A stretch of 64,000 nt of DNA from Plasmodiophora brassicae (Eukaryota; Endomyxa; Phytomyxea; Plasmodiophorida; Plasmodiophoridae), in the NCBI GenBank assembly GCA_039704465.1, contig JASFAU010000002.1, positions 1,426,001-1,490,000 of the forward strand, read 5' to 3'. The position numbers and the translations under genes were made by a program. Positions 1 to 64,000 of the stretch are shown piece after piece (position 1 is the stretch's first letter; each line of letters begins with the position of its first letter). The notes below the pieces were generated by a model. The model had not been told where the DNA came from and ran no database searches. It saw only the letters and a list, made by a program, of their open reading frames with translations.

Positions 1-1918
1 CCACTCTCACTCCTGCACGTCCGGTCGGTCATTCTTCTCGAAGGACCTTTGATTCGTCGCATTCTTCCTGTCCCACTGCATCTATTAGTTCGTGGTTGGA
101 TTCCATGCCGTCAGAGGAGCAGAATATGTTGGAAGAATTGTTTTCGCGTGCTATGCACCGATCGTCGATGGTGTTCTCGACGTTTGAAACCAAGTACTGG
201 AAAGAGTTCTTCCACAGGCTTCGCCCCGCATGGGCTATTCCTACAGCTTCTAGGATCGGAGGTGAACTGCTTGTCGCTGAATACAACATCGTGATGCGTG
301 AGACGATCTCGCATATTCGCGAATGGCCTCTGGTATGCATAACAATCGATGGAGCAACAAACGTCGTTGGAAAACAGGTATGTCTGAGAGTCTGTAAACA
401 ACTTCCTTCATCTAATATTGGCATATCAGGTGTTGAATATAATGGCCTGTGGCCCGCATGCTCTCTTTCTCGAACACTGCTCTATGGGGTTGCTACGCGA
501 AAGCTCAGAAAATCTTCTGGACGTTCTCGTCGATGCGAAGCGACGTCTACGGGCGATGATTCGCCAGCCTCTTGATGGCTTTGTCGCTGCCGGCTCATTT
601 GATGACGAGCGTCCTAATTCTCCCCGACTTGCGATTTCTGACGACCATTTTGTGGATCCACCGATGTGGACCTTCCAGAGCGATTCGCCCAGTGTAATGA
701 AAAAGCTTCGTCGTCTGTGCGTCGACAACAAGGAGTTCATGTTCTCATACGGATGTGCAGCTCACGCGCTTCATAATTTCTGCATGGACTTGGTGCGGAA
801 GTTCCCGACGATTTCTAAGATTGTAAAGGAGTCCATCTATATCGTCAAAGGCATCAATGCGGTCCACCGACTAACTGAATTTTTCGACGCTCAATGCCTG
901 CTGAAGTACAGGAAGCGGGTTAAGCTGATCTTGTTCTCGAAAACTCGTTGGGGCTCCATTCTATGCATGCTCGACCGTCTTGCCCGCGTCCAAGCCGTGT
1001 TATTCAAGCTTTCGAGGCTCGAACTCGAAGACATGGTACAAGATCTGAAGATCGACGCCACGCTCGACGTCTGTCTTAGAAGGTCGGTTTAACTTTCATA
1101 TACAATGCTTGCCGTTCTGACGATTGTATGACAGTGCGGCGTACTGGGAAGGGGTGTCAGCGTTGAAGATGCTCTTGCAGCCAATTTGCTGTTGCTTAGC
1201 ATTCCTCGAGGGAGACGAGTCAACATTGTCAACAGTTTATGCGTCATTCGTCGCCATCGCCTACCACCTTCGATCTTTGCCTGTTGGTACTGTAACCGCG
1301 CTCGGTTTACAGGACGCCGACCTTAAGAACATGGAGAACCTTATTTTCGAGAGCTTCAAGACGATCGCGTGCCCTGCACATGCGCTTGCATTCGCGACGG
1401 ATCCCTTCTTCTCGCGGTTCGCTAACAATATTAAGCAATCTTGTTCGGAGCATCTCCTCGATCTTGGCGATGATGATTCTTTGCTACAACAATGCAAGCA
1501 AGCATTGAGGATCATCGCTCGCGGTAATGTTGAGTTCGCTCGGCAGTTGACAACCCAGCTTGGCAAGTACCTTGTGCGACGGGATGACGATGGCGACTTC
1601 GAAGATCTCTTTGTCAAACCGCATCATCTGTGGAATTTGGCCGATGACCGCCGGTACCCTGACCTGAAACGGGTTTTGTCTAGCTTGCACCTCAACCCAA
1701 CAAGCGCAGCCGGGGGCGAACGGAATCACAAATCCGCCAACCGCGTGCACTCCCGGCTACGCGCTCGACTATCGGGATGCAATGTCGAGCAAGGAACTGG
1801 GATCGCGTTCAATAGTGCCCAGTTGAATCGCCGGTACAAAGATACGCGAGATGACCCCCTTCACACGTTGGCTCGGGTCGCTTGGTTCGGAGGGTCGACC
1901 TGTGAGAAACTACATTGA
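1..1918 (+). CDS. hAT-family (DUF659-type) transposase, 5' end off the window
   Basis: The frame is open from base 3 and the start lies to the left of the window. Three exons are read: 1-377, 430-1082 and 1135-1918, joined by two 52-nt introns (phase 0, then phase 2). Exon 1 has the DUF659 lead-in (SSWLDSMPSEEQ, then RLRPAWAIPTASRIGGELL) and the motif CITIDGATN with the first catalytic Asp. Exon 2 has YGCAAHALHNF and KTRWGS, typical of hAT transposases. The C-terminus (NPTSAAGGERN, then HSRLRARLS) is the hAT dimerisation domain with its conserved Glu region. The frame stops at 1916-1918, but another frame stays open to 2105 with an acidic tail (DFAEEPDDGSDDEEV), so either a last small intron was missed or a frameshift removed the natural C-terminus. 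An N-terminal BED finger would be expected off the left edge. Family call is strong; activity is unknown. Confidence 0.85.
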
Positions 1919-2155
1919 CTTCGCCGAAGAGCCAGACGATGGTTCCGATGACGAAGAGGTAACTCGATTGGAGTTCGCAGGGTTCGTTGGCATTGCCGAG
2001 CCAGGCACACTTCCCGAGGCGATTTCGGACACGCATTTGTACCCCGTTGGTGACGAAGAGGTCATCGAGTCTGGTCACGTTGTCAGGACCGCGACCATGG
2101 TATGAACGCGTACAGCCGGGGGGGCAGCCCCTGCTGTTTTAAACATGTTTTTTAC

Positions 2156-2179
2156 GTGTAAAATACATGTATTTTACAC
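2156..2179. repeat. 24-bp perfect palindrome in an AT-rich spacer
   Basis: The segment reads identically on both strands; its left arm is GTGTAAAATACA. It sits in an AT-rich stretch (about 2140-2215) between the transposase gene and the mS33 start. It could be a promoter element, a transcription-end hairpin or a relic of the hAT element's terminus. The sequence alone does not say which. Confidence 0.6.
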
Positions 2180-2256
2180 TCAACCAGCCATTCTCTGTTT
2201 TTTACAATTCCATACTCACTTCCCTTGCGGCGGAGTGCGCTTCGACGTCGGCGTCG

Positions 2257-2577
2257 ATGACGTCCAGGGCCGTCGCTTCGACCGTCGCCGACGCGTTGAA
2301 CGCGCTCAAGACGAAACTCGTACAGGACATACGACACCGTGTCTTCGGTACATGTTATCCTCCTGATAATCGTCGAAGCGGGCGCAAAGAGCTGCGGAAA
2401 GCCCTGAAGGGTCCCAAGGTGGCGGCGCACTACCCGTTCCTGTATCACCATGGGTTCGATGGTCTCTACGAGGACAACCAGGTCCTGTACCGTCAAGACA
2501 AGCTGGTGGAGCTGAGGAAGCGTGGCAAAGGGCCTCCGAAGAAGGGACAGGGGCGGCGTGCTTCCAAGAAGAAGTAG
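2257..2577 (+). CDS. MRPS33: Mitochondrial small-subunit ribosomal protein mS33 (MRPS33/Rsm27)
   Basis: Single-exon gene of 106 residues, close to the family's usual length (about 106 in human). Residues from about 20 follow the mS33 pattern: DIRHRVFGTCYPPDN (family: ARxFGExxRPTN), a central HYPFLYHHGFDGLYED (family: FLGLYRDE) and a Lys/Arg-rich tail KGPPKKGQGRRASKKK that matches the family's GKEKPKKGEGKRAAKRK-type ending. It is a structural protein of the mitochondrial 37S/28S ribosomal subunit. The ATG at 2257 gives the family length; an in-frame ATG at 2167 would add 30 residues and could supply extra targeting sequence. It lies about 220 bp upstream of MSH4 on the same strand. Confidence 0.85.
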   Translation: MTSRAVASTVADALNALKTKLVQDIRHRVFGTCYPPDNRRSGRKELRKALKGPKVAAHYPFLYHHGFDGLYEDNQVLYRQDKLVELRKRGKGPPKKGQGRRASKKK

Positions 2578-2795
2578 CATCCCTTGTTGCGGTCGTGCCA
2601 TCCGAAATGTTACACACCTCGTCATGTTGCCCATCTGGACATGTCACCGCTCAAGAACTGGACTGCCGCGTGTAACGTCATGGGTCGAGCCGGTCCTCCG
2701 CACGCGGTGCACCAGTAGGCGCTGCACACCGCCACGCGTGGTCGCGGTCATTTCGAAATCAGTTGGGGGGTGTGGAGCGGGGGCAGACGTCACCC

Positions 2796-5700
2796 ATGAC
2801 CGGGTCCGACGTCCTGTCGACGCCGCAGACGGCTACGCCGGCTGGTACGTACCAAGTGCTTCTGAAGGAGACGCCGACGACGCCCGGCATCCGGGTGGCA
2901 TCGCCGGCAGCGTCGCTGCCACCGCGGATGCCCCTTCGTACGCCGATCGTACCCAAGACGCCGAACGCGACGGGGTTGTTAACGAAGCGGCCGCGTTCGA
3001 CGCCACAGTCGACGTTTCCGCGCAAGGCGTCGACGCCTGTGATCAAGAGCAAAGTGTACACGTCAGCGACGCCAGCACCACCGAAGAGCGCGTTCGCCGT
3101 TGCTCTGATAGAATCTCGTAACAAACGACAGGTATGTGCTGGGGTTGCATGCTTGGGGATGCGAATACTTCTCTGCTGTCAGGTTGGCGTTGCGGCCCTT
3201 AACCTCAGGTCTCCTGAGCTGGATCTCTATCTGTTTGCTGACAACCACACCTATCAAGATACTCTGCGCCTACTGCAACTATACAATCCGACCGAGGTAT
3301 GAGACGAGCCACTTGCTCCAATCGCGGCTACTCACTGACTTGTTGTTCTGAAGATCCTGGTCTCCGATACTGCTGTCGGCAGCAGTCTCTATCAGATACT
3401 AAGTCAGTTCCAGTTCCAATGTCCACCTGTTGGTTGATGCTAATGAACCTTCACAGTTAGCGAGTTAGATACGTCCAAAGTTGTCGCTTGTAAGAGTTTT
3501 CACCGTCCGCGGCGTGCTCTGTACCTGTGTTGCTGAATGGTGTCGAAGACCAACGAAAGAATTTCAACGAAGACCAAGGGCAATTGCTGCTCGAGCAAAA
3601 GGCTACCAAGGAAAGCTTAAGTCAACTACCGTTCGATTACAGCTTGTCCGCTGTTATGCAAGATGTCAAACTAGGTTACTGACATAGTGTTGTCAGGTTC
3701 CTGTGCCTTGCTGCGAGCAACTGCGTTCTGAAATGGGCCGCATTCCAGCAGACCGAAACGTTCGCTCCGAACTCGATCAAAGTGAAGCTGAAAACACTGG
3801 AGGGCCATGTTGCACTCAGTATCTCGACCATAAAGTCGCTGGAGCTAATCGTCAACGCTGTCGATCCCAAAGACCATAAAGGATCGCTGCTGTCGACACT
3901 CAACCACTGTAAAACGCCTTTAGGTGGTATGTGCGAACCGACTCCCAAAGCATTTCTTCGGCTTTGACTTTCCGTGTATAGAAAGAATGCTTCTAGCAAA
4001 CCTTATTCAGCCGTTGAACCACATTCCAACCATTAACGCCCGTCTGGAAGCAGTCCAAGAGCTCCTGGAAAAGGAGGATGCGTTCTTCCAATTGTTATCT
4101 TTACTGCCCCAGGTCGCTTGCCTCGATCTGGTTAGCAACGGTGTTGGTATGTGGACTCGTACCAGGTTGTCCCTTCATCGAGCGTGACTTGCCGTTCTAG
4201 CAATTGTTCCGCACGAACCAACCGAGCGTACTGCGTTCCAGTGCATTCTCAACATGGTAAGATGGAAACATAAGAGCACGTACGCACCAAAGGTTGACGT
4301 GCGCTCCAGCTACAGCTGAAGAACATTTTGAAGGCAATCCCGGATATATCGGCTGTCATCAGTGTCTGCAAGTCCGACGTCCTGACGTCTGTGGTAAGGT
4401 CACTGAGATAGCTCTAGGAATGCGAATATTTAGGAAGGTACACAGGTTGGCACACTGGTCAACGCGAAGGGAGCGGAACTGTTGAGCCGCATTGACGACG
4501 TGATTGCTCCCGACGTTTGCGTCTCGTCAAAAGCGTCCTCGCATGTCCTTCAGACAAAACTTGCTTTCGCTGTCAAACCGGAAATCAACGGGTTGCTCGA
4601 TGTTGGCCGAGCAACGTACTGCGAGGTCATTGAGGCCATTCACGAGGTTGCCCTGTTATATTGAAGCACTGAGTCTCTGCCTACGCTAACATCGCAGCCC
4701 CTGTAGGAGATCCAGAAGTACATGACCGACATGGACTTGCCGAATCTGAAGAAACATTTCAACGCGACTAGAGGTCGTAATTGATACGGCTTTCATTTGC
4801 GTCTCTGACAAGCGCTACAGGGTTCTACTTGTCCCTGCCTGCGGCGAATGCCACCAATCTCCACACACAGTTCATACAAGTGTGCAGACAAGGACGACGC
4901 GTTACATTTTCAACTGCAGATCTGATATCGCTCGACGACCGGCGCAAAGAGGCACTCGGCGATGTTCTTATTCTAACAGGTACATACCACCTGCCATCCC
5001 TGTTCGTCGACTGCACTCATGTGCCCTCCTTGCCCATGAAGAGCACTGTTTGCAGGAACTGTCGGCCTCAGTTCGTCGCGATCTGCACTGGCTGCTAAAC
5101 GTCACCGAATCGATTGCCCTGCTCGATATGATCGTCAGTTTTGCAAACCTGGTTACACAGAGCGACTCGTACGTTCGTCCTGCGCTGACGGTCGACGGCC
5201 CCATCGCCATTTCGAAAGGGCGCCACCCTGTCAAAGAACTTGAACGCAGCCGTGCCTTCCAGACTAACGACACCTACCTCAACGAGACGTGCCGTATCCA
5301 AATCGTGACTGGTCCCAACGGAAGCGGAAGTACGTGGTAACTCTAGCCGAATCATTTATCGCTGTTCAATATCCTGTTGTCTAGAATCGACGTACCTTCG
5401 GCAAGTTGGCCTCATCGTTATTATGGCACACATCGGCTCTTACGTTCCGGCGGCGTATTCTTCAATTCCCTGCATCGACCAGGTAAATAACGTCTGACGC
5501 GAACCGTTTGCTCACATGGATGACGCTCATACCAGATCTTTACGCGGATGTCCATCGGGGACGACCTGGAAGGAAATGCATCCGGATTCCTTGTCGAGGC
5601 GCGGGAGGCAGCGTATGCGCAGCGCGGTTGAGTTGCAGGGCGTTGCATCTCACTGAACTGCACAGGTATATCGCGCGGAATGCTACAAAGTCCAGCCTTG

Positions 5701-6473
5701 TCCTGATTGACGAATTCGGTAACGTCATCGGTATTGTGCCTGCCGTATAGCGGTCCGTGAATGTGCCGGCCAGGACGAAGCACGTCAACAGTGGACGGGG
5801 TCGGCTTGGCCTGGGCCGTCGTTGAAGAGTTAATCGCGAAACAATCGTATTGCCTGTTCGCGACACACTTTCACGAGCTGTGTGACCTTCCGCATCTATA
5901 CCCGATGGTCAAGAACTGCCATTTGACGGTAGGCGCCCGCTGGACACAGACTCGCCTTCAAATTTAATGCGCTGCCGTCTATAGGTCGGCCACCTGAACG
6001 ATCGGATCAGTTTCCGATACGCCTTAGCAGACGGGGCGTGCGAAGAGGTTGGCTCATGACTGTCCTGTGTGTGTATTGACCAAATGCGTTGACGTCGGGC
6101 GTCGTCTTGCCATTCAGGTTGACAACCAGTATGGAATTTACATTGCAGGTGTCGTTATACTGTTGTTGACCGTCCCAGCACACGCGGCTCCGTCTCACCA
6201 ATGGCGATTGCAGAAATTGCGATGTTCCCGGCCGAGATCATTCAAGCCGCTCGTGCGCTTAGCGCTCAGCTGCGTCGTCGGTTCAACTTCGTCACGGTCG
6301 AGACGCCCGACACGGCCCTGTTCTACGACACCATCCAGAGGCTGATCTCCCTGCGCCACTGCAGCCTGCCACCCGGCGCCACTGCCAGCTACCTGCGCCA
6401 GATTCGATCCGACCTGAACGCCATCGCAGGCGGCAACAGCAATACTGGCACGGATCGCCGCCCCACCAATTGA
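2796..6473 (+). CDS. MSH4: MutS homolog 4, meiotic crossover factor (20 exons)
   Basis: MSH4 with MSH5 forms the MutSgamma clamp that stabilises recombination intermediates in meiosis. My exon reading is 2796-3131, 3183-3296, 3354-3402, 3457-3489, 3549-3645, 3697-3926, 3982-4146, 4201-4256, 4316-4393, 4446-4646, 4707-4773, 4821-4979, 5042-5329, 5385-5482, 5536-5612, 5666-5718, 5774-5928, 5985-6047, 6118-6148, 6214-6473. This sums to 2610 nt (869 residues) with all phases agreeing. The N-terminus is Thr/Pro-rich. Next come [13 protein letters not shown] and FADNHTY (MSH4 connector), the lever and clamp, then the ATPase: Walker A GPNGSGKST, Walker B LVLIDEFG, then GRSTSTVDG and ATHFHEL. The C-terminus ([15 protein letters not shown]) matches MSH4 rather than MSH5. 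Walker A has Gly where MutS proteins almost always have Met (GPNMxGKS). The exon 5/6 junction is the least certain. Confidence 0.88.
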
Positions 6474-6648
6474 ACGCCCGAACGTGTCCGAACGTAATAC
6501 AGAGGAGGTGGACCTGGTGCAGGCGGCGTGCACGGGGGGCGGCGGCGGCGGGTCGGCGTCATTTGGGGATTATATATTGCCGTGATGGGGAGCACGACGC
6601 CGATGGGGTCGTCGCCTCGATGACGGCATCTGCGTCGACCGGCATCCG

Positions 6649-8607
6649 ATGGGTTCGACACTAGCGCCGAGCATGCTCCGCGCGTATCTGCAGGTGGTCG
6701 ACCTGCAGGCGGGCCGGCTGCGTGCGGCGCGTCGGGCGCCGCTGCGGGCGCAGCAGGCCCTGTCGATCGCATTGCGCCGCGCCGTTGCCATGCGCGACGT
6801 GCCACTCGACGAGATCCGCGCGATCTACATGCACCGGTCGCATCCGACCGGGGCCAACGCCGACCAGTTCGTTCAAGCCCTTCTCCGGCATCGTCGCCTC
6901 GATGAAGCTGTCGCCCTGTGCCCCGACTCGATCCACGTCGCGCGGTATCGCGTCAAGATCGGCCGCCTAACGACGCTGCCTGTCATCCGGTCCCTGGCAG
7001 AACGCCTGCGCCTCGCTGTTGACATCTGCAATTCGTCCAGGCCGCCTGCCTCGGCTCTGACGGCCGCCATTCTCGGCGGCGGCGACAAGTTCGTGGTTCC
7101 CGACTACACGCTGTCCACCATGGTCGTCCGTCTGGCCATCCGTTTCGGCGGCACATTCGCCGCCAGCGTCATCGACCGACTGCGACGCTCCGTCCCGGTC
7201 GCCAGGTTCCTGATCGAGGACGGCCGCCTGCTGTCCAACCCGGTACTGATGACGTCCTGTATCAATGTGCTGTCCCGGGACCCAACCTGTACGGAGCTGG
7301 TCGTCAAGGCGCTGGTGCGCGCCGGGGCCAAGGTCGAATCCGTCCTCGGGCGCTTGACAGAACTGACACCCGCCACCTACGCCGAACTCATTGTCGGGTT
7401 CGCCGCAGCGGGTCACGTTCGCGAATTGGAGATCCTCCTGGGGCACCCTCTACACCGGACGGCGTGCACCGCACAGGTCGCCGTTGCTGTCCTTCGTTCG
7501 TTGCAACAGCGCCCGGCGCTGGCCGATGCTGCCATGCGGGCCATGTGGAAGGCGGGCATCCCCCTGCACGCGGAAGCGTTTCGCGTCCTGCACGTGTCGT
7601 ACTGCATGGCGGGCGATATCCATGCGGCAACGGCAGTGCTGGACGCCATGAAGAAGCTGGGCATACCGATCGCACGCAGCCCCATCGACGAGATCCGCGA
7701 CCTGATCGCCGTCGGTGACGCGGAGACGGTGCAGCGGGAGGCCCCGTTGACGCCGACGACCGCGGGCATGATCGCGTCCGTGTACGCCAGGCGCAAGCAG
7801 GTGGCGCAGCTGTCCAGCTGGTCGGATCAGGTGCAGAGCCGGGGCATTGACCCGTGGGCGTCTCGCATTCATCTGGCCCTGGCGCGGCACGACCCTGCGA
7901 CGGCGGTGGCCCTTGCCGATGGTGTCGCCCTGGACGGCCTGTCGCTGGTCGAGTACCGTTTGCTGATGCGCGCCTACTGTCAGGCAGGCGTGCCGTCCAG
8001 CGTCCAGCGGTGCGTGGACGCCATGGCGCGAAGCACGCGGCTGCCGTTCGACACGTCGACGCGGACGATGCTGCGGAACGCGTTCGCCCACGAGTGCACG
8101 TTCATCATACGCGGGCTGATGCGCGCGGGTCGGACGGACGACGCGCTGGCGGAGCTCGACCACGTCGTGCGGGACGCTCGACGACCGGTCGTCGCCGACG
8201 CCTGGGCCTGTCTGGTTGCGGACGATGCGCAAGCGGTCGCACGCGTGCGATCCTGCGGATGGGCGGGTAACGACGCCAAGGTGGGCCCCGTGGTCGACGC
8301 CCTCGTCGCCACCGCTGCCTCGTGCTCCGATGCCGCCGCCCTCGACAGGATCGTGGCCCTGATCGGGTCGGACGCCGCATACGTGCGCGCCCTGCAGGCG
8401 TCGATCGCGCGCGCCGACCCCGCCCTGCTAGTCGAGGTTGCTCGACGCGCCGCCCGACCCATCGACCCCGCCTGCATCGACGACCTGGCCCGGGTCGCTG
8501 ACGGACGCGGCTTGCCTCCGATTCGTGACATGCTGGCCTTCTATGCCGGCCCGGATAGATCAGCGCCCTGTAGCCGCCGAAGGTTGCTCCCGCCCGGTCG
8601 AACCTAA
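6649..8607 (+). CDS. Pentatricopeptide-repeat-like protein, probably organellar
   Basis: Uninterrupted frame of 652 residues. It is alpha-helical throughout, with PPR-style units such as AFRVLHVSYCMAGDIHAATAV and YRLLMRAYCQAGVPSSVQRC that follow the 35-residue helix-turn-helix rhythm (Y..L..AYC..G....A..). PPR proteins bind organellar RNA and act in its processing or translation. The N-terminal 50 residues are rich in Arg and Ala and lack acidic residues until about 48, as expected of a mitochondrial presequence. The ATG at 6649 is preceded by an AT-rich patch (TATATA near 6568-6575); a second in-frame ATG at 6673 is possible. The repeats are degenerate, so the exact count and target are unknown. 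It starts 175 bp after MSH4 on the same strand. Confidence 0.6.
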   Translation: MGSTLAPSMLRAYLQVVDLQAGRLRAARRAPLRAQQALSIALRRAVAMRDVPLDEIRAIYMHRSHPTGANADQFVQALLRHRRLDEAVALCPDSIHVARYRVKIGRLTTLPVIRSLAERLRLAVDICNSSRPPASALTAAILGGGDKFVVPDYTLSTMVVRLAIRFGGTFAASVIDRLRRSVPVARFLIEDGRLLSNPVLMTSCINVLSRDPTCTELVVKALVRAGAKVESVLGRLTELTPATYAELIVGFAAAGHVRELEILLGHPLHRTACTAQVAVAVLRSLQQRPALADAAMRAMWKAGIPLHAEAFRVLHVSYCMAGDIHAATAVLDAMKKLGIPIARSPIDEIRDLIAVGDAETVQREAPLTPTTAGMIASVYARRKQVAQLSSWSDQVQSRGIDPWASRIHLALARHDPATAVALADGVALDGLSLVEYRLLMRAYCQAGVPSSVQRCVDAMARSTRLPFDTSTRTMLRNAFAHECTFIIRGLMRAGRTDDALAELDHVVRDARRPVVADAWACLVADDAQAVARVRSCGWAGNDAKVGPVVDALVATAASCSDAAALDRIVALIGSDAAYVRALQASIARADPALLVEVARRAARPIDPACIDDLARVADGRGLPPIRDMLAFYAGPDRSAPCSRRRLLPPGRT

Positions 8608-8613
8608 TATTGA

Positions 8614-8629
8614 ACACACACACACACAC
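8614..8629. repeat. (AC)8 dinucleotide microsatellite
   Basis: Perfect AC repeat a few bases after the PPR-like gene's stop codon, in the convergent spacer before the 3' end of APC4. Confidence 0.9.
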
Positions 8630-8803
8630 GATGCAGCGAGAAGCGGGAACGCTTAACGTGTTCGAATGGGGTCGGCAGTCGTTATAGAAACAGGGTGTGC
8701 GCACATCACAGCAGCAGGGCCACACAAACTGTGTCGGGGCACTGCTGTCGGCCTCTACGAAGGGCAACCGGCGACGACGACAACGGTTTGCCCGACGCGA
8801 ATG

Positions 8804-10846
8804 CTATGCATCCTGCATGTCCTCGTCGTCATCGAACTCCTCGTCGTTTTCCGTATCAATGACGAGGACGCGCCTGGACCCGCTCAGGACAGCGACGACA
8901 CCGCGCGTGCCGCAGACGGCGAAGTGGTGCCCGCTGGCATGGGGGAACGTCCTGCTCCGGACGCATTCCAGCGGGTACCCGTGCACGTCCTTGACGACGT
9001 CGACAACGTGCCGCTTGCTGGCCGCATGGTCGTGGTGGGGATGGAACTGGACGCTGTCGAGGGCGGCCAGAACCAGGCGGCATCCGACGCGGCCCTCGGC
9101 GTCGCACAGCAACGCCAGGCAGCCGCTGTTGTAGAACGAGACGCGAGTGGCGGCGTGCGGCACGACGGCGTGGGCGGCGAGGCCTCGGTCGTGGTCGCCC
9201 TTGAGGACGACCACGCCGCTGTGGTGCAGGAACGCCAGCAGGTGCTGCCCAGCCGTCGAGCTGGACATGGCGAACGACGCGAGCGGGTCGTGCTCGGTCA
9301 GGCGGAACAGGGGCGTCGCCTGCGACACGGACAGGCGCTTGGAGATGGCCGCCGCCGGCAGGCCCCGGAACGATTGCCACGTGTCCTTGACGGCGTCGAC
9401 GTCGACCTTGTCGAGCGCCGCCAGGACGCGGTCCGTGTCGAGGTCGTCGCTGATGAACGCGGCGGCGCGGTGCACGTCCACGGGCGACACGATGCCCAGG
9501 TCGGTGCCCTCGTCCGAGACGCGGTTCGCCGTCGTCGTCAGCCACTGCAGGAAGTGGCGGAAGTTGTCGTAGGCGGCGCTGAGAACGTCCTGCAGGTCGC
9601 GGGCGGCGTCGATCACGCGCCCAGCCCGAGCGACCAGGTCGGCGAGCAGGTCGACGTCGAGGCCGATGTCGTCGTCCTGGCCGTCGTTGTCGTCGGCCAG
9701 GACCCGTGCCAGGCCCCGCAGCTCGGTCAGGCGCAGGACCAGCTCCTCGGCGCCACGAACGAGGTTGCGCCTGGCGACGTCGGCGAGCTTGGCGACGGTG
9801 GCCTGCCAGGTCTTGTGCAGGCGGGCGACGTCCGGCCCGGTGACATGCGTCAGGTACTGGAGCATGGCCGACTGGCCCGGGTGGCCGCTGACCAGCAGGG
9901 CCAGGAGCGCGTCGCCGACCGACCCGCCCTCGTCGTGATCGCTCAGCAGGTCGGCGAGCGTGGCAACCTTCAGGTCCAGGGCGCGCCTCGCGTCCGTCCA
10001 CAGGCGGCGCCAGACGCCGGTGCACTCGGCCAGGTACGCCAGCAGGAACGCGACCTGTTCGGCCTGGACGGCCAGCAGGCGGATCTGCCGATGCCGACGC
10101 CGGACGATGCCCACGTCGACGGCGACGTGCAGGGCCACGTCGGTCCTGGGCGTGCGCGCCCGCACGACGGCGCAGACGCGCCTCAGGTCGGGGGACGCGT
10201 GCAGGCCGACGACGTCGAAGGCCGGGCTGGGGCATCGCGGCACGAACCACGACGCCTGCAGCGCCGCCTGCAGGTCGACGGCGCCGATGCAGAACGCGCC
10301 CTGGGCGTACAGGCGGACGCGGCCGTCGGCGTGGCCGACCGCCAGGACGGACAGCGCCCTGGCGTCCGGCGAGCGCTCGGCGACGGGCGCCACGAGGAAC
10401 CGGTTCGCGGACAGCTGCCTGGGGACGGACGGCAACGCCGGCAGGACCGACGGGGCACGCGATCCCTCGTTGCCGTCGTCGTCGTCGTCGTCGTCGCGGG
10501 CGCGCGTCGTCCAGTGCAGGGCGCGGATGGGGGCGGCGCCGAGCGCCTCGCCGGGTATGGAGTGCAGGAGGCGGGCCCGCTCCACCGACACGATGTCGAT
10601 GCGGTTGTCGGCGTAGGCCAGGGCGATGGCGGCGGCGTCGGGCGCCCAGCACAGGTCGACGACGGCGCCGGGCAGGCGCATCGGGTCGAACAGGCGCTGC
10701 CAGGACAGGCGGCGCACGTCGAGCGTGCCGTCGGCGAGGACCATCGCGATCAGGTCCATGGTCGGGCACCAGGCCATCAGGCACAGGTCGGACGGCAGCG
10801 CCTTGTCCAGCTCGCACGTGAACGACGACGACCCGGGCGGCGGCAT
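8804..10846 (-). CDS. ANAPC4: Anaphase-promoting complex subunit 4
   Basis: Single exon, 680 residues from the ATG at 10846. APC4 is a scaffold subunit of the APC/C ubiquitin ligase that drives mitotic and meiotic exit. The N-terminal half is the APC4 WD40 propeller: LPSDLCLMAWCPTMDLIAMV, then VDLCWAPDAAAIALAYADN, and LAVGHADGRVRLYAQG. The middle is the long helical APC4 domain (SAMLQYLTHVTGPDVARLHK and AYDNFRHFLQWL). The C-terminus returns to the blade sequence RRVLVIDTENDEEFDDDED, ending in the acidic tail usual for APC4. An upstream GTG-initiated extension to 11005 exists, but the ATG at MPPPGSSSFTCELDK matches where family members begin. It is transcribed divergently from nothing and co-directionally downstream of CNOT11. 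Confidence 0.85.
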   Translation of the reverse strand: MPPPGSSSFTCELDKALPSDLCLMAWCPTMDLIAMVLADGTLDVRRLSWQRLFDPMRLPGAVVDLCWAPDAAAIALAYADNRIDIVSVERARLLHSIPGEALGAAPIRALHWTTRARDDDDDDDGNEGSRAPSVLPALPSVPRQLSANRFLVAPVAERSPDARALSVLAVGHADGRVRLYAQGAFCIGAVDLQAALQASWFVPRCPSPAFDVVGLHASPDLRRVCAVVRARTPRTDVALHVAVDVGIVRRRHRQIRLLAVQAEQVAFLLAYLAECTGVWRRLWTDARRALDLKVATLADLLSDHDEGGSVGDALLALLVSGHPGQSAMLQYLTHVTGPDVARLHKTWQATVAKLADVARRNLVRGAEELVLRLTELRGLARVLADDNDGQDDDIGLDVDLLADLVARAGRVIDAARDLQDVLSAAYDNFRHFLQWLTTTANRVSDEGTDLGIVSPVDVHRAAAFISDDLDTDRVLAALDKVDVDAVKDTWQSFRGLPAAAISKRLSVSQATPLFRLTEHDPLASFAMSSSTAGQHLLAFLHHSGVVVLKGDHDRGLAAHAVVPHAATRVSFYNSGCLALLCDAEGRVGCRLVLAALDSVQFHPHHDHAASKRHVVDVVKDVHGYPLECVRSRTFPHASGHHFAVCGTRGVVAVLSGSRRVLVIDTENDEEFDDDEDMQDA

Positions 10847-11035
10847 CTGCGGGACGCGCGCGCGGCCGTTGTTGCCGACAATGTGTGTCCGGGCGCGCGC
10901 ACCGCCCCCCGCCGCCAGGGCCACACACCAGACCCGCTGCCGACGACACTGTTCGTTGCTACGCAGGCGGCTGCTTCGTGGCACATGCGATACACAGCAC
11001 GGCACGGCCGTCGAGGAGGGCGATCATACGACTTG

Positions 11036-12373
11036 CTAGGTGGACGATTTACCATCGACGGGGGCGTCGGCGTCGCCGGTGGGGGGTGGGGGCGCGGGCG
11101 GGCCCCCATCGGCGGCCTGCTGCGGGGCCAGCGTCTTGAGCAGGCGGAACAGGCCGGCGGCCTCCCGGATCCGGCTGAAGTCGATGCAGAAGGCCTGCAC
11201 CTCGATGAACAGGTCCTGGACGCGGATCACCTTGTTGCGGATCAGCGACGTCAGGAAGACGCAGAGCAGGCGGACGAGGCGCGTCTGCAGGTACTTGTCC
11301 TTGATCTTCTCGCAGGACGCGATGCAGTTGGAGATGTACAGGTGGACGAACTCCTGCGGCAGGTCCACGGACGTGGTCAGCTTGTTGACCACCTCCATCG
11401 AGTGCAGCGACATCTCCATGTTGACCAGGACGGAGAAGTACTCGGTGATCTGCGGCGACGACATCAGCTTCAGGAGGACCTCGATGGCGATCGCCGGGTT
11501 CTTGTCGACCAGGTCGGTCAGCTTCTTGGGCAGCAGGCCGCAGTGGTGGACCAGCTTCGGGTCCCCGTTCAGCATGGCGACCAGCTGGTCGGTGGCCGAC
11601 GCCGGCAGCGCCTCCTTCAGCGCTCGTTGCATCAGGGCGCGCACCTCCGACCCCCTGGAGGCATCCAGGCAGGTGGCGTAGTCCCAGAGGAGGTCGTGCG
11701 ACGGGTACAGGTCGATCCACATGGCGTCGAACGCGTCGACCGTGGAGATGTGCCCGGGAGGGGGCGCTGGACGCGACAGGCGCGGCACCAGGCCGCCGGC
11801 CGTCAGGTCGTGATCGACGGACAGGTCCGACAGCGACGTCGACTTGTTGTCCTGCACGGCACGCAGCGACGTGGAGACGGCCGCGGACGCGAACGGGGCC
11901 ACACTGCCGGGATCCGACGACCTGGCGCGGACCGCGTCCTGGAACGCGACCAGGTCGTCGTTGACGATCGGGCGTGACTCGCGGAACGATGACAGGAAGG
12001 TGGCGGGCGATAACGGTTGCAGTTGGGATTGCTGGCGGCGCAGGAGGAGCAGGGCGAAATGTCGCTCGGCGTTGGCGCCGACGGACGGTGACGTCGACTC
12101 GACCAGCAAGGGCAGGAATGGATCCTGGAGCATATCGCACCGCGACAGGTTGACGGATGCGATGCAGTAGAGAGCGACCAGGCGCTGGGGAGCAGTCAGG
12201 AGGCGGTCGTCGAGGAGGACGCTGAGGGCGGCGCCTGCGCGGAACGCTAGGCCCGGCGTCGGGAACCGCCTGTCGAACTGTGCGCATGTCGCCGATAGCG
12301 GTGCGCGGCACGCGTCCTCACCGAGCGTGGCGAGCAGCGCGTCGAGCTGGTCGTGGTTGAGCAGCGGCTCCAT
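11036..12373 (-). CDS. CNOT11: CCR4-NOT complex subunit 11
   Basis: Single exon, 445 residues. CNOT11 belongs to the CNOT10/11 module at the N-terminal end of the CNOT1 scaffold and acts in mRNA deadenylation. The C-terminal half is strongly conserved: [77 protein letters not shown] and [20 protein letters not shown], finishing with [11 protein letters not shown]. The N-terminal half is divergent, with a linker rich in Ser and Pro. The start is the ATG at 12371-12373 ([14 protein letters not shown]); a longer frame to 12400 would need a GTG start. The tail is Gly/Pro/Asp-rich. It lies about 190 bp upstream of APC4 on the same strand. Confidence 0.9.
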
Positions 12374-12928
12374 GCGATGGGCAGCGATCAGCACATACAC
12401 TCAGGATGTGCGGCGGACTGCGTAGCGAGCGACAGCGCTGCATGCACCAGCTGGTGGTATTGTTGCCTACCTACTGTATAATACATAGATCGGCCATGTC
12501 AGTCGTGCAGGCGACGCCGGCTCGATGTGCGCAAGCAGCAACGCAGCTGCCTGTTACGGTGCACACAGTTCGATCAAAACTGCCTTCCTACCGACGGCCT
12601 GCAGCGGCATCACAGTGGGGGATCTCGTTCAGTACGCGTGGCATTGCACTCCTGGTGGTACATGATCATCTAGGCGCCGTTGCCACCAACTCTACTGCCT
12701 GTGCTGTCTGCTGCCATCTGAGGTTCGGTCCTCTCCCAGGTGCGTGTCTGCCAGCTCAGGTCTCATTTTTTTCCCAACGTGGCCGACGTGTATTTTTAGG
12801 ATGGTGCGACCTTTGGAATCTATTTCCACGCCGCGGCACACGGCCGACCGAAACCAGTTGCCGTCGACGACCGTCACCCCTGATCCTGCCTGTTGCCGAC
12901 TGGTCGGGCCCGCGACCCGCCGTCCGCC
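12374..12928. other. Spacer between divergent CNOT11 and ARPC4, likely two promoters
   Basis: No convincing gene. The segment separates two divergently transcribed housekeeping genes, so it should hold both promoters; AT-rich patches occur near 12475-12490 (TGTATAATACAT) and 12768-12800. A minus-strand frame at 12692-12877 reads like coding sequence for about 60 residues but has no ATG context, homologous motif or splice partner that I can see. I treat it as chance. Confidence 0.4.
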
Positions 12929-13609
12929 ATGGTACGTGTGCCGCAGGGTGCCGTTTACCGGGCCGCGAGCATGATACGGATACTGTGACCCGTGTAGTCG
13001 AAGACGCTAGCGCCGTACCTGGCCGCCGTCCGCCAGTCGTTGACGGCCGCCCTCTGCATCCGAAATTTCCCATCGCAGAAGATCGAACGGCACAACAAAC
13101 CGGAAGTCGAAGCACGGTACCAGCCATATGTTGGACGCGGGGGCATCCGTCATAATTCAAACCCGTGTGTCAGGATGAACCCGGAGCTCCTGCTGACACC
13201 GGTCGTTGTGTCGCGCAACGAACGCGAACGGACGCTCATTGAGGGATCCATCAACTCCGTTCGCGTTTCCATTGCCATCAAGCAGGCCGACGACCTGGAG
13301 ATCGTCCTTGCCGATCGGTTCTCGCGATTCCTCATGCAGCGTGCTGAGGATTTCCATATTCTGCGGCGGAAACCGGTCGATGAGACGTTCACCGTGCCCA
13401 CCAAATCAGGCGGTACAGAGCAGAAGAAGTACGATATCAGCTTCCTGATCACGAACGTCCACACTGAGGACATGTACAAGGCCAAGCTGATCGACTTCAT
13501 CATCGAGTTCATGAACGAGATCGACAAGGAGATCAGTGAGATGAAGCTGAACGTCAATAGCCGAGCACGTGTGGTCGGTGAACTGTTCCTGCAGCAGTTC
13601 GTAGCCTAG
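12929..13609 (+). CDS. ARPC4: Actin-related protein 2/3 complex subunit 4 (p20)
   Basis: Core structural subunit of the Arp2/3 actin nucleator. Exons: 12929-12931 (the ATG alone), 12998-13116, 13174-13609; total 558 nt, 185 residues. The first intron (66 nt, GTACGT...TAG) follows the start codon directly, giving the mature N-terminus [20 protein letters not shown], the usual ARPC4 start. The second intron is 57 nt, in frame and without stops. Signature stretches: [69 protein letters not shown] and [17 protein letters not shown]. An insertion of about 16 residues ([16 protein letters not shown]) between RRKPV and YDIS is absent from animal and plant members; it has no good splice sites and is kept as coding. 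Confidence 0.92.
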
Positions 13610-13738
13610 ACCGTCCTCCGTCCGTCCCCGCCTCACACGTGCCCGCATGCATTCAGTCACCTATCTGTCCCATAAAGGAAAGTCCACATACTCTCGTCCG
13701 TACTTGTATTGCGCTTTCTAGGGTTCGTATCGGCCGGT

Positions 13739-14104
13739 TCAGTACAGGTTGGCGCTGATTGCCGTCAAGTACCGTCTCCATGTCGATGGAAACCTGTTGA
13801 ACGACGATGCGCGCTGGAGCGAGCCTGTGCGCCCGATAACGACCACCCTGTCATTGAACTGGACGTGCTTGGCTGGACGACCTTCGTTACCGGTTTCCTG
13901 CTGGCCACCAACGCCTGTGCGTAAGCATCCCCGCCGTGCGATTCCGCCGTCTGCCTTGACTGGGCTTTGACAGCGAGGCGGGGAGGCGGTCATGTCGTCA
14001 TTGTAGGTGCTGCCTTCCGATCTGGAATCCGGCCACACCTCTTCATCATCTGCGTCGCCGCTATGCAGGTCGGCAGACCATCCCTCATCATCCGAATCGG
14101 GCAT
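13739..14104 (-). CDS. Acidic low-complexity hypothetical protein
   Basis: Frame of 121 residues from the ATG at 14104; an earlier in-frame ATG at 14158 would add 18. The N-terminus is acidic (MPDSDDEGWSADLHSGDADD). A short conserved-looking block AKHVQFNDRVVVIG is followed by a basic Arg/Ser segment. The KHVQFNDRV pattern resembles the short linear motifs that recruit PP1-type phosphatases (RVxF-like), but this is only a resemblance. It is convergent with ARPC4 and divergent from the 7TM gene. No family recognised; coding status is moderately supported by composition only. Confidence 0.4.
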   Translation of the reverse strand: MPDSDDEGWSADLHSGDADDEEVWPDSRSEGSTYNDDMTASPPRCQSPVKADGGIARRGCLRTGVGGQQETGNEGRPAKHVQFNDRVVVIGRTGSLQRASSFNRFPSTWRRYLTAISANLY

Positions 14105-14410
14105 GAGGGCATGGTGGTCTGACTGCAGGCATGATGGCAGCAGCCATCGTAGCTGCATAACCACGATCCGGAACGGGCAGATCAGGGAACTGGTGCCCTA
14201 CGTCATGGGGACGGCCGTCTACTGCCCTGCGACCGTGTGATTCTCGAACGTTCCGGATCGCGTCATGACGTACGGGTTCGCGGGGAGTTGGGTAGGCGGA
14301 TTCCACGACCTGGCACTCGGATCACGGTACCGATATATATACTCGATCGGCAATGAATCTGCCTACCCGGTCAAGCCCGTATCGGTCACACAGCATTTGG
14401 GACCATATAT

Positions 14411-15898
14411 ATGACTCGACATGAGTGGTTGGCGTGGATGCTCCTAGGCCTGTTGCCTCGTTGCCGAGCAATGCTGAGGTTTGTTGAAGGCCCGGCGCAA
14501 CTGACCGCGCTACCTCCCATCTATTGCCCTACCTGGGACCTGTACATTGGCCCACAGTATGGCGATGCTGACTTGCTGTCCGCGCGGTCACGTCTAGTCT
14601 GGTTCGACCACGATCCCTGCGATGCAGGCGCCGTCGCTCAACTCGCGGCACTGATCAACGGCCGTGCTGTGCTTCTGAGCAACCCGAATGGCATGTGCGC
14701 TCCCAGCCACATCTACGACCTATTCCAGGGCGCCAACGCTTCCGCCCTAGCAACGATCGACGACTCCCCTGTGCCGACGTATGGTGGTCTTCTGCCGGAC
14801 GACATCCATGGGAAAACACGGTACCCAGGTACGATGCTGTTCGTGCGGTTCCATTTGGATAGTGATACGGCCGCCCTCCTGATTCGCACTGTATCGGACG
14901 AATCCGCTCCCGGGGTTGTCGTCGATCTGCGCCCCGATTACAATGTCTGGTTGGACATGGTTGGCGCATGGTGGTATATCGTGCCCGTTTGCGTGCTGCC
15001 CGCTCTGTATTACGGCGCCTGCGCCATCCTGGCTTCTATGTACCTGCACATTCACCTGGTCCACATCATCAGCAGCGTTTCCGAAGGGGCACCGCGGTCA
15101 CGGGGACGCTCATCCTCCAGCAGGTCTGTGCGTGAAACGGTGCGCCACGTCTGGTCGCAATGCGGCATCCCGCAGACGGCGCTTCTGATTGAATCGACGA
15201 CGACCCTGCTTCTATGTGCCAATTCCGCATCCGGTTTCGGTGGTATTGCCAACAGCACCTATCTGGGGATTAGCCTGATGCAGTCGCAGCTGTCCGGTCT
15301 CAGCTGCTCCAGCACGCTGCTGTCAGCCATCTTCTGGCGCCGCTGTCGGAACACGCTGCTGACATTGGGCAAACGTGCAGCGACGCCGTTTGACGGGTTT
15401 GCAGAGCAGCACAAAACGCTGGCGACAGCGCTTCTATGGACGCTTGTCGCCTTGCCGACCGTCGCAGATGTCATTCTAGGGGCTCTGGTCGGTTATCGTA
15501 TCGCGCAACAGTTCTTTCTCTCGGCCTATACGCTTCTGCTGATGATTATATACGCCGTGATTGCAACCTACTTTTTCCAGCAGGCCAGGTCTTTCCGCGG
15601 GGAAGTCTGCGACGTTGTCAAAGGTATCGACGCCGATATGCTCGCCTTTGTCGTTCGCATCTCGCGATGGACGACACGCGCCGGGCTGTTTATGGTCTTC
15701 ACAGTCTGCGTTTTATCCGTCGGTGCTACGATATGGATTTGGACGCCGGTCGGATGGTCGGCCTTCTGGGCCCTCTGTGGCATTGGTCGAGCCGGGATCT
15801 CGTTCTGCCATATCCAGGAGTTCCGGCCACGCAGCCGAACCAAACCCGTGACGACATGTGGCCATCCACCAGCGTCGATACCGCTGGGGACCAGATAA
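14411..15898 (+). CDS. Secreted-domain plus seven-transmembrane protein, family unrecognised
   Basis: Single exon of 495 residues. A short hydrophobic N-terminus (EWLAWMLLGLLPRCRAM) is a likely signal peptide or anchor. Residues about 25-180 form a lumenal or extracellular domain with several Cys. Seven hydrophobic segments follow, at about 185-212 (WWYIVPVCVLPALYYGACAI), 258-280, 287-312, 340-365, 370-392, 412-435 and 437-455. The topology suits a GPCR-like or lineage-specific receptor, but I see no diagnostic motif (no DRY or NPxxY). The tail is short and basic/polar. The promoter is AT-rich: TATATATA near 14332-14341 and CATATATATGA immediately before the ATG. Transporters could show similar segment counts, so function is left open. 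Confidence 0.65.
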   Translation: MTRHEWLAWMLLGLLPRCRAMLRFVEGPAQLTALPPIYCPTWDLYIGPQYGDADLLSARSRLVWFDHDPCDAGAVAQLAALINGRAVLLSNPNGMCAPSHIYDLFQGANASALATIDDSPVPTYGGLLPDDIHGKTRYPGTMLFVRFHLDSDTAALLIRTVSDESAPGVVVDLRPDYNVWLDMVGAWWYIVPVCVLPALYYGACAILASMYLHIHLVHIISSVSEGAPRSRGRSSSSRSVRETVRHVWSQCGIPQTALLIESTTTLLLCANSASGFGGIANSTYLGISLMQSQLSGLSCSSTLLSAIFWRRCRNTLLTLGKRAATPFDGFAEQHKTLATALLWTLVALPTVADVILGALVGYRIAQQFFLSAYTLLLMIIYAVIATYFFQQARSFRGEVCDVVKGIDADMLAFVVRISRWTTRAGLFMVFTVCVLSVGATIWIWTPVGWSAFWALCGIGRAGISFCHIQEFRPRSRTKPVTTCGHPPASIPLGTR

Positions 15899-16152
15899 GC
15901 CGGTAAAGCACGTTGCGATGAGCAACCGGACAGAGTGGGCGGCCTTGAAATAAATATTTGCGCACCGGTACTGGTAGCTGGCGAGTATTCCCGTACGACG
16001 TAGTTGCCGCACCGTTCATCGCATGGGCATTTTGCAGGACGCCGTAGCAAGTCCGTGGCGGATTGCGTCGAGTCCGACGATTGGCATTGGAACGCGCGCG
16101 CCGTCCGCTTTGCAACGCTGCACGTCGCCGACCGGCACGGCCGACATCCAAC

Positions 16153-19100
16153 ATGTCGCACCACTTCGCCAAGCCGGAGAACGCTCTGCGCAAGGCTCTA
16201 GGTAGGAATGGCAGGCGTCCATGTCAGCACGCCGCTAATGACACTGCTCTAGATCTTGTCAAAGTCAAGAAGGATGATGCCGCGCTGCGTATTCTTCACA
16301 GCATGCTGCTGTCCCGTCGCTACCGTATCTGGCAGCAGACGCACGAGCAGATCATGTTGCTGTATGTGCAGTTGGCTGTCGACAACCGCAAGAACGCAAA
16401 GGACGGCCTGTTGCAGTATCGCAATATATGCCAGGCAGCGAATGTCGAATCGCTGGAGAAGGTCATCAAGGAATTCATGCGTCTGGCTGAAGCCAAGGCT
16501 ACGGATGCGCAGGCGGCGTCGTCAGAGGCAGACGCATTAGCCGAAGGCAATGTCCCTGTCAACATCATCCCGGAACCTTTGGACGAGTCGATCGGGTATC
16601 GCCCCGAGGTCGTGCATTACTTCGTTCCCGGCGTGGGTGGTGAAGATGAGATGGACAGAAACAAGCGACAGATTGTCACCCCATGGTACTGTAAATACTG
16701 GCGGTATATAGTGCTGGAAACGTATCTAACGAATGTAAATGTTGTTCCAGGTTGAAGTATCTATGGGACACGTACAGGACCGTACTGGATGTCATGCGTA
16801 ACAACGCTCATCTGGACAAGCTGTACCACAAGACGGTTCGCAAGGCGCTCGCCTACTGTACAACGCATGTGCGCACATCCGAGTTTAGGCGCCTCTGCGA
16901 GATCATGCGTATACACCTCAATGCCATTGTCACCTATCAGGGGCAGCCCAATTCCGTACGACAATGCCATACAGTAACGCATGCGGCCGTACTGACGTTG
17001 CCGCTATCCTAGGTCGATATTTCGAATCCCGAGACACTGCAGGCCTACCTGCGCACACGATTCGCCCAGCTCGAGTGTGCGTCTACGCTCGATTTGTGGC
17101 AGGAAGCGTATCGGATCATCGAGGACATCCACGAGTTGTTGCTGCGCTCCAAGATCAATGTCGGCCTGGACCAGTCACTCCTGTCGACGTACTACCAGAA
17201 GCTGGAGCTGATATTCTGGAAGTCGTCCAACCCGTTGTTCCACACGTACTGTGTGGACAAACGCTACCAGTTCGCTTTGTCTCAAAAGGCGGATCCGAAG
17301 GAGATTAGCGAGCTCGCTGACCGTTTGATTGTCGCGACCCTGTCGATCCGCCGATCAGCGCGCAGTGACTCGGCGCGTACCGCGTTTCTGGACGGTCAAG
17401 ATCAGAAGAACCTTCGTCTGTCGTCGATGCTCGGGTTCCTTGGCCCACCCAGCCGAACGCGTATGATGGCCAGGATCGAGAAGGAAGGAATTCTGGCACA
17501 TGCGTCTCCGATTGCCAAGTCTGCTTTCGCCTTAATGAGTGACGGCCGGCCCCGATCGCCGTACGTCCTGTCGAAAGAGGCGCGTCCGCTGCTGGAGACG
17601 GTTGCTGCCCAGCCGCATCTTGCTCAATACGCACCCAACCTGACCAAAGCGATTCTGCTCATTGTTCTGCAACAATGCGCTCGTGTCTACAAGGTCCTGC
17701 GTCTGGAGTCGTTCATGAAACTGCTCCCCGCTGACATTGCACCTGACGACGTTGAACGCCTCGTTATCCTATGGGTCAAGGTACGCTCCTAGCTGGCCGT
17801 TTCGCATTGTGCTGTGGCGCTGAAGTCGTTGCCTAGGAGCAACTCATTCGAGTTCGCGTCGATCACATCCAACGCCGGCTGGCGTTCGATACGGATCCGA
17901 TGGCAGAGGCCCCGTTTATGGAGCAACTGCCCAAGCTGTCGTCATCTCTGCAGACGTGCGTCGATCTCATCCATCCGACCGATCCGGCCGAAAAGGAGCT
18001 GCAACGCATGCAGATCTTCCAGCTCGTCAAGCAGGGCATGGACCACGAACACCGCGACGTCTTCATTCGCACGCAGGTCATTGAGAAGCGCAAACAGGAG
18101 AACGAGCTGGCTGCTCAGCGTCGTGAAGTAAGCCGCGTACACATTGCTGGTCCGCATCCGCATGTGCTGACTGTCACGTTGCAGTATGATGAGCGTGTTC
18201 GCGAGCAGCAACGAAAGCAAAAGAAGATGGAAGAGGAGCAGGCTCGTCTGCAGGAGGAGAAGCTTCGCCGCGAACGCGAGCGCGAGGAGCGTATCGAGAA
18301 AGAGCGTATCAGAGCGGCGAATTTGGCGGCGATTGAGAAGTTGAAGGCAGCCGCTGCGGCTGCCGGTGGCGGGCAGACGACTGTGGGATCTCGGAAGATC
18401 ATCGAGACACTCGAAGAGGACTACGAGAACGTCGACCGTGAAAAGCTTCTCGAAGCGCAAAGCGAGGTCGCCACGCAAGAACAACGTGCCAAGGAGCGCA
18501 AGCTCAAGGACGACTTCAAGCGCCTCGACTACACTGCTCGTGCTCTGCGACTCGAGGAACGCCCATTGCTGATCGAGCAATACGACAAGCAGCGCATCGC
18601 CGACCAGGCCTACTACGACGAACAATGGCAGAAGCACGTTGCTGCACATCGTGCCCGCCATGAGGAGAACGTCGCCGATCGGGAGCGCCTGGCGCGTATG
18701 GCAACGTTCCGGGACAGGTTCTACGCGAACATCATGGAGAGGCGCACACGAATCCATCAGGAAGCTGTTGATGCATACGAGGCCGCCGTTCATGAGAAGG
18801 AGCAGGAGCGCGCTGCTGAGCTGAAGCGGTTGGCAGCCGAGGAGGCTGAACGCGAACGTCTCGCCGAGGAGGAGAACCGCCGGCGACTGGCTGAGGAGGA
18901 AGCCGATCGGGAGCGCCAGGCCAAGGTCGAGGCGGTGAAGGCTGAAAAGGAACGCGCCGAGCGTGAACGCCGGGAAGCATTGGACCGTCAAGCTGAACTG
19001 CAACGCAAACGTGAGGCAGAGGTGGAATCCAGGAAGCGTGCTGCCGCGTCTGCTGCTGCTGGGGCGCCTTCGGCACCTGCCGATGCTGCCCCGGCAGGCG

Positions 19101-19405
19101 CTTGGCGTCGGGCCGAGCCAGTTCGCCCAGCTGAAGCCACGCGTCGACCCGAGCCCGAGCAGCGAGCCTGGCGCCGCAATGACGATGGTCCTCGGCGTCC
19201 ACCGGCGGCTGCCGGTGGTGCTGGCGCTCGCGACTTTGGCAACCTGAGGTCGACAGATGCGAACGCGTCGTCGGCGGATGCGGGTGGGTCGCAGGCCCCG
19301 CGCCTCAAGCTGGCCGGGAAGGGCACGTCGGGAACGAGCTGGCGTGACAGAGAGGCGGCGAAGAAGAACGCTCAGCCCGAGGACGCCAACGATCGGGCCC
19401 GATAG
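16153..19405 (+). CDS. EIF3A: Eukaryotic translation initiation factor 3 subunit A (6 exons)
   Basis: eIF3a is the large scaffold of the eIF3 complex on the 40S subunit. Exons: 16153-16201, 16253-16685, 16751-16955, 17013-17780, 17837-18127, 18185-19405; sum 2967 nt, 988 residues. The start MSHHFAKPENALRKAL is the family start. The helical/PCI part contains LLQYRNICQAANVESLEKVI, LWQEAYRIIEDIHELL, YYQKLELIFWKSSNPLFH and LSSMLGFLGPPSRT; exon 5 begins EQLIRVRVDHIQRRLAF, the end of the PCI winged helix. The C-terminal half is a long Glu/Arg/Lys/Ala coiled coil (the spectrin-like region that binds eIF3b/i/g), then a Pro/Ala tail. Intron 5 (18128-18184, 57 nt, GTAAGC...CAG) is in frame and stop-free, so a naive frame reads through it. 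The protein is shorter than animal eIF3a, lacking its long Asp/Arg repeats. Confidence 0.92.
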
Positions 19406-19691
19406 GTCGCTGCACATTCTGCGTTCGGACGCTGTTCGGGACCCCTGCTTCTGAAGTCGCAGTGTCGACACAACCGCTGATCTCTCTCTCTCTCCCCAAA
19501 CAACAATACATCACACGGCTGCATGGTATCATGGGCAACGAACGCCGCCTGCTCACGACTGTCCTTCCTGTTTACGTTTGGATATGGTTAAGTGGACATG
19601 CTGCGATTGGGCCTGTGACGATGAAGTCGCGATGGCATCGACGAGCCTCGCCGTTGGACCTGTCAGACACCGGCGGGTGATGGCGCACAAG
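19406..19691. other. Convergent 3' spacer with (TC)n tract
   Basis: Between the 3' ends of eIF3a and the minus-strand gene. It holds a short (TC)n run at about 19482-19494. Nothing else was recognised. Confidence 0.5.
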
Positions 19692-20680
19692 TCACGGGTT
19701 GCTGACCCAGATGCAGGTTCTCCTGCCTTCGTCGATGCTCATCACCGCGACCAGGTCCTCAGGACTGGACGCGCTTTGACATTGCAGGCGACGATCGACT
19801 TGGTCGGGCAGGGTGCGCAGGCGCCGATCCTTGGCCAGGTGCGGCCCTGTAAAGAAGTATTGCATGGGGACGGCCGACGACGCTTGGCACAATACGACCC
19901 TGAACGGGTCATGCTGAATACTGGATCCGGGATGGCTAATGGCGGTTCGGGCGGATATGCGCTCAGGGAGTCCTTGCAGAGTCATCAGCAGCAGAACGAC
20001 GGACGTCAGATTGGCCTGGCGCCTGGCTTTCCTCGGCAGATCCAGGAGGTACTGGGCGGCAACATCAGGCCCGCGATTCACGATGGGGAACCCGCGTCGA
20101 TCGGTGACAACGCCCGCCTGCAAGAGGCCGACTGGAGTGGAAATCATCAGCCAGTAGAAGCGCGGCAGAACCTGCACAGGGCCTCATGTCATTGCAGGCA
20201 GGCCAACCGAGCACGGGGTCGTACCTCAAGGCAGGCCTGAAGGTGACATTTGCCAATGCCGCATTGATTGACGAGATCGCTGGCTGTGCAGGGTGTGAAT
20301 ACGGCGTGCGATGGCGGCACCAGGTCAATGTAGACGGCGGACAGGTCCAGGCCCGATCGCGGCATGCGGCGCCATTCGACAGGGCACTGCGAGCGTTTCG
20401 AGAAGACCAACGGGTACACGGATCGAGCGTATTCCATTCGGTGCTGGTCCTCGTCCGAATCCGGCTCCCGCTGGCGATTGTCCAGGCAGATGTCAGACAG
20501 CAACGACCCGATGGAGTCGGCGGCGGCGGCGCCCGATTGCCGATCAGACTTCGGAGTGACGGGTCTCGGGCGTGCCGACAACTTGATCTGGCGAGCGACA
20601 CGATCATCATCATCATCGACGTCGAACAGCGCCGAACGAGCATTGGCGGTGGCCGGTGAGAACGCGACGATGCGGGGCAT
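19692..20680 (-). CDS. Two-exon hypothetical protein, 311 residues
   Basis: Exon 1 is 20680-20225 (ATG MPRIVAFSPATANAR), exon 2 is 20171-19692 (stop TGA), with a 53-nt GTACGA...CAG intron at 20172-20224; the phases agree. The N-terminus has an Asp run (DVDDDDDR) and a Ser/Pro-rich stretch. The middle (YPLVFSKRSQCPVEWRRMPR and SGLDLSAVYIDLVPPSHAVF) and exon 2 (YWLMISTPVGLLQAGVVTDR and RRQANLTSVVLLLMTLQGLP) look folded, and exon 2 has two moderately hydrophobic stretches. I do not recognise the family. It is convergent with eIF3a. An intron with good signals joining two long open frames makes it likely to be a real gene. Confidence 0.55.
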
Positions 20681-21164
20681 GGGCTACGGGGGCGGCGGGT
20701 GTCCGTGTAGTCGACGACGATCCAGTGCAGGGCGCGCTGTTCCCCTGCACGGTTGCTGTGCTCTACGTGCGTACGGTCCGGGTTGACGACGACGACTTGT
20801 TGCTGTTGTTTTCCTGCCCCGGCAGCGACGTGGGATGTGTGTGTGTGGTACCTACAGTGCGAGGGAGGCGAGAGGCGCCCCGCGTGGTGCGACTTGCAAG
20901 TCGCGCGCCCGCCCCGCCCCGCCCCGCCGCAACCCGCGCACTAATTTGCGCGCCAAAAAACCGCCCGCCCATCGCAGGGTGAAACCCATGTACTACCAGT
21001 GTACAGACCCAGTACAGTGGTGGCACTGTGCCGACCAAATGGTTGCCGGCAGCAGCCCACGACACACAGCACGATCGAGCGGCGGCCATCCCGCGCACCG
21101 CCAGCCCGATTCCCGCGCCATTGCTCGCCCCGAGTGCCCGCTGAAAGCCTGGTTCTTCTCCAGC
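20681..21164. other. Spacer with GC-rich low-complexity tract
   Basis: No supported gene. It contains a CCCCG-repeat tract near 20911-20930. Open frames here are GC-driven and lack motifs. Confidence 0.4.
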
Positions 21165-21485
21165 TGGTCGTCAACCCCGGCAATGAAGTCGTGCAACTGA
21201 CAGCAGGGGCGAATGTATATGTGAATATTGCGGTCAGTGCTGGTGCATGGAAGGCAGGCGTCGGCGAGCAGCCGTCTATGGCCTGGACCTGGGATAGTGA
21301 CGAAGTTGTTGCCGATCCTGACAACATCTGCTAGTCAAGGTGACGCACGACCCAGTATGAAGCAGGCCGTGGATGGTCTTGGCATGGTGGCCTGTTACAG
21401 AAATGCTCCCGCTGGTCATTCCACGGCGGTATCATCGTCCTGCGCGACGACGACTTTAATGTTCGATGACGGCCCGGAAGCCCCA
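21165..21485 (-). pseudogene. Decayed duplicate of the CFAP57 3' end
   Basis: This segment is collinear and clearly similar to 24930-25240, which is the last exon of CFAP57 and the sequence just beyond it. Shared stretches include GCAGGGGCGAATGTATATG, GCATGGAAGGCAGGCGTCGG and GTCTTGGCATGGTGGCCTGT. In the intact gene this DNA encodes the C-terminal coiled-coil tail; here the frame is interrupted and no upstream exons follow, since glycosyltransferase copy 1 comes next. It shows that a block containing a glycosyltransferase gene and the CFAP57 tail has been duplicated. Confidence 0.7.
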
Positions 21486-21990
21486 GGTCCTGCCCACTGA
21501 AAGTCCCATACGGGCAACCGCAGGCCTCTGTATGATCGTTACGGTTTCTGTCTGAGGCACCCCACGACGGATCGCCTGCAACATCTCCTCTCCTTCGGCA
21601 TCGTCTCATCCCGTCTGTTTCGTTACCATGGGGCCATTGCACATGTGGCCAACAAGCAGAACGGCTGCTTCAGTTTGCCGGAATCGACGAGCAGAAGGCT
21701 ACATAGCGTCAAACCGACCGAACTCGATTACGTCTGGAAGTGTGCCAGTACAAGTTTCATTTTGATAGCGCTCGTTGAGACATCACCGCCCGTCTGCTCG
21801 CAGACGTCCAATTATGGTTGTATTCGGCAGCAGTTCTATTTATAGTCTGTGCGCTTTGTGAGACCTCGGCGGCGCAGTTTGGAGTGCCTGGTCAGTCAGT
21901 GATCAGACCGGTGCACGACGAGACGTACGTCGCGGTGCTGTTCGGCCACATCCACGACCACATCCACGATATCGGCGCCACACCTGGAAT

Positions 21991-23116
21991 ATGCAGGCAC
22001 GATCGCCGTCCATATCAGAGCGTTTAGCATTGCTCGTGTCGCAGTACGTCAAGCGGCGGCGGCGGCGGCCATCTCGTGCAGCACCTCCTTTAATGCTGCT
22101 GCTGTTGGCCCTGTCGCTGTTGCTGGCTGTTGCACTGTTGTGGACATTCCTGGCCCGCCTAGGACCAGGTTCCGCAGGCGTTGATGACGCAGGCGCTATG
22201 GGCCATCCTCGAGACCTCTGCCTGGGCATGGCCGTTCGCCTGAACGCTGTGGAGCTGACCGCCTTCGCATTATCGTTCCGCCAAGTTGCGCCCAGTGCCG
22301 AGGCTCGACTGGTCCTGTTCACTGACGTCGATTCCATGCCGACCGCATCGCCCATTGCCGAGGCGTACAACGCTGAATTGGTCGTATTCAACGTCGATGA
22401 CTTACAACCGCCTGTAATACGGTCATTCAGCCCGTCAAACTGCCGTTGGTTTGTCATCCGCCAGTGGTTAACTGAACATGGCGATCGGCTGGATCCATCG
22501 TCCCGCATCCTGCTTGCCGACGTTCGCGACACGTTCTTCCAGCGAAACCCGTTCGACATCGTCGGCGAGCAGCAAGGCCTGTGGGCAACGCTGGAAGCAG
22601 GCGGGCCGATTGCTGGCGTACGTTCAGGGGATTGTATGCAACTATGGAGGCACCTGACTGTGATCGTTGCTGTGCTAGTGTGTGTGGAATCGCGGCTGGG
22701 TGCAGGACTGCTTCGGTCCAAGTGTGCTGGCTGACGTTGCGTCCAAGACGATATCCTGCTCAGGCATCACCCTGGGCACCACGCGGGCAGTCGTGGAGTA
22801 CGTCAACCGTATGACGGCGGAGCTCGAACGACGATCCTCCTGTGAGCGCTATGGCGTTGATCAAGGTGTCCACAATGTCCTCGTGTGGACCGGCGATATG
22901 GCCAATGTGCACCAGATTCGTCCCGATGAGGGCCAGGTTGCCCACATTCAGACGATGGGCGCCGACCAGGCGGTCATTGTCAATGGGCGCGTTGTGGCCG
23001 GTCGGCACCCGGACCGGGTCCCGTTCGCTATTGTGCACCAGTACGACCGACGACAGGATCTCAAAGACCTGTTCTGGTCTGGACTGCCATCATTGCCACG
23101 TCAATCCCAGGTGTAA
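21991..23116 (+). CDS. Type II membrane glycosyltransferase-like protein, copy 1
   Basis: Exons 21991-22617 and 22679-23116 (354 residues); the 61-nt intron starts with GTACGT. The short basic N-terminal tail (QYVKRRRRRPSR) is followed by one hydrophobic span (PLMLLLLALSLLLAVALLW), the layout of Golgi type II transferases. The lumenal part has FTDVDSMPTASPIA (DxD-like), SRILLADVRDTFFQRNPFD and CERYGVDQGVHNVLVW, a set of motifs seen in eukaryotic glycosyltransferases that use nucleotide sugars. Donor and acceptor are unknown. It is a tandem paralog of 23830-24959, nearly identical over the central part but different in the membrane region and last residues. The intron differs by 1 nt in length between copies, which supports it being a real intron. 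Confidence 0.65.
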
Positions 23117-23829
23117 ACTGGCCACTTACCATCCAGACTATGGGCTTCTTGCTGTCACTGCTGCTAGGCGCCGGTAGGACCCCATCGGAGCCTGCAACAG
23201 CCGCGTGAAATCAGGTTTGTGCCCGGGCGCCGGCAGCCGAGTTGCCGTCGTACCTCGAGGTGGGCCTAACTGAGTCGGCTGCCTGACGGCAGGAGTTGGC
23301 CAGAGTGGGCAGCTGCCGTCCTTGGCGAAGACCAGCGGCGGCTGGGCACGCCGGCGAGCATGACGCCGCACACAAGCGAGGATGACGGCGGTGCCGGGCT
23401 TCCTGCGGGCACATGGCTCGATGACTGTGACCAGCAGCGCGCTTTGAGCGCTAGCAGCAGACGCGCGTGCCCTGCGTCATTGGCTAGGAGCGGTGTAGGG
23501 ACGCCGGCACATCCCGATGCGCTGCTGGCTGTAAGCAAGGTCGTTCGCTGGTCGGTCTGGGCGCATCACGATCAGGCCGTTCCCGCCCATGTGACTTGCC
23601 GTGCCAGGCGGCCCCTTCCAGACCGGGACTGACCCTTCTCCTCGCGTACCATATTCCGCCTGCTTTGTTGGGAATTCAACCCCAGGCAAGAAAGCGCGAC
23701 GTCGCGTCGTATTGGGATTGACGCCGTTGCTATTGGACAGGCGTTCGGGACTGGCCAACCGACGCCGTCCACGTGAGACGTCCCCAGTGCTGCTGCCCAC
23801 TGTTCGATATCGACGTCGAACATTGAAAT
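23117..23829. other. Spacer between the glycosyltransferase paralogs
   Basis: No gene or repeat supported here. Open frames lack motifs. The similarity of the two paralogs begins only at about the start codon (AATATGCAGGCACGATCGCC). Confidence 0.4.
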
Positions 23830-24959
23830 ATGCAGGCACGATCGCCGTCCGTTCCGGAGCGCCTAGCGATGCTCGTGTCGCAATCGGTGAAGCGGAGTCG
23901 GCGCTCCACTTGTCCAGCGACGCCCGTGATGATGGCACTGTTGGCCGTATCATTGCTGCTGACTGGCATATTCCTCTGGGTAAGCATGAAGCGGTTAAGT
24001 CCAGGTCTAGCAATTGGCGAAACAGGCCCTCAAACGGTGCACCTGCGAGATATCTGCCTGGGCATGGCCGCTCGACTGACCCCTGTGGAGCTGACCGCCT
24101 TTGTGTCATCGTTCCGCCAAGTTGCTCCTAGTGCCGATGCGCGACTGGTCCTGTTCACCGACGTCGATTCCATGCCGACCGCATCGCCCATTGCCGACGC
24201 GTACAACGCCGAGTTGGTCGTATTCAACGACGATGATCTGCAACCGCCTGCAATACGGTCGTTCCACCCGTCGAACTATCGCTGGTTCGTCATCCGCCAG
24301 TGGTTAACCGAACATGGCGATCGGCTGGATCCATCGTCCCGCATCCTGCTTGCCGACGTTCGCGACACGTTCTTCCAGCGAAACCCGTTCGACATCGTCG
24401 GCGAGCAGCAAGGCCTGTGGGCAACGCTGGAAGCAGGCGGGCCGATTGCCGGCGTACGTTCAGGGGATTGTATGCAACCATGGTGGACACCTGACTGTGA
24501 TCGTTGATGTGCTAGTGTGGGTGGAATCGCGGCTGGGTGCAGGACTGCTTCGGTCCAGGTGTGCTGGCCGACGTAGCGTCCAAGACGATATCCTGCTCAG
24601 GCATCACCCTGGGCACCATGCCGGCCGTCGTGGAGTACGTCCACCGTATGACGGCGGAGCTCGAACGACGATCCTCCTGTGAGCGCAACGGCGTTGATCA
24701 AGGTGTCCACAATGTCCTCGTGTGGACCGGCGATATGGCCGACGTGCACCTGGTTCGTCCGGATGAGGGCCAGGTTGCCAACATCCAATCGATGGGCGCC
24801 GACCAGGCTGTTATTGTCAATGGGCGCGTTGTGGCGGGTCGGCACCCGGACCGAGTCCCGTTCGCCATTGTGCACCAGTACGACCGACGACAGGAGCTGA
24901 AAGACCTGTTCTGGTCGGGACTGCCTGGTACTTCTCCAGGTCGTCGACACCGGCAATAA
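23830..24959 (+). CDS. Type II membrane glycosyltransferase-like protein, copy 2
   Basis: Exons 23830-24453 and 24516-24959 (355 residues), with a 62-nt intron starting GTACGT. Same layout as copy 1: basic tail, one membrane span (VMMALLAVSLLLTGIFLWV), then the catalytic region with FTDVDSMPTASPIADAYNAE, LADVRDTFFQRNPFD, CGWNRGWVQDCFG and CERNGVDQGVHNVLVW. The last residues (GTSPGRRHRQ) differ from copy 1. Its stop lies only 36 bp from the stop of CFAP57 on the other strand, so the two transcripts probably overlap at their 3' ends. Confidence 0.65.
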
Positions 24960-24994
24960 ACTCTCAGCAGGGGCGAATGTATATGGGATTGCGG

Positions 24995-27900
24995 TCAGTG
25001 TTGGTGCATGGAAGGCAGGCGTCGGCGAGCAGCCGTCCATGACCGGGCCCGGGATAGCGATACAGTTGTTGCCGATCTTGACAACGTCTGCTTGTCAAGG
25101 TGACGATCCAGTATGAGGCAAGCCGTGGCTGGTCTTGGCATGGTGGCCTGTTGCAGAGATGCTCCCTCTGGTCCTGCCACAACGGTGTCTTCGTCCTGTG
25201 CGACGACGACTTTCTCTACGCGTTCGATGACGGCCTGGGCGGCTCCAGATCCCGCCCACGACAGGGCGACCGTGAGCGCCTCCTGGAACTGGCGCAGGTG
25301 CAGCGATTTCTCGTCGTTGTCGAACTTTAATGTTTCAACCTGCTGGCGCAGCTCGTCGACCTGCTTCTGCAGCCTATCAGGTTAACACGATGCCCTTAGA
25401 TCGTCCCTGCTGCAGTGCAACGTTGCATGCGTGCTAACCTGGCGACGACGTGGTCTGTGGCCATGGACCCCAAGCGCAGGCGCGACTTGGCCATTCCAGT
25501 CTGTGTGGATCCAGCCGCTTGCCTACTGCCAGGGTGACACCCATATGAGGGTGGTCGCTGATTCTGCTTCTGCTGCTGCTTCTGGTGCTGCTGCGCGAGC
25601 GTCGCATCGGTCTGGTCCGTGCTGGCGTGCAAGGCCATTCGCAGGTCATTGATTTGCCTATCAGGCGGCGGCAGGGGCACCGGTCAGCATCCCGGCCCCG
25701 AGTGTTTCGACGTCGTCTCTTACGCGATAAGTTGGCGGTTCTCCCCGATACGCTTGCTGTTGTCAACCTTAGCCGCATGCCGATCGGCCTGCATCTTGCG
25801 CTCCAGGATCGCCAGGCTCCGCTGCAGGGTCAGGCGCTGACGCTCCACCTCCATCTGCTCCGCCGTTTTCCCCTGCCGCTGGCGCTCGTCGTCATCCGGC
25901 CACAATTCGTTGTCGGTCTCGCCAGGTGCGATTCGACGTTGCGTCGCCCCCGCGTCGCCGGTACCGTCCAGGTGGAAGGCCTTGCATCTGCACCGTATTG
26001 TTCAGTTGCGGCGTCGCACCATGCTGCCATTGGTCGGTGGTACATGCGATGCAGGTGCCTGGTCCAGTCGTGGGTGCGCGTGTGCCCACGATCGATCTGC
26101 TCGACCAGGTTCCTGATGTCGGCGCACAGGCTGTCGTACTGCTGGCGTTTCCGGGCGAGTCCCTTGCGCAGTCGTACCGCGTCGCCCTGCATGCTGGCCA
26201 TCTGCTGGCACCTGTCCGCGTCAACCTCCTTCATGGCCTGCACCTGTTTCGCCTGTCGGACTAGCTCCTGGCCCTGCGCCTCGATCTGCTGCTCCAGGCG
26301 GCGCTGGACGCTCGGGTAGGCGGACAGGCGCGTCTCCAGATCGTCGATGCGGCCGTGGAGGACGCCATTCAGCGTCTGCAGGGCGATCCGGTCGGCGCCC
26401 ACCTCGGCCAGGTCCCTGGTGTTCTTGGCAATCTGCGCGTCCCGGCTCTCGATCGCGTGCCGGGCGCCGGCCAGGTCCGCTTTCAGGTCGTCAATGTGCT
26501 TGCGCAACGATGCGATCGTGTCGTGCAGGGCGTCGACCTGGAACGATTTCGCTTCGGTGTCCCGGTGCATGGTGTCCGCCCGTCGCGACACGATCGACAG
26601 GTCGGCGGCGGCCTTCAGGCGCTGCTCGTCGACCTCCTGCAATCGAGACATGGACTTGACCTGCAGATCGGCCAGGTCGGCCTCATGGTCCGCCTGTCCA
26701 GGCCATCTCTGGTCAGCAACGGCGTACGCAGGGACGGTGGTGGCCACACCTGACCTCGATCTGGCCGATGGCCTCCTCGTAGTCCGCCCTGGTATCGGCG
26801 AGGCGGCGCTCAAGCAGGTCTGCTCGGGCGGCGCCGGCGGCCCGTTCGCGAACGAGTTCGGCTCGCAGGTCCTCGACCTGCCTCGTGTGATCGTCCATCA
26901 GGGCGCGGATCTCGCGCTCGTGCAGGGCCGCTTGCGACCTGGCCTGGCTCTCCACCCGTTCATTGTCGGCATACTGCCGGGTCAGGGACGCCTCCAGGTC
27001 GGCCATGGTCGTCGCCAGACGCCGATCCGCCTCCGTCTGACATTTCCGCAGCTGATCTTGCCACCTGTGCTCACTCTGCTCCAGTTGGGCGTGCAGTGCG
27101 CTGATCTCGTCGACCCTGGCGGCCAGGGCGGCGTCATGCGCCGTCTGCAGGCGCTGGACCTCGGCCAGGTGGGCGGCGCGCGCCTCGGACGCATCCGCAT
27201 CCGCCTGGCATTCTAGCAGCCACATCTGGTGTGATAGGTCCACCGCACGACGCTCCAGGGCATCCAGGTCGTCCGCCCCAACCAATACAACGTCGTCGTC
27301 GTCGTTGTCGTTGTCAACATCGTTGCTGTCAGCATTAGAACGATCGGACGCCGCAGGGGAAACGGCCGGGTAGGACAACGTCGACAACAGGCCATCCACG
27401 CCAGCTGTCACGACGATTGGCATTGTGGACGGGGATGATCCCAGCAGGGTCATGTTGAATGCAGACTGGTGGGCAACGGTCGCCCTACCCAGTAACGTGT
27501 CCTTGGCGAGGTCCACGACAACGAGTCGTCCACGGGCGCTGCCCATTAGGAGACGGTTTGTCACGCGGTCCAAGGCCACACACGAAGCTTGAATAGAATC
27601 GTTCGGTGACACGCCCGTCATATGCGATGGGGACCCCTCGGTGTGGTCGAACAGGCTGCGGGCGCTGGGGTCGACCAGGGTGTCCCCGTTATCGCCCAGG
27701 CGGATGCGACGCCACTGCCGGCTGCCAATGGCAATGATGGACGTGCCTGTGTCGAAGATGACAGCGGATGGCGCCGACAGGTTGCTTTTGCAGGCGTAGA
27801 TGACGTGGCCGGATGTGGCATTGACGATGGTCACGGTTGCATCGGTGGTGATGGATGCGATTCGCGCGTCATCTGTCGCCCATGCAGTATGGCAGATCGG

Positions 27901-29499
27901 GGCCGGGAGCCGAACCGATACGCTGACAGGCGACAGGTCGTTCGCCGACAGCACATGCACATGGCACCGCGTCGACAGGGCGATGGCATGCCCACTCGTC
28001 GAATACTGAACGTGAACGACATTGGCGAGCGGCACGGGCCTGCATCGCGTATTCCGTTGCAGACGCCCGGGCAGGACATGGTACAGCGCCACCGAGGAGC
28101 GTCGCACGATGCAGGCCTGGAACGCATGAGGCGCGCCAGCGACCAGCGCTGCCCGATCATCATCATCATCGTCTGCTGCTGCAGCTGCCGTCATCGTATG
28201 GTCATCGGCCAACGTGCATACAAGGGATAGGCTCGCGCGATCAGGATGTCGGCCCAGACGCCACACCCGTACCAGGCCAGCAGCGTCGCATGTTATCAGG
28301 CGACGATGCCCGATGCCAGCAATGGACACAAAGGCGGGGCCGGTCGAGCCCGCACAGAATAGAAGATGGGCGGCTGATTTCGGGTCAGCCTGGCGGCGAC
28401 GGGCGGCACTGTCAGCAGTGGGACCAGGAGCAATGACGTCTGATGGTGATGTGCCGCTGGCAACGCTGCTGCTGTTGCTGCTGCTGCTGCTGCTACTGGT
28501 ATCGTCCAATGTCACGACGGTAGGCGCATGGGATGGCAGGAAGTGTAGGCCCAGGACGGCGTTCGGCAATGCTACAAGGTCCATGATCGTGGCGGAGGAC
28601 GACGATGATGACTTGTAGTGATGGAAGCTGGCAGGGCCGTCGTCCGCCATGTGCACCCGAAGCAGGTGCAGAGTGCCGCGATCGGTGACAATGCCGACCA
28701 GGTCATGGCGGACCCGTCGCATGCGATTGATGCAGGTGCCAGATGATGGCCAATGTGCCACGCCGCACACGTCGCCCGCATCGATACGGTCGACGATATG
28801 GTCGTCGTTCACGACGGCGATGGTCGATGTTGATACGACCGATAGCAGGACCAGCCGGCGGTCGCCATGGCCAACAACGGCACCGCTCGTGAAATCGTCC
28901 CTGCTGCTGGATCTCAGGGCGACTCGGTCGGTGACGTGATGGGCTGGGCCAGCGCCCACCTGGATCTCGTGCAAATACGACCCATGTCCTGCGGCAAGGA
29001 TGGCCGTTGGTGACAGGGACGCCTGGCAAGTCAGTGCCATATCGGCAGGAGCGGCCACAGTCGACAGGGGTGAACACGATGGCCATGCATAGAGGGAGAT
29101 GCTCGACGGTGTCATGATCGACATGAGCGCACCTGTCAGCAGTATGTGCACGACAGGGCCGACCCATTGTCCGATGACCGGTCGTTGCGTCCCCTTCGAC
29201 ACGTCGACAATGACGACTGTGTCGGGGCGCGTCGCATCGTCTGCCCTCATGGCAACAGCCAGGGCGGTGGCGTCGGCGCTGATTGCCAACAGGCGAGCGC
29301 TGCCGCCGTCTAGTGAAGCGACAATTTCATTTGTGCTCGTTGAACTGCTGGCGGTGGGATCGACACAAATACGAAGGATATGCGGGCCATGGACTACAAA
29401 GATGACGCCTCGACGAGCCCGGACCAGGTTTGGACCTGTCGGTAATGGGCCCAGCACCCGCTGTACGACCGCGCACGGTCGAACGCTGGACGACGTCAT
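24995..29499 (-). CDS. CFAP57: Cilia- and flagella-associated protein 57-like (WD40 plus coiled coil, 5 exons)
   Basis: Exons (high to low) 29499-26755, 26708-25965, 25917-25724, 25657-25439, 25373-24995; introns 46, 47, 66 and 65 nt; total 4281 nt, 1426 residues, phases consistent. Residues 1 to about 740 form degenerate WD40 blades (LLAISADATALAVAM, VHVQYSTSGHAIALSTRCHV, NRLLMGSARGRLVVVDL) interrupted by Ser and Asp runs. From about 760 (DLDALERRAVDLSHQMWLLE) to the end it is almost all coiled coil, including DALHDTIASLRKHIDDLK and YDSLCADIRNLVEQID. The order, propeller then the long coil ending in ERQRL...LAILERKM and INDLRMAL, matches CFAP57/WDR65, which acts in axonemal inner-arm dynein assembly. 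Human CFAP57 is somewhat shorter. The last 60 residues are basic and of doubtful homology. It implies a flagellated stage. Confidence 0.78.
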
Positions 29500-29709
29500 G
29501 GTTCCCCGTTATATATGCATACGAACAATAGAGCTGGCATCGATGGCTCGCTCGACGGTACATTCCATGGTACTGTACTAGGCGCGACCTTTATGTACGC
29601 AGGCACAGCTGGTATCATTGTACGACGTCCACCCAGGTCCTAACGCACGTAGGTAGCAGTACTGTCATTAAATGCAGTAGACAGCTATGTTGTTCTGTTG
29701 CAATGAGTA
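29500..29709. promoter_or_regulatory. Probable CFAP57 promoter with TATA-like sequence
   Basis: The AT-rich stretch TTATATATGCAT at about 29510-29521 lies directly upstream of the CFAP57 start codon (minus strand), as in other genes of this window. No operator-like repeats were seen. Confidence 0.35.
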
Positions 29710-30312
29710 TTACGATGCCCCAGGAGCGAGCGCCCCCCAGGCCGGAGATGCTGACGTCCGCACGACTCGTTTGCATATGCCTGCCAGGAAGGCGCGCAGG
29801 ACATTGACGATCATGGACGTCTGCATGAGCGACACGCTCTCGATTGTCATACGAGATTGCCGCTGCTGGTCAAGTCCCATCTCGGCGAATAATGCGGATG
29901 CATCCAGGGCGTATGGCGAGTCCGATTTCGTGAGCAGCAACAGCACCCGAACCGACGACGGTCGCCTGTCAAGAACGTAGTCCAGTTCGATGCGTGCTTG
30001 TGCCAGATGTAATGCATCTGTGCTGTCAATTGTGAAGACGACGGCATCGCAGGAGTCCATCAGGGCGTCGGCGACGTCCAGGGCGCGTACAGCACCGGGC
30101 GTATCGACGACTTCGGCACGAATAGAGTGTCCCAGGTTGATGACCGAACGCTCAATTGACCGGGTGACAGGCGGGCGGGGCAGCGCCGCCGGGTCGTCGT
30201 GCAGGAACGACGGCGCTGACAGCTTCGCCAGCAGCGACGATTTACCGCTCGAAGCCAACCCGGTCAATAGCCTGCACGCGTCATCAGCATCAGCGGGTAG
30301 TCGAGGCAGCAT
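29710..30312 (-). CDS. Divergent Arf-like small GTPase
   Basis: Single exon, 200 residues. The P-loop GLASSGKSS (GxxxxGKS) lies at residues about 18-26, early as in Arf/Arl proteins. A switch II region EVVDTPGAVRAL replaces the Arf WDxGGQ with DTPG. VVFTIDSTDALHLAQARIEL resembles the Arf family's FVVDSxDxxRxxEAxxEL, and G4 is LLTKSDSP (TKxD in place of NKxD). There is no N-terminal myristoylation Gly at position 2. Overall it resembles Arl or SRP-receptor-beta-like GTPases; the subfamily is not assignable by eye. The ATG is at 30310-30312; it lies upstream of CFAP57 on the same strand. Confidence 0.65.
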   Translation of the reverse strand: MLPRLPADADDACRLLTGLASSGKSSLLAKLSAPSFLHDDPAALPRPPVTRSIERSVINLGHSIRAEVVDTPGAVRALDVADALMDSCDAVVFTIDSTDALHLAQARIELDYVLDRRPSSVRVLLLLTKSDSPYALDASALFAEMGLDQQRQSRMTIESVSLMQTSMIVNVLRAFLAGICKRVVRTSASPAWGALAPGAS

Positions 30313-31263
30313 ATGACTATACCCACTGACACAGTCCTAACGTGAGACGCGCTGACAGTTGTCGATCCAGTTGCTGCGCTATAACCCGTTGACGATGAGG
30401 TACGGGGTGCTGCTCCCGCCGTCGACAAGCCGTCGACGACCTGCGAGTGCAACAGCTGCGATCCCGAGCTGCGTCGGCTAGGGCAGCATGCCAGTGAACA
30501 GCAGACAAGCATATCAGCCCGAACGGTGAAGACGGCCGCCTTTCCTAATAGTAGGCCGAACGGATCATCGACGCGTACCGTACGAACCCAACGACGGGCC
30601 GATGACTGCCAGTACTTTATGCAGTGTATGCCCGCTGTAGACCGGGGTGCCAGCTAAGTCAGAGGAGTAAGTGTCGTTATAATGAGGAAACTGCAGATCC
30701 ACGTCGGGATAAGGTAAAATGAATATCACCGGATGTCACATGACAACCAGGATGTTGCCACGGCGGCAAGTCAAGGGCGCAGGCAAGGGTGTAAGCACTG
30801 ATACAAGGTACTAGGTACGTAGCAGTGCCAGGGGACTGTGCCCCCCTTCCCCCAGCGTCGAGTGACTTGAACGTAGTACCGACGTTTGAGTCTGTATATA
30901 AGCGGCCGCACCGATCGACTGCCCGACCGAATGCCCCTCTTCCGTTACCACTCCGGCCGGGGTGCCTGCCCCAACCACCGTCACGCCTTCCGTCCGACCC
31001 ACTTACCCGGGTACCCCGGACACGCCCTGCATGTGCATGTCCCTACCTGTATACATTGCATTGGTTGGGTCCCTCCCCTGCGTACACTCGAGGGACATCA
31101 TACGGGCGGGCGACCGACGCGCAAAAATAAGAACGAGGCTATGTACTACGTACGTACGTACTGCCACGTCAATCTCCAAGTGGCAGCTAGGAAAGAGCCC
31201 GTGCCAGGAAGGTTGCTGCCACGTTTCCACTTGGATTCCCGTAGCAGTAGACTCGCTCTTCCT
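30313..31263. other. Gene-poor spacer
   Basis: No supported gene. Alternating purine/pyrimidine runs such as ACGTACGTACGTAC near 31147-31160 and a TATATAA box near 30895-30901 are the only notable marks. Confidence 0.4.
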
Positions 31264-31632
31264 TTAAAAGGGACCGGGTGCCGGCGCCTTGGCGCATGGA
31301 GTCATCTGATAAGGCCGACGAGTTCCTACTGGCGTCTTGCTCCGGCGAGGATGACGATATGGACGTCTTGGTCCCGCGTACTGCTGCTCCTTTACCAACG
31401 TGTTAATTAATTGTAAGCGCCGCGTACCGGCTCCAGCTCGCTCGTGCATCCCGAGAAATTCTGGTGACAGTTCTGGACGTTTTTCGATCACCTGGGCCAA
31501 ACGCAGCAAAGTACGATTTTGGACAAACGTCGGTGTGTCCTTGATCAAGCGATAGAACACGTCGGTAATTAACGCGACGACGTCGAAAGAACGTTTTGTC
31601 GGCCTGGTCGGTGCCTCCCGACGACGTCGCAT
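31264..31632 (-). CDS. Possible small hypothetical gene or exon
   Basis: Frame of 122 residues with an ATG at 31632. The first 75 residues read like folded helical protein (DVVALITDVFYRLIKDTPTF and NRTLLRLAQVIEKRPELSPE), after which the sequence turns basic and low in complexity. A donor-like GTAAAG at about 31396-31401 (minus strand) after INTLV may mark the true exon end. No family is recognised and no partner exon was found. Confidence 0.3.
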   Translation of the reverse strand: MRRRREAPTRPTKRSFDVVALITDVFYRLIKDTPTFVQNRTLLRLAQVIEKRPELSPEFLGMHERAGAGTRRLQLINTLVKEQQYAGPRRPYRHPRRSKTPVGTRRPYQMTPCAKAPAPGPF

Positions 31633-32155
31633 CCGTCATTGTGATGACCATGTACACTTTGACGATGATAATGTCTTCGGAAGACCTGAAGTTCTTCTGG
31701 CCGGATGAGTTGCAGCAAGTACTCGAGCTCGGATTCCGCCTGGGAACAACAGTACTGTCTTCCTCCTACGTGCGCAAAAAATGTCGTGGCGACGACGTCG
31801 AACGGTAGGCGGTGCAGCGAGGATCGATGAGCGCGAACGACAAGGGTGCTGCGACGAGTTAGCGCAGCGCCGGGTCCGTGGCCCATGGGGTGCCGAAGCA
31901 GTAGTGCAAGCCCCCCGTCGCGCCTGCCCGGTGTGGGAAACCGGTTGCTCGCCGCACGCTGGGTCTATGACCTGGCCGCACAATTCGGATTGGGCGGTGC
32001 CCCCTCTGACACTCTGACGGCCGGTGGCCTGAAGGGCACCCTGACCGTCGGTGACGAGAAGGGCCCACAGCCGAGGGTAGTAACCCGAGGCTATACCTTC
32101 CGGTGGTCGTGGCGCCGACAGCAATAAAGTCCGAGACGACCGCGGACCGACGGAC

Positions 32156-32204
32156 GTAACGCCCGAACGAGCGCGCTGGAAGATGGCGCCCGTTCGGGCG
32201 TTAC
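32156..32204. repeat. 14-bp perfect inverted repeat with 21-nt loop
   Basis: Arms 32156-32169 (GTAACGCCCGAACG) and 32191-32204 are exact reverse complements. It is GC-rich and could form a stable hairpin. It may be a tiny foldback element or an RNA hairpin. It sits in a gene-poor spacer just before two poly-C tracts. Confidence 0.7.
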
Positions 32205-32267
32205 AGGTTGCTCCTACTGAAGAACCCAGGGAAACTACGTAGCTACCATAAAAAGAATCAAAGCACA

Positions 32268-32334
32268 GAGAGCCCCCCCCCCCCCCACGATATATGACCA
32301 CGCCCTATCATAGCAGCCCCCCCCCCCACCCCCA
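32268..32334. repeat. Two long poly-C tracts
   Basis: Runs of C at about 32274-32287 and 32319-32334 (the second broken by one A) flank a short AT-rich insert. Such tracts are error-prone in sequencing and can form i-motif/G-quadruplex structures. They lie about 70 bp upstream of the next start codon. Confidence 0.8.
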
Positions 32335-32399
32335 CGGAGTCCGCGGCGGACCCCACGGAGCCTATCACGACTCGAGAAGGAGTACGCTTCGACCGAGCG

Positions 32400-33306
32400 A
32401 TGGATCACGACCCCCTCGAAGACGACAGTATGGACGCTGGCGGCACTGATCTTACTGATCGCCTCACAGGCCCTAAGCGCCCCAGGTCGACGGGAGAACC
32501 GCCACTCACGCCAGCTCGATATACGGCCAGCTTTAAGAAAAAAAGGAAGATGACTAAGGCCAAGACCGATGTCGCCACCTTAGACCGAATCTGGAGCACT
32601 GCTCCTGCCAGCTCGAACGATGACGACTACCACGATGCAGCAACGATCACCCCGCCCGCCCCGACCAGCGCCAAGGGCCTGATAACGATGCTGCACCAAC
32701 GTCTCCCGGGTCTTCAACATTTTAACCTTACGTCAAACATCAACAAAGGGAAACTTCCAAATGAATACGTGCTCCTCGGGCTCAAAATCGGTACAAACAC
32801 AGCACAAACTCAAAACATCTCAACAACCTTGAGCATCACTGACCCCCTCTCCTCCTCCTACAGGACAATACCGAACAATCTCCAGAGCTGCCCAGGAGAT
32901 CGGGGCTGGCTGTCGGCCGGGTCCGTCCCACCACAGGCAAATCATCATCTATAACTGCACGGTTCATGACATTGATGACATTATGTCGATTGGCTACCCT
33001 GGCCAACCTATACCGTACAAAATTACCCCAACGAGCACAGGACCACATGCGATTGCGAGCTTTGCGACAAAGGAGGAAGCATTGGCCGTAGCTAAAGCCA
33101 AACGCATTCGTGCAGGACAAATGCAATGGCATATCAAGCAAAGCCGAGCGAACAACAACATGATCTACCGCACATGCAAATCCATCGAATGCAGGGACCC
33201 GGCCTGTGAGAACCTACGCTGTGGCTACGAGTGTACGACGCAGCATGCCACGAACAAGCGCCTGCTCACCGAGGAACAAAAGCAAAGTAAGGGCGCTACA
33301 TGCTGA
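32400..33306 (+). CDS. Two-exon hypothetical protein with Cys cluster, atypical composition
   Basis: Exons 32400-32790 and 32864-33306 joined over a 73-nt GTACAA...CAG intron give 277 residues, phases consistent. The N-terminus is acidic, then basic (SFKKKRKMTKAK, a likely nuclear localisation signal). The spliced product runs LKIGQYRTISRAAQEIGAGC and YNCTVHDIDDIMSIGYPGQP without a break. Near the C-terminus Cys residues fall at regular steps in CKSIECRDPACENLRCGYEC (C-x4-C-x4-C-x4-C-x3-C), suggesting metal binding. The coding strand is A/C-rich and less GC-rich than neighbouring host genes, which hints at a mobile-element or transferred origin. I do not recognise the family. A further 3' exon cannot be excluded because GTAAGG occurs at 33287. 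Confidence 0.5.
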
Positions 33307-34151
33307 CATGCATCACGTACACAGCAACAACGCATTTTTACACAAAATGCCTCCACCGGTCCAAGACTATCACCGAGTCCTGAAAAAGCCCACACACTAC
33401 CCTCAGAATGAGTCAATCGTCCTTATACACAGGCCCCCTCCCACAAGAAACCCAACAACCACCGCAATAAACAGCAAACAGAGAGAAAGCCGGAAATTTC
33501 AGGCGCCGACCCCGCTCGAACCCGAAGGCAACTCTTGAGCCGCGATGTGCGAAAGACGACACAAAGCCCCAGAAACTGTCGACACCACCCGCACAACGAC
33601 TTGTAGTGATGTTTACCCAACACTAGAGACCGCCGATCGTTCTCTCTCTCCTCGCGCCTTCCTCCCGCGTGCCGTACGAACTCCCTGGTCTTAGGACTGC
33701 CTCCCGTATATGCGATTCTTGGTATCTCTGGCTGCGACAGGGCATGCTGCATCGCTCCACCGTCTACAGTCTACACTGCCCTTTTCCGAACATGACCTGG
33801 ATGCAGTAGAGATAGGAAGGTTTGCTGCTTAGTCGGTGCGATACGTACGCGCCGCAGGGTTCGTGTGCATGTTCAGATTGGCCACGCCCGTTTCTTGAAA
33901 GTGGGCTCATCGCATACTGACGGCATCCACCCCCACGTGGGAGGTGGTCACCTACTTATTCCAAATCACTCACGCGAGCCACCAAACGTTCCAGTTCCCA
34001 ATAATCCATCCAATCGTCCCATTGTATGCGCGACAAGTCGTACACCCCGTTTCCGACATTAAGGCACCGGTTCCAATTCCATGCACCAAATTCCAGATCC
34101 ACCCCGTTCTAATTCCTCATGCACTGATTCTGTGAGTTGCGTCCAACACAC
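33307..34151. other. Gene-poor spacer
   Basis: No supported gene. The composition shifts from A/C-rich to mixed. No repeats were recognised. Confidence 0.4.
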
Positions 34152-34153
34152 TA

Positions 34154-35162
34154 CACTCATTGGCGTAATTAGTGTGGAACACACTAATTGGATACCACTT
34201 TTTTCGATAGGTCAGACCACATTTAGTGTGTGTCACAGTAATAGGGAACTAACACTAATCACACGCTAAAATAAATAGTGTGATTAACACTATTCAAATT
34301 TCACCCTATTTAGTGTGTGTCAGCAGGTACGCAAAATGGCAGACGGATGTCACATTTTGTCGCACTATGACCTATGGGACTGGCTCATCATCGAAATGGT
34401 TTCGATGTTTGGAGATAATGGCTTGGAGGTTAGGGTTGAGCTGCGCCGGGAGGCAGCGCCCGCCCGTGCCTGACCGTCGTCACCGTCTACAGACAATTCG
34501 TCTTATCCTGAGCGATATTCAATTGATGTCACGCGACGCCCACCAGCGGCTCGCCTTCATGTCGTTCGCATTCGAGGTGCCTCGGAAGTGTTCAGGAATT
34601 CGCGAATTGTCCTGCCGAACAGGCGGGCTTTGCCATGAGCAGCGTCGTCGCTGACCATCCACGATACACCTTCATCCGCGTCTGCTGCGCCGAAACTTGC
34701 TGCAGCTTACGCTTCCGGTCGTTACTTCTTTCTGGTCCCTCATCAGTTTCGACCTCTTCTTCTGATTGCCGAACTTCCGGAGCACCATCTGGTTGCTGTC
34801 TTGAGCCGCCAGATTCCTGCTCGTCCTCTGACGATGAGTCATTATCGTCGACCCCGGCCCGCTGTTGCTGTGCACGTGCAAACGCGGCTGCAATCGTTGA
34901 TGCGGAGAAGACAGATATTGCTGGCATCGCGTGGCCCTCGTCCTGAGAAACCTGGCAATCGCGTATGTGTAGTCTGTTCGGACTCCGGAGATGTACAGGT
35001 ACGCCGCGGAGGCAAGTCTGTTACAAGTCGGGCAGAGCATGCACTGAGTGTTACTATATATAGAAGGCATGGCCGGATGGAGGTGGTATCCCATTAGTGT
35101 TAGTAACACTAATGGGAAACTAACACTATTTAGTTTTACACACTAATTACGCCAATGAGTGT
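34154..35162. mobile_element. 1.0-kb DNA element with 23-bp perfect terminal inverted repeats and TA duplication
   Basis: The ends 34154-34176 (CACTCATTGGCGTAATT...) and 35140-35162 are exact reverse complements, and both are flanked by TA (34152-34153 and 35163-35164). TA target duplication is the hallmark of the Tc1/mariner superfamily. Both subterminal regions (34170-34325, 35085-35145) are crowded with short AGTGTG/CACACT and TAACACTAAT motifs in both orientations, probable transposase-binding sites. No DDE transposase is visible inside, so it is probably non-autonomous. It carries a minus-strand frame (34592-34927). Confidence 0.8.
34592..34927 (-). CDS. Acidic hypothetical frame carried inside the inverted-repeat element
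   Basis: ATG at 34927; 111 residues. An N-terminal helix (VFSASTIAAAFARAQQQR) is followed by an acidic Ser/Glu-rich stretch (DDNDSSSEDEQESGG and SEEEVETDEGPERS) and a basic segment NDRKRKLQQVS. No catalytic motif. It could be a captured host exon or the remnant of a transposase N-terminus. Confidence 0.3.
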   Translation of the reverse strand: MPAISVFSASTIAAAFARAQQQRAGVDDNDSSSEDEQESGGSRQQPDGAPEVRQSEEEVETDEGPERSNDRKRKLQQVSAQQTRMKVYRGWSATTLLMAKPACSAGQFANS

Positions 35163-35550
35163 ACATCAGCGCTGTTTGTGGGCTCACTACTGCGTCCAGT
35201 GAGTTCCGCTCGCAACCACCACGAATACACAGACCGCGTCCGGCCATGAGCATCCGTGGCCTGTTCCATTCCCTCCGATATCGGTTCATCGAAGCCCAGC
35301 CCTTAGGGGTCCGATGACTGCCGCAATCCAGGCATTAGGATCCGACCTGCGCATGCGACTTTCCATACCGTCAATTTCCATCGGTACATCCCGTTCAGTG
35401 GCCAATTTGCTGAAATTTCCCAGACTGAGTTCCACACCCAGTTTTCGGGCCCCATGACCACGCAAGTGCTCCGCGCACCGTGCGCTCGATCGACGTCCTT
35501 TCCGTTTTCGCGTTGATGTTCCACCGTTGCCCAAGGAGTGTGGTGATTTT

Positions 35551-35900
35551 TGTTTGTCACGGACCCACGGACCCACGGACACAAACAAACAAAAATACCC
35601 GATGAGGCGATGACAAACCCAACCGGAAATGCCACGGGCACTTAGCCATTGGACCCGGAAATGCCACGGGTACTTAGACATTGGGTTTGTGCGCTTCACG
35701 GACAAACACATTTAGCCGACGACAGACCCAACCGGAAATGCCACTGGTGGCCATTGGACCGTCCGGACACTCAGTGCGCTTCACGGACAAACACGGGCAT
35801 GTGAGTACGGTAGTGGCTATCGATGGTGTGTGTGTGTGTGTGTGTGTGCAGCAAATGCCCGTTAACGTCGTCGGGTTGTATCACACCGATCACGCTGGGG
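35551..35900 (+). repeat. Dispersed repeat R, copy 1 (stem-loop plus conserved block)
   Basis: It begins with a hairpin whose arms are TTTGTTTGT and ACAAACAAAC around three CACGGACC-type units, and ends with the block GGCTATCGATGGTGTG...GCAGCAAATGCCCGTTAACG and CGTCGTCGGGTTGTATC. Both landmarks recur in the same order, reverse complemented, at 62057-62275. The middle contains duplicated lines such as GGAAATGCCACGGG and TTCACGGACAAACAC. A (TG)11 microsatellite at about 35828-35850 interrupts the second block here but is short in the other copy. Confidence 0.7.
35828..35850. repeat. (TG)n microsatellite
   Basis: An uninterrupted TG run of about 11 units inside repeat R; the homologous position at 62107-62113 has only two or three units, so it expanded after the copies separated. 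Confidence 0.85.
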
Positions 35901-35985
35901 TGCTCGATGTACGGTTTCTCGGTCGTCTCTTTTCTACGCGTGTTAGCGTCGCGGGCGCGGGACCGACGTTGACCGCGCGCGGGCG

Positions 35986-36572
35986 ATGCAGGGCGCGCCG
36001 TGCTTCTCGGCTTTCGATCTGACGTCAGGCTGCTGGCAGGTCCCCGTGGCGGAGGCCGACCAGTACAAGTCGGCGTTCGTGACGCGCGACGGCCTCTTCG
36101 AGTGGAATCGAATGCCGTTTGGGTTGAAATGCGCCCCTGCGACGTTCTGCAGGCTTATGGGCAAGGTCATCGCCGGGATGTCGTTCGTGGACTGCCTCGT
36201 CTACATGGACGACGTTGTAGACCGGACCGCCCAACTAGGCCACGAGAGCAGCTGCTCCTCTTTCCTCAGGACAGCAGGACCCCCTCCTCAGGACAGCAGC
36301 ATCTTGAGGTCGGGCACGAGACGCTAAATATAGAGCCCCGCTCTACAACGTGCCCGTCTTCTCCCAGACGTTGGACCAGCACTTTAACCGGATCACCAGG
36401 GTGTTTGAGTGCCTACGCGAGCATGGACTGACCGTCAGCCCGAGGAAGACGTACCTTCTCCAGCGCGCGGTCACCTACCTGGGTCACCGCATAAGCGAAG
36501 AGGGGCTGGAGCCCGACGCGCGGCTCGTTAGAGCGGTGGTGGAGTTCCCGGAGTCGACGAACAAGGCGCAGA
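35986..36572 (+). pseudogene. Gypsy element B: reverse transcriptase, split by a 132-bp insertion
   Basis: First part 35986-36215: FSAFDLTSGCWQVPVAEADQ, then FEWNRMPFGLKCAPATFCRL and the catalytic LVYMDDV. Second part 36348-36572: VFSQTLDQHFNRITRVFECL, LTVSPRKTYLLQRAVTYLGH. The frame resumes correctly once the insertion and one ACGT copy are removed. Gag, protease and the first RT block are missing to the left, where repeat R abuts. This is the oldest element of the nest; its later parts reappear at 42632, 43712, 58128, 60415 and 61336. Confidence 0.85.
36216..36347 (-). mobile_element. 132-bp LTR-like insertion in element B RT (ACGT duplication)
   Basis: Bounded by TGTAGACC...CTCTACA and flanked by ACGT at 36212-36215 and 36348-36351. 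Read on the minus strand it begins TGTAGAGCGGGGCTCTATAT with a TATA-like motif, resembling the LTR of element C, and it ends with GGCGGTCCGGTCTACA, the sequence that forms the palindromic ends of the element at 59225-60414. It is probably a solo LTR of a family related to both. It interrupts the RT exactly after YMDD. Confidence 0.75.
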
Positions 36573-36576
36573 CAAG

Positions 36577-36792
36577 TGTAGTCCGGGGTCCTATATTTAG
36601 CTCCTCATCACCTACGTCAGCATCAGCATCCTCCAGATATTCACATGCGCCAGAGATTCATGTGTCGAGATATGCGGGGATCGAGAGCACGCGATCACGT
36701 GCGCCGCTGATGGGAGAGCGGGGTACGGGATCGATGGTGGATAAACGGCATTCGTCTATTGTGTCACCCGAGGCTTGACGGAAGACACTATA
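36577..36792 (+). repeat. Element A 5' LTR
   Basis: Begins TGTAGTCCGGGGTCCTATAT and ends GAAGACACTATA. The CTATATTTAG motif 15 bp in may be the promoter TATA box. It is identical to the 3' copy at 42416-42631. Confidence 0.9.
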
Positions 36793-36849
36793 GTGGCCAC
36801 TACGTGTCGTACGTTGACTCTCCGTGAACGACACCGACGACGACACGAC

Positions 36850-37749
36850 ATGGAGCTGACAAGCAGCAGCAGCAGCGGCGGCTCGACAAGCGCTACCATC
36901 GTTACGAACGCCGATGCGAGCATCCTGCCCAAGGCTAACAACCTTGACTCGACATCGATCCTGACGCTGCGCGAGGCGTACAACCGCTACGTCGCCATCT
37001 TCGAGGATCGGGAGGCGCAGCAGCCGCGGGGGCGTCGACTTCGTCCGCAAGGCATCCGGCTGTGCTTCACCGCCGTGCAGTTGAAGGCCATTGCCGAAAA
37101 TCACCTGGACCTGGACGACGGCGCCGAGGCGTTGACTGACGAATTGCTGGACGGATGGATCCGAGACCAGGTCAACGCATTGCCCACCAGCCACGGGCTG
37201 CGTATTCAGGACATCGAGTCCAAGATCGCGGATGAGCTTTCGATGGATACCTCGATGTCGACCCTGCGAGATCAAATCGCGTCAATCCCGGACCAGCTGA
37301 CGGCCATCCAGGACCGCCACGGTTGGAAGCTGAGCGAGACCGCCGGAGGACGCAAGGCCATGGGGCGCCTGATCGCTGACTCGCTCCAGCCCGGCTACCT
37401 CCGCGGTCACGTCCAGGCCTGGATCAAGGAGGACAAGGCCGAACGTGAAGGCAATACCAGGGCGATCGTTCGCGAGGCGCAGGATTGGGCGAGGCACTTC
37501 GTCGCGATCGGACGCGCCCGCAACGCATCGATCAAGCGTCCTCGGAAGACGTGCTCCGAAGTGCGACTCGCCGACAAGCAGAGCAAGCTGACTCCCGCAG
37601 CGACAACTTCAGGTGGACGCCGCGTACCAGCCCATCGCCCTGTGCCTGCCAACCGGCAATCGGGCCCACATCCAGCGACCGTGAACGCTCCCAAGCGCAA
37701 CCGCGAACCGACGGCGACAAGACAGCAGCCAGATGACGGGGACGACTGA
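36850..37749 (+). CDS. Element A Gag
   Basis: 299 residues from the ATG at 36850. Collinear with the Gag of element C: ILPKANNLDSTSILTLREAY and ALTDELLDGWIRDQVNALPT parallel blocks at the same positions in C. A basic Pro-rich tail precedes the zinc knuckle, which lies in the next frame (CWHCSGPHKMSMC from about 37768). In element C Gag and protease form a single frame, so the frame change at 37733-37749 in A is more likely a mutation than a programmed shift. Confidence 0.75.
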   Translation: MELTSSSSSGGSTSATIVTNADASILPKANNLDSTSILTLREAYNRYVAIFEDREAQQPRGRRLRPQGIRLCFTAVQLKAIAENHLDLDDGAEALTDELLDGWIRDQVNALPTSHGLRIQDIESKIADELSMDTSMSTLRDQIASIPDQLTAIQDRHGWKLSETAGGRKAMGRLIADSLQPGYLRGHVQAWIKEDKAEREGNTRAIVREAQDWARHFVAIGRARNASIKRPRKTCSEVRLADKQSKLTPAATTSGGRRVPAHRPVPANRQSGPHPATVNAPKRNREPTATRQQPDDGDD

Positions 37750-40700
37750 TGGCAAGCGCGACTTCAAATGCTGGCACTGCTCTGGGCCACATAAGATGTC
37801 GATGTGCCCAGAGAAGCCGACGAGGGAAAGGCGCAATGAGCTCGCACGTCATCATCGGCCCGCAGGCGGACATCATCCCGATGGACGTCGACCGATTAAA
37901 GTCGCCAAAACTCGCGCCTACACTGGGATCCAGCACGTGACACAGCAAGTAGAGATCGAGGGAAGGCGTATCCCTTATGTTCTAGACTCTGGCTGTGATG
38001 GGGGAAACCTCATACCTGAACACGTTGCGAATGAGTTGAAGGGCGCCACGTTCGAGGTTATCGAGCCCCGAGAAATCGCATCAGCCGACGACCAAGTCAT
38101 TGCCGTCAGCACCCGCATCGTCACCGTTCCAGTGACGAAACTCGAATCCAAAGCTGGGAATCTCACCCTGTACCATGTTGCCTACTATGTCTGCGACGCT
38201 ATTCCAGTCATCTTATTCGGCGACACACTACTCTCTATGATCGGCATCAGTCCACGTCAGCAACTCGAGGACATGATCGCATCCGGCACCACCGAGTTTG
38301 ATGCCAGACTATCTGGATGCGCCATGTTCGATGTGGAGTCGTTCGACGCCGTCAGTGAAATCGTTGCAAGGATGGCGACGTTGAGCGGCGACACGTATCA
38401 GGCGCCACATGTACACGATGCGGCGGAACCTACCTCCAGTGATGTCGACTTAGGGCCGATCAACGTTCAAGAGATTGAGGCATCCCTCACCCGCCTGATA
38501 CATCAAGCACGCCTCAACGGCATGTCTCGTCAAGGGGTTGCACGGCTACGACTCATCCTTCGACGACACGTCAACGAATTCCGCACACAGCTTGGTCAGG
38601 ACGGTCCTGTCAACATCGAACCTATGATCACCAAGCTTCAACCGGACGCCACGCCGTACCGATGCAGACCGCGCTCCTACAACCCGAAGCAAAAGGAGTT
38701 CCTCGACGAGATGATCAAGATGCTGTTGGAAAACAATCTGATCTACCTCAACATGAACTCCAGATGGGCGAGTCCCGTTCTTGTGGTCAAGAAACCGAAC
38801 GGCAAGGGGTACCGCCTGTGCGTCGATCTGCGCCAGGTGAACTCGCGTACGGTACCAACTGCTTGGCCGATGCCCAACATCGAGGCGGCTACTCGGAAGC
38901 TGGCTGGCATGACCTGCTTCTTCACGATCGATGCCCACAAGGGGTTCTGGCTCATGCCAATTGCGAAGGAATGCCAGGAGATCTTCTCGTTTATGACCGA
39001 CGACGGCGTCTACACACCTACCAGGAGCATTCAGGGCGCGACCAACTCTGCCTTGCAGTTCCAGGCGCGGATCGGGAAGATCTTCGACGACATGAAGGAT
39101 CACCTCTTGATATGGATCGACGACCTGCTGGGATTCGCCAAAACGGAAGACATTCTACTGCATCAGCTTGCACGTGTCTTGGAGCGAGCGCGCGAACGCA
39201 ACTTGAAGTTCAACCCGGACAAATGCGTCCTATTCGCTCGAGAGCTGAAGTGGTGTGGGCGCATCTACTCTCGTGATGGAATCCGACACGATCCCGAACG
39301 AATCGAGGCGCTGACCAGCATGCCGCGTCCTAACACTTTCAAAGAGCTACAGCAGTTCATCTGGGCGGCCAACTGGATGCGTACCAGTGTTCCCGGTTAC
39401 GCGTACATCATCGCCCCGCTCCAGGAGCTCACGGACAAGGCGAACGAGGAGATGAAGAGAATCCAGTCTTCGTCACCTTCGTCGATTCGGTTACATGATC
39501 TTGGATGGACAGACCGGCACAGCAAGGCCTTCGAGGACATACGCTTTGCGCTGATCCAGCACGTCCAGCCCGCGTACCCGAAGTCTGATCACCAGACATG
39601 CTTGTTCACGGACGCCAGTGACCTAGCATGGGCTGCGGTCATTACCCAGATTCCGAGGGAGGATATCGACCTACCAGTTCATGAACAACGACACGAACCA
39701 CTTGCTTTCTACGGCAAGCGGTTCTCTGGCGCTGAGTTGCGATGGTCAACACCGGAGAAGGAGGCAGCCGCCATCATCAAGGCGACTGAACGTGGTGACT
39801 TCCTTCTGCAGACGTCGCGTGAATTCCTCATGTTCTGCGACCACCGGAACCTCACGTTCATCTTCGCGAAGGACGCTGAGATGAAGAAGCACACCGCTCA
39901 GAAAATCGAGCGCTGGGCGCTACATCTCCAAGGGTTTGATTACCGTACCAAGGAGATCTCCGGCACTGCCAACGTCTGGGCCGACCTGTTATCTCGATGG
40001 GGCGCAGGACGAATCGCACTGGCGTGCCGGGCAACGCGCATCTTGCAGATGGACGATCTTCGCGTAACGCCGATGACGCATCCCGATTTCCAATGGCCGA
40101 CTGAGACCGAAATTCGCGAATCGCAAAGGCTATTGTCGCGTGAAGAGAAAATCGAGGACGGCGTGTTCTTCGATGATGACGCTCGTTTGTGGAAGTCGAA
40201 AACGAACGCCGTTCTGATCCCGATTCACAACGACTGCACCAGCTTGCGCCTACGCATCATGATCATTGGTCATTGTGCCAGTGCTGCTCATCGCGCGTAC
40301 GACGTTACCAAGGAGGCAATCACAACGCGATTCGCTTGGCCGGGCATGGACAAAGACATTCAGCAGATGTGCCAGCAGTGTCTTCATTGCATCACGACGC
40401 GGGGAGGAGCGAAGGTTCCGCGTCCGCTTGGAGAGGCGTTGCATGGCCACATTCCATTCGAGGTCCTGCACATGGATTACTTGTACGTCGAACCAGTTCG
40501 AGGAACCGATCATTCTTACAAGTACATCCTCGTGATGAAGGACGACTTCAGTGGTCTCGTCCGATTGATTCCATGCGCCGATGCGACCAGCCGAGTTGCG
40601 GCAGAGGCACTATTCCAATGGATTGCCGACTTCAAAACACCACAATATCTTGTCACCGATGGCGGATCTCACTTTACCGCCGAACTCATCAAGGAGCTGA

Positions 40701-41652
40701 CCAGGCTGCGAGACGTCGAGCATCATATAACGTTGGCGTACTGTCCATGGGCAAACGGGACTGTTGAACGCGCCAATCGCACTATCGTTGGCATCCTACG
40801 AAGCGTTCTGAGTGAGGGGCAGATCAGCACGCACAGCTGGCCCTACCTCTGCCCATTGGTGCAACACGCCATCAACCATTCGCCGAGCACACGCCTCGGA
40901 GGTTTCGCGCCGTTCACGGTCGTCACCAAGTTGAAACCCGAGCACCCTCTGGACAGCATCTGGGATCCGGCATGCAATCAGCTGCGGCCGATCTCTCCGG
41001 GATGGGTGGCGACGTACCTGTCAGCACTGCAGACCGTTATGGACGAACTCCATAGGTCGTCGATGAAGCCAGGGAGGCGAGGCACGCGTCCAATGTACGG
41101 CAACGCTCGCGACACGTGAGGAAGGCCCAATGCGAGTCGTTCATCCCGGGCGACTACGTCTTGAACGCGAAGCCCGTCCCCGGACCCGCACAGAAGTTGA
41201 TTGCGCAGTGGCGCGGCCCCTACCGAGTTGTTCAACGCGTCAATGACCAGGTCTACGAACTCGAAGACCTGTTGACTGCACGGCGCTTCCAAGCACACAC
41301 GCAACGCATCCGCCGCTATGCGGACGCCGATCTCAACATCACCACCGAAATCAAGCAGCACCTTGAGCGGCTTGACCAGCAGTTCCACGTTGACGACCTT
41401 CTCGATTGTCGTCTCGATCGCGAAACTCAGGAGTTGCAGATCAAAGTCGCTTGGTCCGGCTTCGACCCATCTGAGGCTACTTGGGAGCCTGCAGCACTTA
41501 TCGCCGAAGATGTACCACAGCTTGTGGAACAACTTATTCGGAAATTGGGCGACACTCATGCACACGTCGATGCATTGAGGCAATTGATTCCGGCGCCGAA
41601 ACGCTCTCGCACTCGGAATGCAACATCGCATCGAAAGAAGCGACGATCTTAA
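37733..41652 (+). pseudogene. Element A Pol (protease-RT-RNase H-integrase-chromodomain), one frameshift
   Basis: Frame 37733-41119 holds the CCHC knuckle, protease YVLDSGCDGGNLI, the RT core, RNase H (FTDASDLAWAAVITQI), the integrase HHCC zinc region (GHCASAAHRAYD to CQQCLHC) and the integrase core (VTDGGSHFTAELIKE, CPWANGTVERANRTI). A loss of one base near 41055 shifts the frame; the remainder continues in another frame to 41652 with ESFIPGDYVLNAKPVPGPAQ and a chromodomain-like end (VDDLLDCRLDRETQELQIKV, then WSGFDPSEATWEP). The RT catalytic motif is WIDD in LIWIDDLLGFAK (about 39110-39140), with Trp in place of the usual Tyr or Phe of Y/FxDD; element C has the same residues. Confidence 0.85.
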
Positions 41653-41776
41653 CCTGTACCATCACTTTGAATTAATCTCGATACCGTATCTGTTCGCGGG
41701 TGGACGATACGATGATGATCATGATCATGGATTGGTCTCTCATGACAATCCAACCTGGTTGACGGCAACGTAACCA

Positions 41777-41935
41777 TGGTTCGACTTGGCTGGTTGCTTT
41801 GGGCACCACGGTCGGTTTGACTTGGCTGGTTGCTCGGTGCACCACGGTCAAAGTTCGGTTCGACTTGGCTGGTTGCCCACGGGACCACGGTCGATTTGAC
41901 CTGGCTGGTTGCCATGTGCACCACGGTCAATGTTG
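41777..41935 (+). repeat. Tandem repeats in element A 3' untranslated region
   Basis: About four imperfect units, each with GACTTGGCTGGTTGC followed by a CACCACGGTC-type block. They sit between the Pol stop and the 3' LTR. A and C share the adjacent sequence (GTCCGTAAATGGATTTTCCA at 42250 and reverse complemented near 44490), showing that they are related families. Confidence 0.7.
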
Positions 41936-42415
41936 TTCGATGGACTACGTGCTGTCCATCTCGCGAGGCATTCGGCAGCATCTATTAAGTTCCTCTTCAC
42001 CGCAGGATTGACTCTGTCAGGGAGTACTGATGTCGAGGCTCCTGTTGCGCTGGGGGTCCACCCATGGGGGTCGGCCGCTGAGCTAGGTGAATGACACTTT
42101 CTAGATGTATATGGACCGGGCTCCACCCATGGGGGTCGAGCGCACCATTGCTGATGTCGTCGTTTGCTACTTTGCATTCTATCAAGGTACCCGAGGTTCT
42201 TTGATACGCTAAATCGTGTATGCATAGGTGGAAGACGGTCTCGAAGAGGGTGTCCGTAAATGGATTTTCCACCGATTTGTCCCATGGGGTTACAAGGTGG
42301 TTTTTAGTGAGTAGTGGGTGTTCTGCACTCGAGTCTCACACTACCCTACGTCTTCGTCCGTCATTCTCCTCTCGACTGCTCCTCTGACTCCGGTTCTGAG
42401 TTCGGGAAAAGGCAG

Positions 42416-42631
42416 TGTAGTCCGGGGTCCTATATTTAGCTCCTCATCACCTACGTCAGCATCAGCATCCTCCAGATATTCACATGCGCCAGAGATTCAT
42501 GTGTCGAGATATGCGGGGATCGAGAGCACGCGATCACGTGCGCCGCTGATGGGAGAGCGGGGTACGGGATCGATGGTGGATAAACGGCATTCGTCTATTG
42601 TGTCACCCGAGGCTTGACGGAAGACACTATA
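42416..42631 (+). repeat. Element A 3' LTR
   Basis: Identical to 36577-36792. Followed by the CAAG duplication and then by element B coding sequence. Confidence 0.9.
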
Positions 42632-42736
42632 CAAGTGCGTTCTTGGGGCTCGCGGGGTACTACTCCCATCTGATTCGCCGGTTCGCGGAGATCTCGGCTC
42701 CGCTCAGAGACCTCATCGTCCGCCCGACTCCCATGC
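42632..42736 (+). pseudogene. Element B, RT/RNase H connection
   Basis: Encodes AFLGLAGYYSHLIRRFAEIS and APLRDLIVRPTP, the segment that normally follows the gypsy RT. It directly continues 36572 when element A is removed, and is cut again by the copia fragment at about 42737. Confidence 0.85.
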
Positions 42737-43711
42737 CGTATTTCTCTCCCAACACAAATATGTCGCTGACATACTCCACAAATATGGTATGGCACACTCG
42801 ACCCCAGTCCCTACGCCAGTCAACCCGGACGTCAAATTAACCAGCGACATCGCACCACGCAGCGCACCAGACCAGCAACTGGCTACGCGGGAAAATCAAC
42901 GCATCAACTTCCGCGCTGCCGTTGGGCACGTCACATGGCTCACACACACACGCCCGGATATTGCGTATGCTGTCAGCGAAGTGTCCCGCTATGTCAGTAA
43001 CCCCGGCCCCCAACACTTCGTTGCTCTCAAACGGATCCTGCGCTACCTCAACGGCACTCGTGACTACGGCCTACTCTACCATCGTACACCAAATCAAACC
43101 GACACTGTCCTCCAGGCGTACTCCGACTCTGACTGGGCTGGAGACCTTGACACTCGACATTCCACCAGCGGCTACATTGTCTTCCTGAACGGCTGCCCCA
43201 TCTCGTATAAGACACAAAAGCAACGTTCGACAGCCCTGTCGTCCTGTGAAGCGGAAACGGTGGCATCCTCCCAAGCAGCGGCAGAGACAGTCTGGCTACG
43301 GTCTGTCCTCGGCGAAATTGGTTTTCCACAAACCCATCCGACGGACCTCTTCGTTGACAACCAAGGTGCTATTGCCTTCGCCAACAACGCTGTGAACCAC
43401 AGTAAGATGAAACACATCGACATCCGACACCATTACGTCCGGGACCAAGTGGCTGACGGCCAATTGCGAATCTCGTATGTGCCCTCCAGTGATAACCTCG
43501 CGGACATCTTCACCAAAGCCCTGGGAAAGATCAAGTTCGAGGAGCTCCGAGAGAGAATCGGCTGCGTCAGACGACCATGTCCGGTCGAGGGGGGGAGTCA
43601 AGACACGCACCCTCAAGCCCTGGAACCTGGCAACACCCTCAAGTAGGATGCGGCCTCTGGTAACAGTCAGACACGTCCACTACCCCTCACGGGGAAATAC
43701 ACTTACTTAGT
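42737..43711 (+). pseudogene. Truncated Ty1/copia element (RNase H and 3' end)
   Basis: Frame to 43646 begins in the end of copia RT (HKYVADILHKYGMAHSTPVP) and covers the full copia RNase H: RAAVGHVTWLTHTRPDIAYA, LRYLNGTRDYGLLYH, YSDSDWAGDLDTRHSTSGYI, STALSSCEAETVASSQAAAE and VDNQGAIAFANNAVNHSKMK, ending DNLADIFTKAL. A GGGGGAG purine-rich run at about 43588-43595 resembles the polypurine tract before a 3' LTR, of which only a short part could remain. Gag, integrase and most of RT are absent. It interrupts element B; duplicated target bases were not clear. Confidence 0.85.
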
Positions 43712-44125
43712 TATTATGTGCCTTCAGACGCCCCGGGGCGGTGGGGGTCCGAGGCGTTCGTCCAGCTGAAGCAGCGTCGATCTGTCGGAAGGGCAATTCT
43801 GGCACATCCCGACTTCTCGTGTCCGTTCATCCTGCAGACGGATCGGAGCAAGTTGGCGTTCGGGGCCATTCTGTGTCAGCGCGATGATGAGGGTCACGAA
43901 CGTCCGATCGGCGATCGCCTACATGTCCCGCAAGTGCCGGGGCGTAGAACGGCCTCTCGGCGAGGGGAAGCCATGTCGATCAAGCACGCGCTCCCACGTC
44001 GGAAGTGGCGATGCTTCGGAAGGAGATCACTTCGTGCTTGAGACCGACCACCGCCCATTGGAATTCCTACGCAAGGAACAGGATGCCGCGCAGCTCTGAA
44101 GAGTTTGGGAGGCGCTGGAGCGTAC
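43712..44125 (+). pseudogene. Element B RNase H
   Basis: WGSEAFVQLKQRRSV, ILAHPDFSCPFILQTDRSK, AFGAILCQRDDEGHERPI, and, after a frame change near 43910, FVLETDHRPLEFLRKEQDAA. These are the gypsy RNase H landmarks in order. The frame is broken internally, in keeping with an old copy. It ends at ...GCGTAC just before the GACT duplication of element C. Confidence 0.8.
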
Positions 44126-44129
44126 GACT

Positions 44130-44343
44130 TGTAGTCCCGTGTCTGCAGACTCTTGACGGCACGTAATGACACAGAAACAGAATGACGTTTATCGATCGCA
44201 TCGTCACGACGACGGCAGCCTCGCCACGTCATCGTGCTAAATCGGGGCACGCAGTTTGTCTAAATATAGTCCAGGACCGTCAGGTCAGGTGGCAGCACGT
44301 TGATGTAGGGAACGAGACGCTATAAATAGAGCCCCGCTCTACA
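44130..44343 (-). repeat. Element C LTR (left; 3' LTR in its own orientation)
   Basis: On the minus strand it begins TGTAGAGCGGGGCTCTATTT with a TATTTATAG box near its 5' end, and finishes CGGGACTACA. It matches the right LTR except G/A at the GCAC[G/A]CAG position. Confidence 0.9.
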
Positions 44344-45058
44344 GTGCCTTTCTCCAAACTCGTGACCGGAATCATCGTGAGCACGTAGTACGTAGATGGT
44401 GAAGTTGACCGAAGGTAGTGTGAGACTCGGAATCACCCAATACTCACTAAAAACCACCTTGTAACCCCATGGGAAAAATCGGTGGAAAATCCATTTACGG
44501 ACACCCTTGCCACCAAACACCATCGGTGCAACGAAGACATCAGCGATGGTGCGCTCGACCCACATAGGTGGAGCCCGGTCCATATACATCTGAAAAGTAT
44601 CATTCACCTAACTCAGCGGCCGACCCACATAGGTGGACCCCCAGCGCAACAGAGTCTCGATAGCCAGTACGCCCTGACCAGAGTCAACTGCGGTGAAGAG
44701 GAACTTAACAGACGCTGCCGACTGCCTCGTGATCGTAACGTATCAATGAGGTCACCGTCATGACCCATCGAGGAACGTATTGGCCTCTCATAGGAGTGCC
44801 ATAAACCATAGTTGCATGACGTCCATGACAACCAGGTTAACTGGCCCCATGACGTCCATGAAAATCAGTGAAGCGGGTCCCAACGTTTTGAGTACCCGGT
44901 CCTCAGCTATAGAAGACCATGATCCAGATCATCTTCGTAACGTTCACCATGAACCGATACGGTGGCGTCGTCCGTGATTAGGTCCCGACGCAACGTATGA
45001 AGCGTATACGATTGTTGATTCCTACGAACCCAACAACCGTAAATCATTGCACCCATAC

Positions 45059-46240
45059 CTAATGTTTTGTTCGTTGCTTCCGTTGCGCTTGTCGCTTCCC
45101 CGTATTCGTACGCTTTTGCATCGGCGCCATTTCTCGTAACGCCTCCACTTGCGGATGATCATCTCCGAGACGTCGTATAAGCTTCTGGACTAGTTCGGGA
45201 ACATCTTCGTAGATTACACGAGCAGGTTCCCACGTTGCTTCCGCCTCGTCGAATCCAGACCATAGAACCTTGATCTGAAGTTCCTGCGTTTCTCGATCCA
45301 CTCGACAGTCCAGTAGATCGTCGACCAACAGCTGGTTATCAGCGTGCTGGAGATGACGCTTGAGATCGACGGTCATGTTCAGACCGGCGTCAGCGTATCG
45401 TCGAATTCGTTGTGAGTGTGCGTTGAAGTGTCGTTCAGTGAGCGGGTCTTCCAGCTCGTACACTTGATCGTTGATCATCTTGACGACTCGATATGGGCCT
45501 CGCCACTGGGCTATCAACTTCTGAGCAGGACCTGGTACCGGTTTTGCGTTGAGCACGTAGTCGCCAACGATGAACGATTCGTAGTGGCTCTTGTTCAGGC
45601 GTCGTCGCTGTTGTCGCACATTAGACGCATGCCGTTGTGCCTTTGCTTCATCAACGGCCTTGTGAATCTCGTCGAGGACCTCTTGTAACGTCGGCACATA
45701 CTTGGCGAATCCTTCAGGTGGTATGCGTCGCCATTGTCTCTCCTTCGGATCCCAGATCTGGTCGAGCGGGCTTTCTGGCGAACGCCCCGTGACGACCGTG
45801 ATCGGCGCGTAACCGTTGAGACGTCGACTTGGCGTGTGATTAATGACGTGCTGAACGACTGGACACAAGTACGGCCAGTTGTGCGTCGTAATCTGGGCCT
45901 CGTTCAGGATCGAACGCATGACGTTGAGCACAGTGCGGTTTGCGCGCTCCACCGTGCCATTGGCCCATGGACAGTATGCAGTCGTGATGTGATGCTGAAC
46001 ATCTCGTAACCTGGTAAGCTCCTCCATGATTTCCGCCGTGAAGTGTGAACCACCGTCCGTGACCAGGTACTCAGGCGTCGCGAAATCAGCAATCCACTGA
46101 TTCAGAGCCTCCGTAGCAACGCGACTTGTCGCCTCAGCTGATGGGATCAGGCGTACGTAGCCGCTGAAGTCGTCCTTCAAGAGCAGGATGTACTTGTACT
46201 GGTGGTCCGTGCCCCTGACTGGCTCCACGTAGAGGTAATC
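45059..46240 (-). CDS. Element C integrase C-terminal part and chromodomain
   Basis: Contains the integrase core (YILLLKDDFSGYVRLIPSAE, VTDGGSHFTAEIMEELTRLR, CPWANGTVERANRTVL), then ESFIVGDYVLNAKPVPGPAQ and the chromodomain-like segment VDDLLDCRVDRETQELQIKV followed by LWSGFDEAEATWEPA. It is intact here, whereas element A has a frameshift. It is cut from the rest of the integrase by the solo LTR 46241-46383. Confidence 0.85.
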   Translation of the reverse strand, partial: DYLYVEPVRGTDHQYKYILLLKDDFSGYVRLIPSAEATSRVATEALNQWIADFATPEYLVTDGGSHFTAEIMEELTRLRDVQHHITTAYCPWANGTVERANRTVLNVMRSILNEAQITTHNWPYLCPVVQHVINHTPSRRLNGYAPITVVTGRSPESPLDQIWDPKERQWRRIPPEGFAKYVPTLQEVLDEIHKAVDEAKAQRHASNVRQQRRRLNKSHYESFIVGDYVLNAKPVPGPAQKLIAQWRGPYRVVKMINDQVYELEDPLTERHFNAHSQRIRRYADAGLNMTVDLKRHLQHADNQLLVDDLLDCRVDRETQELQIKVLWSGFDEAEATWEPARVIYEDVPELVQKLIRRLGDDHPQVEALREMAPMQKRTNTGKRQAQRKQRTKH

Positions 46241-46383
46241 TGTCACGACTGAGTCGTGTTGGCGACTCAGCCGGCACCAAAATGGGCTCCTTCGTAGCGC
46301 AATAGGTACAATAAACGTCCACGGCGCGGACCGACCTCAGTCGGTCAATCCGTGTGGTTGACTCATCGTGTTCGGTCGTCACA
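46241..46383 (+). repeat. Solo LTR of the element D family (TAATC duplication)
   Basis: Starts TGTCACGACTGAG and ends GTCGTCACA, like element D's LTR but visibly diverged. It is flanked by TAATC at 46236-46240 and 46384-46388. It interrupts element C's integrase between VLTMDY and LYVEPVRG, and removing it with one duplication restores the frame. Confidence 0.9.
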
Positions 46384-47887
46384 TAATCCATGGTGAGCAC
46401 GTCGAACGGCTTGTGGCCGTGCAACGCTTCACCAAGTGGTCTTGGAACTTTCTTACCCCCGCGTGTCGTAATGCAATGCAGGCATTGCTGGCACATCGCT
46501 TGAATGTCTTGACTGATCTTCTTCCAGACGAAGCGCTCCATGATCATCTGCTTGGTTACGTCGTACGCACGATGACCAGCGCTCGCGCAATGACCAATAA
46601 TCAGGATCCGTAGTCGTAGACTCTTGCAGTCCAGATGGCATGGGATGAGAACAGCTTTGTCCTCGTTCTTCCACAAACGATCAGCTTCGTCGAAGTAGAC
46701 GCCATTGTCAATCTTCTCGTCCCGTGACAGTAGTCGCTGTGCCTCGCGAATCTCCGTCTCCGTCGGCCAGCTAAACTCAGGATGCTGCCGAGGAGTGACT
46801 CGCAAGTCGTCAAGCTCCATGATGCGTGCTGCTCGACATGACAAGGCGATACGACCGGCGCCCCATCTTGTCAGCAGGTCAGCCCAAACGTTGTCCTCTC
46901 CGGCGATGCTCTTCGTCTGGTAGCGGAACCCCTGCAGGTGCAACGCCCAACGTTCCAGCTTCTGGGCGGTGTGCTTCTTCATTTCGGAGTCCTGACTGAA
47001 AATGAACGTCAGATTGCGATGATCGGTATAGAGTAGGAACTCTCGTGATGTCTGAAGCAGGAAGTCCCCGCGTTCCGTGGCGTAGATGATCGCGGCCGCC
47101 TCCTTCTCGGGCGTAGACCATCGCAGTTCTGAACCAGCGAAGCGTTTGCCGTAGAACGCGAGAGGTTCGTGACGTTGATCGCAAACAGGCAGGTCGATAT
47201 CCTCCAACGGGATCTGCGTGATGACAGCTGCCCATGCCGTTTCACTTGCGTCGGTGAACAGGCATGTCTGGTAGTTCGACTTCGGGTAGGCCAGCTGAAC
47301 GTGTTGAATCAGGGCGAACCGTATGTCCGTAAATGACTTGTTGTGCTGGTCACTCCAACCCAACGCGTCAAGCGTGATCGATGATGGCGTTGCGGATCGA
47401 ATACGCTTCAACTCGTCATTGGCCCGATCGATAATGTCTTGTAGTGGACGGATGATACATGGATAGCCGGGTATGTGAGTACGCATCCAGTTGGCCGCCC
47501 ATAGGAACTGCTGCAACTCCTTGACAGTTCGCGGACGCGACATGGTTGTAAGCGCTTCGATACGTTCTGGGTCGTGTCGTACACCATCACGTGAGTAGAT
47601 TCGCCCGCACCACTTCAGTTCACGAGCGAATAACGTGCACTTGCCCGGATTCAGTTTCACATTGCGTTCACGACATCTCTCAAGAACCCGCGTCAGCTGA
47701 TGTAGCAGGTCATCCTCTGACTTTGCGAATCCAAGGAGGTCGTCGATCCATATCAGCAGATTGTCCTTCATGTCGTCGAAGATCGCTGCCATCCGAGCAT
47801 GAAATTGAATTGCCGAGTTCATGCCTCCTTGAATACTCCTCGTAGGCGTATAGACAGCGTCGTCCGTCATGAAGCTGAACATTTCTT
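46384..47887 (-). CDS. Element C RT (C-terminal part), RNase H and integrase zinc region
   Basis: Minus-strand frame: FSFMTDDAVYTPTRSIQGGM, catalytic LIWIDDLLGFAKSEDDLLHQ, LKWCGRIYSRDGVRHDPERI, RNase H (CLFTDASETAWAAVITQI, LYTDHRNLTFIF) and integrase HHCC (GHCASAGHRAYDVTKQMI, CQQCLHCITTRGG). Open without stops over about 500 residues. It continues the RT fragment at 54483-53684 across element D. Confidence 0.88.
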
Positions 47888-48033
47888 TGTCACGGTCGAG
47901 TCGCTGTCTTGGCGACTCAGCCGGCACCTAATTGGGCTCCTCCGCAGCGCACTACTACAATAAACGTCCACGGCGTTGGACCGACCTCAGTCGGTCAATC
48001 CGTGTGGTTGACACATCTTGCTCTGTCGTCACA
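47888..48033 (+). repeat. Element D 5' LTR
   Basis: TGTCACGGTCGAG...GTCGTCACA, with an internal AATAAA at 47961-47966 as a possible polyadenylation signal. Differs from the 3' LTR by A/C in CGCACT[A/C]CTACA. Confidence 0.92.
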
Positions 48034-48061
48034 TTTTGACCGACTACCCTTCGGTCGTACG

Positions 48062-48186
48062 CGTATCGTCTCGTCTCGTCTCGGCCCGTATCGACTATCG
48101 TCTCGTCTCGTCTCGGCCCGTATCGACAATCGTCTCGTCTCGTCTCGGCCCGTATCGACTATCGTCTCGTCTCGTCTCGGCCCTGT
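48062..48186 (+). repeat. 32-bp tandem repeat, about four units, in element D leader
   Basis: Each unit contains CGTCTCGTCTCGTCTCGG followed by CCCGTATCGAC. It lies between the 5' LTR and the Gag start at 48199, so it forms the untranslated leader of the element. Confidence 0.85.
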
Positions 48187-48198
48187 ATCATCGCAGCT

Positions 48199-49295
48199 AT
48201 GGCGGGAGGTGATGGGTTGATTCCGGCGTTGTCGGACCCGCCATCGTCCGCAAATCCGGATGTTGCAGCTGCGGCGGATGTTGCTGGCGCTATCGAGCTG
48301 CGCGACCTGAAGGCGGAGATCCTCGACCTCTTAGCCCAGTTGAAATTCGCGCATGGCTCGCTGCCTAGGGCCAGCCCCCCCGCAGCGCCAGCTGTCTCGT
48401 CTCCCGAAGTGCGCAACGACTCGTCGGATCCCCCGGTCATCAGCGCTGTGCCTTCCCTATTGCCTCTCCACGCTTCTGTGGCTTCGTCTCTGCCGAATTC
48501 TGTCGCCCCGTCGACGCAGCATCCCGTGTCCCCGCCGCCGCCGCCGCCTATTGTTGTCCAGTCCCACGATATCCCGCGATTTCGGGGGCGGACGGTCTGT
48601 CGACGATGCGTTGGTTGACCGCTTTCGCGCGGATCACCCAGACGCCGTTAACGTCTACCAGTCCGCTTTCCGACGCTGTGCAATGCATCTTGACGACGGC
48701 CTTGAAAGGATACGCCTTGGAGACTTATCTTGACCTGTCCGAGGACGCGTCAATGGCGGACGTGGCATCCGCCCTGCTTCATGATTTTCCGGAGCCGTCG
48801 TTAAAGCGGGTCGAAGCTGATTTTGACAATTTGAAGCAGACTTCCAGTGTGGTTCACCATGCGCGGGAGTTCCAGCGCTTGTACAAGAAGGTTCAACAAC
48901 TCGACCCCTTGTATAGGCTGAGTCCGTCCCGTTTGGCGGAAAAGTTCCGCATGTCCTTGCACCCTGCACTTTCTGATGCCCTCTTCATTTACAACTACAC
49001 CGAGTACGACAAGATGTTCGAGATGGCGATCCATCTCGAACCGAAGTATCCGATCGCCGCTGTCAACGCTATCGAGGTCGGAGGGGCGCAACCTTTGGTC
49101 TGCCACTATTGTCGCGAGGCTGGACATTTCATTGCGTCCTGCCCCAAGCGACCTCCGTGCCAGCACTGTCACAAGGTTGGTCACCGCTCCGCGCTGTGCC
49201 CCGAGCGGCCTGCCGCTGCTGGTCCTCCGTCGCCCCCACCCAGCGCCAGCGTCCCGCAGGCTGGTCCCCCGGGAAATGTGCCCGGGCGTCTGTGA
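48199..49295 (+). pseudogene. Element D Gag, frameshifted
   Basis: Starts at ATG 48199 (MAGGDGLIPALSDPPSSA) with a Pro/Ala-rich N-terminus. A one-base change in the G run near 48588 moves the frame. The second part (ALKGYALETYLDLSED, AREFQRLYKKVQQLDPLYRL) is a typical Ty3/gypsy capsid, followed by two zinc knuckles, CHYCREAGHFIASC and CQHCHKVGHRSALC, ending at 49295. Confidence 0.8.
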
Positions 49296-49339
49296 ACGGG
49301 TTCCCCAGTCGCCCAGTAAACATTTCTTTTGGTTCCGAA

Positions 49340-52300
49340 CCCGACTTTCTTCATGTTACGGATTTATTCTTTACGTCGGCTACATCTATACCACATCTAT
49401 TGGTACCGGTCTGTCTCGTTATCGGCTCACGTCGCGTCAGTACGCTCGCCTTGTTAGACTGTGGCGCGACGTCCAATTTTATCGACTGGTCGTTCTGTCG
49501 TCATCACGAAGTGCCTGTTCGCGCCAAATCGCGTGCTATTCCGGTTCGCGTCATTGACGGCCGTCATCTGGCCCCAATTACTCAGGAAACCGCCCCGCTA
49601 CGAATCACCGTCGACGAATGTTTCGACAGTGACGTCGTCCTGAACATGATCCATTCGCCGCAGCATCCTGTCATCCTCGGCCTGCCGTGGTTGGCGGATA
49701 CAAACCCTGACATCGATTGGCGGAGCCACCGTCTCCAGCATCGCGGCCCTCGCATCGCGGGGATCTCAATCCCGGCAGGAGACCTCCCTGCGTCTACGCA
49801 TGCAGTTGATTCGGCGGCATCAGTCGAAACATTGCCGACTGCCTCAGCATCTGAGGTAGCCGAGGTGGAGGTAATTGCCCCCTGAGTTGGCTTCTGACGA
49901 CGAGGACGACGACGATTACTCCGAGTTCGGGACCGTCCCGGCTGCGGGCGTCGATAGCTCTAGCGCTTCCGTCATCGCTCCCGATTGCCTCTCGGAGGTC
50001 GCTGTCACTGATACGGTGGCCGCCGGTCACAGTGAACCGCCTGTTGCTGTTGTCGACAGCTCTAGCTCTCCCGCCCTCGCGCATGCCTGCCTCTCCGAGG
50101 TCGCTGCCGCTGCTACTGTGGCAGCGTGCCACAACGATCCGTTATCATCGTTCCCCTCGGGCCCCGAGCCGTCGTGCGTCCGGCACCGTGGACCCGTCCG
50201 TCGAGGGGCGGGACAACGCCTCTCGCCGCCTCGCCCTCTGGCGGGCTTCGTGGTCGCCACATTATTAATCTTTTGATGACTGCATCCTTGGTCGCCCTGG
50301 CCTGGGTCCTTGGGTGGACTTATCTTCCATTCACGCGGCTCCCTTCCGGCGCCTCTGCGGAGCCCCTGATCTCGAACGCCGCCGACGAGTCCTTCTTTAC
50401 GCCCCTGGTCTCACCAGACGGTGACCCGGGGTCATCAACCTCGATTGCGTTCATCAGCGCTGAGCCGTTTCTGGATGCTATCGTTGACGACGCAGCTTGT
50501 TACCTTCTGCATTATACTTGGACCGAACTCGACTCGGACTCAGTCTCCGGGCCTGCGCTTCCTGACGCCTATCGCGAGTTCTCGGACGTGTTCGCCACTG
50601 GCAGCCCGGTGTGCCTGCCTCCTCACCGCGCTTCCGATTGCCCCATCGATCTTAAGCCCGGCAAGGAGCCACCATTTTGTCGGTTATATGGTCTCTCCCA
50701 ACGAGAGCAGGTGGCCCTCAAGCAGTATCTGGAAGCCAATTTAAAGTCGAATTTCATTCGTCCTTCCCGTTCTTCGGCCGGTGCGCCAATTCTGTTTGTA
50801 CGCAAGAAAGACGGCTCGCTGCGACTTTGTGTCGATTATCGCGGCCTAAATTCTGCCACGATCAAGAACCGGTATCCACTGCCTCTTATTGACCAACTTC
50901 TTGCCAACCTTAGTCGGGCCACGATCTTCACGAAAATCGACCTGCGCAGCGCGTATAATCAAATTCGTATCCGCGAAGGGGACGAGTGGAAGACGGCGTT
51001 TCGCACCCCGTATGGACTCTTCGAATATTTGGTTATGCCGTTTGGCCTCGCAAACGCACCGGCTTCGTTCCAGTCGTTCATGAATGATATGTTCAAGGAT
51101 TACCTCGACCAGTTCGTTGTCGTATATCTGGACGACATCCTTATTTTTTCTGCGAACGTCGCCGACCATGAACACCATGTGCGCCTCGTCCTGGAACGAC
51201 TTCGGGCAGCAGTCTTACCGCTAATATGGAGAAGTGTGTTTTCGGCGCCAAGGAGGTCGAGTTTCTCGGCTACCTCGTTTCTCGAGACGGACTGCGCCTC
51301 GACCCTGCCCGTATCGACACTATCCTGTCTTGGCAACCGCCACGAGATATCCATGGTCTCCAAGTATTCTTGGGATTCGCCAATTTTTATCGCAAATTTA
51401 TTCCTCACTTCGCGGAAATTGCTCTACCACTCACAAACCTGACGCGTGACGGTGTCGCCTTTATCTGGGATGCTGACGCTCACGCTGCATTCGGCTCTCT
51501 GAAGGTTGCGTTCACATCGGCACCTGTCTTGGGCCATTTCGATCCTCATCAACCGTGTGATGTCGAGACCGACGCCTCAGACTTTGCCATCGCTATGGTC
51601 CTTTCGCAAAAGGGCGGCGCAGATGGGGAGTTGCACCCGATCGCCTACTTCTCGCGGAAGCTGATTGCTGCCGAGATTAGCTATCCCATTTACGACAAGG
51701 AACTCCTGGCGGTTGTGGAAGCGTTCACTAAGTGGCGGCAGTTCCTCGACTCAGATCAGCACCAAACTGTCGTGCATAGCGACCATCGTAACCTCGTCCA
51801 CTTCATGTCTACCCACAAGTTAAACAGACGTCAGGTTCGCTGGTCTCAACTGCTTAGCGAATTCGATTTCGTGATTCATCATCGTCCGGGGCGACTTCAT
51901 GGGAAGCCGGACGCCCTCACTCGTCGTCCGGAATACCAACCTTCGCCTGGCGACGAAGAAATTCTAGCAATGTCTCAACAGCTGCTTCCACCGCATCGCT
52001 TCTTCCGCCCGGACCCAGCTATTCTCTTTCTCCAGACCGGTACATCAGCATCTCCCTTGTCGAACGTATTCGTCGCGAACAAGCCGATGACCCCTTCGTC
52101 CAGAAGACGTTATTATCGCTGGACGGGCCTCGTGGACGACGTTTCCGCGTTGCCGATGGTCTCTTATACAACGGAACCGCTCTCGTCGTCGCTGGTGAGG
52201 CCTGCAAGCTGGAAGTTCTGCACAGCCTTCACGACAACGTTACCGCCGGTCATTTTGGGGTTCGCAAGACATTGCAGCTCGTCAAGCGCGAGTTCTGGTG

Positions 52301-53523
52301 GCCCAAGATGTCCTCGTTCATCAAGGGTTACGTGGCGACCTGTGACACGTGTCGCCGCGTCAAACCTCCTCGCCATCGACCATCCGGCCTGCTACTTCCG
52401 CTACCAATTCCAACCGCTCTCTGGTCCTCCATCTCAATGGACTTTATCGTCAAGCTCCCCTCCTCCCGTGGCTATGACTCTGTACTGGTCGTGGTCGACC
52501 GTTATTCGAAGATGGCCCACTTTGTGGCGTGTCGAGAATCCATTTCCGCGGATCAGCTGGCCGATCTGTTTCTTCAGAACGTGTTCCGTCTGCATGGCCT
52601 GCCCGACGACATTGTTTCGGATCGCGGACCCCAGTTCGTATCGTTGTTCTGGAAGCACCTCCTATGCCGTCTCGGCGTTGAACGCCATCTGTCATCATCC
52701 CGCCATCCCGAATCTGATGGCCAGACCGAGCGCGTCAACCAGATATTAGAGCAATACCTTCGCTGCTATGTGTGCTACCTGCAAGACGACTGGGAGCCAT
52801 TATTGCCGCTGGCCGAATTCTCTTACAATAACGTCGACCATTCGTCCACTGGAATGTCTCCCTTCTTCGCGAACTACGGCTACCACCCTCAGCTACGCGA
52901 CCCTCGTCCTTGCAAACACGGTAGCTCCAATCCCTCTGCCGATGAACGCGTGGAGAACTTGACGGCCATTCGCCGTTACCTACACCGCCAACTGCATCGT
53001 GCTGTCAGCACCATGAAACGAGCTGCGGATCGGAAACGCCGACCTCATCCCCGACTTCAAGATCGGGGAGTTGGTCATGCTCCGTCGAGGGGCAATTGCG
53101 ACTGGCCGGCCATGCGGTAAGCTGGATGTCCAAATGCTCGGGCCTTTCGAAGTTAGTCGCATCGTTAATCCGGTCGCCTACGAACTCCTGCTCCCGGCAT
53201 CCTTCCGCATCCACAACGTCTTCCACGCATCCCAACTGGAACCGTACGTCCCGAACGTGATACCCCATCGTGTGCAGCCTCCGCCACCCCCGATTCTGCT
53301 CGACGACGACGACCAACCGCTGTTCATCGTGAAGGAGGTCCTGGACTCTCGATATCGTGCTGGTAAGCTGCAGTATTATATCGACTGGGAAGGCTACCCT
53401 GCATCCGAGCGCACCTGGGAACCCGCCTCCAACTTGCAGGGCACCGGCGGATTCGATCGCCTGCTCGCGGCATTCCACGCTCGGTACCCAGACAAGCCCG
53501 GACCCCGTCTTCGACGCCCGTAA
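49340..53523 (+). pseudogene. Element D Pol with chromodomain, several frameshifts
   Basis: Protease about 49430-49700 (LALLDCGATSNFID, with Cys after the catalytic Asp), an acidic linker, RT 50570-51210 ([40 protein letters not shown], catalytic [12 protein letters not shown]), RNase H 51520-51900 (VETDASDFAIAMVLSQ), integrase 52230-52920 (HFGVRKTLQLVKREFWWPKM, CDTCRRVK, MDFIVKLPSSRGYDSVLVVV, SDRGPQFVSLFWKHL, HPESDGQTERVNQ) and a C-terminal chromodomain to 53523 (FIVKEVLDSRYRAGKLQYYI, DWEGYPASERTWEPASNL). Frame changes lie near 49875, 51213, 52020 and 53050. The domain set is that of a chromovirus-type Ty3/gypsy element. Confidence 0.85.
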
Positions 53524-53536
53524 AAGGGGACTATTA

Positions 53537-53682
53537 TGTCACGGTCGAGTCGCTGTCTTGGCGACTCAGCCGGCACCTAATTGGGCTCCTCCGCAGCGCA
53601 CTCCTACAATAAACGTCCACGGCGTTGGACCGACCTCAGTCGGTCAATCCGTGTGGTTGACACATCTTGCTCTGTCGTCACA
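53537..53682 (+). repeat. Element D 3' LTR
   Basis: 146 bp, matches 47888-48033 except one base. Followed by the TTCTT duplication and then by element C RT sequence on the minus strand. Confidence 0.92.
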
Positions 53683-53683
53683 T

Positions 53684-54483
53684 TCTTGGCATTCCTTTGC
53701 CAAAGGCATTAGCCAGAAGCCTTTGAACGCGTCGATCGTGAAGAAGCATGTCATGCCAGCAAGCTTGCGTGTGACCGCCTCCACGTTAGGCATCGGCCAG
53801 GCGGTGGGGACACACCGCGCGTTGACCTGGCGTAGGTCGACACATAGATGGTAGCCGTCGCCCTTCGGTTTCTTTACGACTAAGACGGGACTTGCCCAAC
53901 GAGTGTTCATGTTCATGTAGATGAGACCGTTCTCCTTGAGCATTTTGACCATATCGTCAAGGAATTCCTTCTGCTTCGGGTTGTAGAACCGCGACTTGCA
54001 CCGGTAAGGCGTGACATCCGGCTTCAGCTGCGTTACCATCGGTTCGACATCGACAGGCCTATCTTGCCCCAGCCGCGTTCGGAATTCATTCAGGTGTCGT
54101 CGCAATATCAGACGTAGTCGACTAACTCCATGTCGGGACATTCCGTTGAGGCGTGCTTGATGCACCATTCGATTGCACGACGTTTCGATCTCGTGCACGT
54201 TGATTGGTCCCAGGTCGACTTCACTTGAAGATGGTTCAGCGGAGTCTGGTTCCTGAGGGGCTTGAAAGTAGTCACTTCCAAGCGTTGCCATTCTAGCAGC
54301 AATGCGCCGCACAGTCTCGATTGAATCGACGTCGACTGCCGCACATCCTGACAGCGTGTCCTTCTCGGTACATCCTGATGCGATGATGTTCTCCAGCTGC
54401 TTATGCGGGTTGATGCCAAGCGCAGATAAAAGATTGTCACCGAACAGGATCACTGGAATCGTGTCGCAGACGTAGTAGGTCAC
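53684..54483 (-). pseudogene. Element C protease end and RT N-terminal part
   Basis: YYVCDTIPVILFGDNLLSAL, EFLDDMVKMLKENGLIYMNM, RWASPVLVVKKPKGDGYHLC, CVDLRQVNARCVPTAWPMPN and FFTIDAFKGFWLMPLAKECQ, the first RT blocks. It is cut at 53683 by element D and continues at 47887. It is one base out of frame with the Gag-protease frame ending at 54480; comparison with element A (NLTLYHVAYYVC) places the lost base near 54484-54495. Confidence 0.82.
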
Positions 54484-55796
54484 ATGGTACAGCTTAGGTT
54501 GCCAACCTCGGTCTCCAGAGTCGTGACTGGAACTTGTACCATTCTCGTGATCGTCCCGATGACCTTGCCCTCCGCGGAAGTGATGTCTCGTGGCTGGACG
54601 TCGCGAAATGTGGCATCATTCAACTGGTCAGCGATATGGCCAGGTATGATATTTCCACCACGACAGCCCGAATCCAGTTCGTAGGGAACGCGCATGCCTT
54701 CCAGCACTACCCGTTGCAAATCGTCCTCAGTCCCAGTGTACCCGTCAGTCTTCTGGACCTTTATTGGGCGAGTGGCGCGGACAAGCTCAATGCAGCGCTC
54801 CTTCGATGGTTTCGTTGGGCAGACTCGCAACCCGTGGTCGCCGCCGCAATTCCAGCAAGTGACCTTGCCGGCGTTCTTCTTCTCAGGGTCGTCGTCCCTC
54901 CGTCGCTTTGTCGCATTCCCGTTCGCTTGTGCTTCAGGATCTCGAGCCCCCACTTTCGTAGCGTTCGGCTGCGTGCTGAGAACCGTAGCGGGCTTCGGAC
55001 GGGTCGGTCGGTTCGAGGGTGGCGGGCGATGCTGCGCGACGCGTCGACCGCCAGCTGTCACCGTCACCTGGTATTTGTGACTCTTGTCACTAAGGCGTAG
55101 TTCGGCACAGGTCTTGTTCGACACTCCCGCGATCTGCGCGGAGCCTTGCACGAAGACCTTGTATCGGACCCATTCCAAGGCGTGCTTGATGATGCCCTTT
55201 AAGTCACCCTCCCGGTTGGTCTTATCGTCTTTCACCCATTGCCGCACATGGTCCCGTAATGGCCATGGCTGAAGTGTGTCCACCAACAATCGGCCAAGTG
55301 CTCGGCGTCCACCGGTCGTGTCTCGTAGGGGAAGCCATCCACGCTTCCACTGGATCTCCGTCATCCGATCCAAAATGGACTGCACTTGGTCCTTCAACGT
55401 GGGGAGGTTCACGTCCATCGACAGCTCCTTGGACATCTTGACTTCGATGTCCTGCGTCGTGAGCCCATGGCTGGCCGGAAGACTCTTGATCTGGCCGTCG
55501 ATCCACCCTTCGAGTTCCTCATCAGTCAGCACGTCGACGCTGCGAAGCAAAAGGTGGTTCAGTGCAATGGACGTCAGCTGTGGCGTCGTGAAGCAGAAGC
55601 GGATTGCTTGCGGCTTGATCCTAGCTTCCTCAGGTCGTTGTCCTTCGCGGTCAGTCACGACAGCACAGTAGCGATCATACCGCTCCTTCAACTTCAGGAT
55701 CGACGTAGAATCCAGCTTCGTCGCGTGCGGAAGAATGCTGAGGTTAGCCGAGCTCTTGAAACCGCCGACGTTCGCGCCTTGCGACTGAGATGCCAT
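54480..55796 (-). CDS. Element C Gag-protease
   Basis: 438 residues from the ATG at 55796 (MASQSQGANVGGFKSSANLS). Gag body (VLTDEELEGWIDGQIKSLPA), a Pro/Arg-rich linker, zinc knuckle CWNCGGDHGLRVC and protease YELDSGCRGGNIIPGH (catalytic DSG) are all in one frame. The frame ends prematurely at 54480 by a single-base loss relative to element A. The structure shows the family encodes Gag and protease as one polyprotein. Confidence 0.85.
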   Translation of the reverse strand: MASQSQGANVGGFKSSANLSILPHATKLDSTSILKLKERYDRYCAVVTDREGQRPEEARIKPQAIRFCFTTPQLTSIALNHLLLRSVDVLTDEELEGWIDGQIKSLPASHGLTTQDIEVKMSKELSMDVNLPTLKDQVQSILDRMTEIQWKRGWLPLRDTTGGRRALGRLLVDTLQPWPLRDHVRQWVKDDKTNREGDLKGIIKHALEWVRYKVFVQGSAQIAGVSNKTCAELRLSDKSHKYQVTVTAGGRRVAQHRPPPSNRPTRPKPATVLSTQPNATKVGARDPEAQANGNATKRRRDDDPEKKNAGKVTCWNCGGDHGLRVCPTKPSKERCIELVRATRPIKVQKTDGYTGTEDDLQRVVLEGMRVPYELDSGCRGGNIIPGHIADQLNDATFRDVQPRDITSAEGKVIGTITRMVQVPVTTLETEVGNLSCTM

Positions 55797-56029
55797 GACG
55801 TTGTAAACAGTTGCGACGCTCCGCCGCCCGTTAACGTGTAGCGTGTACGTGTGGTTGGACGTATACGTAGGGGTGGGACGTAGTGCGCACTGTAGTCCCG
55901 TGTCTGCAGACTCTTGACGGCACGTAATGACACAGAAACAGAATGACGTTTATCGATCGCATCGTCACGACGACGGCAGCCTCGCCACGTCATCGTGCTA
56001 AATCGGGGCACACAGTTTGTCTAAATATA

Positions 56030-58050
56030 CCGTAATTTCCGCCCTAGTAACCCCCCGGGCTGTTATCCCCTACCGCTGCACATTAATTGTCCGTAGCTCC
56101 ACGGAGTTCGGGTCCACATTGGACGGGACCCCGCCGCTCCACACGTCGATGTCGCGCGATGTGGAGATTGTCGGCCTTCGTAAGGCGAACAACGGGAGAT
56201 CCTGCAGTTGGCACCCTGACGGCTGCGGCGTATGCATCATCGTTGGATCACTAGTACGTTTCAAAATTGCGATCATTGAAAGTAGGTGATTATCGGGTCA
56301 TTCGCGTCACTGGGCTCATGTGAGGTTGTTCCAGCGGAAGGTGGCTTTGAAGAAGCTGTTGCTGTCGCAGTCATCCAGGACGGCTGTGAGCGTTGTCGAG
56401 TCGGATACCTTCCTCGGAGCTATAATAAGATACGTGGTCGATTCGTGGGCAGATTTGCCCAGGTTGTCGAGCTGTACGCTTCATCGGACAATTCTCACAA
56501 GCGACGCAAGGACGCGCGCAACTGTGGCATGGCATCGTGTATTCTCCTTGATGCGATTCCTTTACTGGAATAAAGCGACCACGTCCTCAACCCGTGATGC
56601 CCACATGGCGCCACGTGTTGAGGATCGTGTCCGTGCTGATCTGATCCCAGCTCTCATACGCCCACGTAGCCACGTCCTGACGCGTGGGCTCTGGCGAATG
56701 TCCTGCCGACTTGTCACGAAGCCGAGATGCCGGTTGCGCATGTAGTCCTTGAACGGCTTGTTGACGCCGACGTCCAGGACTTGGAGTTTTGACGTGTATC
56801 CGGCGACTACGACTTCGACCTGGGCAAAGAGAATCAGGCGCCTTCATAGACGTGCACATATTCCTCCGCCTTGCTTACTTCAGTACCGAAATCTGCAAGC
56901 TTGTCGACGACACTTGCCTCGAGGTGCGCCGAGAAGCTGTCCAACATCAGGTACGAATACGTAGCCTTGCGCTGCTGAAGCCACGGCCGCCATACGCGCT
57001 CGATCCACTCTTTCATGACATCAGTGTCGACCCAGGCATTGTCTTGCACCGTCATGATGACGCCTGATGGGAACCCGCGACGCACACACTCCCCCGTGAC
57101 CTCTCGATGAACACGACCATCGCGCTTGCCGCGAAACACCATGAACACCGGAAGTTTCTCGCCGGACAGTGTAACCCCCAGCAATGCGGTGGCACGCATG
57201 CAGGAACCGTTCCCAGCGATTGACACTGTCCGTTGCCCACGCCGTGCCAGCGTGTACAACATCGGCATGTCAAACGGCAGGTCCGTCTCGTCAATGTTCA
57301 CAACGAATTCAGGCGTTAGCATCATCATTCGAATGTGAGCATTGACGGCGTGAACGAAGTCCCGCATGACTTCGGCCGAGTGTCGCGTATTCTGTGCGAC
57401 GTGGGTCTTGCGTCGCGTGACCAGGTTTTCGCGGAGCACGAACCGGTAAATTCGCTTCCGAAGAGCCCAATCGTTGCCTTCGCAAAAGCTGGGCTGGAAC
57501 CTGTACAAACATGTCATACGTTTTCGTTGAACACTCGAACACCATCGACAAACCGTCGGCACACATGAAACAGCATGGTGGCCGTGACAGGGAGCGACTT
57601 CTCCCGCAACTCCTCGAAGTGCTTCATCAGGTGAGCATACACATCTGCACCTTCCACACAGTGACGGATTGACGAAGCCGGGCGGTAGACCTTCGCTCCG
57701 CGGTAGACGTCCTCTTTGTCCAGCAACTTCCGCCACCGCTTGATTTGACGGTAATCGACGCCGTACTTCTGGCTGGTTCGGTATACCTTGCCAGGTTCCT
57801 CGTACGCCTCAATGGCGATGGCGATCTTCTCGCCGAGGGTGAACCGGACGACACCACGGCCCATCAGCGACCTCGACAATAGGAAATGCGGATACCGTTG
57901 GACTCCTCTCGACGCGCGCTTTCGTTTGGCGCCATTTTCCTGCTCTCGTTGTCCCCCTAGGGTGAAAAGTCCCGCCCAAATATCCCCACCCAGCCAGTTG
58001 CAAATGTCCGTAGAGCACATTGGCGGGGGTTATTAGGGCGGAAATTACGG
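56030..58050 (-). mobile_element. Pogo-like (Tc1/mariner superfamily) DNA transposon
   Basis: Terminal inverted repeats of about 26 bp, CCGTAATTTCCGCCCTA then [G/A]TAACCCCC, at 56030-56056 and 58024-58050 with one mismatch; TA duplication at 56028-56029 and 58051-58052. It encodes a transposase on the minus strand. The insertion is younger than element C, whose LTR it splits. Confidence 0.92.
56587..57864 (-). CDS. Pogo-like transposase (HTH plus DDE), possibly frameshifted
   Basis: ATG at 57864. N-terminal helix-turn-helix region (FTLGEKIAIAIEAYEEPGKV, KYGVDYRQIKRWRKLL). A short intron near 57475-57518 (GTATGA donor) leads to FCEGNDWALRKRIYRFVLRE and the DDE_1 core: FVVNIDETDLPFDM (first Asp), YLMLDSFSAHLEASVVDKLA (second Asp) and, after a 59-nt GTAAGC...CAG intron, SKLQVLDVGVNKPFKDYMRN (third Asp). 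The end TRQDVATWAYESWDQIST, then ILNTWRHVGI, is typical for pogo/Jerky-type proteins but lies in a different frame, so a one-base indel near 56700 or another intron must be assumed. The three catalytic Asp are present. Confidence 0.75.
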
Positions 58051-58127
58051 TAGTCCAGGACCGTCAGGTCAGGTGGCAGCACGTTGATGTAGGGAACGAG
58101 ACGCTATAAATAGAGCCCCGCTCTACA

Positions 58128-59220
58128 GACTACACTCTGGGGTACAAGCCGGGAACTTCAATGACGAACGTGGACGCGTCGAGCCGCGTCGAGTATCGAC
58201 ACCACTCGGGCGAGGCCGTCGTCGATCCGGCACTCGTCGAGTCGGAGTCGGATGCGAGCGATATGGAGGCGGATCTGGACGACGATGATGACCTGGCGGA
58301 CGTTGCGGAGGCGTTCGGTGTTCGAGCTGTCAACGTGACTGGCATCAGCGATTCTTGCGGGTGATGCCTCGTCCGATATGGTTGGCCTGAAAGACATGCA
58401 CGACCTGGATGGCACCGACGAGAAGGATGAGGACGACCCGGTGGGCGGCCGGACGTCAGTTCAGTTCAGTTCAGTTCAGTTCAGTTTATGTGTGCTTCGC
58501 GCTTTTCACGCAGGCGCCTCGTTCTCGGGTCCGAGGACCGAAGGGTCAACCAGCAGAACGCCAGCGTCACCCGGCCTGGCAGTGCCGGCCCATCACCTCT
58601 GTGCTATGTTCATCGCGTCTGGACGATATCGGGACGGGACTTGACTCGCTCGGAATTGCCGACTGCACTCTTTGTCGATCTACTTCACCATACCGCCTAT
58701 GTCGGGATGCCGACATACCCTTGTCTTGCGGGCCGTTCCTCTACCTCCCCAGTCGCTCAATCGAGATCCTTATTGCTCTGGCACTTTCGGCTGCCTGATC
58801 AGTAGATCACCCCTTCAACACTCGCAGCTGTTGGGTACCGGACATTTTTTGGAGTTGTTCGTGCCTCGAACTGGGGACCTTGTCCCACGACTGCTGCTGA
58901 CCAACCAGGTCACTGGGGCAGCCCCCCTGCCCGGACGTCATTGGCCTACGGGAACGGCAACGTGCGTATCCGATCTTGGGACGCGTGATCGAGGAGAAGG
59001 AACGGAACGAACCACTGAAGAGTCGATTGGCTGCGACGACGATCTTGAACGAGGAAGGCGTCCTGATGAAAGTGCGGTCACCTCGTCGAGCTGCGGATGG
59101 CGAACGGCAAGTTCTGTCTGTGCCAGAGACTGACCGTGGCAAGCAGCTGAAGAGAGCGCCTGACGATCCAGTCGCGGGGCACTTCGGCAAGGCAAGAACA
59201 ATCCAGAACCTGCAGCAGGC
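58128..59220 (+). pseudogene. Element B, RNase H/integrase linker and integrase zinc region start
   Basis: DYTLGYKPGTSMTNVDASSR follows the RNase H in gypsy Pol. An acidic stretch (SESDASDMEADLDDDDDLAD) comes next. From about 58965 the frame PILGRVIEEKERNEPLKSRL, GRQ...KRAPDDPVAGHFGKARTIQN runs into the integrase HHCC region (His pair). In between, 58381-58960 carries no recognisable coding sequence and includes a TTCAG repeat. It is cut at 59220 by the palindromic-end element. Confidence 0.75.
58456..58481. repeat. (TTCAG)5 pentanucleotide repeat
   Basis: Five perfect units inside the decayed linker of element B. Confidence 0.9.
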
Positions 59221-59470
59221 GGCGTGTAGACAGGACCGCCCCAACTAGGCCACGGGAGCAGCTGCTCTCGTGGCCTAGTTGGGCGGTCCGGTCTACAAAA
59301 CATCTCACCGGGGAAGCTCAAGCGCCCCGACGATCGAGCGATGTCCGCCGCCTACCTGTGTAGACGACTCGCAGACCTGCTCTCGTGCCTGGCGCGTCCG
59401 TACTATCTACACATCCTCCCATGGCTCTGTCATAACTCCGTGGCCAGATTTTATGACGTCATGACGTCAT

Positions 59471-59570
59471 AAAGGCGTCATAAGGCGTCATAAGGCGTCA
59501 TAAGGCGTCATAAGGCGTCATAAGGCGTCATAAGGCGTCATAAGGCGTCATAAGGCGTCATAAGGCGTCA
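59471..59570. repeat. Ten tandem copies of a 10-bp unit
   Basis: One AAAGGCGTCA followed by nine perfect TAAGGCGTCA units. It adjoins the 22-bp palindrome 59451-59472 made of two TGACGTCA sites, so the unit looks like an amplified half-site (GCGTCA/TGACGTCA). Confidence 0.95.
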
Positions 59571-59799
59571 TAACCACAAAACATATGGCAAGAAGACATG
59601 TTGCTGTATTCTTGATAAATCAGGTAGCAGATCATTCGCCGTCTCCCTCGCTGTCCGAATTGGGTATATCATCAACAGCACCTGTTTCGTCCACGTGCCA
59701 GTCTGGAACAGGCGCGCACGATGGGTCTACTGCAGCCAGTAGAGACTGCAACTCCATGATCAGCTCGAACTGCAACAGGTATCTTGGACACGAAGTCGG

Positions 59800-60132
59800 T
59801 CATTCGTGTCTGAGAAGAGGGTAACGATATTTCCGCGAACCCAGGACAGTACCGGAGGGAGCCGGAGAACCAACCGGACGCTCGGAATCAGCCGCGCGTG
59901 CAAGAAACCCATTGCCTGGGAGGAATCGATCGTTCAGGTGGGGGCACACGTTCAAGTGCGACCTCATTCGGGTTGTCGTTGCGGTCACATCACCCCCGCA
60001 ATGGTTGCAAACACAACGATCGCCGCCGTCGGCTCCATCATCGTCCCTGGCCTGATAGGGCGCTGTGAAGTGCTGTCTTAACGCGGCAATGTCGCTTGCG
60101 GTCGCTCTGGAGCGCTTCGCCGGCCTTGGCAT
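59800..60132 (-). CDS. BED-type zinc-finger fragment inside the palindromic-end element
   Basis: ATG at 60132; 110 residues. The basic N-terminus (MPRPAKRSRATASDIAALRQ) is followed by CVCNHCGGDVTATTTRMRSH, giving the C-x2-C...H-x4-C BED pattern completed by LNVC. BED fingers form the DNA-binding N-terminus of hAT transposases, including the DUF659 type seen at 1-1918. No hAT core follows, so this is either a truncated transposase or a stand-alone DNA-binding protein of the element. Confidence 0.6.
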   Translation of the reverse strand: MPRPAKRSRATASDIAALRQHFTAPYQARDDDGADGGDRCVCNHCGGDVTATTTRMRSHLNVCPHLNDRFLPGNGFLARAADSERPVGSPAPSGTVLGSRKYRYPLLRHE

Positions 60133-60414
60133 CTCGATTCTGGTGCTGCACGAATGGGGGGACAGTGCGCAATGCGCAGATTTCGGAGGCCGTGCACCAC
60201 TGTGTATGACGCCCTATGACGGGGGCTCTCCGGGATGACGTCATAATATGACGTCATACTTATGACAGTGCCGTGCATCCTCCCCAAAACTCTTCGTCTC
60301 TGCGGACTGCGAGGAGGCTCGAACTCCCGTCGGTGAGATGTTTTGTAGACCGGACCGCCCAACTAGGCCCGAGAGAAGCTGCTCCCGTGGCCTAGTTGAG
60401 CGGTCCGGTCTACA

Positions 60415-61000
60415 GGCGTTCTGGCCGGGCATGATCCGGGACGCGCGTCGATGCGTCAAACGTTGCCGAACATGCCAGCAGGCCAAGTCTCGGGTAGGTG
60501 GTACCGTCGGAGCAAGGGCTGCGACAGGAGTTCGCCGACGACAACGCCCCGTTCCTGCCCTGGCATTCAGTGCACGTTGACCACGTTGTGTACCTCCCCA
60601 AAACGTCGCGAGGGAACGAGCACGTCCTGACACATGTCGGATATGCCACGCGACATTGTTCCTGCCTGTGCGGCGGTACACGGCTGTGGAAACGGCGGAG
60701 ACCCTAATCCGGCACGTGTTCCTCCAGAAGGGGTTCCCGTTGAAGGTGGCGGCGGACCGTAGTCGGTCGTGGCGCAACGACCTGTTCGAAGTCTGCAAGG
60801 CGTTCGGGTTCCGGTTGGCGATGACGTTGGCGTAACGCATGTGAGCAAACGGGATGGCCGAGCGTCCGCATCGATACTTGAAAGCGTTTCTACGGACAAT
60901 GAGCGAAGAGGATCGAGGGCGGTGGATCTGCAATTAGAGTATCTGACCATCGCTTACTGCAAGGGCGTCTGCGAAACGGCCAAAGAGACGCCCCATCACC
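60415..61000 (+). pseudogene. Element B integrase core, decayed
   Basis: FWPGMIRDARRCVKRCRTCQ completes the HHCC finger (C-x2-C in RCRTC with preceding His pair at 59195-59215). HSVHVDHVVYLPKTSRGNEH, then a stretch with several frame changes (AETLIRHVFLQKGFPLKVAA, DRSRSW) and ANGMAERPHRYLKAFLRTMS, the segment with the catalytic Glu. Two stop codons precede ANGM. Interrupted at 61000 by the MITE. Confidence 0.75.
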
Positions 61001-61002
61001 TA

Positions 61003-61335
61003 CCGTATTTAACACTGCGCTGTGCCCCCCCATGTACAAGAAAAGTGCGTGATGGGTTCACCGCCATGTAAAGTTTTTGACCGTTTTTGCTGCGGTTTTT
61101 TGGTTCCGCCGCTGACTCCCGATACCCCGACCCGGGGCGGTACATTCAAGCCACTAGCTGTCGTGACGTATGCGGTCGGATCGGCACCACGCATTCCAGC
61201 TGCGACCTCGCAAATATTTGGGCCTTAAGTGGACATCAGACTGGTTCTCGCAGTCGGTGCTCGCAAAATTTCGATACTCAATTCTTTGGGAGGGGGGCAC
61301 AGGTCACTGGGGGCACAGCGCAGTGTTAATTACGG
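61003..61335. mobile_element. 333-bp MITE with about 27-bp terminal inverted repeats and TA duplication
   Basis: Ends CCGTATTTAACACTGCGCTG... and its reverse complement (one mismatch in the first ten bases), both finishing in a C/G run; flanked by TA at 61001-61002 and 61336-61337. Removing it rejoins element B (ETAKETPHHL to EFGRDAR). The first eight bases CCGTA[T/A]TT match the pogo element's CCGTAATT, so the pogo transposase family may mobilise it. No coding capacity. Confidence 0.88.
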
Positions 61336-61856
61336 TAGAGTTCGGCCGAGATGCGAGGTCCGCTGGAGTACGACGTTCGACTGCCGGACAAGCGGATCGA
61401 TCGGTATCGCGCGTACCTGCGCGCGGGCCCTTCAACGACGGTTACGTTCCGCATGGGAAATCGCCGAGCGCATGGCCAAGGAGGCGTACAGCAAGCGGGT
61501 TGTGAGGCAGAACGTCAACCGCTTCTCCCCGAATCCCGAAGTCGGCCAACTGTTCTGGGCCGATCGTGCGTCGAAAGTGTCAGTGGGTATGAAGGCGGAC
61601 GGACGCGGTTCCGCTCGCCGCTGACCGGGCCCTGGCGAGTACTGTATCAGCTGCCGAATACGGTCGGCACGTATCGTCTTCAGCAACTGCACGCGCAGGA
61701 AGAGGCCTCGTTCAACTGCGACCAGACGTTGCCTGTGCTCGACGGCGACGACGACAGCAGGGCTGCGGAGGGTGACGTCGATGCTGTCGGAGACGAGGTG
61801 GAGCTCGAGGGGGGACAGCGATTCAGAGGTGGACCCGGAGTTCGCTGTCCTGGATA
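61336..61856 (+). pseudogene. Element B integrase C-terminal region
   Basis: FGRDARGPLEYDVRLPDKRI, then, after frame changes, AWEIAERMAKEAYSKRVVRQ, VGQLFWADRASKVSVGM and RSPLTGPWRVLYQLPNTVGT, YRLQQLHAQEE: the post-core gypsy segment with the GPxxV motif. The acidic end DGDDDSRAAEGDVDAVGDEV is probably the Pol tail. No 3' LTR was identified. Confidence 0.7.
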
Positions 61857-62049
61857 AACTGGTGCCGTCTGATGCCGATATCAGCGACGGGGAAGAATCC
61901 CACCTTCGGCCCTGGGCAACGCGCGCCTACGCATAGCATTCGATCGCAGAGGGGGTGTAGCGGGCAGCCGTAGTGGGTGCGCGCTTTCATAGGTGGGAAG
62001 CAGCCGCAAAGACGCAGGTGCGCGCTTTCATGGTCGTGACGCCCCAAAG

Positions 62050-62280
62050 ACGCGGGAGCGTGATTGGCGGGATACAACCCGACGACCTTAACGGGTATTT
62101 GCTGCACACACCATCGATACCCACTCTAAAACGAAATACGTCCTTGTGATCCACATCACTGACATCAGTGCAAGACTCCACATCTAATTTTGACTGGGTA
62201 TGCTTTGGGTTTCTCTGGTCGGTGAAATTTGTTTGTCGGTCCGTGGGTCCGTGGGTCCGTGACAAACAAATTTCACTACA
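62050..62280 (-). repeat. Dispersed repeat R, copy 2 (inverted relative to copy 1)
   Basis: Reverse complement of the landmarks at 35551-35900: the hairpin TTTGTTTGTC...GACAAACAAA around three GGTCCGTG units (62229-62271) and the block with CATCGATACCC and GATACAACCCGACGACCTTA (62065-62115). Between them the two copies differ. Confidence 0.7.
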
Positions 62281-62520
62281 GCCTTGCCCAAGTACAGTTA
62301 GGGCAGCGTTCAACCAGCCGCTTTCCTTGTTCGTGCCGGTTAGTCATTATATCGTCAATTCCGTTGTCGTTTAGTCCTCTGACGTCGTGTTCCGTTTCCT
62401 TTACGTCGTGTCAGGGCAGGTAGGCGATTCGAGTTCGTTGCCGCGGAGTCCAACAATGATCGCAAAGCTTCCGCCTGAAGGTGGTCACCTCCCAGTCGAT
62501 CATACAAATCTCGAACCTGT

Positions 62521-63496
62521 GAAGACAATAACGAAGTGATTTATTCTATAATAATCGCTCAAGCGCCCCAGGCGCGGACTCAACCGCCGCAAAATGCGTG
62601 GCGGCCGATTCGAAACGCGATCGGGCGTGTGGAGGGTGACGGACTGGAAGAGGTGCGTGTGTTTCCACGTGTTCAGTACCAGCACGGCTTCATTGATACG
62701 GCACACCTTCTCGAAGTCGTGGAAGCCGCACGAAGTGCACGTTCCGCACGCTGGCGGCGTTGTTTGATGGCGTTAGTCGACTTTCCCATCGACTTCGCAA
62801 CCGCTTGACCGCCTTGGGCGAGTATGATGGAACGGAATTGGTTGATGTCTTCAGTTTCTTTGGTGGCGTCGTGGTCAACACTCATCGTGAACCTTGACGG
62901 CGTGTGACGTGGGGCTTTCAAAGTGACAATAAAATACGCGTCTGGCTGGCTCTTGTAGTGAACGGGCGACTCGGGAAATGTGATCTCTCGTAGGCGTTGG
63001 CGGACGCTGTAGTACGTAGAGGGGCCAGAGAAATGAAATGGGGCCCTTCGGATCGGACGTTCAGCTTGGGCAGTGTTCGTCCGGGGTCCGCTGACGGGTC
63101 AGCATGTGGGGACGTATTTCGGCAAACAAATGGGGTAATAGAGCGCCTCATCGGGCACGTGATGGAAAAGAGCGGATTGGGTTCACGATTCTCTCTATTT
63201 TAGTGGGACACCTTCTGAGCGTCGCCGTTTTTTTAATACTCTAATAGAGAGGCTTGGAATTACGAGGCTCTCTAGTTAGATAGCAACGTGATTCCAATGC
63301 TCTCTGTCGAGGATCATGTCGTACCACCGGCACACGGTGACGCCGTGACAGTGCGCGACTGCGTAACGTCCACGGCAGAGGCTCCGCCACTGACGCAGTT
63401 GTCGGTAACGGCTTGGCAAGCCCCTGTTACATAGCGTTACGTCGTCGCCGTCTCACGCCGATGTCGGTCGGAATAAATCACATCGTTATCGTCTTC
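62521..63496. repeat. Candidate inverted-repeat pair, 26 bp, 24 matching
   Basis: 62521-62546 (GAAGACAATAACGAAGTGAT...) and 63471-63496 are reverse complements except two positions. They contain AATAAA-type sequence on the strand reading outward. They may be the ends of a 0.98-kb element or convergent copies of one gene's 3' end; a target duplication was not clear. Confidence 0.45.
62673..62885 (-). CDS. Possible small helical protein, 70 residues
   Basis: ATG at 62885: MSVDHDATKETEDINQFRSI, then AQGGQAVAKSMGKSTNAIKQ and RRQRAERALRA. The middle has the spacing of a helix-turn-helix (A..MGKSTNAIKQRRQRA). It lies within the candidate inverted-repeat pair 62521-63496 and may be a DNA-binding fragment of a mobile element. 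Low support. Confidence 0.3.
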   Translation of the reverse strand: MSVDHDATKETEDINQFRSIILAQGGQAVAKSMGKSTNAIKQRRQRAERALRAASTTSRRCAVSMKPCWY

Positions 63497-63520
63497 ATCA
63501 GATTAACAGTCGTACGCGTT
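62886..63520. other. Gene-poor repeat-like sequence
   Basis: No supported gene. Imperfect inverted lines around TCTCTAATAGAGAG and GGCTCTCTAG occur at 63225-63280. Confidence 0.35.
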
Positions 63521-63979
63521 CTACGCGCTTCGAGGCGGCGAGCCCACCGGCGCCCCGCGCGCCGGTGCCATCCAGTGCCAGTCCCGCGTCACTGCGTCTC
63601 TGCCCTGACCCTGCTTCTGCACAACGCGCCACGAACGCCCGCTCGAGTCCGCGTCACGCGCAAGAGAGTCCAGGCAGATCGCGCCAGCAAGGCAGGCCGT
63701 CATTAAGGGGATCCATAACCAGTACCGGGACGTAAGCGCCAGGCGTACGCCGGTCGTACGGGCCTCAATCGCTTGCCTCAATCGCTTCGCAAGATAACGT
63801 TGTCCGTCGGCGCCATCCGCGTCGACGTCGTCCTGAGCCAGATCCAACACCCTGCGTTGTCTCGTCGACCCCGCCTCAGCAATCGTGCCATTCGTGTCAC
63901 CTCTAGCTACACCACGGTCCGTCTCGTGCCGCGTCAACGAGCCAAGGCATATGAGCACGTGCAAGGCAGTGTTGTTCAT
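63521..63979 (-). CDS. Hypothetical small membrane protein
   Basis: ATG at 63979, 152 residues, single frame. A short hydrophobic N-terminus (TALHVLICLGSL) could be a weak signal peptide, and one clear membrane span follows at about residues 85-105 (YWLWIPLMTACLAGAICLDS). The region between is charged (DLAQDDVDADGADGQRYLAK). No family recognised. It begins 21 bp from the right edge of the window, so an upstream exon may exist. Confidence 0.4.
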   Translation of the reverse strand: MNNTALHVLICLGSLTRHETDRGVARGDTNGTIAEAGSTRQRRVLDLAQDDVDADGADGQRYLAKRLRQAIEARTTGVRLALTSRYWLWIPLMTACLAGAICLDSLARDADSSGRSWRVVQKQGQGRDAVTRDWHWMAPARGAPVGSPPRSA

Positions 63980-64000
63980 GATCCAGAGTCAAGGGTCCAG

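Follow-up and report, generated by a model that had tools for sequence, protein, structure and literature searches.

A nest of transposable elements in a candidate regional centromere of Plasmodiophora brassicae

Introduction

In the parts of the published work used here, transposon-rich regional centromeres carrying the Copia element CoLT were described in Phytophthora sojae by CENP-A ChIP; they span 211-356 kb and include about 90% of the CoLT copies (PMC7082073). In Verticillium dahliae, centromeres are marked by VdLTRE9, a degenerate and AT-rich element with 95% of its copies in these regions (PMC7482064). For P. brassicae e3, "centromeric candidates" of different length were stated for all nuclear contigs; the main text on these candidates, in the part used here, gives no TE family, coordinates, CENH3 gene or marker repeat (PMC6823432). 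Apart from this statement, no description of centromeres in Rhizaria was found in the literature searched.

The window analyzed here, a 64,000-nucleotide stretch of P. brassicae contig JASFAU010000002.1 (positions 1,426,001 to 1,490,000; the contig is called C2 and the others are named likewise), carries a transposon nest forming the left part of a TE block of about 66 kb (C2:1459.6-1525.9 kb). This retrotransposon-rich block is a candidate and, from its sequence, most probably the regional centromere of C2. As in P. sojae, there is one TE-rich block per chromosome and a Copia family is concentrated there (here 37 of 38 pattern matches), whereas the C2 block is only about 66 kb long and is known from sequence alone, a second marker (T196) partly replaces Copia, and the organism belongs to Rhizaria and not to oomycetes (PMC7082073). 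As with VdLTRE9, each chromosome has one region recognizable by a single LTR-type repeat; in contrast to VdLTRE9, the P. brassicae Copia is mostly young (32 of 42 among the matches listed are at 98-100% identity) and no AT richness is seen in the part of the block formed by the nest (PMC7482064).

Results

The transposon nest is real and has more layers than the initial annotation described (Table 1). The eight short duplications that it reported, at the 132-bp LTR-like piece, A, C, F, the MITE, D, the solo LTR and the pogo-like element, are all present at exact element ends. Its interpretation held for the nest and for these duplications but not for two of the layers. It placed the gypsy fragment B first, whereas B is not the founder: it lies inside the TIR element M, itself inside the older gypsy relic Z. 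Likewise, the palindromic element F, taken as a single insertion, comprises two layers since G interrupts it. The insertions were successive: M and N lie in Z, with B within M; A, C, F, the MITE and pieces lie in B; D, the solo LTR and the pogo-like element lie in C, and G lies in F. The proposed dating by LTR-pair divergence was carried out and gave differences of 0/218 for A, 1/215 for C (compared in two parts, one LTR being split by the pogo-like element) and 1/148 for D; therefore, nesting alone orders these three elements.

Table 1. Elements identified in the window (positions are those of the window)
Element	Position	Strand	Evidence or remarks
Z, old gypsy relic, outermost layer	left remnant 33601..35535, right remnant 62284-62546		left remnant interrupted by N
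N, TIR element of about 1 kb in Z	34154..35161		TIR CACTCATTGGCGTAATTA, TA duplication
M, TIR element in Z, carries the B fragment	35536..62283		9-bp duplication TTGCCCAAG, TIRs
B, gypsy fragment covering an internal part, mid-RT to beyond the integrase	35982..61896 (by homology)	+	RVT_1 match, collinear relatives
LTR-like piece, 132 bp, TG...CA	36216..36347		duplication ACGT
A, gypsy with chromodomain	36577..42631	+	LTRs 36577-36792/42416-42631 identical, duplication CAAG
copia-like fragment (label inferred)	42714..43747 (approximate ends)	+	peptide reading, copies on C1 and C20
C, gypsy with chromodomain	44130..58127	-	LTRs 44130-44343 and 55891-56029 + 58051-58127, duplication GACT
solo LTR in C	46241..46383		duplication TAATC, about 86% to the D LTR
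D, gypsy with chromodomain, in C	47888..53682	+	LTR pair of 148 bp differing at one position, duplication TTCTT
pogo-like element (DDE_1) in one C LTR	56030..58050	-	TIR CCGTAATTTCCGCCCTA, TA duplication
repeat of about 440 bp, (TCAGT)n at one end	58463..58902		repeat copies elsewhere in the genome
F, palindromic TG...CA element, about 335 bp without G	59225..60414		duplication GGCG
G, 855-bp element in F	59421..60275		9-bp duplication CATCCTCCC
MITE	61003..61335		TA duplication, TIR of about 30 bp
T196, TRIM-like repeat, zone marker	63305..64000, continues beyond the window end	+	196-bp TG...CA terminal repeats, about 950 bp

To assess empty sites, the B pieces were aligned with two relatives that are uninterrupted (C14:949373-952060 and C17:277661-280342). 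B amounts to 2.7 kb in eight aligned blocks and received at least seven insertions. In each relative, the eight consecutive blocks keep their order, and neighbours are separated by no more than about 75 bases of the relative; since they nearly abut in both, the empty sites are demonstrated. B matches only positions 2874-5561 of the C14 stretch, whose 180-bp LTRs are located at 174-353 and 5656-5835. B is therefore only the internal part of this relative and has no LTRs. No target duplication of its own was found at its ends, so that neither of the two features of an inserted LTR retrotransposon (LTR pair and target duplication) was observed for B.

The left remnant of Z is in order with C1:569106-570868 (88-94% identity, with a gap of about 0.5 kb preceding the final 26-bp match on C1), and the C1 copy has a chromodomain match. 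N is 99.8% identical to a copy at C20:285106-286121. Mutator-like elements and Pack-MULEs have TIRs, a 9-bp duplication and possibly captured internal sequence. M resembles them by its TIRs (the first 40 bp of its ends match at 35/40 in inverted order), by the perfect 9-bp duplication TTGCCCAAG at 35527-35535 and 62284-62292, and possibly by captured sequence, which would be B. The empty site of M in Z survives on C1 with a single TTGCCCAAG. An M-like copy devoid of B is found at C5:124728-125105, without any duplication of at least 7 bp detected around it.

Elements A, C and D all show the LTR pair, the 4-5-bp duplication and the RT-RNaseH-integrase order of gypsy LTR retrotransposons. The A LTRs have identical or nearly identical copies on several other contigs, and the C LTR also has copies on other contigs. 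The 132-bp LTR-like piece has related ends in F and in the C LTR, and copies of about 92 bp (97-99%) on C10, C14, C17 and C18. The element at 56030-58050 has the TA duplication, TIRs and DDE transposase of pogo/Tc1-mariner elements. F has copies on C2, C3, C10, C13 and C18, G one at C14:276404-277170 (97%) and the MITE one at C3:1789072-1789410 (96%). The 440-bp repeat has at least 24 matches elsewhere in the genome, both within and outside the zones defined below. The peptide 42618-43643 was read by eye as presumably a copia RT/RNase H, and no Pfam family was found for 42789-43643. This fragment has copies (94-97%) at C1:931954-932924 and C20:76696-77292, the latter adjoining an RVT_2 match at C20:76140-76706; its copia label is based on the peptide reading and on this RVT_2 match. 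No clear duplication was found at this fragment or at the 440-bp repeat. The Rfam and tRNA scans gave no matches.

TRIM elements have short TG...CA LTRs, a PBS and a PPT, are shorter than 1 kb and contain no long reading frame. T196 resembles them by its LTRs, its length, the absence of a long reading frame (the longest is 155 aa) and the 5-bp duplication TCCTT flanking its tandem array. It differs by forming this array of 740-bp units (5.3 units, 99% match, C2:1514529-1518421) and by the lack of a visible duplication at its single copy (63305-64254). Since the DNA searches scored only the best 40 of 107 Copia candidates and the best 40 of 51 T196 candidates, pattern searches were added. They gave 38 matches for Copia (control 0) and 52 genome-wide for T196 (reversed control 0). 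For Copia, 37 of the 38 matches are included in one window of at most 110 kb per contig (null mean 21.7, maximum 29, 5000 trials), the outlier being located on C17 at 309.5 kb; this TE family is thus concentrated in blocks. Copia was not found on C10, C19 and C20, and T196 was not found on C7, C11 and C13, its 25-mer being also absent from C15. An additional T196 site lies on C9 (about 981 kb, two matches). On all 13 contigs that have both markers, these are at most 11 kb apart (circular-shift null, 25 kb: mean 0.87, maximum 5). Overall, each of the 20 nuclear contigs has a zone with Copia and/or T196, i.e. one block per chromosome. On C9, at most 10 kb separate the zone from the end of the contig.

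Matches to RVT_1 were also clustered: the best 100-kb counts per contig sum to 85 of 133 (null mean 47.8, maximum 58, 2000 trials), 17 matches of one dispersed gypsy family being left out of this set. Zones based only on RVT_1, covering 7.9% of the genome, include 17 of 22 T196 loci (binomial 3.4e-15) and 1 of 16 loci of the dispersed family, a contrast favoured by the exclusion of this family before drawing. The comparison was repeated with marker-drawn zones (Copia and T196 ± 30 kb without outlier copies, 6.2% of the genome), which contain 72 of the 133 RVT_1 matches, 2 of the 17 dispersed-family matches and 7 of the 45 RVT_2 matches that are not beside the marker Copia.

Other potential markers were rejected. 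Gypsy RT clusters alone are significant on only 11 of the 20 contigs; no significant cluster was found on C3, C5, C6, C7, C8, C9, C12, C14 and C17 (p 0.06-0.91), and the best RVT_1 window differs from the marker zone on C8, C9 and C17. The chromodomain does not discriminate zone families, as chromodomain matches of equal score adjoin members of the dispersed family. The LTR families of A and C are not restricted to zones: among the matches listed, 5 of the 11 loci of A and 6 of the 9 of C lie outside them.

In the subset of C2 reading frames that was scanned, those of the block correspond to TE domains or have no match; the host genes Rpp40 and FAP206 are found to its right by C2:1.533 Mb. One gene of the window matches P. 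brassicae at 100%. The P. brassicae genome also encodes, at C4:1368.6-1369.2 kb, an H3-type histone variant that shows CENH3 traits: a loop 1 three residues longer than that of H3, a Trp replacing the H3 Phe and a divergent N-terminus. Its exon scored 86.5 bits against ordinary H3 and 85.3 bits against cnp1 in the PDB comparison. Since ordinary H3 scores equally well, the CENH3-like name is based on loop 1 and the N-terminus. Two C18 stretches exceed the Ndc80_HEC cut-off, revealing an Ndc80-type gene.

Discussion

Several independent 4-9-bp duplications at structurally defined ends, together with the collinear relatives, are by inspection far beyond chance. It is extremely improbable that the junctions are assembly joins, since random joining would not be expected to produce, at most of them, exact duplications as well as empty sites that are collinear. 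How B came to lie within M is more debatable. It is conceivable, and nearly an even call, that M captured B as a Pack-MULE does before entering Z, B never having inserted here as a retrotransposon. Both LTRs are absent, no duplication was found and the B ends abut M sequence, while M has its perfect 9-bp duplication and its empty site in Z, and an M-like copy devoid of B exists on C5. However, B could also have inserted in M and lost its ends later, the C5 copy lacks an equivalent of the M parts adjoining B (35749-35981 and 61897-62121), no duplication was detected around it, and none of the M copies observed carries only B.

The initial annotation suggested that insertions are tolerated in the dead element B itself, which might also be a preferred target. 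The at least seven insertions in its 2.7 kb would agree with this, but we consider it very unlikely. The nesting would rather reflect recurrent insertions within a small zone where they are permitted, the properties of B not being the cause. In this mechanism, CENH3 chromatin would form on the zones, insertions would be tolerated there because no genes are hit and recombination would be low, and the Copia family, perhaps together with the chromodomain gypsies, would be steered to zone chromatin. Alternatively, the zones could be TE-rich heterochromatic islands or low-recombination regions that act as passive insertion traps and not as kinetochore assembly sites. Traps with nested TEs are common in many genomes, and the A and C families also occur outside zones. 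Nevertheless, this alternative seems unlikely: there is a single zone on each of the 20 contigs, both markers are co-located wherever both exist, and the dispersed gypsy family and the other RVT_2 matches are mostly outside zones, whereas passive trapping should bring all families into them.

We rather favour compact regional centromeres, one per chromosome, that were probably built by a still-young Copia with near-exclusive targeting and by a TRIM-like element that would be in the course of becoming a tandem satellite on C2. If this is true, no retrotransposon-defined centromeres would have been described in Rhizaria before, within the literature searched, and the nests would record centromere turnover by layered insertion, the present one giving a partial order of insertion events within one such zone. 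P. brassicae, the agent of clubroot, cannot be cultured alone. The Copia and T196 markers would allow centromeres to be tested for at once, by sequence, in all strains of this crop parasite, and they raise the question of how one Copia element reaches the same zone on almost every chromosome.

Layers of the nest

The nest has layers that the initial annotation had missed: the interrupted gypsy fragment B, taken there for the oldest layer, sits within an element with terminal inverted repeats (M), itself inserted in an old gypsy relic (Z). M is bordered on both sides by the perfect 9-bp repeat TTGCCCAAG, and a copy of Z on another contig (C1:569.7-570.3 kb, 93-94% identical) carries a single TTGCCCAAG and lacks the insert. 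Z also contains N, a TA-flanked TIR element of 1 kb, a copy of which (99.8% identical) lies on C20. All eight short duplications previously named sit at exact element ends. The eight pieces of B keep their order when aligned on relatives at C14:949373-952060 and C17:277661-280342, both uninterrupted; this shows the empty sites of the insertions into B without any reconstruction. B aligns solely to positions 2874-5561 of the C14 stretch, whose 180-bp LTRs lie at 174-353 and 5656-5835; since it matches only the internal part of this relative, B is devoid of LTRs. As for the palindromic element (F), its GGCG duplication was confirmed but it is not a single element, since it is interrupted by another insert (G) that carries the duplication CATCCTCCC. 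On C13, one copy of F was read that lacks G, and others are found among the matches listed.

Positions of the features (window coordinates unless a contig is given; the window spans C2:1426001-1490000)
Feature	Position	Strand	Basis or description
M	35536-62283		inverted-repeat ends, 35/40 first bases matching
A (gypsy)	36577-42631	+	window self-comparison
C (gypsy)	44130-58127	-	window self-comparison
Solo LTR, in C	46241-46383		window self-comparison
D (gypsy), in C	47888-53682		window self-comparison
Pogo-like element			splits one C LTR; DDE_1 domain
~440-bp repeat	58463-58902		further insert
T196, single copy	63305-64254
T196, tandem array	C2:1514529-1518421 (window-equivalent 88529-92421)		5.3 x 740-bp units, 99% match
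Split H3-type gene	C4:1368782-1369160		histone search

No clear duplication was found at the ends of the ~440-bp repeat, which is possibly SINE-like; it bears (TCAGT)n at one end and has at least 24 matches (82-87% identity) on many contigs. Neither was a clear duplication found for the copia-like fragment, and a Pfam scan of it (42789-43643) revealed no family; this label is our own, suggested by its peptide and by a match to the reverse-transcriptase domain RVT_2 beside its C20 copy. Small TG...CA elements (36216-36347 and 59225-60414) display 4-bp duplications and ends common to each other or to the C LTR, and may be mobilised in trans by a gypsy integrase. Overall, the mechanism of the nest is ordinary: LTR, TIR and small elements inserted repeatedly.

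The C2 block and its markers

In the 50 kb beyond the window, also examined, repeats related to those of other blocks reach about window-equivalent 99.9 kb, and the host genes Rpp40 and FAP206 lie at 106.9-110.8 kb. These limits delineate a block of ~66 kb (C2:1459.6-1525.9 kb), which includes further Copia elements. Between these repeats and genes, Pfam identified no family in two long frames (window-equivalent 99.97-104.45 kb), of which the second was covered over part of its length. To the left of the block, self-comparison detected among the host genes a 1.1-kb stretch duplicated (87%) within 21147-25259; the gene at 26716-29499 (minus strand) is 100% identical to a P. brassicae protein over 90% of the query, which identifies the species as the clubroot parasite.

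The first marker, T196, is a TRIM-like repeat with 196-bp terminal repeats (TG...CA). Its tandem array on C2, flanked by the 5-bp duplication TCCTT, suggests that this TRIM-like element is becoming a satellite. A DNA search that scored 40 of 51 candidates gave at least 79 T196 matches, spread over 17 contigs, and a T196 25-mer gave 52 on 16 contigs (reversed control, 0). The second marker, the Copia family at C2:1496541, has at least 42 matches in a search that scored 40 of 107 candidates; these are spread over 17 contigs, 32 of those listed being 98-100% identical and 10 78-85%; its 26-mer has 38 matches on 17 contigs (control, 0), 37 of them confined to one window of at most 110 kb per contig.

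One zone per nuclear contig

The genome searched comprises 25.34 Mb in 21 contigs, 20 of them nuclear, and all 20 are marked by T196 and Copia combined. On the 13 contigs carrying both, the markers always lie <11 kb apart; circular shifts placed them within 25 kb on 0.87 contigs on average (maximum 5, 5000 trials). T196 has two outlying matches, at C9:981 kb, and the Copia family a single one, at C17:309.5 kb. The C9 candidate zone (1281-1308 kb) is at the contig end, and this contig may stop inside its own repeat block. Marker zones (markers ±30 kb, without these outliers) represent 6.2% of the genome and contain all 42 listed Copia matches; 17 of 22 T196 loci fall in zones defined without T196.

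Gypsy-type elements were followed through the reverse-transcriptase domain RVT_1 (150 matches scored out of 203 candidates, 133 after setting aside 17 of a dispersed gypsy family). The best 100-kb counts of the contigs add up to 85/133 (random placement: mean 47.8, maximum 58, 2000 trials), with significant clusters (p < 0.05) on 11 of the 20 contigs taken singly. Marker zones include 72 of the 133 RVT_1 matches, but just 2 of the 17 from the dispersed family and 7 of the 45 RVT_2 matches not adjoining the marker Copia. The A and C LTR families fall only in part within zones: among the matches listed, C2 copies excluded, 6/11 loci of A and 3/9 of C do so.

Candidate centromeres

A histone search of the genome gave 13 matches, including five full-length H3-type ones, two of which were read. 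The peptide of the split H3-type gene has a divergent N-terminus, a loop 1 longer by three residues and a Trp replacing the loop-1 Phe, which are CENH3 traits. Compared with PDB, its last exon scored 86.5 bits to an ordinary H3 and 85.3 to a chain named cnp1, a result that does not discriminate between the two. An Ndc80_HEC domain was found in two stretches on C18.

In the part consulted, the 2019 P. brassicae genome paper (PMC6823432) says of centromeres only that all contigs have candidates. The closest precedent for the candidate block is P. sojae with CoLT (PMC7082073). The position of the nest is not random: C2 has just one marked block of this kind, and the nest lies at its edge. Judging from its sequence, the likeliest function of this block is centromeric, and C2 quite probably has its centromere there.
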